A stretch of DNA of 40,106 bases from a virus. Position 1 is the first letter of the stretch; the number at the start of each line of letters is the position of its first letter. Location: the IMG/VR virus record IMGVR_UViG_3300025326_000104, positions 1-40,106 of that record, one strand, 5' to 3'. Positions 1 to 40,106 of this stretch are shown here, piece by piece. The notes beneath the pieces are model-generated. The model made no database searches. It was not told the DNA's origin and saw nothing but the letters and a program-made list of their open reading frames with translations. Position numbers and translations under genes: made by a program.

Positions 1-334
1 CGGATATAATTTTTAGTCCAGTTGATCCACTACCAACAAAAATCTCAAGAGGATAATCAAAAGCCATTCTGCCAATTCCAACTCTTTTCCCAAAGTAAGC
101 AGTATCGTATACTGATACTCGTCCTGTTCCATCCCCTATACCGGAATTGGGAACAAGAGAATCGCCAGGCAATGAGTCGCCGATGGCTACACGGGCAAGA
201 GAATCAACAGCGGAAGTAGCGGAGTCGATTCTTGCTCTGAGTTCCGGAGTAAGATCATAATATTTGATCTTCTGAGAAAACAGAGACGAGCAAAAAATGA
301 TGATCAATAACCAAATGTAAGAAATCATCTTCAT
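1..334 (-). CDS. Secreted protein of unknown function, cut by the window edge
   Basis: The frame is open from an ATG at 334 to the left edge, giving 111 codons in the window. The N-terminus is a signal peptide: Met-Lys, a hydrophobic run of about 16 residues (YIWLLIIIFCSSLF), then a likely cleavage site near Ser-Gln at residues 20-21. The mature part begins KIKYYDLTPELRARIDSATS. I recognise no domain. Its ATG shares one base with the stop of the upstream gene (TAATG), so it is probably translationally coupled. If the sequence is circular, the frame continues from 40106 and stops at 40078, giving about 120 residues. It is the last of several genes with similar leaders in this late operon. Export by the host and a surface or lysis role are inferences from the leader alone. 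Confidence 0.7.
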   Translation of the reverse strand, partial: MKMISYIWLLIIIFCSSLFSQKIKYYDLTPELRARIDSATSAVDSLARVAIGDSLPGDSLVPNSGIGDGTGRVSVYDTAYFGKRVGIGRMAFDYPLEIFVGSGSTGLKIIS

Positions 335-867
335 TAATAACGATATAACCTCAAGTTAAGTTTCACTTTAAAAGAGTCTGGGCAAATCATTCCCATTTTA
401 AAATCGGTCCATGCAGCTCTGTCCTCGACATTGGAAGTATCAGATGGAGAAGGGACAGAAGGAAAGGAAGTCCATACAAGAAGACTATCGAAGTAAGTTT
501 GAGCAACAACGCTCTCAATATCGAGATTCAGCGCAGGATCATTAATATGGAAATCAGCAGTATTAAAACGATCCCACAAAATTGTATCACCAGAATACCA
601 CTTTCCATTTATTTTATAATTAGGAAAGAAGTATAAGGCACTGTCTTTACCAGGATAGGAAGATATACTATCCAAGTCAAGAATCGTTGAGAATAGTCCA
701 TTAAATTGCCCAAATTGGCGGGTATCTTCAATAAACAGATTAACTTCTCTGCTGTAGAAAGTACCTCCAACTATCTTCTCAAAATCAGTTTCATACCAAA
801 GAGTATAGGATTGGCAGAAGGAGATTGTCGAAAGCAAAACAAAAAACAGGAATATAAGTTTCTTCAT
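334..867 (-). CDS. Secreted hypothetical protein, 177 aa
   Basis: The N-terminus MKKLIFLFFVLLSTISFCQS is a textbook signal peptide, with cleavage expected near the Cys-Gln at residues 18-19. A lipoprotein reading is less likely because no lipobox is obvious. The mature protein is rich in Trp, Tyr, Asp and Ser, with no motif I know. The start is supported by GGAG about ten bases upstream, separated by an A-rich run. The stop overlaps the next gene in TAATG. The neighbours are fibre-like or secreted proteins of the late operon, so a receptor-binding, baseplate or lysis-related role is possible but not shown. Confidence 0.75.
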   Translation of the reverse strand: MKKLIFLFFVLLSTISFCQSYTLWYETDFEKIVGGTFYSREVNLFIEDTRQFGQFNGLFSTILDLDSISSYPGKDSALYFFPNYKINGKWYSGDTILWDRFNTADFHINDPALNLDIESVVAQTYFDSLLVWTSFPSVPSPSDTSNVEDRAAWTDFKMGMICPDSFKVKLNLRLYRY

Positions 868-879
868 TTTTTTTTGCTC

Positions 880-903
880 CTTATCTTCTGTAAATGTTTA
901 CTA
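880..903. repeat. 24-bp direct repeat, copy 1
   Basis: On the plus strand it starts CTTATCTTCTGTAAAT and ends TTTACTA. It matches 1272-1295 at 23 of 24 positions, with G instead of A near the middle. It covers the last codons of the 881-1261 gene and leads directly into the ribosome binding site of the following gene. Confidence 0.8.
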
Positions 904-1261
904 AAATTTGAGTAATTCCAATAGAGTTGCTTCTAACTAATCTAAGAATTGCTTTGTTCCGATGAGAGAGAAGCCCAAACCAATCTTCACGATATAAATT
1001 TATTTCGAGAACAGCTCCTCCGATAGTAATAGTTTCAAGACTCTTTTCTGGCCCATATCCTAAATCTCCATGATCAAGCAATAATGAAACTGCAATTGTT
1101 CCACTTCCACCAGTAGCTTTTATTGCGGCGGAGCAAGTAGAATGAGGAAGGAAAGTATCGAGTAATGAAATATAAGGAGAATCACTCGTATTCTCACCAC
1201 TTAGAATAGTTAATATAAAAGAATGTTCTCTTTGTTGATCTTTTACAATGTTGTCGCCCAA
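881..1261 (-). CDS. Hypothetical late protein, 126 aa, TTG start
   Basis: The best start is TTG at 1261, preceded by AAGAGG at seven bases. The nearby ATG at 1266 opens a different frame that stops after seven codons. There is no signal peptide, unlike the neighbours on both sides. The predicted chain alternates beta-rich segments (SGTIAVSLLLDHGDLGYG, LETITIGGAVLEINLY) and looks like a small beta-sandwich. I cannot name a family. The gene is bracketed by two copies of a 24-bp direct repeat (880-903 and 1272-1295), so it may be an inserted or exchangeable cassette. Its last codons lie inside the first copy. Confidence 0.65.
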   Translation of the reverse strand: MGDNIVKDQQREHSFILTILSGENTSDSPYISLLDTFLPHSTCSAAIKATGGSGTIAVSLLLDHGDLGYGPEKSLETITIGGAVLEINLYREDWFGLLSHRNKAILRLVRSNSIGITQILVNIYRR

Positions 1262-1271
1262 TTCATAACCT

Positions 1272-1295
1272 CTTATCTTCTGTAAATATTTACTA
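1272..1295. repeat. 24-bp direct repeat, copy 2
   Basis: This is the second copy of the 880-903 repeat. It contains the perfect 12-bp palindrome GTAAATATTTAC. It sits at the stop codon of the 336-residue fibre-like gene and just before the ribosome binding site of the 126-residue gene. The two copies therefore occupy equivalent gene-junction positions 392 bp apart. Confidence 0.8.
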
Positions 1296-2303
1296 ATTTA
1301 CGCTTCTCGAAAGTTCATACCAGCTTACTCCATCAAATACTAAAGTTAGAGTAGTATCATCTGCACTTGTAAATGCAGCGCTGAGATCGACTGAATCGTC
1401 GGAGTGAGAATTATTGTCGGTTATTATCACAAGAGCATCTGTAAAAATGAAGACGTAAATTCCCAATCCAGAAGCTCCTGTTATAGATGCTATTGTATTT
1501 CCACCTTCATCAGCAGTAACTTTAACTACATTAGAAGTAACTGCAAACGTTGTAATTCCGACTCCCAGAGTTTTTGTTTGCAGACCAGAATTTACTATTT
1601 GACCAAATGTTGTTAAGCCATCGTCTGCATGGATTGTTCCAGTAGAAGTAATATTTCCAAATTCCCAGCCACCAGTAACAATGAGATCTCTGGCGAGTAT
1701 ACTATCCTGAATAACTGCTCTACTATTAATGCTATCCTCAAGAGCTGTGAAACTGAATCCGATCTCGGTGTTTGTTTCCCCAGCACTAATATCCACATCC
1801 CCTGTAGAAGTTAGTGGTGATGGAACAGTGAAACTTCCAATAACTCCTTCCATATCAACCACAGATAGACTGCCATTCGTAATTGCACTTCCCGTCAGTT
1901 GCTCTCTTGCATTTAAACTATCCTCGAGGTTATCGAAACTGAATCCTATTTCAGTATTAGTAATTCCAGCAGTTATATCAACTGTTCCAGTGGAAGTCAG
2001 AGGTGAAGGAACAGTGAAATCAGCGATAGTTCCAGTAAGATCGTTAACATCAAATGGGTAGAATGAAAGAGCTCCACTTGTAAGAGAGCTTGTCACATTC
2101 AAAATAGTAGGCAGAGCTTCGATTGTAGGAATTAAACTCGTATCAATAGCAAGTTTGTTTTCAGCGTTCTCAATTATTGTCACGCCATCATTAGCGTTGG
2201 TAATAGTATAAGTAACTGTTCCAGTCCCAGAACCAGTTACAGAGAATTGGGCAAAGAGCCATAAAGGAATAAGTAAAGCCAAAAGAGTTAAAAGTTTTCT
2301 CAT
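1293..2303 (-). CDS. Secreted, repeat-containing tail-fibre-like protein, 336 aa
   Basis: Residues 1-19 (MRKLLTLLALLIPLWLFAQ) form a signal peptide with cleavage expected at the Ala-Gln. Two copies of a segment of about 46 residues follow at a spacing of 62 (roughly 91-137 and 154-200). They share FTVPSPLTSTG, VDI.AG.TNTEIGFSF and LEDS.N.R, and the duplication is visible in the DNA too. The C-terminal third (TKTLGVGITTFAVTSNVVKVTADE to FDGVSWYELSRS) resembles the beta-rich terminal domains of phage fibre or capsid-decoration proteins. A fibre or receptor-binding role is likely, but a Sec leader is not typical of virion proteins assembled in the cytoplasm. The ATG lies one base after the preceding stop. 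Confidence 0.75.
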   Translation of the reverse strand: MRKLLTLLALLIPLWLFAQFSVTGSGTGTVTYTITNANDGVTIIENAENKLAIDTSLIPTIEALPTILNVTSSLTSGALSFYPFDVNDLTGTIADFTVPSPLTSTGTVDITAGITNTEIGFSFDNLEDSLNAREQLTGSAITNGSLSVVDMEGVIGSFTVPSPLTSTGDVDISAGETNTEIGFSFTALEDSINSRAVIQDSILARDLIVTGGWEFGNITSTGTIHADDGLTTFGQIVNSGLQTKTLGVGITTFAVTSNVVKVTADEGGNTIASITGASGLGIYVFIFTDALVIITDNNSHSDDSVDLSAAFTSADDTTLTLVFDGVSWYELSRSVN

Positions 2304-2304
2304 T

Positions 2305-2655
2305 TCAGAACCCCACCGATGGTTGGGACTGTGTCTTTAATCCAGCAGTATAAACCAATCCAGTTCCCGCAACTGTTTTTAAATAAAGAGTCGAAACTTT
2401 ATCCGATGGACCAAATGACCAGAAAGTTCCCTGTTTCAAAAGAATATAAGTCTTCGCCGTGTTCCACTTTAACATTACATCTACTGTATCGGCGTAAACT
2501 ATGAGATGCTGATAAACTATCGAAGCAGTAACAATCTTCTGACTTGTTGTAACAGAAGTCGTATCAGTCCACGAATAAAGTGCAAACTGTCCAAACGACA
2601 GCGAAGGAGCGATAAAAACTATAAGAAAAGCGAAGCTAAGAAGAAGCTTCTTCAT
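2305..2655 (-). CDS. Secreted hypothetical protein, 116 aa
   Basis: The signal peptide MKKLLLSFAFLIVFIAPSLS ends before FGQ, which is the likely cleavage region. The mature part is about 93 residues, beta-rich (TTSVTTSQKIVTASIVYQHL, VDVMLKWNTAKTYILLKQG), with no recognised domain. The ATG overlaps the 3' end of the terminase-small-like gene by 20 bp. A strong GGAGG lies inside that upstream gene, so translation is coupled. It is the first of the secreted late genes. A fibre-associated, carrier or lysis role is open. Confidence 0.75.
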   Translation of the reverse strand: MKKLLLSFAFLIVFIAPSLSFGQFALYSWTDTTSVTTSQKIVTASIVYQHLIVYADTVDVMLKWNTAKTYILLKQGTFWSFGPSDKVSTLYLKTVAGTGLVYTAGLKTQSQPSVGF

Positions 2656-3298
2656 ACTCTATTTCCTCCAGTTCTTCAACTTTAAGTTTTCCTTTTCTTA
2701 TCTCCTCCGCCCTTTTGTTTATTTCATCCAAATCGTCCTTAGTAAAAAAAGCATGACCGTGTAACTGCTTTTGAACTGGACCATTACCTCCCATTGCAGA
2801 TACATATTTGGCAGTGTCATTTCTAAGTCTTTTTTCACCTAATGACGTAGGGTGGCGGAGTAAATCTTGCTCGAGAACTTCAATTGCAAGAGGCTGCATA
2901 GCCTTAACACGTTTCTGCACATCGGTAGCAGTTATATCTCGCTTACCTTGCAGGAGAAGAATTTGTTCTCTAACAAGTGGATTCCTATTCAGAGCGGTCC
3001 AAACGCAAGAAGTTGAAAGATTAAGAATCTTACAAATCTCCTGTTGTTTGTAACCTACGGCGGCAAGGCGAGCAATCTCACGCCAATGCCCCCAAATTTT
3101 AAGAATATCTTCGTTGTCCTTTGCAACTTCAGACACAACAACGTCATCATCGTCAGATTCCGGATCCGATCCTGCAAGCATAGGAATAATTTTCGGATTC
3201 GGTTTTCCATTCCGAATCCGGCGTTCTTTTTCCATTTGCACTTCCATAAGGCGTTGTTCAATTTCCTTACGGCGCTTTTCAAAGTCAACGAGAGCCAT
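2636..3298 (-). CDS. HTH DNA-binding protein, candidate terminase small subunit
   Basis: The ATG at 3298 has GGAAG five bases upstream. A longer TTG reading from 3337 has no such support. The protein is 220 residues. The first 60 are highly charged (KRRKEIEQRLMEVQMEKERR, then an Asp/Glu cluster). A helix-turn-helix follows (IARLAAVGYKQQEICKILNL, STSCVWTALNRNPLVREQIL), then a helical region and an acidic tail. Charged N-terminus plus HTH plus helical C-terminus is the usual build of phage small terminases, which recognise packaging sites. It is also first in the late operon. It is not adjacent to the large subunit, so a late transcription regulator remains possible. Confidence 0.6.
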   Translation of the reverse strand: MALVDFEKRRKEIEQRLMEVQMEKERRIRNGKPNPKIIPMLAGSDPESDDDDVVVSEVAKDNEDILKIWGHWREIARLAAVGYKQQEICKILNLSTSCVWTALNRNPLVREQILLLQGKRDITATDVQKRVKAMQPLAIEVLEQDLLRHPTSLGEKRLRNDTAKYVSAMGGNGPVQKQLHGHAFFTKDDLDEINKRAEEIRKGKLKVEELEEIEYEEASS

Positions 3299-3975
3299 TT
3301 TTTCTTCCGTTCTTTCTTTGCCCACAAGATACGACAAGTCTTACCGTTGTGCAAGAAAAAAATTCGGGAAAATTCCGTTCCGTTAGGTGTAACCGTTGTG
3401 GAACCTTTTCCGACAGTTTCTTCCTTATGTTCACTTTCTGAACGTGAGTTACCCACTACCACAAAAGGCATTTCACATTTTCTGGCTAATGATCGTTGAA
3501 AAGTACTGACAAAATGTGAAAGGAAGGGTATATAGGGAAAGCTCACGTTACTTCCCCAAAGGGTGGGGTTTATCTCAAGAGGTTGTGTAGGTAGAAAGGA
3601 TCGGTTTGGTGTTCCGGATGTGGAAGAGATTGGTTAGCCTCAGGAAACAAGCCAGGCTCGTGTCAAACGTTTCGGTCAGAATTTGCGCAGGCGTGCAAAG
3701 TATTCGCTGGGAAACAAATTGCCGGTGCTGAGGAAACATTTTTCCCACTTGGTAAAGAGTACGATCGTTGTTTTTATTGAAGTTACAGTGTTGGCACAAG
3801 GTTTGTATCTATGTTGCCAGGTCTTTGACATACAGCCGTCACTAAAGTAACCAGCGGGTTGCGATAATGGGCGCAAAGAATGAAGCGTTATCTTGGGTTT
3901 GGTTTGGCATACCTAAGTACATTGCTATGAATGCCTTTTTTCTTACTAATTTCTATTAAAGAAAGGGGCTTAACA
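3299..3975. other. Divergent intergenic region between late and early units
   Basis: This 677-bp stretch separates the minus late operon from the plus early operon and should hold the promoters of both. I see a hairpin repeat at 3424-3448, a small GC hairpin CCCC/GGGG near 3554-3568, and a TTGACA hexamer at 3825-3830 with only a weak TAACCA 17 bases on. Short open frames exist on the minus strand, for example from an ATG at 3471 with weak upstream signal, and a 30-codon plus frame at 3867-3959. None has a convincing ribosome binding site, so I do not call them genes. Confidence 0.5.
3424..3448 (-). repeat. Dispersed hairpin repeat, copy 1
   Basis: Read on the minus strand it has left arm CTCACGTTCA, a five-base loop GAAAG and right arm TGAACATAAG, followed by GAAG. 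It is identical in arms and loop to the copy at 9637-9661, on the opposite strand. It lies about 125 bp upstream of the terminase-small-like gene. Confidence 0.8.
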
Positions 3976-4509
3976 ATGGTTACTAAAGCCAAAGCCAACA
4001 GGTTCCAGCATACTATTCAAGATGCCAAAGAATATGGACTGGATTCAATCCGAAGGACGATAACGGTTATCTACTTCGGTTGCAAGCGGGATGAGAAAGG
4101 CAAAACCGAGATCAAGTCGGAGCAGTACGAGCAGGAATTTAAGGCTAAGTACACAACCCCAGAAGAAGCTCACGAAGCGGTTATGGAGAAGATAGCCAAA
4201 ACGGTAACGTTCGATTTCAAAGACGTTAGCGTTGAAGAACTTCTGGCGTTGAACTTGACTCAGACTCCCGTTTTCAAGCTTTGGTATAACAACGAGCTCA
4301 CAAAGAATACTTTGGCTGAGATCGTTGAAATGCCAAAAGCAATAACCGTCAACGTCAGGGATTTACTCGACGGAAGAAACCAGCGGGATTCCAACCTGAC
4401 TAAAAAGTCAGATGCAGAACTTGACTCAGAAACGGAAAAGCTGATGAAGAGAATGGCAAAGATTGAGGCGGAGAAGACAAAACGGTCACGGGGAGGAGAG
4501 ACGGTCTAA
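3976..4509 (+). CDS. First early gene, hypothetical 177-aa protein
   Basis: The start is ATG at 3976 with AAGGGG at a good distance. An earlier ATG at 3931 would add 15 residues but lacks a binding site. The protein starts MVTKAKANRFQHTIQDAKEY and is soluble and charged, with a central mixed alpha/beta part (ITVIYFGCKRDEKGKTEI). Its C-terminal 35 residues (LTKKSDAELDSETEKLMKRM onwards) match the tail of the 163-residue protein at 6640-7131, suggesting a shared helical interaction motif. A strong terminator follows at once, so it is a monocistronic early transcript. Function unknown. An early takeover or DNA-binding role would fit its position, but that is inference. Confidence 0.75.
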   Translation: MVTKAKANRFQHTIQDAKEYGLDSIRRTITVIYFGCKRDEKGKTEIKSEQYEQEFKAKYTTPEEAHEAVMEKIAKTVTFDFKDVSVEELLALNLTQTPVFKLWYNNELTKNTLAEIVEMPKAITVNVRDLLDGRNQRDSNLTKKSDAELDSETEKLMKRMAKIEAEKTKRSRGGETV

Positions 4510-4519
4510 ACCCGCTTTG

Positions 4520-4558
4520 AAAAAACCCTTAGCCTATAAATGGTTAAGGGTTTTTTTT
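4520..4558 (+). terminator. Strong intrinsic terminator
   Basis: A 15-bp stem (A-run plus CCCTTAGCC pairing with GGTTAAGGG plus T-run, one G-U pair) with a seven-base loop is followed by eight T. It lies 11 bases after the stop of the first early gene. The flanking A and T runs could make it work in both directions. Confidence 0.9.
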
Positions 4559-4600
4559 GTCCGGTTTGGGTTACAAAATTACAAAATTTTGGTTGTTACA

Positions 4601-4634
4601 AATGTAGCTCTTGTTACTGTTGTAGCTCTTGTTA
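4601..4634 (+). repeat. 34-bp inverted repeat, left arm, with two 14-bp iterons
   Basis: The unit TGTAGCTCTTGTTA occurs twice as a direct repeat (4603-4616 and 4621-4634) at an 18-bp period. The whole arm is the reverse complement of 4788-4821 at 32 of 34 positions. Confidence 0.9.
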
Positions 4635-4693
4635 TGACCCGTTCTTTCCTTTTCGTTAGGAAGAAATCCTAAAAGCATATTAAGGGTCTCAAG

Positions 4694-4719
4694 TTTTTTT
4701 TTTTTTTTTTTTTTTTTTT
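4694..4719 (+). repeat. Homopolymer of 26 T
   Basis: An uninterrupted run of 26 T (26 A on the minus strand) lies between the inverted repeat arms. It is the longest homopolymer I see in the window. The exact length is prone to sequencing error. Confidence 0.85.
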
Positions 4720-4787
4720 CTAATAGAAAAAATCCTAATAGGATAATCTGAATTAAAATAGGATAACCGAGAACAGAACACACCCAG

Positions 4788-4821
4788 TAACAAGAGCTAC
4801 AAGAGTTACAAGAGCTACATT
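4788..4821 (-). repeat. 34-bp inverted repeat, right arm, with two iterons
   Basis: This arm is the inverted partner of 4601-4634. It contains the iteron twice in reverse (TAACAAGAGCTACA, then TTACAAGAGCTACA) at the same 18-bp period. The arms are separated by about 153 bp that include the T-run. Confidence 0.9.
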
Positions 4822-4840
4822 TTGCCGTCTGTGCTTTTGT

Positions 4841-4867
4841 TATAATTGGTGAACAAACGTTTACCAA
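4841..4867 (+). promoter_or_regulatory. Promoter-like -10 box overlapped by operator-like palindrome
   Basis: TATAAT at 4841-4846 runs directly into a dyad: TTGGTGAAC (4846-4854), a four-base centre, GTTTACCAA (4859-4867), with one mismatch. A dyad placed over a transcription start is the classic site for a dimeric repressor. No good -35 box is visible, so this could be a regulated or activated promoter for the 4984 gene. Confidence 0.45.
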
Positions 4868-4872
4868 AAGCC

Positions 4873-4902
4873 GCGCAAATTTTTGGTGCGCAAACTTTGC
4901 GC
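4873..4902. repeat. GCGCAAA direct and inverted repeats
   Basis: GCGCAAA occurs at 4873-4879 and again at 4888-4894. The second copy forms the perfect palindrome GCGCAAACTTTGCGC (4888-4902). It is GC-rich against an AT-rich background, just upstream of the 4984 gene. Confidence 0.7.
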
Positions 4903-4983
4903 TTGCTTTCCGCTCCCGCCGGTTGTAAATTTCAACGTGCCGGACTCCGTCTAAGGAACAGAACCTTAAAAGAGTAATTAACC

Positions 4984-5394
4984 ATGACTAAGACAAAACA
5001 CTCCGCCCTACCTTCCGAAGATTATCCTTCATCGTTTGTATTCAACGCTCGTGGCGATCTCAAAGACTTTGCAATTGTAATCTCGGTGCTTGAGAGCAAA
5101 TATAATTATCGGATTCGAAGTAAATCAGATGTGATAGCTACAGCATTGGCTATTCTTGCACAAAGCTTTAAGGACAATAAACTGTTACCTTTTCCGATTA
5201 ATTCTTATGAGGAAGCAGAAGCTTATCTTAAAAGCTTAGATTTTCTTAATATTCGTAAAAATATTCGGACAAAGGTTTCTAAAGAAGTTAAGTTAAACTT
5301 GCCTTCGGGGAACTACGTTTCCTCTTTAGAGAAAGCGAGAAGAGAAATCAAACTTTCCTCACGTTCAGATTCTGAACATGAGGAAGAAGCTTAA
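4984..5394 (+). CDS. Small regulator-like protein, 136 aa, possible ribbon-helix-helix fold
   Basis: ATG at 4984. After about 15 polar residues there is a beta-strand-like segment (SSFVFNARGD), a long helix (LKDFAIVISVLESKYNYRIR) and RSKSDVIATALAILAQSF, which resembles the second helix of ribbon-helix-helix regulators (SKSDVIxxAL). The match is suggestive only. The C-terminal half is basic and then acidic. The last residues, SSRSDSEHEEEA, are encoded by a copy of the dispersed hairpin (5358-5382). It lies directly downstream of the iteron region and an operator-like palindrome, so an autoregulator or origin-binding protein would fit. Confidence 0.6.
   Translation: MTKTKHSALPSEDYPSSFVFNARGDLKDFAIVISVLESKYNYRIRSKSDVIATALAILAQSFKDNKLLPFPINSYEEAEAYLKSLDFLNIRKNIRTKVSKEVKLNLPSGNYVSSLEKARREIKLSSRSDSEHEEEA
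5358..5382 (+). repeat. Dispersed hairpin repeat, copy 2
   Basis: Left arm CTCACGTTCA, loop GATTC, right arm TGAACATGAG, followed by GAAG. Pairing extends outward (TTC/GAA) to a 13-bp stem with one mismatch. It is inside the 3' end of the 136-residue gene and encodes its tail. Confidence 0.85.
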
Positions 5395-5465
5395 TTTAAA
5401 CTATAACTCAAAACCAGGGCAGTCCGGCGGCCCACGATGCCGGAAATTAAAAGTGAGGTGTTATT

Positions 5466-5636
5466 ATGTCAGAAGTAATTTTCGTTTCGTGTATCTATAT
5501 TTTCCTTGCCCTCGCATCTGGTCTCGCATGGGGAGAATATCATATCAAGAGTGAAACTGCAGCCTGGATGAAATGGCAAGAAGAGAAAAAGAATCTTCTA
5601 CAGCGCAGAAATAAACCAGTAAAGTATGGAAACTAA
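5466..5636 (+). CDS. Small single-span membrane protein, 56 aa
   Basis: ATG with GAGGTG seven bases upstream. The product begins MSEVIFVSCIYIFLALASGLA, one hydrophobic segment over residues 4-21. A basic, charged tail follows (MKWQEEKKNLLQRRNKPVKY). It is probably anchored with the tail in the cytoplasm. No family is recognised. The gap before it (5395-5465) contains a TCCGGC/GCCGGA hairpin near 5428-5449. Confidence 0.65.
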   Translation: MSEVIFVSCIYIFLALASGLAWGEYHIKSETAAWMKWQEEKKNLLQRRNKPVKYGN

Positions 5637-5660
5637 TAAAACTAAGAGAAGGAGGAAAAA

Positions 5661-5861
5661 ATGACCCTCGCGGAAGTGCATCCAACAGATCGCAATTATC
5701 CACAAGCATTAAAGTTTGTAGGACATGCCGCAGAACCGATTTCCCTACATCATAGCACGCAGGTACATGGTTACCATATGGGCAGAGTCAAAATTCAAGG
5801 ACGGGTTTTCTTATTTGGGGCAATAAAACTGAAAGTGTCTCGTCGACGCACTAAATTATAA
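5661..5861 (+). CDS. Hypothetical early protein, 66 aa
   Basis: A strong AGGAGG precedes the ATG. The small protein is His-rich (HHSTQVHGYHMGR around residues 29-41) and has a basic C-terminus (KVSRRRTKL). I see no known motif and its membership of a family is unknown. It lies between two small genes in the same direction, all with good binding sites. Confidence 0.6.
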   Translation: MTLAEVHPTDRNYPQALKFVGHAAEPISLHHSTQVHGYHMGRVKIQGRVFLFGAIKLKVSRRRTKL

Positions 5862-5885
5862 TGTCAAAAACAAAGGAGAACTAAG

Positions 5886-6065
5886 ATGAAAGCAAAAATT
5901 GAGAAGGGAATTTTGATAATTGAAATTCCTGTTCAAGACCCGCCACGCCCTTCCAAAAGTGGAAAAACTTTGGTTGTGGCAAGCTCGTACGGAAATGTTG
6001 CTACTACAGCGGAAGTAGGAGGAAAACCAGTAGTAATAGGGTTGAATGCCTACATATCAAAGTAA
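5886..6065 (+). CDS. Hypothetical early protein, 59 aa
   Basis: ATG preceded by AAAGGAG at ten bases. It is a short beta-rich protein (KGILIIEIPVQDPPRPSKSG, TLVVASSYGN, KPVVIGLNAYIS). Such compact strand patterns occur in small phage proteins related to DUF-type beta folds, but I cannot name one. The stop is five bases before a long hairpin at 6070-6143. Confidence 0.65.
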   Translation: MKAKIEKGILIIEIPVQDPPRPSKSGKTLVVASSYGNVATTAEVGGKPVVIGLNAYISK

Positions 6066-6069
6066 AACC

Positions 6070-6143
6070 AAAAGGCTCCTTGTTCTCCACTACAAACCCC
6101 TCCTTTGGAAAATTGCCCAAGACGGAGAGCAAGGATGCCTTTT
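6070..6143 (+). promoter_or_regulatory. Long hairpin with anti-Shine-Dalgarno-like loop
   Basis: AAAAGGC, CCTTG and TCTCC on the left pair with GGAGA, CAAGG and GCCTTTT on the right: about 18 pairs including one G-U, with a small bulge. The loop of about 35 bases contains CCCCTCCTTTGG, close to the 16S rRNA anti-Shine-Dalgarno core CCTCCTTT. It could pair with the AAAGGA of the gene at 6169. The stem ends in TTTTATT, so it may act as a terminator, a translation control element or both. Confidence 0.55.
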
Positions 6144-6168
6144 ATTAACCTAAAGAAAGGAAAAAGAG

Positions 6169-6396
6169 ATGAAACGAATCTTAGTACTTGAAACCATCAG
6201 GTATATGTATGAAGTACCTAACAATGCTCCACTTGAAAGTGACTTAGCCTTTCAGATTTTTTTAAAGCAAGAAAAAATCAAAGCTCTTAGTAGTGAAACC
6301 GATTGGGAAATCATTGACGAAATCTATGTTCCTGATATTCCTGAATACATCCCAGAAGATGATCCAGACAATATCTCCGATGGGGAAAAAATATGA
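6169..6396 (+). CDS. Hypothetical acidic protein, 75 aa
   Basis: ATG preceded by AAAGGA. The sequence MKRILVLETIRYMYEVPNNA suggests one strand and helix. The tail is strongly acidic (VPDIPEYIPEDDPDNISDGE), which resembles small DNA-mimic or inhibitor proteins only in charge. No family is recognised. The stop overlaps the next start in ATGA. Confidence 0.6.
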   Translation: MKRILVLETIRYMYEVPNNAPLESDLAFQIFLKQEKIKALSSETDWEIIDEIYVPDIPEYIPEDDPDNISDGEKI

Positions 6397-6503
6397 GAGT
6401 AAACATTGGACGCCTTAACAGACTAATTGATCTGCTAATAACAACCATTCTTTATATCATCCTAATCTCTCTTATTTTCATCTTTGTTCTGGAACTCAAA
6501 TGA
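6393..6503 (+). CDS. Tiny single-span membrane protein, 36 aa
   Basis: It starts in the ATGA overlap with the 75-residue gene and ends in another ATGA overlap. Residues 12-33 (LLITTILYIILISLIFIFVL) are a clear membrane span after a basic N-terminus. Coupling on both sides supports real translation. Function unknown. Small early membrane proteins in phages can serve exclusion or membrane-targeting roles, which is speculation here. Confidence 0.55.
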   Translation: MRVNIGRLNRLIDLLITTILYIILISLIFIFVLELK

Positions 6504-6625
6504 CAATTCTCGAACAAGTTTATCCAATTCATTTTGGCTTGATAGAAGATTCAATTTTGAATGAAGCGTTAAACATCATTAACGAACCGGAGGCTCAAGT
6601 CTCCAAAACCAATAATCCAAAATAA
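6500..6625 (+). CDS. Tiny hypothetical protein, 41 aa
   Basis: It starts in the ATGA overlap with the membrane protein gene and has no separate ribosome binding site. It begins MTILEQVYPIHFGLIEDSIL, predicted helical, and ends just before the AGGAGG of the following gene. The only support is its coupling and tidy fit between neighbours. Confidence 0.4.
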   Translation: MTILEQVYPIHFGLIEDSILNEALNIINEPEAQVSKTNNPK

Positions 6626-6639
6626 GGAGGATTTGCAAT

Positions 6640-7131
6640 ATGCAGATCAATTTCTCATTAACACCAGGACGAGTCGAGTCCCTGAAGAATCAGGCGGCAG
6701 AAGCCGACTCGAAAATGACCGAAGACCGAAAGGAAGCGATTCTCGCTCTACCGGACGGAGGTTATGAATACACCGGAGAAAAAGAAGAGTTTGATTCTGA
6801 TTTTCCGGACTTCGTAGAATGGCTGACTGGAGCATCGATCACAGTTGACAGTGGTGATGCCAGTTATGCCAAACACTTGGTAATAGAGCACGCCAAGTTC
6901 AGTCTTGCAGAAGCAGGGCGTCGGTTTCTGGAGACTGCAGAATATACCGAGGCTGGAAATCTGACGAAAGCATCGAAGGATAAGCTCGATGCTTTCGTAG
7001 CAGAATATAAGCCATCGCCAGGACGGAGTTCCTCACTGTCAAACAAGTCGGATGAAGAACTTGCCGAAGAGACAAGACTGCTTGAAAAGAAACTGGAAAA
7101 GATTCGGCAAATCACAGCCCAGAGAAGTTAA
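6640..7131 (+). CDS. Hypothetical early protein, 163 aa, paralogous C-terminal motif
   Basis: ATG preceded by AAGGAGG. The protein is mostly helical and charged: MQINFSLTPGRVESLKNQAA, then an acidic central part and helices (AEAGRRFLETAEYTEAGNLT). The last 32 residues (LSNKSDEELAEETRLLEKKL onwards) follow the pattern KSDxELxxETxxLxKxxxKI seen at the end of the first early protein (3976-4509). This looks like a small helical hairpin or coiled-coil module shared by two early proteins. Function unknown. A hairpin follows at 7165. Confidence 0.7.
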   Translation: MQINFSLTPGRVESLKNQAAEADSKMTEDRKEAILALPDGGYEYTGEKEEFDSDFPDFVEWLTGASITVDSGDASYAKHLVIEHAKFSLAEAGRRFLETAEYTEAGNLTKASKDKLDAFVAEYKPSPGRSSSLSNKSDEELAEETRLLEKKLEKIRQITAQRS

Positions 7132-7164
7132 TCGCCTCTTCCGATTACCAAGTATTAAGAATAA

Positions 7165-7190
7165 CTCTGCCCTCTTGAAAGGGGGCAGAG
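7165..7190 (+). terminator. Hairpin, weak terminator
   Basis: CTCTGCCC pairs with GGGCAGAG, plus a T-G and a C-G pair, to give a ten-bp stem and six-base loop. It is 33 bases after the stop of the 163-residue gene. The following bases are ATTCTATTAAA, not a good T-run, so read-through or RNA processing is possible. Confidence 0.5.
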
Positions 7191-7218
7191 ATTCTATTAA
7201 ACATGAGGTAAATAAGAA

Positions 7219-7509
7219 ATGAAAGTTCATTTAAGATGCGATTCATTTAATTCGCAACATGCTCGTGTAACACTTTTTGTTAACGGCGCAAATACAGGAC
7301 AACTGACTCTTAACATAGGGGAAACTATTTGGCTTCATCACATCCTTGATAAAGGATGCGAAGCGTTATCTCCTAAAAATGAAATTCCTTTTACTTTTGT
7401 TGCAAGTGGAGATTTTCCAAAGCCGTCAGCAGAGGAGTTGCTTTCTGATTGTCCTGAAATTTTTCAACCTGGCAACGAAGAGGAAACTTTCAATGAATCA
7501 CATCCCTAA
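7219..7509 (+). CDS. Hypothetical protein, 96 aa
   Basis: ATG with GAGG twelve bases upstream. The first half is beta-rich (MKVHLRCDSFNSQHARVTLF, NGANTGQLTLNIGETIWLHH), compatible with a small beta-barrel. The C-terminal part is acidic and proline-containing. No family is recognised. It overlaps the next gene by 17 bp. Confidence 0.6.
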   Translation: MKVHLRCDSFNSQHARVTLFVNGANTGQLTLNIGETIWLHHILDKGCEALSPKNEIPFTFVASGDFPKPSAEELLSDCPEIFQPGNEEETFNESHP

Positions 7510-7840
7510 GCCTCGTGTATTCATTGTAAATTCTTCCTTCCATGATTTTTCCGAAGCCAGAAAGTATGGAGAGCTCATTTTCTTGAGCGAAGGAAAGGTA
7601 GATGGACTACGAATTAACAAGTACGGAAGAGATTTTGTAGACAAGTTAAAAGATATAACCACCGATGATTATATTGTTTGCACTTCCTTACAAATACTTA
7701 ATTTCCTTCTTGGGTTCATTATAGGATGGAAGAAGTTAAACAGGGTGAACGTTCTTTACTACCAGCAAGGCGAGTATGTGCACATTAAAATAAGCGCAGA
7801 TGATTTTCTAAAAAGCATACCGGAGACAGAAACTTTATGA
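7493..7840 (+). CDS. Hypothetical protein, 115 aa
   Basis: The frame is open from 7346, but the ATG at 7493 (MNHIPKPRVFIVNSSFHDFS) has GAGG at a fair distance and avoids a long overlap, so I use it. The N-terminal pattern, strand followed by NSSFHDFSEARKYGELIFLS, resembles an alpha/beta nucleotide-type fold. A hydrophobic segment (ILNFLLGFIIGW) lies around residues 67-78. The stop overlaps the nuclease gene in ATGA. Function unknown. Confidence 0.6.
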   Translation: MNHIPKPRVFIVNSSFHDFSEARKYGELIFLSEGKVDGLRINKYGRDFVDKLKDITTDDYIVCTSLQILNFLLGFIIGWKKLNRVNVLYYQQGEYVHIKISADDFLKSIPETETL

Positions 7841-8925
7841 GAAAACAAACTGCGCTTCACCTTGATCCAGTCGTCGATGTCATAGACAACTCAAAAATGT
7901 CTGATTTCAAGCGCTGTATGCGCTACGGTTTTTTCAAGCATATTCTCGGTTGGAAGTCTCCTTACCCTTCCATAGATCTTGTCTTTGGCGCATCATATCA
8001 CGAAGGTCACGAAGTTCTTGGAATCAAAGGTTACAAAAAGGAAAATCTTGATGAAGCAATGAATGCTTTCCTCACCCTTTATCGAGAAGAGTTCTCTCCA
8101 TCGACTGATAACGATATGCAACTTGCAAAAGGAAAGTCTCCACAAAGCGCAGAACGAGCATACCGCTACTATATCGAGAAATATAAAAACGATGCCTACG
8201 AACATCTTTATTGCGAGATAGGAATCCCAGTTCCTATTGGTGATGATCGCACTTTTCACATTAAGATTGATAAGATAAGTCGCCGCCGTACTGATGGGAA
8301 AATCATTGCAATCGACCATAAAACTTCCTCAAGAGAGACTCAATATTGGGCGGAGCAGTGGGAATCTAAGAATCAATTTTTTGGATACATTCACGGACTT
8401 CTCTGTCTTTCTGATTTTGATGAAGTCATAGGTCTCCTCGTCGATGGAACATTCCTTTATAAATCTTCTCCGCCAAAATTTCGACGCCATCTCATCCGTA
8501 AATCTCCGATGCAAATGCAATCATGGCTTCATAACATCCAATATTGGTATGATCAGATCAAAATGCATATTCGTGTTGCTCTAAAGGAAAATTCCAATCA
8601 ATCAGTTATGGTTTCATTTCCTCAGAACGACGAGGGATGTGTCAGTTATGGTAAAATCTGTCCCTTCTTTGCAATTTGCTGGTCTACTCCAAATCCTCTC
8701 AGGTATTACCGCACACCTGATGACACGCCAGTCGAGTTTATTTACGACCATTGGGATCCACGTACTGATCCAGTCAGCAACAGAATTAATCCTGAAACTG
8801 GAGAAATAATCAAAGTGGACAAAAGAAAACTAAGAAAGAGGAAAAAAGTCTTGGAGCCTATTGTCGAAGACACCGAGCTCAAAACAGGACTTCTTTTTTC
8901 AATAATGAAGGAAAGGAAGAAATGA
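7837..8925 (+). CDS. PD-(D/E)XK family nuclease with Fe-S-type cysteines
   Basis: The 362-residue protein has the RecB/Cas4-type core: Glu127 in EIGIPVPI, Asp145 in KIDKI, and the signature IIAIDHKTSS with Asp160 and Lys162. The N-terminal DFKRCMRYGF (Cys27) and the C-terminal Cys268, Cys275 and Cys281 (GCVSYGKICPFFAIC) form the arrangement used in AddB and Cas4 to hold a 4Fe-4S cluster. In phages such proteins process DNA ends for recombination or replication. Its place upstream of an exonuclease, a Sak4-like ATPase and an SSB-like gene supports that. It overlaps both neighbours by four bases. Substrate polarity cannot be told from sequence. Confidence 0.85.
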   Translation: MRKQTALHLDPVVDVIDNSKMSDFKRCMRYGFFKHILGWKSPYPSIDLVFGASYHEGHEVLGIKGYKKENLDEAMNAFLTLYREEFSPSTDNDMQLAKGKSPQSAERAYRYYIEKYKNDAYEHLYCEIGIPVPIGDDRTFHIKIDKISRRRTDGKIIAIDHKTSSRETQYWAEQWESKNQFFGYIHGLLCLSDFDEVIGLLVDGTFLYKSSPPKFRRHLIRKSPMQMQSWLHNIQYWYDQIKMHIRVALKENSNQSVMVSFPQNDEGCVSYGKICPFFAICWSTPNPLRYYRTPDDTPVEFIYDHWDPRTDPVSNRINPETGEIIKVDKRKLRKRKKVLEPIVEDTELKTGLLFSIMKERKK

Positions 8926-9290
8926 TGAAAACAATAATTGCAGGAAGTCGTGACTTCAATGACTATGAAACTCTCCTGGCTGTTCTTCTCAAAGTTGGTT
9001 GGCATATCTCTGAGGTTGTAAGTGGTGGAGCTCATGGAGTAGACCAACTTGGAGAACGTTTCGCAAAAGCTAATGGTATCACCTATACAGTCTTTAAAGC
9101 TGATTGGGATCAATTTGGTAGAAGAGCTGGAATGCTTCGTAACAAGGAAATGGCAAACTATGCAGACGCTTGTGTTGTTATATGGAACGGACACAGTTCA
9201 GGCTCGGCAGACATGATTGAAACTGCAATGAATGAATGTAGGCTTACAATGGTTTATAATCTTAGCGTCAAAAGAAAGGAGGAGAAATGA
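8922..9290 (+). CDS. DUF2493 (YspA-like) SLOG-family protein
   Basis: The 122-residue protein has the family signatures: IIAGSRDF at residues 5-12, VVSGGAHGVDQLGERFA (nucleotide-binding loop) in the middle, FGRRAGMLRNKEMANYADA, and VIWNGHSSGSADMIETA. SLOG/Rossmann proteins of this group bind nucleotide-derived ligands. The DUF2493 family occurs often in phages with unknown reaction. It starts in ATGA overlap with the nuclease gene; two adjacent ATG codons are possible starts. A role in sensing or modifying nucleotides during replication is inferred from fold and neighbours. Confidence 0.85.
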   Translation: MMKTIIAGSRDFNDYETLLAVLLKVGWHISEVVSGGAHGVDQLGERFAKANGITYTVFKADWDQFGRRAGMLRNKEMANYADACVVIWNGHSSGSADMIETAMNECRLTMVYNLSVKRKEEK

Positions 9291-9682
9291 ACCTATGTGT
9301 TACTTGTGGAGAACAGATTCATTTCGACGGTAAGATCTGGATACATTCAACTTCTTCTCCAGAACATCCAGCCATTCCGAAAGAACTTTCTCCTTCTCAA
9401 ATTGTCGAGGAAATCATGAGACGGATTGGTCTAATCAAAGAAGAAATGAAAGTCAATTTTGTGTATGGAATCGTTTTGCCAACACCACATTCACGTTTAG
9501 AAGGAACTTTTTCTATAAACCAAGTCGTAACTTTCATTCCCGACGCTCCTCCGAAACTAAATGTGCATTGCTTAAAAATTATTGCAAATATGGCTTTCGA
9601 TCTGGCTCGCCAAATTGAGCTACAAAATCGTCCTTCCTCACGTTCAGAAAGTGAACATAAGGTGAAACGAGGATTAAACTAA
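9287..9682 (+). CDS. Hypothetical protein with N-terminal zinc-site-like motif, 131 aa
   Basis: It starts in ATGA overlap, with AAAGGAGG just upstream. MNLCVTCGEQIHFDGKIWIH plus a later His (residue 27, SSPEHPAIP) gives a Cys-x2-Cys/His pattern that could bind zinc. The centre is mixed alpha/beta and unknown. The last residues, SSRSESEHKVKRGLN, are encoded by a copy of the dispersed hairpin (9637-9661). That matches the tail style of the 136-residue protein at 4984-5394. Confidence 0.65.
   Translation: MNLCVTCGEQIHFDGKIWIHSTSSPEHPAIPKELSPSQIVEEIMRRIGLIKEEMKVNFVYGIVLPTPHSRLEGTFSINQVVTFIPDAPPKLNVHCLKIIANMAFDLARQIELQNRPSSRSESEHKVKRGLN
9637..9661 (+). repeat. Dispersed hairpin repeat, copy 3
   Basis: Left arm CTCACGTTCA, loop GAAAG, right arm TGAACATAAG, followed by GTG. 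It matches the 3424-3448 copy exactly in all 25 bases, in the opposite orientation, and lies in the 3' end of the 131-residue gene. Confidence 0.85.
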
Positions 9683-9696
9683 GAGAGACCAGTTCA

Positions 9697-10269
9697 ATGA
9701 AACTATTATTTGTCGATGTTGAGACTACGGGATTAGACCCGAAAGAGAACGGTATTGTCCAACTTAGTGGAATAGTTGAGATTGATGATAAACAAATAGA
9801 GAGCTTTAATTACCATATCGCACCATTTCAATACGATAAGATTGATGATAAGGCTCTCGAGGTCAATCGATTTACTCACAAAACAATCGAATCTTATGAT
9901 CATCCCATTCCTATCCAAAGCCAATTCAAAAAATTATTTTTGTCTCAGTATATAAATCCCTACAACAAAGATGACAAATTCCACTTCATCGGTTACAATG
10001 CTCGTTTTGACGCTGACTTCATACGAGCATGGTTTGAGAAATGTGGCGATCGTTATTTTGGATCGTGGTTCTTTTTTCCTCCGATAGATGTTATGAACCT
10101 GGCGGCGCTAAGAGCAATGGAAGTCAGACATACTTTCAAAGACTTCAAACTTTCTACCGTTACTGAATTTTTTGAGGTTGAAGTGGATGAGAAAAAGGCT
10201 CACGATGCTTTGTATGACATCGAGATAACAAGGTTATTATATTATAAATTAAGAAAGGAATTAAGATGA
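9697..10269 (+). CDS. DnaQ-like 3'-5' exonuclease (DEDDh)
   Basis: The 190-residue protein shows all DEDDh motifs: FVDVETTGLD with Asp7 and Glu9, NARFDADFIRAWF with Asp105, and KKAHDALYDIEITRLL with His169 and Asp174. It therefore resembles a DNA polymerase III epsilon-type proofreading exonuclease, removing nucleotides from 3' ends. The phage polymerase (15857-18415) already carries its own exonuclease domain, so this enzyme may instead work in end processing or RNA/DNA turnover. It overlaps the Sak4-like gene by four bases. Confidence 0.9.
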   Translation: MKLLFVDVETTGLDPKENGIVQLSGIVEIDDKQIESFNYHIAPFQYDKIDDKALEVNRFTHKTIESYDHPIPIQSQFKKLFLSQYINPYNKDDKFHFIGYNARFDADFIRAWFEKCGDRYFGSWFFFPPIDVMNLAALRAMEVRHTFKDFKLSTVTEFFEVEVDEKKAHDALYDIEITRLLYYKLRKELR

Positions 10270-11225
10270 AAATAATTAAAACTGGCTCTCTTCCTGTAAT
10301 TAAAAAAACACAGGGAGAGGTCAAAGATATGTATTCTATGGAAGGAATCATTGGAATGAGCAATGAAGAATTAAAACACGATGACTCATTAACTTCTACA
10401 CTAAGCGCTTTACTTATGGGAATGCCGACTGTTGGTAAAACAGTGATGCTCGGAACTTCCACATTGCCGTTGCTTATTTATTCCTTTGACCCAAAATCGA
10501 CTGTAGTTTTATGGACTCACTATCCCAAACTGATGAAGGAAAGATGGATAGTGGTCAAACCATTTTGGGACGAAGGAGGAAACAGAAATCCGAAGGCATA
10601 TATGGAATGGGAGAAAACGTACGAGAATCATCGGGACACAGGATTCCTTGAACGGTTTGCTACAGTTTCTATTGACTCTTATACTGGTTGGATTCTCACA
10701 GCTGGGAACTACTGGTTACATGAGAAGAATAAAGAAAGATCTATGAAAGAAAGAGGAAAGTTGTTAGACCATTTGGCTCAGGGAGACTATCCTGGACTGT
10801 ATGATCTTTCATCAACAATGGTCTATGAGTTAAATTCTGGAAGTTGGCACTTTCTCGTGACTTGCCATCTTAGGATTGTACGGAATGAAGAAACAGGAGT
10901 AGATGAAAGAACAGAGCTCCAAGTATATAAGGCTTTGAAAACTGAAATCCCCCGCCTTTTCTCAGAGAAGTATGTCCTTACTAAGAAACAAGTTGGTCCA
11001 GGAGAAGTGAAGTATATCCTTCTAACGGATGTTCAAGGATTGTATCATATAGTAGGATCACAATTGAGAAAGAAACACGGAAAAAACATTAAGGTTGAAG
11101 AAGAACCAAACTTTAGGTCTCTGTTCCGTAAGGCAGAAAAAAGTTACGAGGATAAACCACACTGGAAAACTGGCAAGAAACTAAACGCCGATTTACTTCC
11201 GGATGATCTTAAGGAGTATATATGA
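10266..11225 (+). CDS. Sak4-like / AAA_24 ATPase, phage recombination protein
   Basis: The 319-residue protein has a Walker A loop GMPTVGKT at residues 52-59 followed by a short RecA-like core (PLLIYSFDPKSTVVL, ATVSIDSYTGWIL as the likely Walker B strand). The late part (LTDVQGLYHIVGSQ) and basic tail fit the phage nucleotide-binding AAA_24/Sak4 group, which promotes single-strand annealing with a partner SSB. An SSB-like gene lies two genes on, which is the usual partnership. It starts in ATGA overlap with the exonuclease gene and ends in ATGA overlap with the DUF4406 gene. Confidence 0.8.
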   Translation: MKIIKTGSLPVIKKTQGEVKDMYSMEGIIGMSNEELKHDDSLTSTLSALLMGMPTVGKTVMLGTSTLPLLIYSFDPKSTVVLWTHYPKLMKERWIVVKPFWDEGGNRNPKAYMEWEKTYENHRDTGFLERFATVSIDSYTGWILTAGNYWLHEKNKERSMKERGKLLDHLAQGDYPGLYDLSSTMVYELNSGSWHFLVTCHLRIVRNEETGVDERTELQVYKALKTEIPRLFSEKYVLTKKQVGPGEVKYILLTDVQGLYHIVGSQLRKKHGKNIKVEEEPNFRSLFRKAEKSYEDKPHWKTGKKLNADLLPDDLKEYI

Positions 11226-11545
11226 AAACAGTTTATATTGCCTCGCCCTACTCAGAAGGAGACATAGCAGTCAATGTAAAACGACAAATAGATGCAGCAT
11301 CAGATTTAATTGGATATGGATTAGTTCCTTATGCTCCTTTGTTATCACACTTTTTACATATAGTACATCCACAACCATATGAGAAATGGTTGGAAGTGGA
11401 TTTAGAATGGGTAAAGCGGTGTGATATTTTTCTTCGTTTGGAGGGAAAATCGAAGGGAGCGGATATAGAATTGCAACTTGCAAAATCTTTGAATAAGAAA
11501 ATTTATTACAATTTGGGATTATTAATACTGAAGGAGGCATTATGA
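11222..11545 (+). CDS. DUF4406 / nucleoside 2-deoxyribosyltransferase-like protein
   Basis: The 107-residue protein begins KTVYIASPYSEGD, the usual N-terminal motif of the nucleoside 2-deoxyribosyltransferase-like fold. PYAPLLSHFLH, LEVDLEWVKRCDIFLRLEGKSKGADIELQLAK follow, typical of DUF4406 proteins in phages. The fold cuts or transfers N-glycosidic bonds in deoxynucleosides, or binds nucleotides without catalysis. It is coupled to neighbours by four-base overlaps at both ends. The exact substrate is unknown. Confidence 0.8.
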   Translation: MKTVYIASPYSEGDIAVNVKRQIDAASDLIGYGLVPYAPLLSHFLHIVHPQPYEKWLEVDLEWVKRCDIFLRLEGKSKGADIELQLAKSLNKKIYYNLGLLILKEAL

Positions 11546-11769
11546 GTAAATATAATCAGAATAACTTTCCACCCTTCAAACAGGAAGATATCAACCACGG
11601 AGTTACATCGGGAGTTTTAAAGGATGATGAAGGAAATGAATGGAAATTAATCAAATCAAGTTTCGCAAAGACAGAGTTTTATTGTGAGTTCCTACATTTA
11701 AGTTTTCCATTATATGATAACACACCAAAACCAATAGACCGGATGAGAGATTATAGCCGGTTTAAATAA
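11542..11769 (+). CDS. Hypothetical protein, 75 aa
   Basis: It starts in ATGA overlap with the DUF4406 gene, preceded by GGAGG. The N-terminus is Asn/Gln-rich (MSKYNQNNFPPFKQEDINHG), followed by strands (GNEWKLIKSSFAKTEFYCEF). No motif is recognised. Confidence 0.6.
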   Translation: MSKYNQNNFPPFKQEDINHGVTSGVLKDDEGNEWKLIKSSFAKTEFYCEFLHLSFPLYDNTPKPIDRMRDYSRFK

Positions 11770-11797
11770 TTAACCCATAATAAAAGGAGGACTCAAT

Positions 11798-12307
11798 ATG
11801 AGTCTTATTCAGTCAGTTATGAAGAACACTCCAGACCGCCATTTGGTTGAACCAAATGAGAGGTATGAAGTGAAAGTAATTAAAGCTACCTTTGGTAGCA
11901 CAAAAGGTCAGGAGGAAACCGACGAGAGTGAAGGTAAAGCACAGCGCCCTGTGATTAATGTGACTCTTGCAATCGCTGATGATCCTCTGGCTAAACCACT
12001 GTTTGAGCAACTATATTTTCCAATAGAAGGAGATAGTGACTTTGCCGTGCAAGCTATGGGTGAAAGGATCAAAGTGGCATTTGTTGCTTTGAATTACAAT
12101 TCAACTCAGCACGGTGATATCAAAGAGTCACAGTGGAAGCCAGGTATGGAAACGATCGAGCTTCCTGGATTCAAAACTCTGAGAGGTTTCATAGTGGCAG
12201 GAATTGAGGAATTTTACAAGGGAAGGAATGGCGAGATGGTTGAGCTCGACCAACCGAGAAATTTTATCAAGCGATGGGTAATGCCAGAACCGGATAAAAA
12301 GAAATAA
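11798..12307 (+). CDS. Single-stranded DNA-binding-like protein, 169 aa
   Basis: ATG preceded by AAAGGAGG. The pattern RYEVKVIKATFGSTKG, RPVINVTLAIADDPLAKPLF, LRGFIVAGIEEFYKG and a charged C-terminus ending DKKK resembles OB-fold proteins encoded beside Sak4 ATPases (DUF669/DUF2815-like), which coat single-stranded DNA. It lacks a classic acidic bacterial SSB tip. Gene order with the Sak4-like ATPase is the main support. A long hairpin follows. Confidence 0.6.
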   Translation: MSLIQSVMKNTPDRHLVEPNERYEVKVIKATFGSTKGQEETDESEGKAQRPVINVTLAIADDPLAKPLFEQLYFPIEGDSDFAVQAMGERIKVAFVALNYNSTQHGDIKESQWKPGMETIELPGFKTLRGFIVAGIEEFYKGRNGEMVELDQPRNFIKRWVMPEPDKKK

Positions 12308-12368
12308 GCTCGCCCTGACAATAGGAGCCAGGTTAGTTTGCTTGGCTCCTATCTTATTGCGAGGAGCT
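12307..12368 (+). terminator. Long hairpin after the SSB-like gene
   Basis: The perfect ten-bp inner stem ATAGGAGCCA (12321-12330) with TGGCTCCTAT (12343-12352) is enclosed by an outer AAGCTC/GAGCTT pairing. There is no strong T-run after the inner stem (CTTATTGC). A processing or attenuation site is as likely as a terminator. The rest of the gap to 12413 holds only the next ribosome binding site. Confidence 0.5.
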
Positions 12369-12413
12369 TAACTTTTGGTTAAAAAGAACTAATTAAACAA
12401 AAGGAGAATTGAA

Positions 12414-12656
12414 ATGTATGCTTTTCAAATAAAATATAGTTACAGAGAACAAGTAGGTAGTAAATTGAGCGCGCAGGAATATCAAGATAAAATCACTATT
12501 TTTACCGATGGCGACGCCCTGCATGCATTAATAGAGGCATTAAACAAAATAAAACCCCCGATTGAATGGGAAGATGAAGATGGAACAAAACACGAATCTT
12601 TTAGGGAGGAAATATTTATTTTTGATGTGGAATTATTAGCCGAAACAAACGAGTGA
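12414..12656 (+). CDS. Hypothetical acidic protein, 80 aa
   Basis: ATG preceded by AAAGGAG at nine bases. MYAFQIKYSYREQVGSKLSA suggests strands, followed by a helix (DGDALHALIEALNKIKPPIE) and an acidic tail (FIFDVELLAETNE). The layout beta-helix-beta would suit a small regulator, but no family is recognised. Confidence 0.6.
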   Translation: MYAFQIKYSYREQVGSKLSAQEYQDKITIFTDGDALHALIEALNKIKPPIEWEDEDGTKHESFREEIFIFDVELLAETNE

Positions 12657-12663
12657 AAGGAGA

Positions 12664-12996
12664 ATGGCAGAACTAAAATTTTTATGCCCAGTTTGTGAAA
12701 GACAACTTGCTCGAAAATACTCGAGCTCTTTGAAAACTACTATATGGTATTGTGAGTTTTGTGCTAATGAGGAGCCGGTGGTTAGCCCGCAAATTTATAT
12801 TGCGGCAGTAAATGGCAGAAAAGAATTTAGATTGGCATATAAGCGAGAACTGAAAAAGAATCGGAAGTATGAAAAGGTTCTTAGATATTATGCGCAATTA
12901 CCCGATGGCGAATTAGCACACAAAATTTTAAATGAGGAAGCGGTGCCTCAATCTAAAATAAAAAGGCACCGAAGGTCACGTGCAGCCCGTGGTTAG
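12664..12996 (+). CDS. Zinc-ribbon-like protein, 110 aa
   Basis: ATG preceded by AAAGGAGA. FLCPVCERQL at residues 6-15 and WYCEFCANEE at about 28-37 make a Cys-x2-Cys pair twice, a zinc ribbon. The rest is basic and helical and ends KRHRRSRAARG, so nucleic-acid binding is plausible. No exact family is recognised. It ends 46 bases before the next start. Confidence 0.65.
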   Translation: MAELKFLCPVCERQLARKYSSSLKTTIWYCEFCANEEPVVSPQIYIAAVNGRKEFRLAYKRELKKNRKYEKVLRYYAQLPDGELAHKILNEEAVPQSKIKRHRRSRAARG

Positions 12997-13042
12997 GCGG
13001 TTTAAACAAATAATATATTCTCACGGAGAAGAAAGGGATATA

Positions 13043-13255
13043 ATGGATTTCGTGATTGCAAAAATAGATGACAAAATAAAATCTGCTGATTGCAATAATA
13101 GAGATTGGACTTACTGGTATCAATGTGGATTGCATGATGCTAAAGAAATTATTTTAGGTTATAAATGCAAAAAGTGTGGACAATATCCCGAAGGACAAGG
13201 TGGGGAGTATCCATGTGCTAAATGTGGGTTACCAGTTGTTCACGATGAAGCCTAA
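13043..13255 (+). CDS. Zinc-ribbon-like protein, 70 aa
   Basis: The frame is open from 12980, but ATG at 13043 has AAAGGG at a proper distance and avoids overlap with the previous gene. MDFVIAKIDDKIKSADCNNR leads into WTYWYQCGLHDAKEIILGYK and then CKKCGQYPEGQG with CAKCGLPVVH near the end, a four-cysteine zinc ribbon at residues 47-65. A nucleic-acid or protein adaptor role is possible; nothing more specific can be said. Confidence 0.6.
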   Translation: MDFVIAKIDDKIKSADCNNRDWTYWYQCGLHDAKEIILGYKCKKCGQYPEGQGGEYPCAKCGLPVVHDEA

Positions 13256-13364
13256 CAGCGTTGAATTAAGGGATGAAGGTCTTGAGAATGAATTAAATCA
13301 GTATGAGAAATGGGAAAATGCCGAAAAGCAAGGAAAGAAAATTAGATTTTTAGAGGCTTGCTAA
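13245..13364 (+). CDS. Tiny hypothetical protein, 39 aa
   Basis: The frame is open from 13176, but the ATG at 13245 (MKPNSVELRDEGLENELNQY) overlaps the end of the zinc-ribbon gene by 11 bp, as many genes do here. The product is a charged helix ending KIRFLEAC. No ribosome binding site is clear, so it would depend on coupling. Confidence 0.4.
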   Translation: MKPNSVELRDEGLENELNQYEKWENAEKQGKKIRFLEAC

Positions 13365-13367
13365 AGG

Positions 13368-13625
13368 ATGAATTTAGAAACTCTTAAGATTCCATACTTG
13401 AATCTTCTTCTCGAACAGAAAAGAATCCTTATTCTTTCTATTCGAGAATCACGTCTTCAGATCAAAAAGAAATCTACTAACAAAGTTAAGAGCAAAGTAG
13501 CAAGGGCAAAGAAAGTTAAAAGCATCGAAGATATGACAGAAAAAGAGATTGAAAAGAGAATAGAATCTATTATAAAACTACTCGAGGAGAGAAAAAATGC
13601 CAAAGAAAAGAAAACCAATTCCTAA
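13368..13625 (+). CDS. Small basic coiled-coil-like protein, 85 aa
   Basis: ATG preceded by AAAGG. After MNLETLKIPYLNLLLEQKRI comes a lysine-rich helical stretch and a coiled-coil-like end (DMTEKEIEKRIESIIKLLEE). It overlaps the methyltransferase gene by 29 bp in another frame. No function can be assigned. Confidence 0.55.
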   Translation: MNLETLKIPYLNLLLEQKRILILSIRESRLQIKKKSTNKVKSKVARAKKVKSIEDMTEKEIEKRIESIIKLLEERKNAKEKKTNS

Positions 13626-15075
13626 TAGTACCAAAATAGAAGTCCCTCACAAACGAAGAATTGAAACTCCGTCAAAGGTAGCTCGAATACTTATCAAAGA
13701 TATCAATCCAGGGGATCGCATACGTTCTGGACTCGGTGAGGAAACTCCAGAGCAATGGAAAGAGTTTAAAGAGTCTTTAACAGAGCGAGGTCAGATAACT
13801 CCAATAACTGTAATGGAATATGAAAATCCATTTGGGGGTTTAAAGTATTTTCTTCTCGCCGGAGAGCGCAGACTGAGAGCATTGAAAGAACTCGATCAGA
13901 AGGAAATCAATGTCGCCATTTATCCACCCGATCTAAGCGCAGATGAAATAATAGCAATTGAGCTTCGGGAAAATCTTGATCGAACAGACTTTACTCCAGA
14001 GCAAGAAGCGAAAGGGATACAGAAGTTCCACGAGGCTTGTGTCACTTTGTATGGACAGAGAAAGAAAGGACAATCTACCAGCGAAGGGCACTCGCTCGAA
14101 GATACTGCACGAATGCTCGGCAAATCAAAGGCAAAGGTAAGCGAGGCTATATCAGCGGCGAAAGTATTCAACGCCATACCGGAACTCGGAAAGCACGTAA
14201 AGAAGTGGTCTGACCTAAAAAGGATTTCATACGAAGCCGAGAGACAAGTCGAAAGAGATCAACGAAAGCAGGTAATGAAAAAGGCGGACCAAAATGCAAC
14301 ATCTACACAAATTAGAAATTTAATTGCTGATTGGTATATCGTCAATGACTCAGTAGTTGGTCTAAAAGAACTTGATTCTGAATCAATTGATCTTGTAGAA
14401 TTTGATCCTCATTATCCGATTGAGGAAAACGAAAGAATAACTACTACTAAAACTTTCCAGGAAGCGAAGACAAGAAAGTCTTACAAGGCAACTGATCGAG
14501 AACAGTTTCCCACAATTTTCAAAGCCAATGTATCAGAAGCTCATCGTGTTCTTCGTCCTGACGGATGGCTCATAATTTGGTTTGGCTACGAATTTTTTTG
14601 GGAGATTCAGAAGTGGCTTTTCGAGGCAAGATTTATCCCAACTCAGCCTGTGGAAGGAAAAGGAGCGCCACTATTTTTTCATGGGAAGTGGTACAAAGAA
14701 GGCTTCGGACATAGTAATAATCCGTTTGATACTCTTGGTCACTCAATCGAGCCTTTCTTTTATGTAAAAAAATCTGGAAAGGCTCGCCTTAACAAGCCCC
14801 ACAGTGATGTTTTCAAACACGCTCCGAATCATTGGAAAAAGAAAGTTAACCCATTTGAGAAACCTGTTGGGTTGTATGAAGAAATTCTTTGCACCTTCGT
14901 ACCGGAAGAATCATTCATAGTGAGCTCCTGTGTAGGAAGTGGAAACATCTTACTTGCTTGTGCAAATTATAACTGTGTTGGGAAGGGATTCGATCTGAGC
15001 GAGCAATTCAAGGAAGATTATGTTTTGAATGTTCATAACGAAGTACCACCTAATTATGGAAAGAAAGGAGAATGA
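13597..15075 (+). CDS. ParB-like domain fused to beta-class DNA methyltransferase
   Basis: The 492-residue protein has two parts. Residues 30-210 resemble ParB/Srx: ILIKDINPGDRIR, GQITPITVMEY, LLAGERRLRALKEL (89-99), ELRENLDRTDFTPEQEAKGI and a KorB-like helix-turn-helix (LEDTARMLGKSKAKVSEAIS). Residues 245-480 are a methyltransferase with motif IV first (LVEFDPHYPI, 266-275) and the SAM-binding motif last (NPFEKPVGLYEEIL then SSCVGSGN at 443-450), the order of beta-class N4-cytosine/N6-adenine enzymes. Motif IV reads DPHY instead of DPPY/F/W. A phage orphan methyltransferase targeted by the ParB part would protect DNA from host restriction. GAGGAG supports the start. Confidence 0.85.
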   Translation: MPKKRKPIPNSTKIEVPHKRRIETPSKVARILIKDINPGDRIRSGLGEETPEQWKEFKESLTERGQITPITVMEYENPFGGLKYFLLAGERRLRALKELDQKEINVAIYPPDLSADEIIAIELRENLDRTDFTPEQEAKGIQKFHEACVTLYGQRKKGQSTSEGHSLEDTARMLGKSKAKVSEAISAAKVFNAIPELGKHVKKWSDLKRISYEAERQVERDQRKQVMKKADQNATSTQIRNLIADWYIVNDSVVGLKELDSESIDLVEFDPHYPIEENERITTTKTFQEAKTRKSYKATDREQFPTIFKANVSEAHRVLRPDGWLIIWFGYEFFWEIQKWLFEARFIPTQPVEGKGAPLFFHGKWYKEGFGHSNNPFDTLGHSIEPFFYVKKSGKARLNKPHSDVFKHAPNHWKKKVNPFEKPVGLYEEILCTFVPEESFIVSSCVGSGNILLACANYNCVGKGFDLSEQFKEDYVLNVHNEVPPNYGKKGE

Positions 15076-15076
15076 A

Positions 15077-15322
15077 ATGTTTAACATAATTTTTAATCCT
15101 CCATTAACAATAACTTTCAAAGGAAAACCAAAAATATTGGGGGTGGGATTTACTACTTTAGATGAAGAAAAAGAAATCACCGCTCCATCATATACAAAAT
15201 TTGTGCACACCATTGATGAACTTTCTTCAGCGGAGTTAAAGTATATAATAGTATCTTACGTAAAGATGAGAGAATTAAACTCCAAGATAAAAAATCTTAT
15301 TGCTTCTCTTTCGTACACTTAA
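15077..15322 (+). CDS. Hypothetical protein, 81 aa
   Basis: ATG one base after the methyltransferase stop, with AAAGGAG upstream inside that gene. The frame is open from 15029 but the later ATG is better placed. MFNIIFNPPLTITFKGKPKI is beta-rich, followed by helices (DELSSAELKYIIVSYVKMRE). No family is recognised. Confidence 0.55.
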   Translation: MFNIIFNPPLTITFKGKPKILGVGFTTLDEEKEITAPSYTKFVHTIDELSSAELKYIIVSYVKMRELNSKIKNLIASLSYT

Positions 15323-15340
15323 AACAAAAGGAGATTCACA

Positions 15341-15553
15341 ATGAAATTTCAATATAAAGTTCTATCTTCTACAGATGCAAGGAAGTTAGAAAAGTTAATC
15401 GAGGAAGCATCAAAGGAAGGATTGTACCCTCAAGGAGGACTGGTTGTTCACCAAATACCAGGACGTGTGCCGCTTACTTATTACCAGGCGATAGCTACAG
15501 AAATGTCTCCAATTATTACGCTTGATACCCCAACAAAGATAAAAAATTTGTAG
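15341..15553 (+). CDS. Hypothetical protein, 70 aa, DUF1737-like layout
   Basis: ATG preceded by AAAGGAG. MKFQYKVLSSTDARKLEKLI, then EEASKEGLYPQGGLVVHQIP and a strand ending YYQAIATEM give a beta-helix-beta-beta pattern similar to small DUF1737-type proteins, whose function is unknown. The similarity is from general appearance only. Confidence 0.55.
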   Translation: MKFQYKVLSSTDARKLEKLIEEASKEGLYPQGGLVVHQIPGRVPLTYYQAIATEMSPIITLDTPTKIKNL

Positions 15554-15587
15554 TAAGTAAACCAGTAAGTTCAGAAGGAGGTAAGAA

Positions 15588-15860
15588 ATGAAAATTTTAA
15601 TTGAAGTACCATTGAACAAAGAAAGAATAGGAGAAGCGTTGTCAATTATAAAAGACAGGCTACCTATGACAAAACCAACAGATGAGATTTCCAGTGATTT
15701 CTATCGAGTCGATAACGCCCACTTGCTAATCGATTCCATTAAGGAAGCGATAAAGGATGTCCGCCTTTGCGGAATGCATGGGCACTACACCGGACAAAGA
15801 TGTCCTGTCTGTGCTGCAGCAAAGATATGTCCTGTCTGTGGAAAAGGAATCCGTATTTGA
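15588..15860 (+). CDS. Small protein with C-terminal zinc-knuckle repeats, 90 aa
   Basis: A strong AGGAGG precedes the ATG. The first 60 residues are helical (MKILIEVPLNKERIGEALSI). The end reads CGMHGHYTGQRCPVCAAAKICPVCGKG, with two CPVC units encoded by an exact 13-bp duplication (15801-15813 and 15828-15840), giving a zinc-ribbon-like tail. The stop overlaps the TTG start of the polymerase gene in TTGA. The coupled position suggests a polymerase partner, which is inference. Confidence 0.6.
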   Translation: MKILIEVPLNKERIGEALSIIKDRLPMTKPTDEISSDFYRVDNAHLLIDSIKEAIKDVRLCGMHGHYTGQRCPVCAAAKICPVCGKGIRI

Positions 15861-18415
15861 TTCCTCTTCTCAAATCGGATAAGCCAAAGTCAGGTAACAT
15901 CGAGGTTGGTTCAATAGGCTCGTTGGATTCTTCTATCGCCTTCGTTGGGGAAGCTCCAGCTAAGACTGAAATTCTGCAAGGGGAACCACTCGTTGGAAAA
16001 TCAGGAAGATTATTTAATCTCATTCTTTCAGAAGTAAGTCTTCGACGAGAGGATCAATATCTTACTAATCTTTTTAAGTTCGAGATTCGTAAGGTAAAAC
16101 GCAAGGTAGGTAACTCCGATGTAGAATTTTATTTCAAAGGAAGCGAGCTTCTTTGGCGTGCTGATACAGGATTTACAGAAGTTGGAGAAGTTTATAGAGG
16201 ACAACTTCTCGACGAGCTTAGCCACTTTAAAGGTAATGTTATCTGCCCAATGGGTAATGCTGCTCTTTGGGCTTTTACTGAACATGGGCAGATAACAAAG
16301 TGGCGAGGCTCTATTCTTTGGTATGGAGGCTTACAAAAGAAAATAGTACCAACCATTCATCCCGCCGCTGCATTAAGAGATTGGCTTGATTATCACCTTA
16401 TCAAGCATGATTTTGGTCGAGCGAAGGAAGAATCGAAAACTTCAGATTACAAAGTTCCAAATCCGAAATTAATCGTTGAGCCTTCTTTTACCGAAGCCAA
16501 GCAGTACCTTATCAAGTGCTCGGCAAAGAAAAAAGTATCCTTCGACATCGAAGTTCTTCGGAATGAAGTATCTTGCATAGCGTTCTGTTTCAAGAACAAT
16601 GAAGCGATGAGTATCCCTTTTGTTTACAATCATGAAAACTGTTGGACTGTTGAGCAAGAAATCGAGCTGTGGAATCTAATTGCTCAGATTTTAAAGTCAG
16701 AAGCCATAACCAAAATAGGGCAAAATCTCGCTTACGATATAACATTCATCTTCTCTCATTTTGGAATTATTACACAAGGACAAATAGAAGATACAATGAT
16801 TGCCCACAGGATTCTTTATCCAGAGTATCCAATGGGCCTTGATTTTATAACTTCGACTTACACAAAACATCCTTATTACAAGGATGAGGGAAAGCAAGAG
16901 TTTCGTGATCCCCAAGACTGGAAGACGTATTGGCAATACAATGCTCGTGATGCGCTTGTCTGCTTTGAAACGATTGATCTTATTAAAGCTGATCTTAGGT
17001 CTATCAAGAACTTAGATGCTTATGAAAAACAGGCGAGACTTATTATTCCCTCAGTTTATATGGGAAGGCGAGGAATGAGAACAGACAAGGAAAGGCTTGA
17101 CAAACTTGCGGAAGAAGCAAAGATTAAAATGACAGAGCTCCAGACAGAACTTGAGATTATGACTGGTCGTGACTTCAATCCTAACTCTCACGAACAATGC
17201 AAAGAATATTTCTATGGAGAAAAAAAGGTCAAACCTTATCTTGAAAGAGGAAAGTCTACGGCTAATGAAGGAGCGCTTGTCAGGCTCAAGAGACGTGGAT
17301 TTAAGGAAGCGGGGCTCATTCTCCAATACCGTAACCAGTCCACTTTCAGATCACGGTATTACACAATGAAGCTTAAACCGTACGGGACACCACACGCCAC
17401 GCCTGACGGCGCAACCGTTACCGAACAACCGTTAAACGTCACCCAAAACGACACACCGTTACACGACGATTTTCATTACCGCCTTCATTATTTCTTCAAG
17501 CCTGTAACAGAAATGGCTCGTTTTGCTTCTACTAAAGATTTAGACGGTTATGGAGGCAATGCTCAAAACCAACCTAAATCTATGAACATAGCTTTTCTCG
17601 CCGATCCAGGAAATTTGATTTTCAATGCTGATTTAAGCCAGTCGGATGCACGCTCCGTTGCTTACATCGGAAACGTGAGAAAGATGATTGAGGCCTTCGA
17701 GACTGGAATTGACATTCATTCTCTAACAGCATCCGAACTCTTCGGCATTCCAGCGGATGAAGTCAAGCAAATGGACAAAGAACAAATCAAATGCCAGATA
17801 GGCTATGGAGATCAAACACACCGTTTCTGGGGAAAGACTTGTAATCATGCATTGAACTTTGATCTCGGCTATAAGAAATTTTCTTATATGCTTGAAATAA
17901 CTGAAAAAGAAGGACTTGCCCTTGTTCAGAAGTACCATGAGATATATCCTGACGTACGCTCAGGCTATCAGCTACAAATTAAAGAACAACAACTTAGCCG
18001 AAATCGAACAGTAACTAATTGCTTCGGAAGGAAGTTTTTATTTTTTGATCGATGGGGAGACGAGCTTTTCAAGAAAGCCTACGCCTTCCCCGCTCAAAGT
18101 AATACGGCAGAAATAATTAATCGTTGGGGACTCCTCGAATTTTATTACAATGAGGAGTTTAAAGATGTTGATCTTTTAAGGCAGGTTCATGACTCGATTA
18201 ATTTTCAACTTAAAATTAACTTAGGAGCTAAGAGAATGGCAAACCTCCTGATTAGAATGAAAAGGTCGTTGGAGCGACCCCTCCACTGGGCTGATCGGGA
18301 GTTTGTCATTCCTTCCGAATGGTCGGTTGGGACAAAGAATTTGGGGGAGCAAACGGAGCTTAGGATGGAAAACGAAGATGAACTTACCAAACAATTAAAG
18401 GGGATTATAAAATGA
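15857..18415 (+). CDS. Uracil-DNA glycosylase domain fused to family A DNA polymerase
   Basis: I place the start at TTG 15857, which has AAAAGGA eight bases upstream and overlaps the previous stop. An ATG at 15767 would overlap that gene by 94 bp. The 852-residue product has three parts. Residues 20-190 resemble family 4/5 uracil-DNA glycosylase (IAFVGEAPAKTE at 27-38, GEPLVGKSGRL, HPAAALR near 168). Residues 225-380 are a 3'-5' exonuclease (SFDIE, QNLAYDITF, YNARDALVCFE). Residues 400-850 are polymerase A: motif A DLSQSDARSVAY at 592, motif B GKTCNHALNFDLGY near 659-671, motif C QVHDSINFQL near 776. Both catalytic Asp are present, but motif A has Asp in place of Glu and motif C reads HDS, not HDE. 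It is the replicative polymerase. Confidence 0.9.
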   Translation: MIPLLKSDKPKSGNIEVGSIGSLDSSIAFVGEAPAKTEILQGEPLVGKSGRLFNLILSEVSLRREDQYLTNLFKFEIRKVKRKVGNSDVEFYFKGSELLWRADTGFTEVGEVYRGQLLDELSHFKGNVICPMGNAALWAFTEHGQITKWRGSILWYGGLQKKIVPTIHPAAALRDWLDYHLIKHDFGRAKEESKTSDYKVPNPKLIVEPSFTEAKQYLIKCSAKKKVSFDIEVLRNEVSCIAFCFKNNEAMSIPFVYNHENCWTVEQEIELWNLIAQILKSEAITKIGQNLAYDITFIFSHFGIITQGQIEDTMIAHRILYPEYPMGLDFITSTYTKHPYYKDEGKQEFRDPQDWKTYWQYNARDALVCFETIDLIKADLRSIKNLDAYEKQARLIIPSVYMGRRGMRTDKERLDKLAEEAKIKMTELQTELEIMTGRDFNPNSHEQCKEYFYGEKKVKPYLERGKSTANEGALVRLKRRGFKEAGLILQYRNQSTFRSRYYTMKLKPYGTPHATPDGATVTEQPLNVTQNDTPLHDDFHYRLHYFFKPVTEMARFASTKDLDGYGGNAQNQPKSMNIAFLADPGNLIFNADLSQSDARSVAYIGNVRKMIEAFETGIDIHSLTASELFGIPADEVKQMDKEQIKCQIGYGDQTHRFWGKTCNHALNFDLGYKKFSYMLEITEKEGLALVQKYHEIYPDVRSGYQLQIKEQQLSRNRTVTNCFGRKFLFFDRWGDELFKKAYAFPAQSNTAEIINRWGLLEFYYNEEFKDVDLLRQVHDSINFQLKINLGAKRMANLLIRMKRSLERPLHWADREFVIPSEWSVGTKNLGEQTELRMENEDELTKQLKGIIK

Positions 18416-18750
18416 ATCAAAAAGAGTATAACAGATTAGTAAATCTAATTCAAGAAATGAAACAAGAGATTCTCAGTAAAAAGTCTTCGGACTACGCAAG
18501 TGAGAAAGATGTACTCTCTAATTTCAAGAGAGTTTCTGGAGCGGCAAAAGCTCTTGAAATAAATATTCATTATCCAACTGGTTATGCTCTATTTATGGTT
18601 TTAATGAAAATGGATAGACTAAACAATTTGATCGTTCAGGGAAAGAAGCCACAAAATGAGACACTGATTGACACGATTGTCGATCTCGAAAACTATGCTG
18701 AGCTTGCCTATGCTTGTCATGAAGAATCCAGCAGAAACTATCTTCTATGA
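18412..18750 (+). CDS. Nucleotide modification associated domain 1 (Nmad1)-like protein
   Basis: The 112-residue helical protein has the family pattern: KKSSDYASEKDVLSNFKRVS at residues 23-42, a helix with MVLMKMDRLNNLI, and ETLIDTIVDLENYAELAY near the end. The family is named for its association with modified-nucleotide systems in phages; it has an all-alpha fold and unknown biochemistry. It starts and ends in ATGA overlaps, between the polymerase and helicase-like genes. A role in nucleotide pool control is an inference. Confidence 0.75.
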   Translation: MNQKEYNRLVNLIQEMKQEILSKKSSDYASEKDVLSNFKRVSGAAKALEINIHYPTGYALFMVLMKMDRLNNLIVQGKKPQNETLIDTIVDLENYAELAYACHEESSRNYLL

Positions 18751-19952
18751 CCAAACTTCCTGACTGGATTATTGGATGGAAAGAATACACAGCAAATCTC
18801 GAATCTCCTCGTATTTATTCGGAATGGGTAGCTGTGTCTGTAATTGCTTCTGCTCTAAGTCGTAAGGTTGGACTTTTATGGGACAGGAAACTCTTTCCTA
18901 ACTTTTACATTTTCCTCGTTGGACCACCAGGAGCTCGTAAGGGTACTGCTCTTAATCCTGGAAGAAAGATGCTAAGCCAAATAAATGTACCTATGGCACC
19001 GGCAGCTTTGACAAGGCGCCGCTTCCTTTCTATAATGGCGGCATCTGGAGCTGGAGGAAAATCCCTCTCAATAGATCGCCGAGTAAACAAACCAATCTCA
19101 GAAATGACAGTCTTTTCAGGAGAAGTAACTGTTTTCATCAATCATCATAACTTTCAACTTGTTAAAGACTTAACTGATCTATTTGATACCGACGAGGAGA
19201 AATGGCGCTATGAAACTGAAACTCAAGGCGCTGATATTCTTATTAATCCCTTTGTCAACATTATTGGAGGAACCCAACCTGGAATGCTTGCACGCATGAT
19301 TCCGGATGAAGCAGTAACAATCGGATTCATGAGTCGAGTGATCTCCGTTTACGAAGAAGGAAAGGAACGTAACATCGCCTTCCCACAGGACATCAGACCT
19401 TCAGAGGAACTTGAAAGTGCTTTGCTTTCAGATTTAAGAGAAATGCGTGAGAAAAGGGGATGGTTTAAAATTGACAAATCTTTCCGTAAAGTTTACGAGA
19501 ATTGGTACAATAATAAAAAGGATGATGTAAGATTATATGAAGAACGTCTTTCAGAATATAAAGAGCGCAGACAGACTCACCTCCTTAAACTATGTATGAT
19601 AATGAACATATCCCGCAAAGGAAATATGGTTATTACAGAGGAGGATTTCAATAGAGCCTATGATCTTTTAACAAGAACAGAAGAAAAGATGAGTAGAACT
19701 TTCGCTGGTATGGGGCGCCTTGAAGATGCAGATGTAATGGACGCTATATTTCGCTTCGTCTATCAAAATGGAAAAGTCAAATTTTCAGAAATCATGTCAC
19801 GATTCTGGCGTGAAATCGATGAAAAAAGAGTATCAACTATGATAGCTACATGGGAGAAAATGGGAGAGGTAATATGCAAAGGGGTTGAAGGAAATGCGAC
19901 AGACGCTTTAATTGTATTTAATTATGACAACAAAGATGAAAAGAAAAGTTAA
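18747..19952 (+). CDS. DUF3987-type ATPase, probable replicative helicase
   Basis: The 401-residue protein begins TKLPDWIIGWKEYTANLESP, then has a Walker A loop VGPPGARKGTA at residues 58-68, EMTVFSGEVTVFINHHNF as the likely Walker B region, and INPFVNIIGGTQPGML as sensor strand. This is the DUF3987 layout, often encoded beside phage polymerases and thought to be a replicative helicase. A C-terminal winged-helix-like part (DAIFRFVYQNGKVKFSEIMS) may bind DNA. No primase motif is seen here or elsewhere in the window. It starts in ATGA overlap. Confidence 0.75.
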   Translation: MTKLPDWIIGWKEYTANLESPRIYSEWVAVSVIASALSRKVGLLWDRKLFPNFYIFLVGPPGARKGTALNPGRKMLSQINVPMAPAALTRRRFLSIMAASGAGGKSLSIDRRVNKPISEMTVFSGEVTVFINHHNFQLVKDLTDLFDTDEEKWRYETETQGADILINPFVNIIGGTQPGMLARMIPDEAVTIGFMSRVISVYEEGKERNIAFPQDIRPSEELESALLSDLREMREKRGWFKIDKSFRKVYENWYNNKKDDVRLYEERLSEYKERRQTHLLKLCMIMNISRKGNMVITEEDFNRAYDLLTRTEEKMSRTFAGMGRLEDADVMDAIFRFVYQNGKVKFSEIMSRFWREIDEKRVSTMIATWEKMGEVICKGVEGNATDALIVFNYDNKDEKKS

Positions 19953-20388
19953 ATATATTATCTTTCCTGGTTGGAGTTATGGCAATCGTACAGCAGTCTA
20001 TCGAACTGCTGATTATTTGCTCCGCCTTCATAGCATAAAACCAAGTGAATGTATTATGATCGACAAGGGAAAACCTATCGACGTAGCGTTTTACAATTGC
20101 TGTTACAGCATTCTCAAAGATCGTATTCACATTTATCCATTACCTTTAAATGAGAAAGAACCAATTGGGATAAAGATCGAAGTTGATTGGAAAGACCTTA
20201 GAAAAACTCTTGGTATGAGTGCGAGAGAAGTTGCGACAGATCTTGGGATTAAAGAAGGAACTTATTCGTCATACGAAAACTTTAGGTCAAGCCCTAAACC
20301 TATTTTGAAGAAAAATATGTTAAATTATTTTGAAATGAAAATTAGTGATTTAATCTCACGTTCACGAAATGAACGTAAGGAAGGGTGA
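19924..20388 (+). CDS. HTH_XRE-type regulator with unknown N-terminal domain
   Basis: The frame begins inside the end of the helicase-like gene. ATG at 19924 or 19936 are both possible and binding sites are weak. The C-terminal 65 residues are a classic XRE helix-turn-helix: WKDLRKTLGMSAREVATDLG, IKEGTYSSYENFRSSPKP. The N-terminal 85 residues (KRKVKYIIFPGWSYGNRTAV, then IKPSECIMIDKGKPIDVAFY) look alpha/beta and are not recognised. It is the last early gene, a fitting place for an early-to-late switch. Its tail (SRSRNERKEG) is encoded by the hairpin repeat at 20355-20379. Confidence 0.7.
   Translation: MTTKMKRKVKYIIFPGWSYGNRTAVYRTADYLLRLHSIKPSECIMIDKGKPIDVAFYNCCYSILKDRIHIYPLPLNEKEPIGIKIEVDWKDLRKTLGMSAREVATDLGIKEGTYSSYENFRSSPKPILKKNMLNYFEMKISDLISRSRNERKEG
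20355..20379 (+). repeat. Dispersed hairpin repeat, copy 4, at the convergent junction
   Basis: Left arm CTCACGTTCA, loop CGAAA, right arm TGAACGTAAG, followed by GAAG. It lies at the end of the last early gene. The late gene's stop is 14 bases away on the other strand, so it could help end both transcripts. No T-run follows. Confidence 0.85.
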
Positions 20389-20392
20389 AGTC

Positions 20393-23300
20393 TTATTCTA
20401 ATCCCATAATATCAATCGCATCTGCTCTATCAAGGATACTCTGCTTCCATACTTCTCTCATTTCTGGAGTCATGTTTTGCCATTTAAAAGCATTTGGGAT
20501 TGATTCAGGATTTAAGTCATAGATAAGCATATCCTGCAAATCATCATCACTGAGTAGTTCTCCCTCATTCAGTTTTCTTGTAATTCTCCTCAGTAATATT
20601 TTGCGATTATCTTTACGAATTTCCATTTTCCTTTCGAGATGTTGCTTCATAAGAGAATAGTCAGACTTAACAATAGGTGATGCTCCCAAAGCAAGCAACA
20701 ATCTATCTTGAGCTCCCCCTACTGGATAAGCGAGATTGTTTTGAGAATCTCTAATCCATATATCAGGCATATGGTAAGTATCCCACAACCTCTTAGCAAA
20801 AGGGTCCTTCTCACCTGTGTAATCCCAAGCAAGAACTACACTATCCAAAAACTGATTAAGATAATAGTAAATAGGAGCAAGACCCTCTGCCCAATTAATT
20901 CCCCTTTCAGTTAAAAATCCAGGTCTATCTTTGGCTTCTTCTCCAAGAGCTGCATCAACTGCCGCAGATACTGCAGGAGTTATAACATCTTTAGTAAGAG
21001 AAACCGTTTCAGCTACAATTGGACCGAGCCATTCGAGAGGTTGTTGAGGAAATTGGAAAGTTGCTGGAGCAGAGATATCCGCCCCAAGTAAACCAGGAAC
21101 TCCTCTACTTACAACGGCGAGTGGATCTTCACCTGTGATAATCCACCTTTCAAGATCGTCAAGATTATCATCTAATCCAAAGGCAAGAAGGATTGGAACT
21201 GTCTTGAGGAAATAAATTAATGCTCTTGGTCCGCCAATAACAAGCGATACTCCTAAATAACGAGGTATCTCCCATCCTCTAAGAGAAGAAACGAATTGAA
21301 GATGATTTATAAAATAAGCTTTAAATTGTCCAACAACGCTCCCACCAGTTCCTCTAAGCATTTCAGGAATAGCAGCTGCATTATAAGTGGCTTGTTGGAA
21401 GTACATATTCTCAATGGCTTGGATGGTAGCATCTGCATCATTTAAACCAAACTTTTCTCGCTGGAGAATATAATTTGCTATAAATCCGAATTCACGGACA
21501 GGGCGTTCTACTCTTGTGAAAGGACCAAGAGGATGAAAAACAGAAAGTTTCTGTTTTATATTTCCTGAAGCATCAACACCAAGTGTAGTTCCAAGTCTAT
21601 GTTCATCTTCAATGTCCTTAATTTTTTGGAGCATATCAACTTCAACTCCATCAAGTCCTTTATAAATTCTAGTTTCTCCTTCATAAACATCTTGAGCTTT
21701 AACATAAACTTCGTTTCCTACCTTAGTGTAAGTCATACCAAAACCTGACATAGCATTCAAAGCAGTAGCAACAGGACGATATCCTAGTTTAGTTACAGCA
21801 GTAATCCACTTAGCTCCTCTTGCCCATTTGGCCGCCTTCCCAGTTTCCCACCCAAAGGCAAATGATATTCTATCAAATGTATTATCAATCCAACCATGGG
21901 TAGAACCCTGAGCTGCTTTCATTTGAGAATGAAGAATAGCAATTAGGTCAGGAGTATAAATGTCTGGATTTTCCTTTATCTCCTTCTTAATCTGCTTCTG
22001 AATGGGACCAAGTATATTACGTTTATTCATGGCATGAATATAAATGGGGAGGATATCAAATATATTATCTCCCTTAAGAATACCATGCTCAACTTGTGTC
22101 CATTTCCCCTCCTTGCGAAATTCTATTACTTTCTTTCTCGCTTCATCAAAGTCATTTGTCCTTGCAAGTTCTTTTCCTTTTTCATCTACTATCTTAAATT
22201 CCCTCTTAGCAGTAGGATCGACTCTTGCTGGTTCGGCTTTGATTTCGTACAAACCAGGATCTTCTCCTTGAGCTTTAAGTTCTTGGCGAAGTTTATAAGC
22301 TTTATTTTTGGCTTCTTTATGATTGCGCCCGAATCCTACACGTCTATCCTTACCATCGTAAATAGCATAATTTCCAAGTTCAACATGAGGAAAGTAATCT
22401 TGAATTCCCCAAGTATCTATATCTTTATATGGATCAATAACATCACGATTTAATTTTGAAACTAAGTTAGCAACAGTCTTATCTATGTAAGCTGTTCTTT
22501 CATCAGCAGTAAGTTCATTCCATGATGTTTCGACTTCATCTCTTGTACGGCGCTTCCTTGTTCTTCGTGAAGGTTTCTTAAGCCTATTCTGTATATACTT
22601 TTCTTTAGCTAAAGTAATTACGTCAGTGTTTCTTCTTACAGCCGATTCTGTTTTTCTACCTTCGTCAACAACTTCTTTAAAAACACTAAATTGAAACTCA
22701 TCCAAATCTATTTCATATTGCTTTCTTTTAGATGCTTTGGTTTCTTCTTTAACTTGTTCAAGAAGCTGAATTAGCCCACCTCTTCCATCAACTCCATCTA
22801 TAGCCTGTTGAAGTTCTGGATACTTTACATAAAGATTAGCAAGCTCTTTTTTAGCTTGTTCAATTAATGTAATCGGTACGTTTTCACTTCTTATTTTGTG
22901 GATGAGCCCAACAGCTTCTGGAATCTTGGATTCTATTTCTTTGACTGTAGATCTCTCAGTTGCCAATCGGCGCCACCAAGCAGGACGCAACTTTTTGTAA
23001 TGAGATTCGTAATCTCTATCTTTTCCCTTAACTGCTAAGTCACCCCATATGATTCGAAGGGAAGACATTTCAGGCATTGATGGTTTGGAAGGATCGGTGG
23101 AGTTTCTTCTAAGTTTGTTAAAAATATGAAGTGGGAACTTTGATTTTTGACTTAACCACCAAACTGAATTAGGTCGATTATAACTTATATCTCCAGCTTC
23201 ATTTTTTCCTTTTGCAATAACTTCAGGATCAACTCCGATAGTTCCAGTGTTAAGGCGTTCACCTTCATTACTCTTTGCTCTTCCTTCCTCGTCTTCTCCA

Positions 23301-25237
23301 TACAGTTGATTTAACCAATAACTTTCGTCGACCTGACTTTGAGCATGGGAAATCTGATCTTCTTGACCCATTAATTCTACGCCTCCAGTCATACGATCGA
23401 ACAGGGCTTCCATCTGAGGAGAAAACTCGACGCCAAGATTTTCATGGAAGGCGGAATATATTTTTTCAAACATGAGACGGAGCTTTTGAAAAATCGTTTT
23501 GAGTCGTGGATTTGAAGTTCTTCCACTTGATACCCATGACTCAAAAGATGTTGTAAATTCTTCATCAGTTAATTCATTAGAAATCTTCTGATCAGAAACA
23601 TTAAGATATAACTTAGCTACTTGAGCAAAACCTCTCACAATTGTAGATACATCAGAACTTTGAGTAAGAGATACAAATGCACGACCATCCTTAAAGAACT
23701 GTACACCGACCTGATTTTCGAGATAAGATTTCTCTGCCCCACTTATCATTTCTTGAACAGTAGAGGGAAGTTCAGATTCATCCAATTGACCAGTTTGCTC
23801 ATTGAATGTAATAAATTTTCCTGTTTTCGAGAATAGAGACTCTCTTAAAAGTTGATCTCGCCCTCCTATAATTTGTCTACTTTCTCCACTAAGTACTTCT
23901 TTATTAAGTTTAATAACTTCTTCTCTTATTTCTGTTTCCGCTTTATCCGACAAATGTTTTCCAACAATAAACGCTTCTTGTGAAGAAGCAAGTTCTGGAA
24001 CTTCACTTAAAGAATCAATAGTTTTTCCTTTGAGCTCATCAATAAGATTTTTTCCAACTCCAAACTCTACAAGTTCAGCAAGATTCTTCCCAGTATATTG
24101 ACTCAATCCTCTTAGGAATTGCACTGCAGTCTCTGCCTCAAACTCACCTCCAGTTTCACTCACACCAATTGCACTCTTGACTTGCTGTCTTACTCTTTCC
24201 TCAGCACTAACCTCACTCTGAGTTGCATTGAGATCAGCAAGTTCGCCTTCTGTTGGAGTTTTTCCAAATGTAGGAGCATTCCTTCCTAACACCTTCGCAC
24301 TTATTCCCATAGCATTTAATGCCATTCCAAGAATAAACCCCGACAAGCCGCCTTCACGTACTCCGGCAGTTAAACTGCGTTCTGCATTATAAATCTGTTT
24401 CGCCGTTGCATTGCTCATAAATTGTTGAAAGGTCTCTTGGATCATTTCTTCAAGACCACCTTTAACAAATTGCAATGACTTAGACAGGATTTTTTTGATT
24501 CCTCCACCCGTCACCCTGTCAATCCTTTGAAAAGCACGATTGATTGGAATGGCTTCAGAGGCTCCCCAAGGAAGATTGGCAAGCCAAGTTTTGAAGGCTG
24601 TCTCTTCATCTCCAGTTTCTTGCAGAGCCTGATGGTATTCATCGGCTGAAACGGTTGTAGATCCAAGAAAGGCAGATGTTGCAAGAACGGAGATTTTTAA
24701 TCCTTTTGCAATTAAACCCCCAGAAACAAAACCTGCCAGACTCCCAGCTCCTTGTGCGAGAGTCGTAGTAAAAAATTCTTCTTGATATTTTGGATTTGTA
24801 GGAAACAAATCCGCCGCAACCTTCTTAATATCTTGTCCAAGTTCATAGGTTGCATACTCTGATAAAGGCTTGTCGGGTAATCCAGTAACTTGTGCGAGCT
24901 TTTTAGAAAGTATTGCTACGCTTTCAGGAACTCCTGCAATAACGGAAGTAAAACTTTGGACAAAACTACCAAGTCCAGAAGAAAAGCGCCCGATGTCGGT
25001 ATCATAACTTGCATAATCTTCTGGGATTTCCTTAAGACCTTCTCCGATACTTTTATTAAATTCTTCGTGTGGACCGAGATCAACATATTGTGACGTCTGT
25101 TCATAAAAAGATTCTCTCGCCTTTGGGTCACGCATAGTCAGAGTAAATTGGCGAAAGTTAAGAGGCTGACCTTCTGGAGTTTGAAGATCAATAAATTGTG
25201 AGAGGTCTGTGTAAAATCGCTTAAGCTCAGTAGGCAT
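20393..25237 (-). CDS. Large polyvalent / ejection protein, 1614 aa
   Basis: This is the largest gene and the last of the late operon. The N-terminal 320 residues are helical, with glycine-rich hydrophobic stretches (GAGSLAGFVSGGLIAKGLKI). Residues about 525-615 (VSTIVRGFAQVAKLYL, LTDEEFTTSFESWVSSGR, FQKLRLMFEKIYSAF, SPQMEALFDRM) follow the zincin-like module of phage polyvalent proteins, but the HExxH is missing. The C-terminal 550 residues include long helices and hydrophobic parts (GVSLVIGGPRALIYFLKTVP), typical of the membrane-active end of such proteins. By position it is probably carried in the capsid and injected with DNA. It overlaps the upstream gene in TAATG. Confidence 0.7.
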   Translation of the reverse strand: MPTELKRFYTDLSQFIDLQTPEGQPLNFRQFTLTMRDPKARESFYEQTSQYVDLGPHEEFNKSIGEGLKEIPEDYASYDTDIGRFSSGLGSFVQSFTSVIAGVPESVAILSKKLAQVTGLPDKPLSEYATYELGQDIKKVAADLFPTNPKYQEEFFTTTLAQGAGSLAGFVSGGLIAKGLKISVLATSAFLGSTTVSADEYHQALQETGDEETAFKTWLANLPWGASEAIPINRAFQRIDRVTGGGIKKILSKSLQFVKGGLEEMIQETFQQFMSNATAKQIYNAERSLTAGVREGGLSGFILGMALNAMGISAKVLGRNAPTFGKTPTEGELADLNATQSEVSAEERVRQQVKSAIGVSETGGEFEAETAVQFLRGLSQYTGKNLAELVEFGVGKNLIDELKGKTIDSLSEVPELASSQEAFIVGKHLSDKAETEIREEVIKLNKEVLSGESRQIIGGRDQLLRESLFSKTGKFITFNEQTGQLDESELPSTVQEMISGAEKSYLENQVGVQFFKDGRAFVSLTQSSDVSTIVRGFAQVAKLYLNVSDQKISNELTDEEFTTSFESWVSSGRTSNPRLKTIFQKLRLMFEKIYSAFHENLGVEFSPQMEALFDRMTGGVELMGQEDQISHAQSQVDESYWLNQLYGEDEEGRAKSNEGERLNTGTIGVDPEVIAKGKNEAGDISYNRPNSVWWLSQKSKFPLHIFNKLRRNSTDPSKPSMPEMSSLRIIWGDLAVKGKDRDYESHYKKLRPAWWRRLATERSTVKEIESKIPEAVGLIHKIRSENVPITLIEQAKKELANLYVKYPELQQAIDGVDGRGGLIQLLEQVKEETKASKRKQYEIDLDEFQFSVFKEVVDEGRKTESAVRRNTDVITLAKEKYIQNRLKKPSRRTRKRRTRDEVETSWNELTADERTAYIDKTVANLVSKLNRDVIDPYKDIDTWGIQDYFPHVELGNYAIYDGKDRRVGFGRNHKEAKNKAYKLRQELKAQGEDPGLYEIKAEPARVDPTAKREFKIVDEKGKELARTNDFDEARKKVIEFRKEGKWTQVEHGILKGDNIFDILPIYIHAMNKRNILGPIQKQIKKEIKENPDIYTPDLIAILHSQMKAAQGSTHGWIDNTFDRISFAFGWETGKAAKWARGAKWITAVTKLGYRPVATALNAMSGFGMTYTKVGNEVYVKAQDVYEGETRIYKGLDGVEVDMLQKIKDIEDEHRLGTTLGVDASGNIKQKLSVFHPLGPFTRVERPVREFGFIANYILQREKFGLNDADATIQAIENMYFQQATYNAAAIPEMLRGTGGSVVGQFKAYFINHLQFVSSLRGWEIPRYLGVSLVIGGPRALIYFLKTVPILLAFGLDDNLDDLERWIITGEDPLAVVSRGVPGLLGADISAPATFQFPQQPLEWLGPIVAETVSLTKDVITPAVSAAVDAALGEEAKDRPGFLTERGINWAEGLAPIYYYLNQFLDSVVLAWDYTGEKDPFAKRLWDTYHMPDIWIRDSQNNLAYPVGGAQDRLLLALGASPIVKSDYSLMKQHLERKMEIRKDNRKILLRRITRKLNEGELLSDDDLQDMLIYDLNPESIPNAFKWQNMTPEMREVWKQSILDRADAIDIMGLE

Positions 25238-26577
25238 TATGGTCTTACCACTGGTTTAGTTCCTGGAGTTGGTTGCACAGTTGGCGAAGGTTGAAGCAGG
25301 CTTCGAGGATTAGTAGTAAAGGTATAGGAAGCTGGAATCCCTCCGAAACGCTGTGTTACATACAAACCAACTACTTTCCTAAACTCGTTCTGCTGTTCGA
25401 CATCTAAATAACTAACAACCTTCTGCCAGTTTACTGTCCCGGCTTGTTCATCGACTTCAAAGTACATAAGCGCTTTCCTTACAGCATCCACGTTCGTTTG
25501 CTTAGGATTTCCTTCCTTCAACATTTCCACATACTTTGCTTTAGCATCATTCAAAAAATCGGCAGCAGTAAAATCCATAAATTGCTTTTGTTCGGCGGGA
25601 GTCAATTGTCCTAAATTGAAGGCGTCTTTCATATTTCCACCAGGAACCTGGATAAATTCCATTTTCTCTGTATCGAATAAGGTAATTTCATTAAGATTGA
25701 TAAACCTGCCATGAGATATCTGTTTACTTTGTAAGGCTAAAGCTGCTTCCTCTAACTTTATTTTATCTTTGGCAGATATTGTGCCAGCAATGTCTGACTC
25801 AACTAACTTACTGTAATCAGTTGCTCGCCTTTCTTCCGTTCCTACTCTTCTTTCTTCCAACTCCAGTCTTTTACCAGATCGTTCCGCTTCCTGTGAAAGA
25901 AGGAAAGTTTGCATCGCTTGAGCTTTAGCTTCCTGTGAAAGAATAGTATAATTAGGGTTCTCAGCCAACTCTTTTTGACTCTTGCCTGCATATAAATCAG
26001 ATAGATAAGTACTATAACTTTGACTCACTGCAAGGTCTTCACCAAGTTTTCCTAACTGAGCCCCAATTGTAGTGTAATCTTTAGTTGTTCCAATCGCTTG
26101 TGCGATACGTCCCAGTGTAGCTCGGAAAAGCGGACTCTTGAGAAAATCACCAAAACTGCCGAAAGCAGGAGTAGGCGGAGCAGGCAATGGACCTGGAGGT
26201 TCAACACCAGGGAAAGAGGGTTGAGAAACTGTCAAATCTCTTGTAGGAATAACAGCTGGAGGATTGAATGAAGGAATTTGAGGAGCAGATGGAGCGGGCG
26301 GTGTAGTTGGAATAGGTTGTGGAGCATTGTAAGACCCCTTAAAAACTGTACCATCAGGAAGCTGAACTTCCGTTAAAGGATTATTTGGGTCTTCCAGTTT
26401 AGTCAGATACTGCCCAAGCATTTCAGTCTGTCTTGACACATCTGAAATACCTGGATCAACTGTACGAAGAGATGAGACAGCAGTAATTCCAGGAGCTATT
26501 TTCCTTCTCTTCAAAGAATCCCTTGAACTGAGAGGTTTCAAATTTAGATACTTATTAAATATATCACTGTATGGCAT
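25237..26577 (-). CDS. Putative internal virion / ejection protein, 446 aa
   Basis: ATG preceded by AAGGAG. The N-terminal third is proline-rich and disordered (APQPIPTTPPAPSAPQIPSF). It is followed by a long helical region (residues 150-300, with LLSQEAERSGKRLELEERRV) and a C-terminal mixed part. I recognise no domain. It lies between the glycine-rich ejection-type protein and the 1614-residue protein, the usual place of the second ejection protein in podoviruses. Confidence 0.6.
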   Translation of the reverse strand: MPYSDIFNKYLNLKPLSSRDSLKRRKIAPGITAVSSLRTVDPGISDVSRQTEMLGQYLTKLEDPNNPLTEVQLPDGTVFKGSYNAPQPIPTTPPAPSAPQIPSFNPPAVIPTRDLTVSQPSFPGVEPPGPLPAPPTPAFGSFGDFLKSPLFRATLGRIAQAIGTTKDYTTIGAQLGKLGEDLAVSQSYSTYLSDLYAGKSQKELAENPNYTILSQEAKAQAMQTFLLSQEAERSGKRLELEERRVGTEERRATDYSKLVESDIAGTISAKDKIKLEEAALALQSKQISHGRFINLNEITLFDTEKMEFIQVPGGNMKDAFNLGQLTPAEQKQFMDFTAADFLNDAKAKYVEMLKEGNPKQTNVDAVRKALMYFEVDEQAGTVNWQKVVSYLDVEQQNEFRKVVGLYVTQRFGGIPASYTFTTNPRSLLQPSPTVQPTPGTKPVVRP

Positions 26578-26591
26578 TTCTTTTCTCCTTT

Positions 26592-27737
26592 CTAACCAAG
26601 TAAGCCTGCACCGAAACCTAAGAGTGCTCCAATTCCAGCTCCAATTGCTGTACCTACACCAGGAACAATAGAACCAATCCCAGCTCCAAGAGCAGCTCCC
26701 CCAAATGCTCCACTAAGAGCAGATTGAGTTTTCGAAGGAGCAGGAGGAACATATCCTGTTCCTCCTTGAGCGGCGCCGAGAAGATTAGTGGCAAAAACCA
26801 TTGCTTCTAAGTCCCACTTAGCTTCGGAAACATCTATTCTAAGTTGCTCATCCACTTGTTCTTGTTTGGCTATAATAACAAGTCTTTCAATATCTGCTCT
26901 TAGTCGAGCTAAGTCAATAAAAAGTCCTTCTCTAAGTTTTTCAAGTTCTGCAATAAGAGAAGGGGCACTAAGAATCATTTGATCTTTATTTAAAATTCTT
27001 CCTAATTGCGCCTTTAGCCAATTCTCCAACGTAGTTGAAACCATTGAACCAAGAATCTGGAATTTTAACTGTTTTCTAAAATTGTCAACTTCGTTTGCAA
27101 ATTCATTCTCCATAAAAGCAATTCCCATTATGAAGGCGGAGCTCATCACTGCATTAACATCAGCCGCTCCTGCAGCGAATCTACCAACACTTCTCATAAA
27201 CTGGGGGGTTTTTTCAGTTTCGTAAGCAGTGACTGCAGATTCTATATTAGCATTGCTTAGAGCTGTATTGACTTGAGTCATTAAAGTCGATACTACAGTA
27301 GCCAAACTACTTACAAAATCAATGGAGGAGAATTTGTCCAACTTTGAATAAGCAGCATCCACTGCGCTTTTCCAAAAAGTTTCGGGGTTTAAATCCGTGA
27401 CTTGCTGAATTGCATCATCCCAAACACCTCTCATATAACCGAGAGGACTTGCACCAGAGAAAGATAGCGCCGCCGTTGGATTAAATGAGAAATCTCCACT
27501 ATATGGATTACCAGCTGATCCAGTAGCTGTATTAACGAGATCGTACATACTGAGGTTAAGCGTACGCTCACCAGTATCATTCATCATATCTCTAAAATAT
27601 GTTTTTATTGTAGGATCGATTGTTACTGCTCCTGATTGGCCTCCACCACCACAATACAAAGTGAAAGGCTCCCAAGTAGATACAATCTGTTCAACGATCC
27701 TTCCAGTCAAACCAAAAAATTTATAATCCCAAATCAT
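26592..27737 (-). CDS. Putative ejection protein with glycine-rich membrane-type C-terminus, 381 aa
   Basis: It starts in ATGA overlap with the acetyltransferase-like gene, with AAGAGG upstream. Most of the chain is helical (LTQVNTALSNANIESAVTAY). The C-terminal 45 residues are Gly/Ala-rich with GxxxG steps (LSGAFGGAALGAGIGSIVPG and on to the end), typical of membrane-inserting internal virion proteins such as the T7 gp14 or P22 ejection proteins. Function is inferred from this tail and from gene order. Confidence 0.65.
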   Translation of the reverse strand: MIWDYKFFGLTGRIVEQIVSTWEPFTLYCGGGGQSGAVTIDPTIKTYFRDMMNDTGERTLNLSMYDLVNTATGSAGNPYSGDFSFNPTAALSFSGASPLGYMRGVWDDAIQQVTDLNPETFWKSAVDAAYSKLDKFSSIDFVSSLATVVSTLMTQVNTALSNANIESAVTAYETEKTPQFMRSVGRFAAGAADVNAVMSSAFIMGIAFMENEFANEVDNFRKQLKFQILGSMVSTTLENWLKAQLGRILNKDQMILSAPSLIAELEKLREGLFIDLARLRADIERLVIIAKQEQVDEQLRIDVSEAKWDLEAMVFATNLLGAAQGGTGYVPPAPSKTQSALSGAFGGAALGAGIGSIVPGVGTAIGAGIGALLGFGAGLLG

Positions 27738-28195
27738 TGTAACCTCTTTTTAAATAAGTGGCCTACTGTTTCATACTTTAAAAAAGTATACAATTTGGCA
27801 ACTTTGTCTGATGAAATAGAAATACTTGACGCTGGACAAAATTCTTTTGCTCCATTAAACTTAGCCCACTGTTCTGCTGACTTAATTAATTTAATAGCTA
27901 AAGTTGAGTTTTTGTTTCTGAAATCAGGATGAACATATAAAACGAGATCCTGAACTATTTTTTCATAGCAAAAGAAGTACTCTGTTATAAAAACAGAAAT
28001 CATTCCTACAATTATATCATTCTCAAATCCAATCCATACATTACCATTTCCAGTTACTTTAAATTGATAAAGGAGCAATTTGAGTTTATTAGGTTCATAA
28101 GGAAGAAAAGAATAAGCTCCTTCTTCATGCATCAATCTGCCCAAAGAAATGATTTCCTCTACATCCTGTACTTCATATTCTCTGATCTTACACAT
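27734..28195 (-). CDS. GNAT-family acetyltransferase-like protein, 153 aa
   Basis: The chain fits the GNAT fold: CKIREYEVQDVEEIISLGRL, VWIGFENDIIVGMISVFITE as the central strands, then the acyl-CoA-binding strand and loop region VQDLVLYVHPDFRNKNSTLA, which approximates V.P..RgkG but has lost the glycines (RNKNST). The end has LYTFLKYETVGHLF, usual for the family. Several podoviruses encode such proteins among virion genes. The substrate is unknown. It overlaps both neighbours by a few bases. Confidence 0.75.
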   Translation of the reverse strand: MCKIREYEVQDVEEIISLGRLMHEEGAYSFLPYEPNKLKLLLYQFKVTGNGNVWIGFENDIIVGMISVFITEYFFCYEKIVQDLVLYVHPDFRNKNSTLAIKLIKSAEQWAKFNGAKEFCPASSISISSDKVAKLYTFLKYETVGHLFKKRLQ

Positions 28196-28628
28196 TCCAT
28201 GTAACTCCCATCTTAATTAAAGTCCAACTGGCTTGACCACCAAGAGCTTTAATGGTATCAATAATTTGATGGTTAGTAGTTTGAGCAATAATGTTGGAGC
28301 AAAGTTTGATTCGTGCAATCTTATTTAACTCTTTCAACCCAACTATCCAATCTTCCATCGTTAAAGGTTTCACTCCTGCAAGAGCATAAATTAGTAAATT
28401 CTTAGTTCCAGATATATATTCGACTTCTTCTTTAATCGCCAACACTCCAATAAATTCGTCACCTCTCATTACAAAATAAATTTCAAGATCTCCTTTTATT
28501 GCGGAACTTAAAATGTTATTCTCAATATCTAATCCAGGCTCATCTACTTCCTGAGGCAAAGCGCTTTTCATTACATACCAAACTTTGTCCCACCAATCAG
28601 TAATTTGCTTACCGACCAGCTTGATCAA
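28188..28628 (-). CDS. Second GNAT-like protein of the virion module, about 146 aa
   Basis: The frame is open from an ATG at 28712, but that would overlap the tail-nozzle gene by 104 bp. I prefer TTG at 28628, which leaves a 20-bp overlap and begins LIKLVGKQITDWWDKVWYVM, the style of phage GNAT proteins. Central strands (LEIYFVMRGDEFIGVLAIKE, TKNLLIYALAGVKP) and the last helix-strand pair (IIDTIKALGGQASWTLIKMG) fit a shortened acetyltransferase fold. The acyl-CoA loop is not clear, so it may be a non-catalytic virion component. No good ribosome binding site is visible. Confidence 0.6.
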   Translation of the reverse strand: MIKLVGKQITDWWDKVWYVMKSALPQEVDEPGLDIENNILSSAIKGDLEIYFVMRGDEFIGVLAIKEEVEYISGTKNLLIYALAGVKPLTMEDWIVGLKELNKIARIKLCSNIIAQTTNHQIIDTIKALGGQASWTLIKMGVTWNV

Positions 28629-30246
28629 TAGAAGTTGATCTTTTGAATCTTCTGTCAACGAATTTGATAACTGGGTAGAAGCCCCAGATTCTTTTAATCT
28701 TTGCATAATCATTTACCTTTAGTCTAAATCTAAAATCAAGGGAAGTGACAGGATAATTAACTTCCCCATTATGATTGATCAATCTATAAGGAGTCGTTGA
28801 AAAATCTTCCCTCGTTCCATATCTATAATCCACAGCCAATGACAAAGTAGGAATCGAATCTCCAATCGTTTCTTCCTTAAAGAAAACATGAAAGGCATCG
28901 AGCTGTTTCAAACCTGGATCAAGAAAGTTTGCAATGTCAATACATATCCTTCCTTCATCAACTCCATCATCATAGTAATCCGTAATCCCAATTGTGTCTC
29001 CCTTCCAATAAGAAACACTCTTTATCTGTTGTCCTGTTTCAAAAAGCTCTCCGTTATAAACAAAGGTTTTATGTTCGGTACAAATAAAATACTTACCAAT
29101 CCCTTTGAGATCAGAGGGGTCAGGGCTATGAAACATAACAATATCAGTATCTCTGATATTCCACAAATATTCCTTATACCCCTCAACAGTAACTGTAAGA
29201 TCAGAATCAATGCGAACAAGATTTCCTCCTTTGTCAATAAAAACAAAGCTTCGTTCATCACCAGCAAATGCCTTCGCCGTTACTCCTAAGTTATATAACT
29301 TCCTTTGTCCAATCATGGGAGCAGGACTTTGAACATTGAATAAAGCGTGAATACTCTCATCGAGTACTGCAATCAAGGCATCTTGAAACGCATGAAAGTG
29401 GCGCACCTTGCCAATACCATCAATAGCCATCCATCCTTGATCTCCCCTCTGCCAAAGATCAAACAACAAAGGTTTGCTCGATCCATAAATACTCGAAACA
29501 TAACCACTCTCAGCAAGGGTAGGAAAGAACAACCATAAAACATCGCCTCCTCCTATAAGTGAGTACCAAATGAAATTTTCTTCCATTGGCATGAATGGAG
29601 TATCTTCATTTATCGGTCTTGTTGCAGAAATGCCAGTATTGATACCAACACCATCTTCATTAGTGTACCATTTGGTCCAAAACTCTTTCCAGTCAGTGTT
29701 CCAAAACTGATTGTAATCAAATCCCCCAAAAAATACACGCCCTTTCCAATAAGTCATAGTTTCAATTGGCAAACCACTCTTGACATAAACCTTTGGAGTC
29801 TCACCTACCATTGTTTCTTTACCTGAAAAGAATACTGTATCTACTCCATTAGTCAACAACCAAGTGTTCTGCATATCTACAAATGTCCACGGTTTTCCAG
29901 GAGTTATAGATTTTTCTGAATTGGGATTATCGGCGTCATAAGTTGTAAGAGGAATAAAAGGTTGAGTAAAATCATCACGATTGACGAGACGTATTTCATC
30001 ACGACCTGCAAGAATAACATACCTTTTTCCTATAAATAACTGTGGAAAAGGAAAGGTTGTATCGAACCCTTCGAGGGTTATTCTTTCAGCTGGGATAGCT
30101 TCCTCTACAGGAAGGTAAGGAACTAACCCATTTACAGTAGGCTCAAAATTGTATAAATCAAATAGATCGTAATTATTCGGTTTTTCCTGGTAATGCCTTC
30201 TCAGACCTTTCTTCAAATCTATTTGGTTGTCGTGAAAGCGTCTCAA
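28609..30246 (-). CDS. Tail nozzle / stabilisation protein, beta-propeller type
   Basis: TTG at 30246 with AAGGGG five bases upstream is the best start; it overlaps the coiled-coil gene by 74 bp. The 545-residue protein begins RRFHDNQIDLKKGLRRHYQE, DLYNFEPTVNGLVPYLPVEE, the opening of podovirus nozzle proteins. Blade-like repeats follow, rich in Trp, Tyr, Phe and Gly (LFIGKRYVILAGRDEIRLVN, WTFVDMQNTWLLTNGVDTVF, GRVFFGGFDYNQFWNTDWKE, KYFICTEHKTFVYNG). The protein ends with a strand reading KRIWGFYPVIKF. P22 gp10 and T7 gp12 play this role at the end of the short tail. Assignment rests on fold style and position two genes after the adaptor gene. Confidence 0.7.
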   Translation of the reverse strand: MRRFHDNQIDLKKGLRRHYQEKPNNYDLFDLYNFEPTVNGLVPYLPVEEAIPAERITLEGFDTTFPFPQLFIGKRYVILAGRDEIRLVNRDDFTQPFIPLTTYDADNPNSEKSITPGKPWTFVDMQNTWLLTNGVDTVFFSGKETMVGETPKVYVKSGLPIETMTYWKGRVFFGGFDYNQFWNTDWKEFWTKWYTNEDGVGINTGISATRPINEDTPFMPMEENFIWYSLIGGGDVLWLFFPTLAESGYVSSIYGSSKPLLFDLWQRGDQGWMAIDGIGKVRHFHAFQDALIAVLDESIHALFNVQSPAPMIGQRKLYNLGVTAKAFAGDERSFVFIDKGGNLVRIDSDLTVTVEGYKEYLWNIRDTDIVMFHSPDPSDLKGIGKYFICTEHKTFVYNGELFETGQQIKSVSYWKGDTIGITDYYDDGVDEGRICIDIANFLDPGLKQLDAFHVFFKEETIGDSIPTLSLAVDYRYGTREDFSTTPYRLINHNGEVNYPVTSLDFRFRLKVNDYAKIKRIWGFYPVIKFVDRRFKRSTSIDQAGR

Positions 30247-30373
30247 TCTGTCCCCTTAAAATTAGAATTTCTTCTTCTAAATTTTTGATTCTTCCTTCGA
30301 GTACTTTGAAATGAGCAGCTTTTATTTCTTTTTCCAACAATACTCTCTCATAAGTTCTTATTGTTTTCGCCAT
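30173..30373 (-). CDS. Small coiled-coil protein, 66 aa
   Basis: ATG one base after the adaptor stop. Residues 8-48 form a heptad-like helix (RVLLEKEIKAAHFKVLEGRI, KNLEEEILILRGQIETLSRQ). The last 25 codons overlap the nozzle gene in another frame. Position between adaptor and nozzle suggests a tail assembly factor, without direct evidence. Confidence 0.55.
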   Translation of the reverse strand: MAKTIRTYERVLLEKEIKAAHFKVLEGRIKNLEEEILILRGQIETLSRQPNRFEERSEKALPGKTE

Positions 30374-30374
30374 T

Positions 30375-31139
30375 TCAAAACCCTTTCCTTTGTAAACCAG
30401 CCCTTGACATTTCTTGATTAATAAGATTTTTGTCCAATCCTTCCTCTATTACCTCCATTGCAGCAAGGGTATCTCTTATTCCTGAAGTATTGTCATACGA
30501 TGAATAAAGAGCCAATTTAGAAGCGAGAATGAGAAGAGTCGGAAAATTCACCGAATAAAAATTCTTGTCAGTGTCTTCCACCAAGTGAGAATAGAAATGG
30601 GCATGTACTGTTATTGTATAGGTAACATCAGCTGGAGGATTCCAGATAATTCCATCATACAAAAATACATTGTTATCGTGAAAACGAAGGTCTTCGTAAT
30701 CGTAAGTAAAAGTCGAAGCGTAGTTAGCTGCTGTTATGGCTTTCTGCTCAAGAGAAAGGGTATTTTCCAATAAAGCATAAATTGAAGGAACACCTCTTTC
30801 ATATTTGGAAGATGCAAGATTAAACTTCTTACGAAATTCTTTGTAGTCCATAGGACTAAGTTCAGTTCTGACCTCTGCATTCATTACTTCAACCATTTCC
30901 ACAGATTGAAGTCTTTGCATTTCAAGTTTAACTACACCGGCGGTGATGTTTTTCTGAAACCTTGTAATAGATTTTGGATGCTCAATTCTCATATCAAGAA
31001 TTTTGTTTCCAGCATCTATGAAAAAGTCTGCACCCTTGTCGACGTAACTTATATGGTCTTGAACGAGATCAAATCTTCCAGTTTCTTCAATAAATTTCTG
31101 TCTTATCCAGGCTTTGGTATTAACTGTCGGCGCTGCCAT
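30375..31139 (-). CDS. Head-tail adaptor protein (P22 gp4-like), 254 aa
   Basis: ATG preceded by GGAGA. The N-terminus VNTKAWIRQKFIEETGRFDL resembles the opening of adaptor proteins in P22-like podoviruses. ADFFIDAGNKILDMRIEHPK and a helical body follow, with an inserted beta-rich part (YDGIIWNPPADVTYTITVHA) and a final helix (DTLAAMEVIEEGLDKNLINQ). It would form a ring below the portal. It comes right after the capsid gene and its terminator, as expected. Confidence 0.7.
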   Translation of the reverse strand: MAAPTVNTKAWIRQKFIEETGRFDLVQDHISYVDKGADFFIDAGNKILDMRIEHPKSITRFQKNITAGVVKLEMQRLQSVEMVEVMNAEVRTELSPMDYKEFRKKFNLASSKYERGVPSIYALLENTLSLEQKAITAANYASTFTYDYEDLRFHDNNVFLYDGIIWNPPADVTYTITVHAHFYSHLVEDTDKNFYSVNFPTLLILASKLALYSSYDNTSGIRDTLAAMEVIEEGLDKNLINQEMSRAGLQRKGF

Positions 31140-31163
31140 TCTCTTTCTCCTAATTGAAAAATA

Positions 31164-31197
31164 AGATATCGAGACCCATTTCAGAGTCTCGATATCT
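31164..31197 (-). terminator. Intrinsic terminator downstream of the capsid gene
   Basis: A perfect 12-bp stem (AGATATCGAGAC with GTCTCGATATCT) and ten-base loop are followed on the minus strand by TATTTTTC. It starts eight bases after the major capsid stop. Partial termination here would raise capsid mRNA over tail mRNA, a common phage device. Confidence 0.9.
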
Positions 31198-31204
31198 CAA
31201 CCTA

Positions 31205-32551
31205 CTACGACACTGAGTTCTTCAATCCAATGCCATCGAGAATCATAAACTGATTTGGAAACTCGAATTTCCAACCTGCTTCAGTTTTGAATCCATCAAC
31301 CGTACCATCCACACCTGGAGTTACCATACCAGTCTCGAATTTGGTCCGGCGATCTTTTCCATTGTTTACCAAAGGACACAGTCTCATGTTCTCTGGGACA
31401 TAGAAAATCATCAGGTTATTGGTTGAACTTTCTCGACTAAGAAGTGGATGAATTTTGAAAGGGAATGATCCAGAGAATGTTCTCCAAGTGGAGACCTCCA
31501 AACCATAATCTTTCTGTCCAACTTCTACGTTCACGTGACCGTAAGTTTCCGCAAGTTCTTCCATTCCGGCGGCAGCTCCATCACCGCACAAGACAAACAC
31601 ATTGTCTGGAGCAAACCGGCGCAGAATCTTAAAGTAATTGCGAATGAACTTATGCCCCGCTTCAACCCAGTCTTTACCAGCATACAACTCATCCGTCGCA
31701 TAACGGTAATCCTGGAACATCGAAGCATTGTTTGTCAGCACGAAGTCAAGTAAACCTTCCGTGTAGTACAATGGCTGTTTGCTGATTATGTCAGACGTAG
31801 AGTACTTATGACCAAAAATCGCTGACCATTCCCATCCCTGAGCATGGCGATACATAAGGCGAATTTTGTCATTGTCATAAATATCCCCCGTCCGAGTGAT
31901 CTGTGCCTGAGCCGATTCAGACAAGCTGAATACATCTCGCCCAACCTGAGTATAATTCGTAAACTTAGTGGGCGTATAACTCAATGCTTCTGGAGCGGAC
32001 GATCCCCATGGATAGGCGCCTGCCATGTAAATAATCCTGTCAGCGGTGGCAAGATTATATGAGGAAGCGGCAGAGGCTCCATCACCATCGATTGCATTGT
32101 CGTCAGCTTCAATAAGTTGAACGGCAATGTAACTCGAAGCTCCGTTCAAACTTTGACTAACAACTCTTCCTCTCACTGTTGCCGTAGGTCTGTCTGCATT
32201 GATAAGAGCACAGGTATGTCCAATGACTGCATCAGTTGCAAGGGCTTCAGCCATCTTAACATACACTGTAGCACCCGCTATTCCTTTCGTTGCCTGATGA
32301 GTCGCATACACATAAGGGGTTGCAAGACCCGCATCTATGTATACATCAGTTAATGCTCCAGTCCTGGCTGGCATCGTTTCTGTCCACCAATTGAACTCAC
32401 TCGCCAACACTAACTGTTCAGGAAACATACTTTGAATAGCGAAGATAGGGGTTTGTCCATTTGGATATTCGAAAAGGATTTGCTGAGCCCAATCCTGTGG
32501 AAGTTCATCCGCAGTAAACTGCCCAGATCCTTTCATACCTAAAAAATTCAT
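31205..32551 (-). CDS. Major capsid protein, 448 aa
   Basis: AAAGGAG precedes the ATG. The protein starts MNFLGMKGSGQFTADELPQD, DWAQQILFEYPNGQTPIFAI, is rich in Gly, Ala and Thr, and has the mixed alpha/beta profile of HK97-fold capsid proteins (YNVEVGQ-type strand VNVEVGQKDYGLEVSTWRTF near residue 350, and LMIFYVPENMRLCPL). Gene order scaffold - decoration genes - capsid - terminator - adaptor supports it strongly. No N-terminal protease-cleaved delta domain is visible, which agrees with a separate scaffold gene. Confidence 0.8.
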   Translation of the reverse strand: MNFLGMKGSGQFTADELPQDWAQQILFEYPNGQTPIFAIQSMFPEQLVLASEFNWWTETMPARTGALTDVYIDAGLATPYVYATHQATKGIAGATVYVKMAEALATDAVIGHTCALINADRPTATVRGRVVSQSLNGASSYIAVQLIEADDNAIDGDGASAASSYNLATADRIIYMAGAYPWGSSAPEALSYTPTKFTNYTQVGRDVFSLSESAQAQITRTGDIYDNDKIRLMYRHAQGWEWSAIFGHKYSTSDIISKQPLYYTEGLLDFVLTNNASMFQDYRYATDELYAGKDWVEAGHKFIRNYFKILRRFAPDNVFVLCGDGAAAGMEELAETYGHVNVEVGQKDYGLEVSTWRTFSGSFPFKIHPLLSRESSTNNLMIFYVPENMRLCPLVNNGKDRRTKFETGMVTPGVDGTVDGFKTEAGWKFEFPNQFMILDGIGLKNSVS

Positions 32552-32582
32552 TTGAAATTCTCCTTTGATTTTTGTTTAACTG

Positions 32583-33578
32583 TTAAGAAGGTTCAACACC
32601 TATTCCAGTTGAACCAGATCCGGCAGTTCCTGCAGCTGGTGTGCCACCGACTACCCAAATAGAACCGCGATCACTCGCTGCCCATTCATCTATTCCAATG
32701 GCGGCACAGTCTTGAAGGATAATGTCATGAGTAGTAGCACCAGAAGGAATCGTAAAAACTTCCGCCAGCTTGTCTGCATGATTCGTCCAGAAATTATAGA
32801 ACAGACAATCTTTAAACCACATGTTTCGATCCAAAGCTGCTGTATCTACAAATTTCACCATTGTCTGAGAAGCGGTCTCACAAGCAGATCGGAACATGCA
32901 TCGATGGAACTCATTTCTTGCAGCAGAACCGTCAAGGCGTAATGGAGAACCAGCGGTACGTACAACCGTATCCAAACCGATTGTACAATTCTCGAATCGA
33001 CATTCCTCTGCTCCGTTAAGAAGCAGTGAGTAAGCCGTTGCACTTCCTTTTGCACTGGTTCCAACTTGACCTTGAATATCCACGTTGAAGAAATAATTTC
33101 TATCTCCGCTCACTGAAATAGCTCCACAACCTGCCAACGAAGTTTCCTGGTAAATTCTGAAGTTGGCAAAAATACAACCATCTGCTGTTACAGCTAAACC
33201 AGCAACTGTCGAATCAGTACCAGTCACAGTGATTCGTGCTCTTGAATTTGGGGTTGGAGCGGCAATACCCAGAAGATGTGTATGGCGCTTCTCCCAAGTA
33301 AGAGTATCACTGATCGTAAATGAAGTCGAAGTGCCAATCATAACAACGCAGTCATGTTTGTCCTCGACACATTTGTTATATGCAGCAAGTACTGTAGCCA
33401 AAGCTCGACTGGGAACTCTACCATCGTTGTTGTCAGAACCATTCTCCGCATCAACGTAGTAAACTTTCCCACCGAGCCCAGAAAACACTCCAGCAGATGC
33501 GTAGATCGGTGCATTAAATTTCCATCCACTTGGAGAAGGGTCAACACCTAAATTAAGAAGTCCACCTTTTGTACTCAT
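32583..33578 (-). CDS. Beta-helix (pectate-lyase-like) virion protein, 331 aa
   Basis: A strong AGGAGG precedes the ATG. After a short head (LLNLGVDPSPSGWKFNAPIY) comes KVYYVDAENGSDNNDGRVPS, the entry motif of right-handed beta-helix proteins. Rungs follow with repeated Cys/Phe patterns (DGCIFANFRI, ISVSGDRNYFFNVDIQGQ, CRFENCTIGL, FHRCMFRSAC, MWFKDCLFYNFW). The end is Gly/Thr/Ala-rich. Such folds occur in tailspikes, but its place between scaffold and capsid genes argues for a capsid-surface decoration or fibre. Enzymatic activity is not evident. Confidence 0.75.
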   Translation of the reverse strand: MSTKGGLLNLGVDPSPSGWKFNAPIYASAGVFSGLGGKVYYVDAENGSDNNDGRVPSRALATVLAAYNKCVEDKHDCVVMIGTSTSFTISDTLTWEKRHTHLLGIAAPTPNSRARITVTGTDSTVAGLAVTADGCIFANFRIYQETSLAGCGAISVSGDRNYFFNVDIQGQVGTSAKGSATAYSLLLNGAEECRFENCTIGLDTVVRTAGSPLRLDGSAARNEFHRCMFRSACETASQTMVKFVDTAALDRNMWFKDCLFYNFWTNHADKLAEVFTIPSGATTHDIILQDCAAIGIDEWAASDRGSIWVVGGTPAAGTAGSGSTGIGVEPS

Positions 33579-33590
33579 TTAAATTACCTC

Positions 33591-33983
33591 CTAACTTATA
33601 TCGGTAGCTAAAACTACCCATTGACCGCCCTGTGCCTGAAGGAAAGCATACTCTCCATCAGCATCGGGAGTTAAGTCTGACCAGTCTCCAATACTGTCAT
33701 CTTCATCCTGAAGGGAAGCTCCACCATAATCTGCAAATCTAATTAGATAGATGTTTCCTTCTGCGGCTGAAACAGATGGTAACTCGATAACAAGGGCATC
33801 AGTTCCGTTGACATCGAGTATAAGCACATGGTCATAGACTTTCATTTTATATTTAAGCGCACCGTCAGCGCTATAACTATCACCATCTATGGTAATGTTT
33901 CCGCTACCATCGGTGGAGATAAAGCGTGTTCGGTACGGAATAGGAACTTGTCCAATCCCTATTCGACTTTGTTCGGATTGCAT
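33591..33983 (-). CDS. Head fibre / decoration-like protein, 130 aa
   Basis: ATG preceded by AAAGGAG. The sequence is beta-rich: TRFISTDGSGNITIDGDSYS, DHVLILDVNGTDALVIELPS, EGNIYLIRFADYGGASLQDE, ending GGQWVVLATDIS. This resembles trimeric beta domains seen in head fibres and at fibre ends. It lies next to the beta-helix and capsid genes, so a decoration role is likely. No exact family is recognised. Confidence 0.6.
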   Translation of the reverse strand: MQSEQSRIGIGQVPIPYRTRFISTDGSGNITIDGDSYSADGALKYKMKVYDHVLILDVNGTDALVIELPSVSAAEGNIYLIRFADYGGASLQDEDDSIGDWSDLTPDADGEYAFLQAQGGQWVVLATDIS

Positions 33984-34004
33984 AATGAAATCTCCTTTAT
34001 CGAA

Positions 34005-34778
34005 TTAAATTTTCATTCTTCTTTGAGCTAAGGCACGAACGTCGTTTGGATCATCCTTACCTTTAGGAGTCGAACTCGACTTCCTACTTCTAAGTGTTCT
34101 ACGATTTCCTTCTGTCTCTACTTCGACACCCATTTTTTTGAGTGATTCACGCACCTCCTTTCCGGCTTCTTCATAAGCCGTTAGTACTGGTTTCTCAGGA
34201 TTAGCCGCTTTAATAGCGGACGCCCTTTGAGCAACGAAAGTTGCCGCAGGTAAAAGTTCTTCATTATTTCGCCAGAAAGCGTTAGCTGCATTAACTACTT
34301 CAATCTCTTCACGAACAGTCTTAGACATTTGATCTGGCATTGATTGCAAAATATCCTTCCTTGCCCGCTCATAAGTTGCTGAGGCTAATGCATTGGCGAA
34401 ATCAACAAACTTGGAACGGTCCTTAAACATATTTGTGAACTCATCTCCTTCAGGAATTTTGATGTTTCCATCAGGAGGAACATGAGGAACCGGCTTTGGC
34501 TCAGGCTTCGGAACAGAACTTGGAGTTGGAGACGGAGCGGACTTGGATGTCAAACCTTTGGAAAGACGTTCAAGCTCTTGCAAAAACAACAGTCCTTGAT
34601 TTACATTAACTGGATCCGGTTCTGGCTCTGGCTCTGGCTCTGGCTCTGGTTCAGGTTTCGGATCTGGTTCAGGTTTTGGGTCAACTTTCGGAATTCCCCC
34701 GCCTTTCTTAGGATCAGCAAAGTATAAAATTCCATAGCCATCAAACAATGGCTTCAAAAAATTAAATAAAAACAACAT
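34005..34778 (-). CDS. Scaffold protein with Glu-Pro repeat, 257 aa
   Basis: AAGGAGA precedes the ATG. A hydrophobic N-terminus (MLFLFNFLKPLFDGYGILYF) is followed by a Pro-Lys/Pro-Glu repeat (residues 33-56, hexanucleotide repeat in the DNA at about 34615-34680). A helical body typical of scaffolds (KFVDFANALASATYERARKD, FVAQRASAIKAANPEKPVLT, EEAGKEVRESLKKMGV) and a basic tail complete it. Position between portal and capsid genes fits. The N-terminal hydrophobic segment is unusual for a scaffold. Confidence 0.7.
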   Translation of the reverse strand: MLFLFNFLKPLFDGYGILYFADPKKGGGIPKVDPKPEPDPKPEPEPEPEPEPEPDPVNVNQGLLFLQELERLSKGLTSKSAPSPTPSSVPKPEPKPVPHVPPDGNIKIPEGDEFTNMFKDRSKFVDFANALASATYERARKDILQSMPDQMSKTVREEIEVVNAANAFWRNNEELLPAATFVAQRASAIKAANPEKPVLTAYEEAGKEVRESLKKMGVEVETEGNRRTLRSRKSSSTPKGKDDPNDVRALAQRRMKI

Positions 34779-34780
34779 GA

Positions 34781-35119
34781 CTATGTCTCCTTATTTTTAG
34801 TTAGTTTAATTTTTTCTTCATCTTCTATTCTTATCTGCTCAGACTTCACAGTTTCAATAAGATTAAAGATAAAATCAATTCTTTGAAACTGTCCTTGAAG
34901 CTGATGAAGTTCTTGCTCTCCTAACTGCTCTCCAGTAGGGTATCTTCTTCCTTGAGTAAGTTCTGCCATAATTTGTCTCTGATCAAGCACAAGCAATCCT
35001 TCTAACCATTTCCAAACTGGGTCTTTCTGGAAAGCATTAAATTGGTGAACAGTTGGATATCTAACTTCCTCTTCATCAAACTGAGCAGAAATAATCTTTT
35101 CAAATTGTTCTTTATTCAT
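34781..35119 (-). CDS. Hypothetical protein between portal and scaffold, 112 aa
   Basis: It starts in ATGA overlap with the portal gene. The protein is helical and charged (MNKEQFEKIISAQFDEEEVR, EQLGEQELHQLQGQFQRIDF). Genes at this place often encode small portal- or scaffold-associated proteins. No family is recognised. Confidence 0.6.
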   Translation of the reverse strand: MNKEQFEKIISAQFDEEEVRYPTVHQFNAFQKDPVWKWLEGLLVLDQRQIMAELTQGRRYPTGEQLGEQELHQLQGQFQRIDFIFNLIETVKSEQIRIEDEEKIKLTKNKET

Positions 35120-37062
35120 CTGGCTACTCCTAATTGTGCAGGAGTTACATAATTTCCTGCTTGTACTTGACTTTCAATTTGGCCTTCTGGTTCAATCCTC
35201 GCTTGCGGAGCTCTGCGCTTCATAAATTCCTGTGGATTCTTTGCTCCGAGCAATCTTGCAATATGTAACCAAACTCTGGTGAAATCAATTCTCTGATATA
35301 ACTCCGGACTCGCTTGGGTAATTGCAAGAAGTTGTTGCCAAACTTCCGCAGTATCACCTTGAGGCAAGCTTCCATCACGAACCAAAATATCGTAGTTAAT
35401 ATCAAGTGCATCAGGACTTACAATTAACCCTTCTTCCGTAATTCCATATTCATCCCTTAAAACTTCTTCATAATCTCCAGCAGTTTTAACATAAGTTTCT
35501 TGGCTCATATATTGAATCGTATTAGAAGCCAACATATAAGCTAAATCAAAATGGCCTTGCATCTCAACAATCCTTGCATTCTTTTCAAGACGGCTTAAAT
35601 TGCTCATTCGAGTATCTCTTGCCTCAGTAGCCGAAACTCTCTCGCCTCGTCTGTTTTGGAAACCTTGCATTTGATCAGTAGCGGCGGTAACTCTTTGCTT
35701 AATATCCATTAAAAATCCAATGTCAGTAATATTTCCTCTGGTGGCGTCCGATACCTGAAGTTGCATAATCGAATCTTTAACCCCACGCCCAAATGCCCTT
35801 GCTCTAAGGCGGGCAATCATACCGTATTTGGTATTAAGAACATCATTAATATTAATCATTGAAGGATCAATTACTAACATATTATTAATTGATTTTCTAA
35901 GCTCAATAACATGTGATGACCAAAGCCAGTCAACGGCGTGTTGAATAGGATACTCAATTTCCAGTAACGAAGTAGGAACAGTCGAGTGATCATCCGTATT
36001 GCTCGCCGTTACAGCGACTGGAATCCTACCGTGGTTATTAGCAAGCGGTTTTGCATAGATAATAACCCTATCTCCTGCAACTCCAAATTTCCAAATCTGA
36101 GTATATTTTTCTTTTCCAAGTTTAAAATCAGCAGGAATTAACTTTGCATACATCCACATTATATCAATAGGCTTAGTTTGTGGAAACATCCAGGGACTAT
36201 CGTTAGGTTTCACTTTCGTTGTGGCGTATCTGCCAGTCGTTGTTTCAGTTGCAGAATAAAATAAGCTTTTTGTATCCACCATTTCCTTAAGATATTTTAC
36301 ATTAAAAACATCTGGGTCATCTCTTTCATAATCAGAAAGATCAAAGTAATTAGTCCTTTCCAAACCCCCAAAAAATACCATATCCTTTACTTTATGAATA
36401 GGTACATTTGGATCAGGCAAACAATTATAGGGATCAAAAGCAAACAATGAATTTCCTTCATAAACAGTTTGTAGTTGAGTATCATCCACTAATGAGCCAA
36501 ACAAACTTTTTCTTTTTCTGGTAACGAAGGATTGTTCCTTAACAAATTCAACTCCAACTGCTCCGAATCCGTAAGTTACATCGTCCATCCAGTGAGTATG
36601 CAAATCAAGTCCCATTCTTCTTCTGCTCGCCTGTAATGAGATAAGTTTCTGAAGCATTATCGTTCCAAGTGCATCACGTGGATCAAACCAATCATATTTA
36701 AAAATCGGAGCTTCCATCAAAGCAGCCATCCGGTATGTCATAAGAGTTTCACGAGTAGCGTAACTTAAAGGAACCACCATACTTACTGGACGCCTTTTGT
36801 CTTCTTCCTTGTCTGATTGTTCTTCCTCTGACAAGTCAATATAAACATTCAACTTTCTGTCAAGTTCAGCCCAACTGGGATGGCGTACCCTCATTACATC
36901 ATAGGATTCCTTTGCATAACCCAGAAGAATCTTAAGAATATCGGCGTGATCCTGTGAATCCGGATCTAAATTAACACGAGCAGGATAATTCTTATATCGA
37001 AAGTCTTCTTTAAAAGTAACTTTCGACTTGCCCATCTGATTGTAAAAGCTCGGTGAAGGCAT
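35116..37062 (-). CDS. Portal protein, 648 aa
   Basis: The ATG has AAGGGAG ten bases upstream, part of which comes from the right arm of hairpin copy 5. The length and profile fit podovirus portals: YAKESYDVMRVRHPSWAELD, then SMVVPLSYATRETLMTYRMA near residues 100-120, VTYGFGAVGVEFVKEQSFVT, NSLFAFDPYNCLPDPNVPIH, RIPVAVTASNTD. A long helical part follows (DQMQGFQNRRGERVSATEAR, near residue 480) and a barrel-helix-like end. The portal forms the DNA entry ring and binds the terminase encoded just upstream. Confidence 0.85.
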   Translation of the reverse strand: MPSPSFYNQMGKSKVTFKEDFRYKNYPARVNLDPDSQDHADILKILLGYAKESYDVMRVRHPSWAELDRKLNVYIDLSEEEQSDKEEDKRRPVSMVVPLSYATRETLMTYRMAALMEAPIFKYDWFDPRDALGTIMLQKLISLQASRRRMGLDLHTHWMDDVTYGFGAVGVEFVKEQSFVTRKRKSLFGSLVDDTQLQTVYEGNSLFAFDPYNCLPDPNVPIHKVKDMVFFGGLERTNYFDLSDYERDDPDVFNVKYLKEMVDTKSLFYSATETTTGRYATTKVKPNDSPWMFPQTKPIDIMWMYAKLIPADFKLGKEKYTQIWKFGVAGDRVIIYAKPLANNHGRIPVAVTASNTDDHSTVPTSLLEIEYPIQHAVDWLWSSHVIELRKSINNMLVIDPSMININDVLNTKYGMIARLRARAFGRGVKDSIMQLQVSDATRGNITDIGFLMDIKQRVTAATDQMQGFQNRRGERVSATEARDTRMSNLSRLEKNARIVEMQGHFDLAYMLASNTIQYMSQETYVKTAGDYEEVLRDEYGITEEGLIVSPDALDINYDILVRDGSLPQGDTAEVWQQLLAITQASPELYQRIDFTRVWLHIARLLGAKNPQEFMKRRAPQARIEPEGQIESQVQAGNYVTPAQLGVAR

Positions 37063-37076
37063 TCAGTTTATTCTCC

Positions 37077-37101
37077 CTTACGTTCAAGAAATGAACGTGA
37101 G
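37077..37101 (-). repeat. Dispersed hairpin repeat, copy 5
   Basis: On the minus strand: left arm CTCACGTTCA, loop TTTCT, right arm TGAACGTAAG, followed by GGAG. It fills most of the 42-base gap between the terminase stop and the portal start. Its right arm supplies part of the portal ribosome binding site. Confidence 0.85.
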
Positions 37102-37104
37102 TTG

Positions 37105-38721
37105 TTAAAGATCATTGTATCCTACCCCCCATCTTTTGATTGGAGGCTCATTCTGTATAGAAGAATATTCTCTATCTTCGATGAGAGCTGGATCTTCTTC
37201 GTAACCAACGGATCCATCAGGGTCAATGTACATCAGAACTCTTTCAAGCATTGCTGGAAGATAGGCAGCTGCGTCTATCACGTCCCATTTTTCTGGGTGA
37301 GGATATGAAAGTTCCTGAGCTTCAAGTGCTCCACAACCTACTCGATTATGATAAACCAATCCTTGCTCGTAAAGTGGAAGTAAGCCAAGTTCTACCCTTC
37401 CGATTTTAGAGCCATCCTCTCCTGAAAAATCTCCATGACCACTCTTTGCTTTTAGTTCCTCGAAATGGTAAATCTTTCCTCCTCTACCGTGCATCATATT
37501 CTTGAAAGTATAAGACCCCCAACTTTCGAGCCCAGTTATTTCCATTCCAATTGCATCCACATTATACTGATCTGCCAAACGGAGTCCAGTAGCACAGACA
37601 TCATTAGCATTTAAAAAATCCCCGAACGCTTGTCGAACATGATATTTTCTACGTTCGAAGTCGATTCCCCATACAACAAATCCACTCTGTGCATTTGCCA
37701 TATTGTCCGTTTTTGCAGGATCAATGATGAGAATGTTAATAAGAAAAGAAAGACGTTTTACGAAATCTTCATCAGTTTCATTGTAATATTGGAATAAATC
37801 AGCGAACGATTGATTATCAGGAGAAGAAGGCAGAGACATAAATTCACGAGCAAAAATATCCATAATTTTCTTTTCTTTATGAGAAAAGATAAGGGCGTCC
37901 AATTTTTCCTGGCTCATGAACTCTGGCATTAAAGTTTTGAAATTATCATCACAAACTGACAGTCTGATACATTCCCAATCTGGATCTCTAAGAATATGAG
38001 CAAGCAGTGCATCTTCGTGCTTGATCGTGTCTATATAAAAAAACTCACAATTTTCCTCATACATATTTCTGGTGTTCATAAGGGGACCATAAAACCATTC
38101 TCTCAGTTTTCTTCTTTGAGTTTCATTTCTAATTTCTACAATGTTTTCAAGATCATCTGGAATCCACCTGTCGGGTCTGTAATGACCCCATTTTAAACCA
38201 TTGACTTGTTGTCCAGCGCCACGAGGAAGAATGAAAGTTTGTCCATAAGCAACCCACGCCTTTTTAGAAAATTGAGTATCTGCAGAAGGATTATAAATAG
38301 TAGTTACAGGAGGAAACAGAACTGTAACATTTTCATTAGTAGTCACGTTTGTTTTTATAGATTCAGTACTCATCTCAGCTTTTGTGGTGCTATCAGATAG
38401 ATAGCCTATAAAATGTTTGTCACCGAATAGAATGTCTTTAGAACAAACAAGTTCGGCAATAGAAGATTTGCCCCAACCACGAGGGGCAGAGACCGCTTTC
38501 TTCTTTGATTTGCAATTATCAATCAAATCAAAAACTTGTAAGTGAGCCTGAGTAAATTGAGAAGTAAAAATGTGAGGGTATAGAACTTTCCCAAGCAAAG
38601 CTGAATTTGTCTTACATTCAGCCATGAGATCGAGAAGGGAACTTTTATCCAGCTCGTTCAGTTCTATATCTATTTGTGCAGCTTCCTGATAATTCATCTT
38701 CTTTTTTTCATTTTTTGCCAT
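37105..38721 (-). CDS. terL: Terminase large subunit
   Basis: The 538-residue protein (ATG at 38721; a TTG two codons earlier is possible) has the packaging ATPase motifs SAPRGWGKSS (Walker A, residues 78-87) and RWIPDDLEN (Walker B, 185-193). The nuclease acidic triad follows: LIIDPAKTD (Asp334), IGMEITG (Glu near 395) and WDVIDAAAY (Asp near 485). It cuts concatemers and pumps DNA into the procapsid. The small subunit candidate is not adjacent but at 2636-3298, upstream in the same operon if the genome is circular. Confidence 0.92.
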   Translation of the reverse strand: MAKNEKKKMNYQEAAQIDIELNELDKSSLLDLMAECKTNSALLGKVLYPHIFTSQFTQAHLQVFDLIDNCKSKKKAVSAPRGWGKSSIAELVCSKDILFGDKHFIGYLSDSTTKAEMSTESIKTNVTTNENVTVLFPPVTTIYNPSADTQFSKKAWVAYGQTFILPRGAGQQVNGLKWGHYRPDRWIPDDLENIVEIRNETQRRKLREWFYGPLMNTRNMYEENCEFFYIDTIKHEDALLAHILRDPDWECIRLSVCDDNFKTLMPEFMSQEKLDALIFSHKEKKIMDIFAREFMSLPSSPDNQSFADLFQYYNETDEDFVKRLSFLINILIIDPAKTDNMANAQSGFVVWGIDFERRKYHVRQAFGDFLNANDVCATGLRLADQYNVDAIGMEITGLESWGSYTFKNMMHGRGGKIYHFEELKAKSGHGDFSGEDGSKIGRVELGLLPLYEQGLVYHNRVGCGALEAQELSYPHPEKWDVIDAAAYLPAMLERVLMYIDPDGSVGYEEDPALIEDREYSSIQNEPPIKRWGVGYNDL

Positions 38722-38732
38722 TTTCAATTGGT

Positions 38733-38906
38733 TTAGGAATTCTCTAAAATTTCCTCTTTAACATCAAAACAAATATTTCTTTCTTTTTTTACCAAATCAT
38801 AACCTTGAGCATACCATTCAAATCCAGCATTCTTCATTACCTTAACAATTAAATCATCAAGAATCTTATCTAATTCTCCGCTATAAGTTATTATTATTGT
38901 TTTCAT
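38733..38906 (-). CDS. Small hypothetical protein, 57 aa
   Basis: ATG overlaps the HNH gene stop in ATGA. The product MKTIIITYSGELDKILDDLI, then VKVMKNAGFEWYAQGYDLVK, has a ferredoxin-like beta-alpha-beta look. It ends 11 bases before the terminase start. No family is recognised. Confidence 0.6.
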   Translation of the reverse strand: MKTIIITYSGELDKILDDLIVKVMKNAGFEWYAQGYDLVKKERNICFDVKEEILENS

Positions 38907-39145
38907 TTCTTACTTATCCTTCCACCTTCTTTACGATTCTTCTTTTTACCTTTTTGTACAACAATATTTTTACTATTATTTGTTCCACCTTTTGACAAAG
39001 GTTTCTTATGATGTACCTCTTTGCCATCCCCAACTTTTAGTTTTTTCTTACGTCGAGCTTTGTTTCTGGTGGATCGTTTTTTAACTTGTTCCGGTTTACC
39101 ATGAAATTGTTTATATTCACGTTTATAATTACGCTTCTTTGCCAT
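38903..39145 (-). CDS. Small HNH-like basic protein, 80 aa
   Basis: I use the ATG at 39145 (MAKKRNYKREYKQFHGKPEQ); an earlier start would overlap the upstream gene more. The protein is very basic. Residues 44-63 (VHHKKPLSKGGTNNSKNIVV) form a short HNH-like core with His-His and Asn residues, without zinc-binding cysteines. HNH proteins next to terminases are often needed for packaging cuts, but this one is short and could instead be a nucleic-acid-binding relative. Both ends overlap neighbours. Confidence 0.7.
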   Translation of the reverse strand: MAKKRNYKREYKQFHGKPEQVKKRSTRNKARRKKKLKVGDGKEVHHKKPLSKGGTNNSKNIVVQKGKKKNRKEGGRISKK

Positions 39146-39305
39146 CAGATTTTTCTTTTTTCTTTGTATAACCACGATATGGCTTTTTACCTAACCAGCA
39201 AATATGAACATATTCACCGGCTTTTAAATTCCACCTTTCATTTGGACCGGACACGGTAACAACCCTCCCACCCTTCTTCACGCAACTGTCAAATGCTTCT
39301 GGCAT
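39129..39305 (-). CDS. Small conserved-type phage protein, 58 aa
   Basis: ATG preceded by GGAG. MPEAFDSCVKKGGRVVTVSG, then GEYVHICWLGKKPYRGYTKK, matches the style of small phage proteins with the pattern F..CV..GG+V and H.C.L.GK.Y.G, often seen near terminase or HNH genes, of unknown function. It overlaps the HNH-like gene by 17 bp. Confidence 0.7.
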   Translation of the reverse strand: MPEAFDSCVKKGGRVVTVSGPNERWNLKAGEYVHICWLGKKPYRGYTKKKEKSDGKEA

Positions 39306-39325
39306 TTCTATTTTTCTCCATAATC

Positions 39326-39613
39326 TTAAAGAGATTGTAGCTCGGGCGGAATGAAAGGAACTGTAATTCCACCTTCTTGAAGCGTATCGGCTGCAAAATC
39401 CGATAATGATTGTAAGGTCTGATCATCATATTCATTGTCAGTACTTTCCACAATTTTATCGAAGTTGACATTAATGAGTACATAACCAGAATACAACCAA
39501 CCTTTCTGTTCGGAGCTCAAAGAAGCTCCATCCACTTGTGAATCCGCTATGGATTTAACCGCACTCAAAATAAGCGGAAATGCAATCTTTACTAAATCAT
39601 CAAAGAATCCCAT
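39326..39613 (-). CDS. Hypothetical protein, 95 aa
   Basis: ATG preceded by AGAGGA. One amphipathic or weakly hydrophobic helix (MGFFDDLVKIAFPLILSAVK) is followed by a helical acidic body and FIPPELQSL. Placed after the coiled-coil membrane protein, it could belong to a lysis or packaging group, but no family is recognised. Confidence 0.55.
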   Translation of the reverse strand: MGFFDDLVKIAFPLILSAVKSIADSQVDGASLSSEQKGWLYSGYVLINVNFDKIVESTDNEYDDQTLQSLSDFAADTLQEGGITVPFIPPELQSL

Positions 39614-39638
39614 GGTATATCCTCTCTGTTATATGAGT

Positions 39639-39950
39639 TTATTTCGTTGTAAGATAATTAATTATGAAAAAGACAAATCCTACTGTTTGAACCACAAAAA
39701 CACTAACTACAATCCAAACAAATTTTACTACGTTTCTTATAACAACAGTATTTCTTTCCACTTGTTCGATAATCTTTTCTCCTTCAATCTTGTTTCTCAA
39801 TTTTGTATTCATTCTTATTTCTTCATCAAGTCCCGCTCTACCTTCTTTACCTAAAATAATAGCTTCCAACTTATCGAATCTGTTTTTAAACTCTTCCAAC
39901 GCCTTGATGGTTTGATTCAATTTCTGCAATAAAGTCTCTTCTATGGACAT
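39639..39950 (-). CDS. Coiled-coil plus single-span membrane protein, XhlA/holin-like, 103 aa
   Basis: ATG preceded by AAGGGA. Residues 1-70 form a charged coiled coil (LLQKLNQTIKALEEFKNRFD, KIEGEKIIEQVERNTVVIRN). Residues about 73-98 are one membrane span (VVKFVWIVVSVFVVQTVGFV). This is the layout of the haemolysin XhlA and some holin-associated proteins, so a lysis role is plausible. It is the only holin-like candidate in the late operon. No endolysin lies beside it. Confidence 0.6.
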   Translation of the reverse strand: MSIEETLLQKLNQTIKALEEFKNRFDKLEAIILGKEGRAGLDEEIRMNTKLRNKIEGEKIIEQVERNTVVIRNVVKFVWIVVSVFVVQTVGFVFFIINYLTTK

Positions 39951-39961
39951 TGATTATTCCC

Positions 39962-40078
39962 TTATATTTCAATAACATCATTATGCAAAATGTGAGCAAT
40001 TAATTTCGCCTCTTTCGGTTCTCCTAAATAAAGCAGGAAAAAGCCCCGTCCATCATCCTCGACCCACCAATTTTCCAT
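39962..40078 (-). CDS. Small hypothetical protein, 38 aa
   Basis: From ATG 40078 the product is MENWWVEDDGRGFFLLYLGE, then PKEAKLIAHILHNDVIEI. The frame is open to the right window edge, so a longer N-terminus is possible if the sequence is linear. If ends are joined, this ATG overlaps the stop of the gene that crosses the junction in TAATG, which supports the short form. Function unknown. Confidence 0.5.
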   Translation of the reverse strand: MENWWVEDDGRGFFLLYLGEPKEAKLIAHILHNDVIEI

Positions 40079-40106
40079 TACCCATTCTTCTTTAAAATCG
40101 GATTTC
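40078..40106 (-). other. Likely 3' end of the secreted gene that crosses the window ends
   Basis: Reading on from base 1 to base 40106 in the frame of the 1-334 gene adds G-NPILKKNG and a TAA at 40080-40078. This holds only if the window is a closed circle. The stop forms TAATG with the next gene, like the overlaps at 334 and 25237. Confidence 0.45.

Follow-up and report, generated by a model that had tools for sequence, protein, structure and literature searches.

N15-type phages carry dispersed centromeres. The stoperators of cluster A mycobacteriophages are asymmetric and are bound by the monomeric immunity repressor of these temperate phages (PMC6550527, PMC9283540). KorB of plasmid RK2, a CTPase clamp of the ParB family, represses promoters that are distant from its OB sites (PMC11790492), and in ParB and Noc the proven specificity residue is Arg173 and Gln173, respectively (PMC7383237). 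Fusions of a ParB CTPase to an N6_N4 methyltransferase are frequent in phages, and the accessible text of a survey describes their function as unknown (PMC12704722). Here we analyze five copies of a dyad in a 40,106-nucleotide stretch of viral DNA (the window; IMG/VR record IMGVR_UViG_3300025326_000104, positions 1 to 40,106). On sequence comparison, we consider it probable that, as a whole explanation, these dyads are parS-like loading sites of an orphan ParB-methyltransferase clamp encoded at positions 13597 to 15075.

Dyad families in the window and in related phages

A pattern scan allowing up to three mismatches recovered the 25-base palindrome at five places in the window and only there, on the strands and at the sites proposed in an earlier sequence-only reading, against an expectation of 0.01 copies in dinucleotide shuffles. 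No further credible copies were found in the window, and the five are unevenly spaced. The first copy (3424 to 3448, minus strand), CTCACGTTCA-GAAAG-TGAACATAAG, lies in the leader of a leftward small-terminase-like gene that starts at about 3298 or 3337, and the fifth (37077 to 37101, minus strand) precedes the portal start by 15 bp. The other three, all on the plus strand, overlap the 3′ ends of open reading frames, as that reading had it: copy 2 (5358 to 5382) that of a 136-aa ORF (4984 to 5394), copy 3 (9637 to 9661) that of an ORF at 9287 to 9682 preceding the DNA polymerase exonuclease gene, and copy 4 (20355 to 20379) that of a helix-turn-helix (HTH) gene (ORF 19912 to 20388) at the convergent junction of early and late genes. 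The contexts given here for copies 1 and 5, and the convergent setting of copy 4, are corrections. The GRAG reported next to the right arm can be put down in part to chance or to the Shine-Dalgarno sequence of the gene that follows; in copy 3 these bases are GTGA.

Relatives were found with two-sequence protein alignments against viral contigs, single-sequence protein scans of the same kind of contigs having found none. An exact motif scan of viral contigs returned one match, in a GC-rich unrelated phage, which we judged to be chance. The comparison covered OP947158 and the full sequence of 22 long contigs. A clear dyad family of 4 to 20 copies is present in 21 of the 22 contigs (it is weak in the remaining one, G003), and OP947158 likewise carries its own, so the repeat that had been called unusual for such a phage is the rule in its group. 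The dyads share an architecture of 25 bp with an odd center and 8 to 12 of 12 pairs matched, and their sequence is private to each phage, the genome-specific bases sitting in the arms and not the loops. Examples of the differing codes are TGGTTA (G014 type) and TGTCCC (OP947158 type). Shuffling the relatives' sequences gave at most one partner.

Some dyad positions are homologous between distant phages (∼35% protein identity) and have different sequences. The OP947158 dyad at 41276, which precedes the small terminase gene of that phage, is placed homologously to copy 1 of the window, and that at 29965 occupies the same place as copy 5, before the portal; another, directly after the primase gene, was compared with copy 4. 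The insertion-point comparison that had been suggested for related phages thus found placement partly homologous and dyad architecture kept, with arm sequence not conserved.

Across genomes, 162 of 239 dyads are intergenic, against 16 expected, and they are spaced more evenly than random gaps (combined p 1e-22). Selfish or REP-like mobile palindromes would also be repeated, intergenic, and private to each genome, but this option, raised in the earlier reading, sits badly with homologous positions occupied by differing sequences across phages of ∼35% identity, with the even spacing, and with the covariation between the dyads and the HTH of one phage protein described below, and we regard it as extremely improbable.

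The location of dyads in gaps between genes, often directly ahead of a Shine-Dalgarno sequence, would suit RNA hairpins with a function at mRNA 3′ ends, in processing, or in translation, but arm mismatches on the sense strand are A.C in 111 cases and G.U in 57, and sites with an excess of A.C outnumber those with an excess of G.U by 71 to 32. In the window the mismatches are C.A on the sense RNA and G.U on the antisense only, and therefore a hairpin in the orientation first proposed would be the weaker one; no T-run follows any of the window copies. With A.C about twice as frequent as G.U in sense, and with genome-specific arms that covary with one HTH protein, the suggested hairpin or terminator is unsupported, and we hold an RNA role to be very improbable. 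The A.C bias is oriented relative to transcription, an orientation for which a symmetric loading site does not account.

A ParB-methyltransferase fusion as candidate reader

The candidate reader gene (13597 to 15075, plus strand) encodes a 492-aa protein in which Pfam, PDB profiles, and a structure model identify a ParB_N domain (CTPase fold), an HTH, and an N6_N4 methyltransferase. Both Pfam matches exceed the curated cut-off (ParB_N PF02195, 2.5e-7; N6_N4_Mtase PF01555, 9.7e-7). Its profile matches in the PDB are Noc and DpnA-type methyltransferases, and the model (pLDDT 87) matches Noc, ParB, KorB (8qa9), and methyltransferases in Foldseek; VIA-align listed mainly methyltransferase chains, and the lack of ParB rows there is uninformative. 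In an alignment of 54 dyad genomes, the CTPase box motif GERR (13861 to 13872, plus strand; family GxRR) and the CTPase motif ENLDR (13969 to 13983, plus strand; family ENxxR) are both conserved in 54 of 54. The specificity region (14053 to 14175, plus strand) comprises a loop (aa 153 to 166) and the HTH helices (aa 167 to 174 and 178 to 193). The C-terminal half is the methyltransferase domain, and the canonical ParB C-terminal dimerization domain is not present. Methyltransferase motif IV reads DPHY (14404 to 14415, plus strand) where 45 of 54 relatives have DPPY, and the domain of the window phage is perhaps catalytically dead. DFPY and DIDY are other variants of this motif among the genomes.

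The fusion also occurs beyond the dyad-bearing phages. In the distant homologues L008 and L009 it is present, its HTH region matches poorly, and dyads are absent; dyads of other lengths were sought in outgroups L008 to L011, and none was convincing. Counting against this reader, a dyad family is missing from the available sequence of several loci in which the fusion has its HTH intact, and for some of these a length of only 10 to 15 kb probably explains the absence.

A ParB fold, an HTH, and palindromic sites could also belong to the partitioning of a plasmid-like prophage through ParA, with the dyads as parS centromeres and N15-type dispersed centromeres as precedent. However, the methyltransferase occupies the position that the C-terminal domain has in ParB, ParA (PF13614) stays below the cut-off in each of the 23 genomes, with G013 giving one weak match of 40 residues, and no tyrosine integrase (PF00589) was found in the 23 records. 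We consider partitioning quite unlikely.

The binders suggested previously, the 136-aa protein and the HTH protein of ORF 19912 to 20388, are unsupported. A search of 22 relatives, almost all of them dyad-bearing, gave no match to the latter, an HTH_3 protein (an empty answer with no positive control), and this protein shows no detectable similarity to its positional counterpart in OP947158.

Covariation of the HTH with site sequence

Whole-protein correlation with the site was undiscriminating (0.31 for the ParB-methyltransferase and 0.32 for the polymerase), as were single-column partial correlations alone, and we therefore used column windows, a held-out set, phylogenetically independent pairs, and nearest-neighbor tests across proteins. 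For nine conserved protein families, 567 windows of 38 columns were scored by nearest-neighbor prediction of a distant genome's site; at a cut of 0.45 the eight best of the 567 all fell at the ParB-methyltransferase HTH, and with a stricter cut a DNA polymerase window came close (2.54 versus 2.49). The ten top-ranked windows inside the ParB-methyltransferase each take in at least part of the HTH. The advantage of the HTH over other parts of the protein was significant at neighbor exclusions of 0.4, 0.55, and 0.6 but not at 0.5 (p 0.25).

K178 of the candidate reader, which covaries with the inner half-site, aligns with R173 of ParB and Q173 of Noc. It stands directly behind the G-x-S motif, exactly the place that R173 holds in ParB G170-K171-S172-R173. 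Histidine at residue 1 of the recognition helix goes with G at half-site position 7 in 13 of 15 cases, versus 8 of 87 otherwise. The outer site bases vary with the loop that leads into the HTH: among held-out loci added later, all 18 with a PGP loop had AG outer bases and all 30 without it did not. The held-out loci also fit predictions from the first set (DHK with GGGG, SH with TGG, SREKLRQD with TGCAAT), and the genome-contig locus L321 is consistent with the same loop/site code. Phylogenetically independent pairs were 5 to 6 concordant and 0 to 1 discordant for His/G7 (p about 0.06) and 3 concordant and 0 discordant for PGP/AG, the independent contrasts being few, about 10 in all.

These patterns make it highly likely that the dyads are recognized by the phage's own ParB-methyltransferase. 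A different phage or host protein might read them, with shared ancestry alone producing the match to the HTH; the covariation is statistical, and polymerase and f129 windows reach a similar partial correlation. Against this stand a signal placed exactly on the HTH and on a known specificity residue, several independent contrasts, the held-out set, and the behavior of the RHH-like small protein f82, the one further DNA-binding candidate that is near-universal (76 of 86), which does not covary (r 0.03). We judge another reader to be unlikely.

Possible roles of the sites and comparison with known systems

In reading the dyads as loading sites, we infer physical binding, dimerization, NTP-driven clamping, and biological purpose alike. 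A dimer would bring one HTH domain to each arm; there the inner bases, on the TTCA side, would be read by the recognition helix and the outer bases, on the CTCAC side, by the loop that immediately precedes the HTH. By analogy with ParB, Noc, and KorB, nucleotide binding would close the protein into a clamp that would leave the site and slide on adjacent DNA. Sites every few kilobases in intergenic gaps would let clamps cover the entire genome and take the methyltransferase (perhaps dead here) with them, so that phage DNA would be protected, modified, or silenced. Spacing suggests genome coverage as the purpose of the dispersed sites, a possibility that we rate at somewhat less than even.

The same reader might instead use the sites as regulatory operators, a KorB-like CTP clamp silencing or timing phage operons from dispersed positions. 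KorB itself is a precedent (PMC11790492) and a Foldseek match, dyads stand upstream of the portal and small terminase genes in both the window and OP947158, and the sites are biased in orientation relative to transcription. However, no fixed distance to −10/−35 boxes was found, divergent gaps show no enrichment (12 dyads against 18 to 28 expected) and convergent gaps hold 18 against 15 to 17, and a KorA-like partner is not known. We view this role as a tentative possibility. The dimeric operator of the sequence-only reading survives in that the dyad is apparently read by an HTH protein, and a classical operator is doubtful because the dyads are not promoter-positioned.

Returning to clamp loading, we speculate that in a large, apparently non-integrating phage family, evenly spaced private sites may load a CTP- or otherwise NTP-dependent ParB-methyltransferase clamp by which self is recognized and coated or modified, code and HTH diversifying as an identity system. 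What is new here is a set of candidate DNA sites for ParB-methyltransferase fusions in about 100 phages, together with a protein-DNA code in which two specificity elements can be told apart and a series of proteins and sites already paired by nature; the private dyad versions belong to a large family of uncultured phages. The job of the fusions, unknown in the accessible survey text (PMC12704722), becomes directly testable, as does the idea that ParB clamps serve purposes other than segregation and coat, modify, or silence the genome of an apparently lytic phage. For imaging tools, the collection is also a source of many ParB-site pairs that are potentially orthogonal.

The proposed system resembles Noc-NBS and ParB-parS of Bacillus and Caulobacter in its CTPase and HTH fold (PDB 7ng0/7nfu/7ol9), in its palindromic DNA sites, which are also dispersed for Noc, and in a specificity residue that follows G-x-S in the HTH (PMC7383237). 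It differs in having sites of 25 bp in place of the 16 bp of parS and NBS, whose outer bases form a second specificity element that the loop apparently reads in the phage system; in a methyltransferase that replaces the C-terminal dimerization domain; in that no ParA was found; and in sites and HTH that diversify among phages. With stoperators it shares short sites dispersed over a phage genome whose sequence varies between phage groups (PMC6550527, PMC9283540), but its dyads are symmetric, its candidate reader is of ParB type, and no tyrosine integrase was found here. KorB-OB of RK2 likewise employs a ParB-family CTPase clamp, which acts on targets far from its operators within a replicon some tens of kilobases long (PMC11790492), whereas the phage sites are longer, have no promoter register and no known KorA partner, and are paired with a methyltransferase fusion. 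The domain combination is identical to that of the surveyed phage fusions; unlike the accessible text of that survey (PMC12704722), which gives no DNA sites for them, the present analysis provides candidate sites, their spread along genomes, and a code by which they may be read.

Private dyads in the window and its relatives

The five dyads lie exactly where the sequence-only reading had placed them, at 3424-3448 (minus), 5358-5382, 9637-9661 and 20355-20379 (plus) and 37077-37101 (minus), with 0.01 matches expected by chance in shuffled sequence, and no further copy in the window emerged when dyads were sought under relaxed criteria with any spacer or when a PWM was scanned. All copies carry the constant arm CTCACGTTCA; the second arm differs between copies at two pyrimidine positions (3 and 5) and nowhere else, and the five central bases show no constraint. 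The window also contains, near 4524-4560, a hairpin that clearly resembles an intrinsic terminator, downstream of it a long T run flanked by inverted copies of GTAACAAGAGCTACA (4600-4820), and a six-base tandem repeat, AGCCAG, at 34621-34650 within the ORF at 34005-34778.

The nearest annotated genome, Desulfofustis phage LS06-2018-MD01 (OP947158; 35% identity in both terminase and polymerase), has a 25-bp dyad of its own, GCTATGTCCCAANTTGGGACATAGC, repeated nine times. We collected 160 loci from IMG/VR by scans with two-sequence alignments and searched de novo for repeated dyads in the sequences of at least 5 kb (n = 158), 74 of which held three or more copies, while shuffled sequences gave at most one partner. 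Full-length reading of 22 long contigs found 4 to 20 copies in each (four in G008; G003 weak), each contig with its own sequence, most commonly in the frame nCTnTGnnnA.....TnnnCAnAGn, with variants that include AGATTGTTCAT, GGTCTGTTCA, CACGTGTTCG and AGTTTGAATAAA. Dispersed private dyads are thus a trait of the phage family; the dyad search found none in four more distant phages (L008-L011). Candidates in L163, L111, L124 and G003 were weak or two-copy, possibly reflecting other site architectures. Occasional close pairs, ∼40 to 50 bp apart (G004 14335/14375 and 43316/43356; L025 2349/2389; G011 44948/44998; G012 29727/29778), suggest cooperative loading or an origin-like spot.

Placement and orientation of the sites

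The sites are mostly intergenic (162 of 239, versus 16 expected), with 30 more inside a gene but within 60 nt of its end (19 expected), and the usual site begins 0 to 10 bp past a stop codon and stops 10 to 20 bp ahead of the next start. Co-directional and convergent gaps host sites at about the frequency of the gaps themselves and divergent gaps show a deficit, although these counts are approximate because genes were called by a simple script. Spacing (median, 3.8 kb) is more even than random gap choice would give (p ≤ 0.052 in 19 of 21 genomes; combined p, 1e-22), and promoter boxes had no fixed relation to dyad position among the relatives' sites. The proposed comparison of insertion points and arms with related phages gave a divided answer: position is partly conserved, since window copy 5 and the OP947158 copy at 29965 both lie immediately upstream of the portal gene, copy 1 and 41276 upstream of a small-terminase-like gene, and copy 4 and 15469 after the primase gene, but the dyad sequence differs.

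The arms carry the genome-specific information. The earlier suggestion of an RNA hairpin is not supported by their mismatches, which on the sense strand are A.C more often than G.U (111 versus 57; 34 versus 11 at pair 5 across all relatives), the opposite of the bias expected of a selected RNA stem; in the window they read C.A, not G.U, along transcription. This bias shows that the sites have an orientation with respect to transcription; one hypothetical reason is selection against stable hairpins beside ribosome-binding sites.

A ParB-methyltransferase fusion as candidate reader

ParB-methyltransferase fusions are a known class of phage proteins, frequent but uncharacterised (PMC12704722), and the open-access literature searched held no report of DNA sites for them or of private dispersed dyads of this kind. 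The fusion here (13597-15075, plus) has Pfam ParB_N and N6_N4 methyltransferase domains; its family profile matches Noc (7ng0; 4e-22) across the CTPase fold and HTH, as well as DpnA-type methyltransferases, and its AlphaFold model (pLDDT 87) matches Noc, ParB, KorB and beta-class methyltransferases. The GxRR and ENxxR nucleotide-binding motifs are present in all 54 fusion proteins. At methyltransferase motif IV, 45 of them have DPPY and the other nine depart from it, reading DPHY in this phage (14404-14415) and DFPY (OP947158), DIDY (G001 and G002), DPDW, DTPY, DPDY, DPDF or DPPF in eight other dyad genomes; these may be catalytically dead methyltransferases retained in frame. Because dyads are kept in such genomes, the conserved part of the fusion appears to be DNA loading, not methylation.

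We propose that a dimer of the fusion would dock on the dyad through its two HTHs, close as an NTP-dependent clamp and then slide, as in ParB, Noc and KorB, with clamps starting from sites spread across the genome. Such clamps could serve to coat or modify the phage DNA against host defence, or to silence genes in the manner of KorB. The even spacing and the lack of promoter register speak for coating or modification, and the conserved copies ahead of portal and terminase genes keep silencing a plausible alternative. A partition role is unlikely, as neither ParA (PF13614, 23 genomes) nor a tyrosine integrase (PF00589, 23 records) was found.

Covariation of site and recognition helix

Sites private to each phage imply that a protein of the phage co-evolves with them, and we compared half-site profiles with nine protein families present in most loci, among them the fusion, which 84 of the 86 loci encode; the best windows lay on its HTH. 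When close relatives were excluded from a nearest-neighbour test, this HTH accounted for all eight top-ranking windows among the 567 across these families, and under stricter exclusion HTH windows still ranked first, with a polymerase window second. A nearly universal protein of ∼80 aa (L007 9872-10105 and its homologues, in 76 of 86 loci), whose pattern RLSVELTEEQ...IPWG..LFSAIVDDLI resembles a ribbon-helix-helix, did not covary with the dyads.

A second set of 77 loci was retrieved through the fusion protein, and 48 previously unused loci among them have dyads. The first-set rules held here: the outer bases were AG in 18/18 with a PGP loop ahead of the HTH and not AG in 30/30 without it, and helix DHK went with GGGG, SH with TGG and SREKLRQD with TGCAAT. 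A bacterial-MAG contig, L321, likewise combines the PGP loop with AGATCG sites. Two loci, L314 (299-324 and others) and L262, have even-centred 26- to 28-bp dyads in place of the 25-bp ones and share an unusual recognition helix, KSPASIV. Independent pairs on a tree from which the HTH was left out were concordant in 5 to 6 of 7 cases for His/G7 (0 to 1 opposed) and in 3 of 4 for PGP/AG (none opposed); shared phylogeny as the sole cause of the covariation is disfavoured, with some room left for it because these numbers are small.

Among traits linked to the inner bases, the strongest is the residue that follows G-x-S where the recognition helix begins. This is the position of R173 in Caulobacter ParB, which follows G170, K171 and S172 and was found by crystallography and mutational scanning to decide parS versus NBS specificity (PMC7383237).
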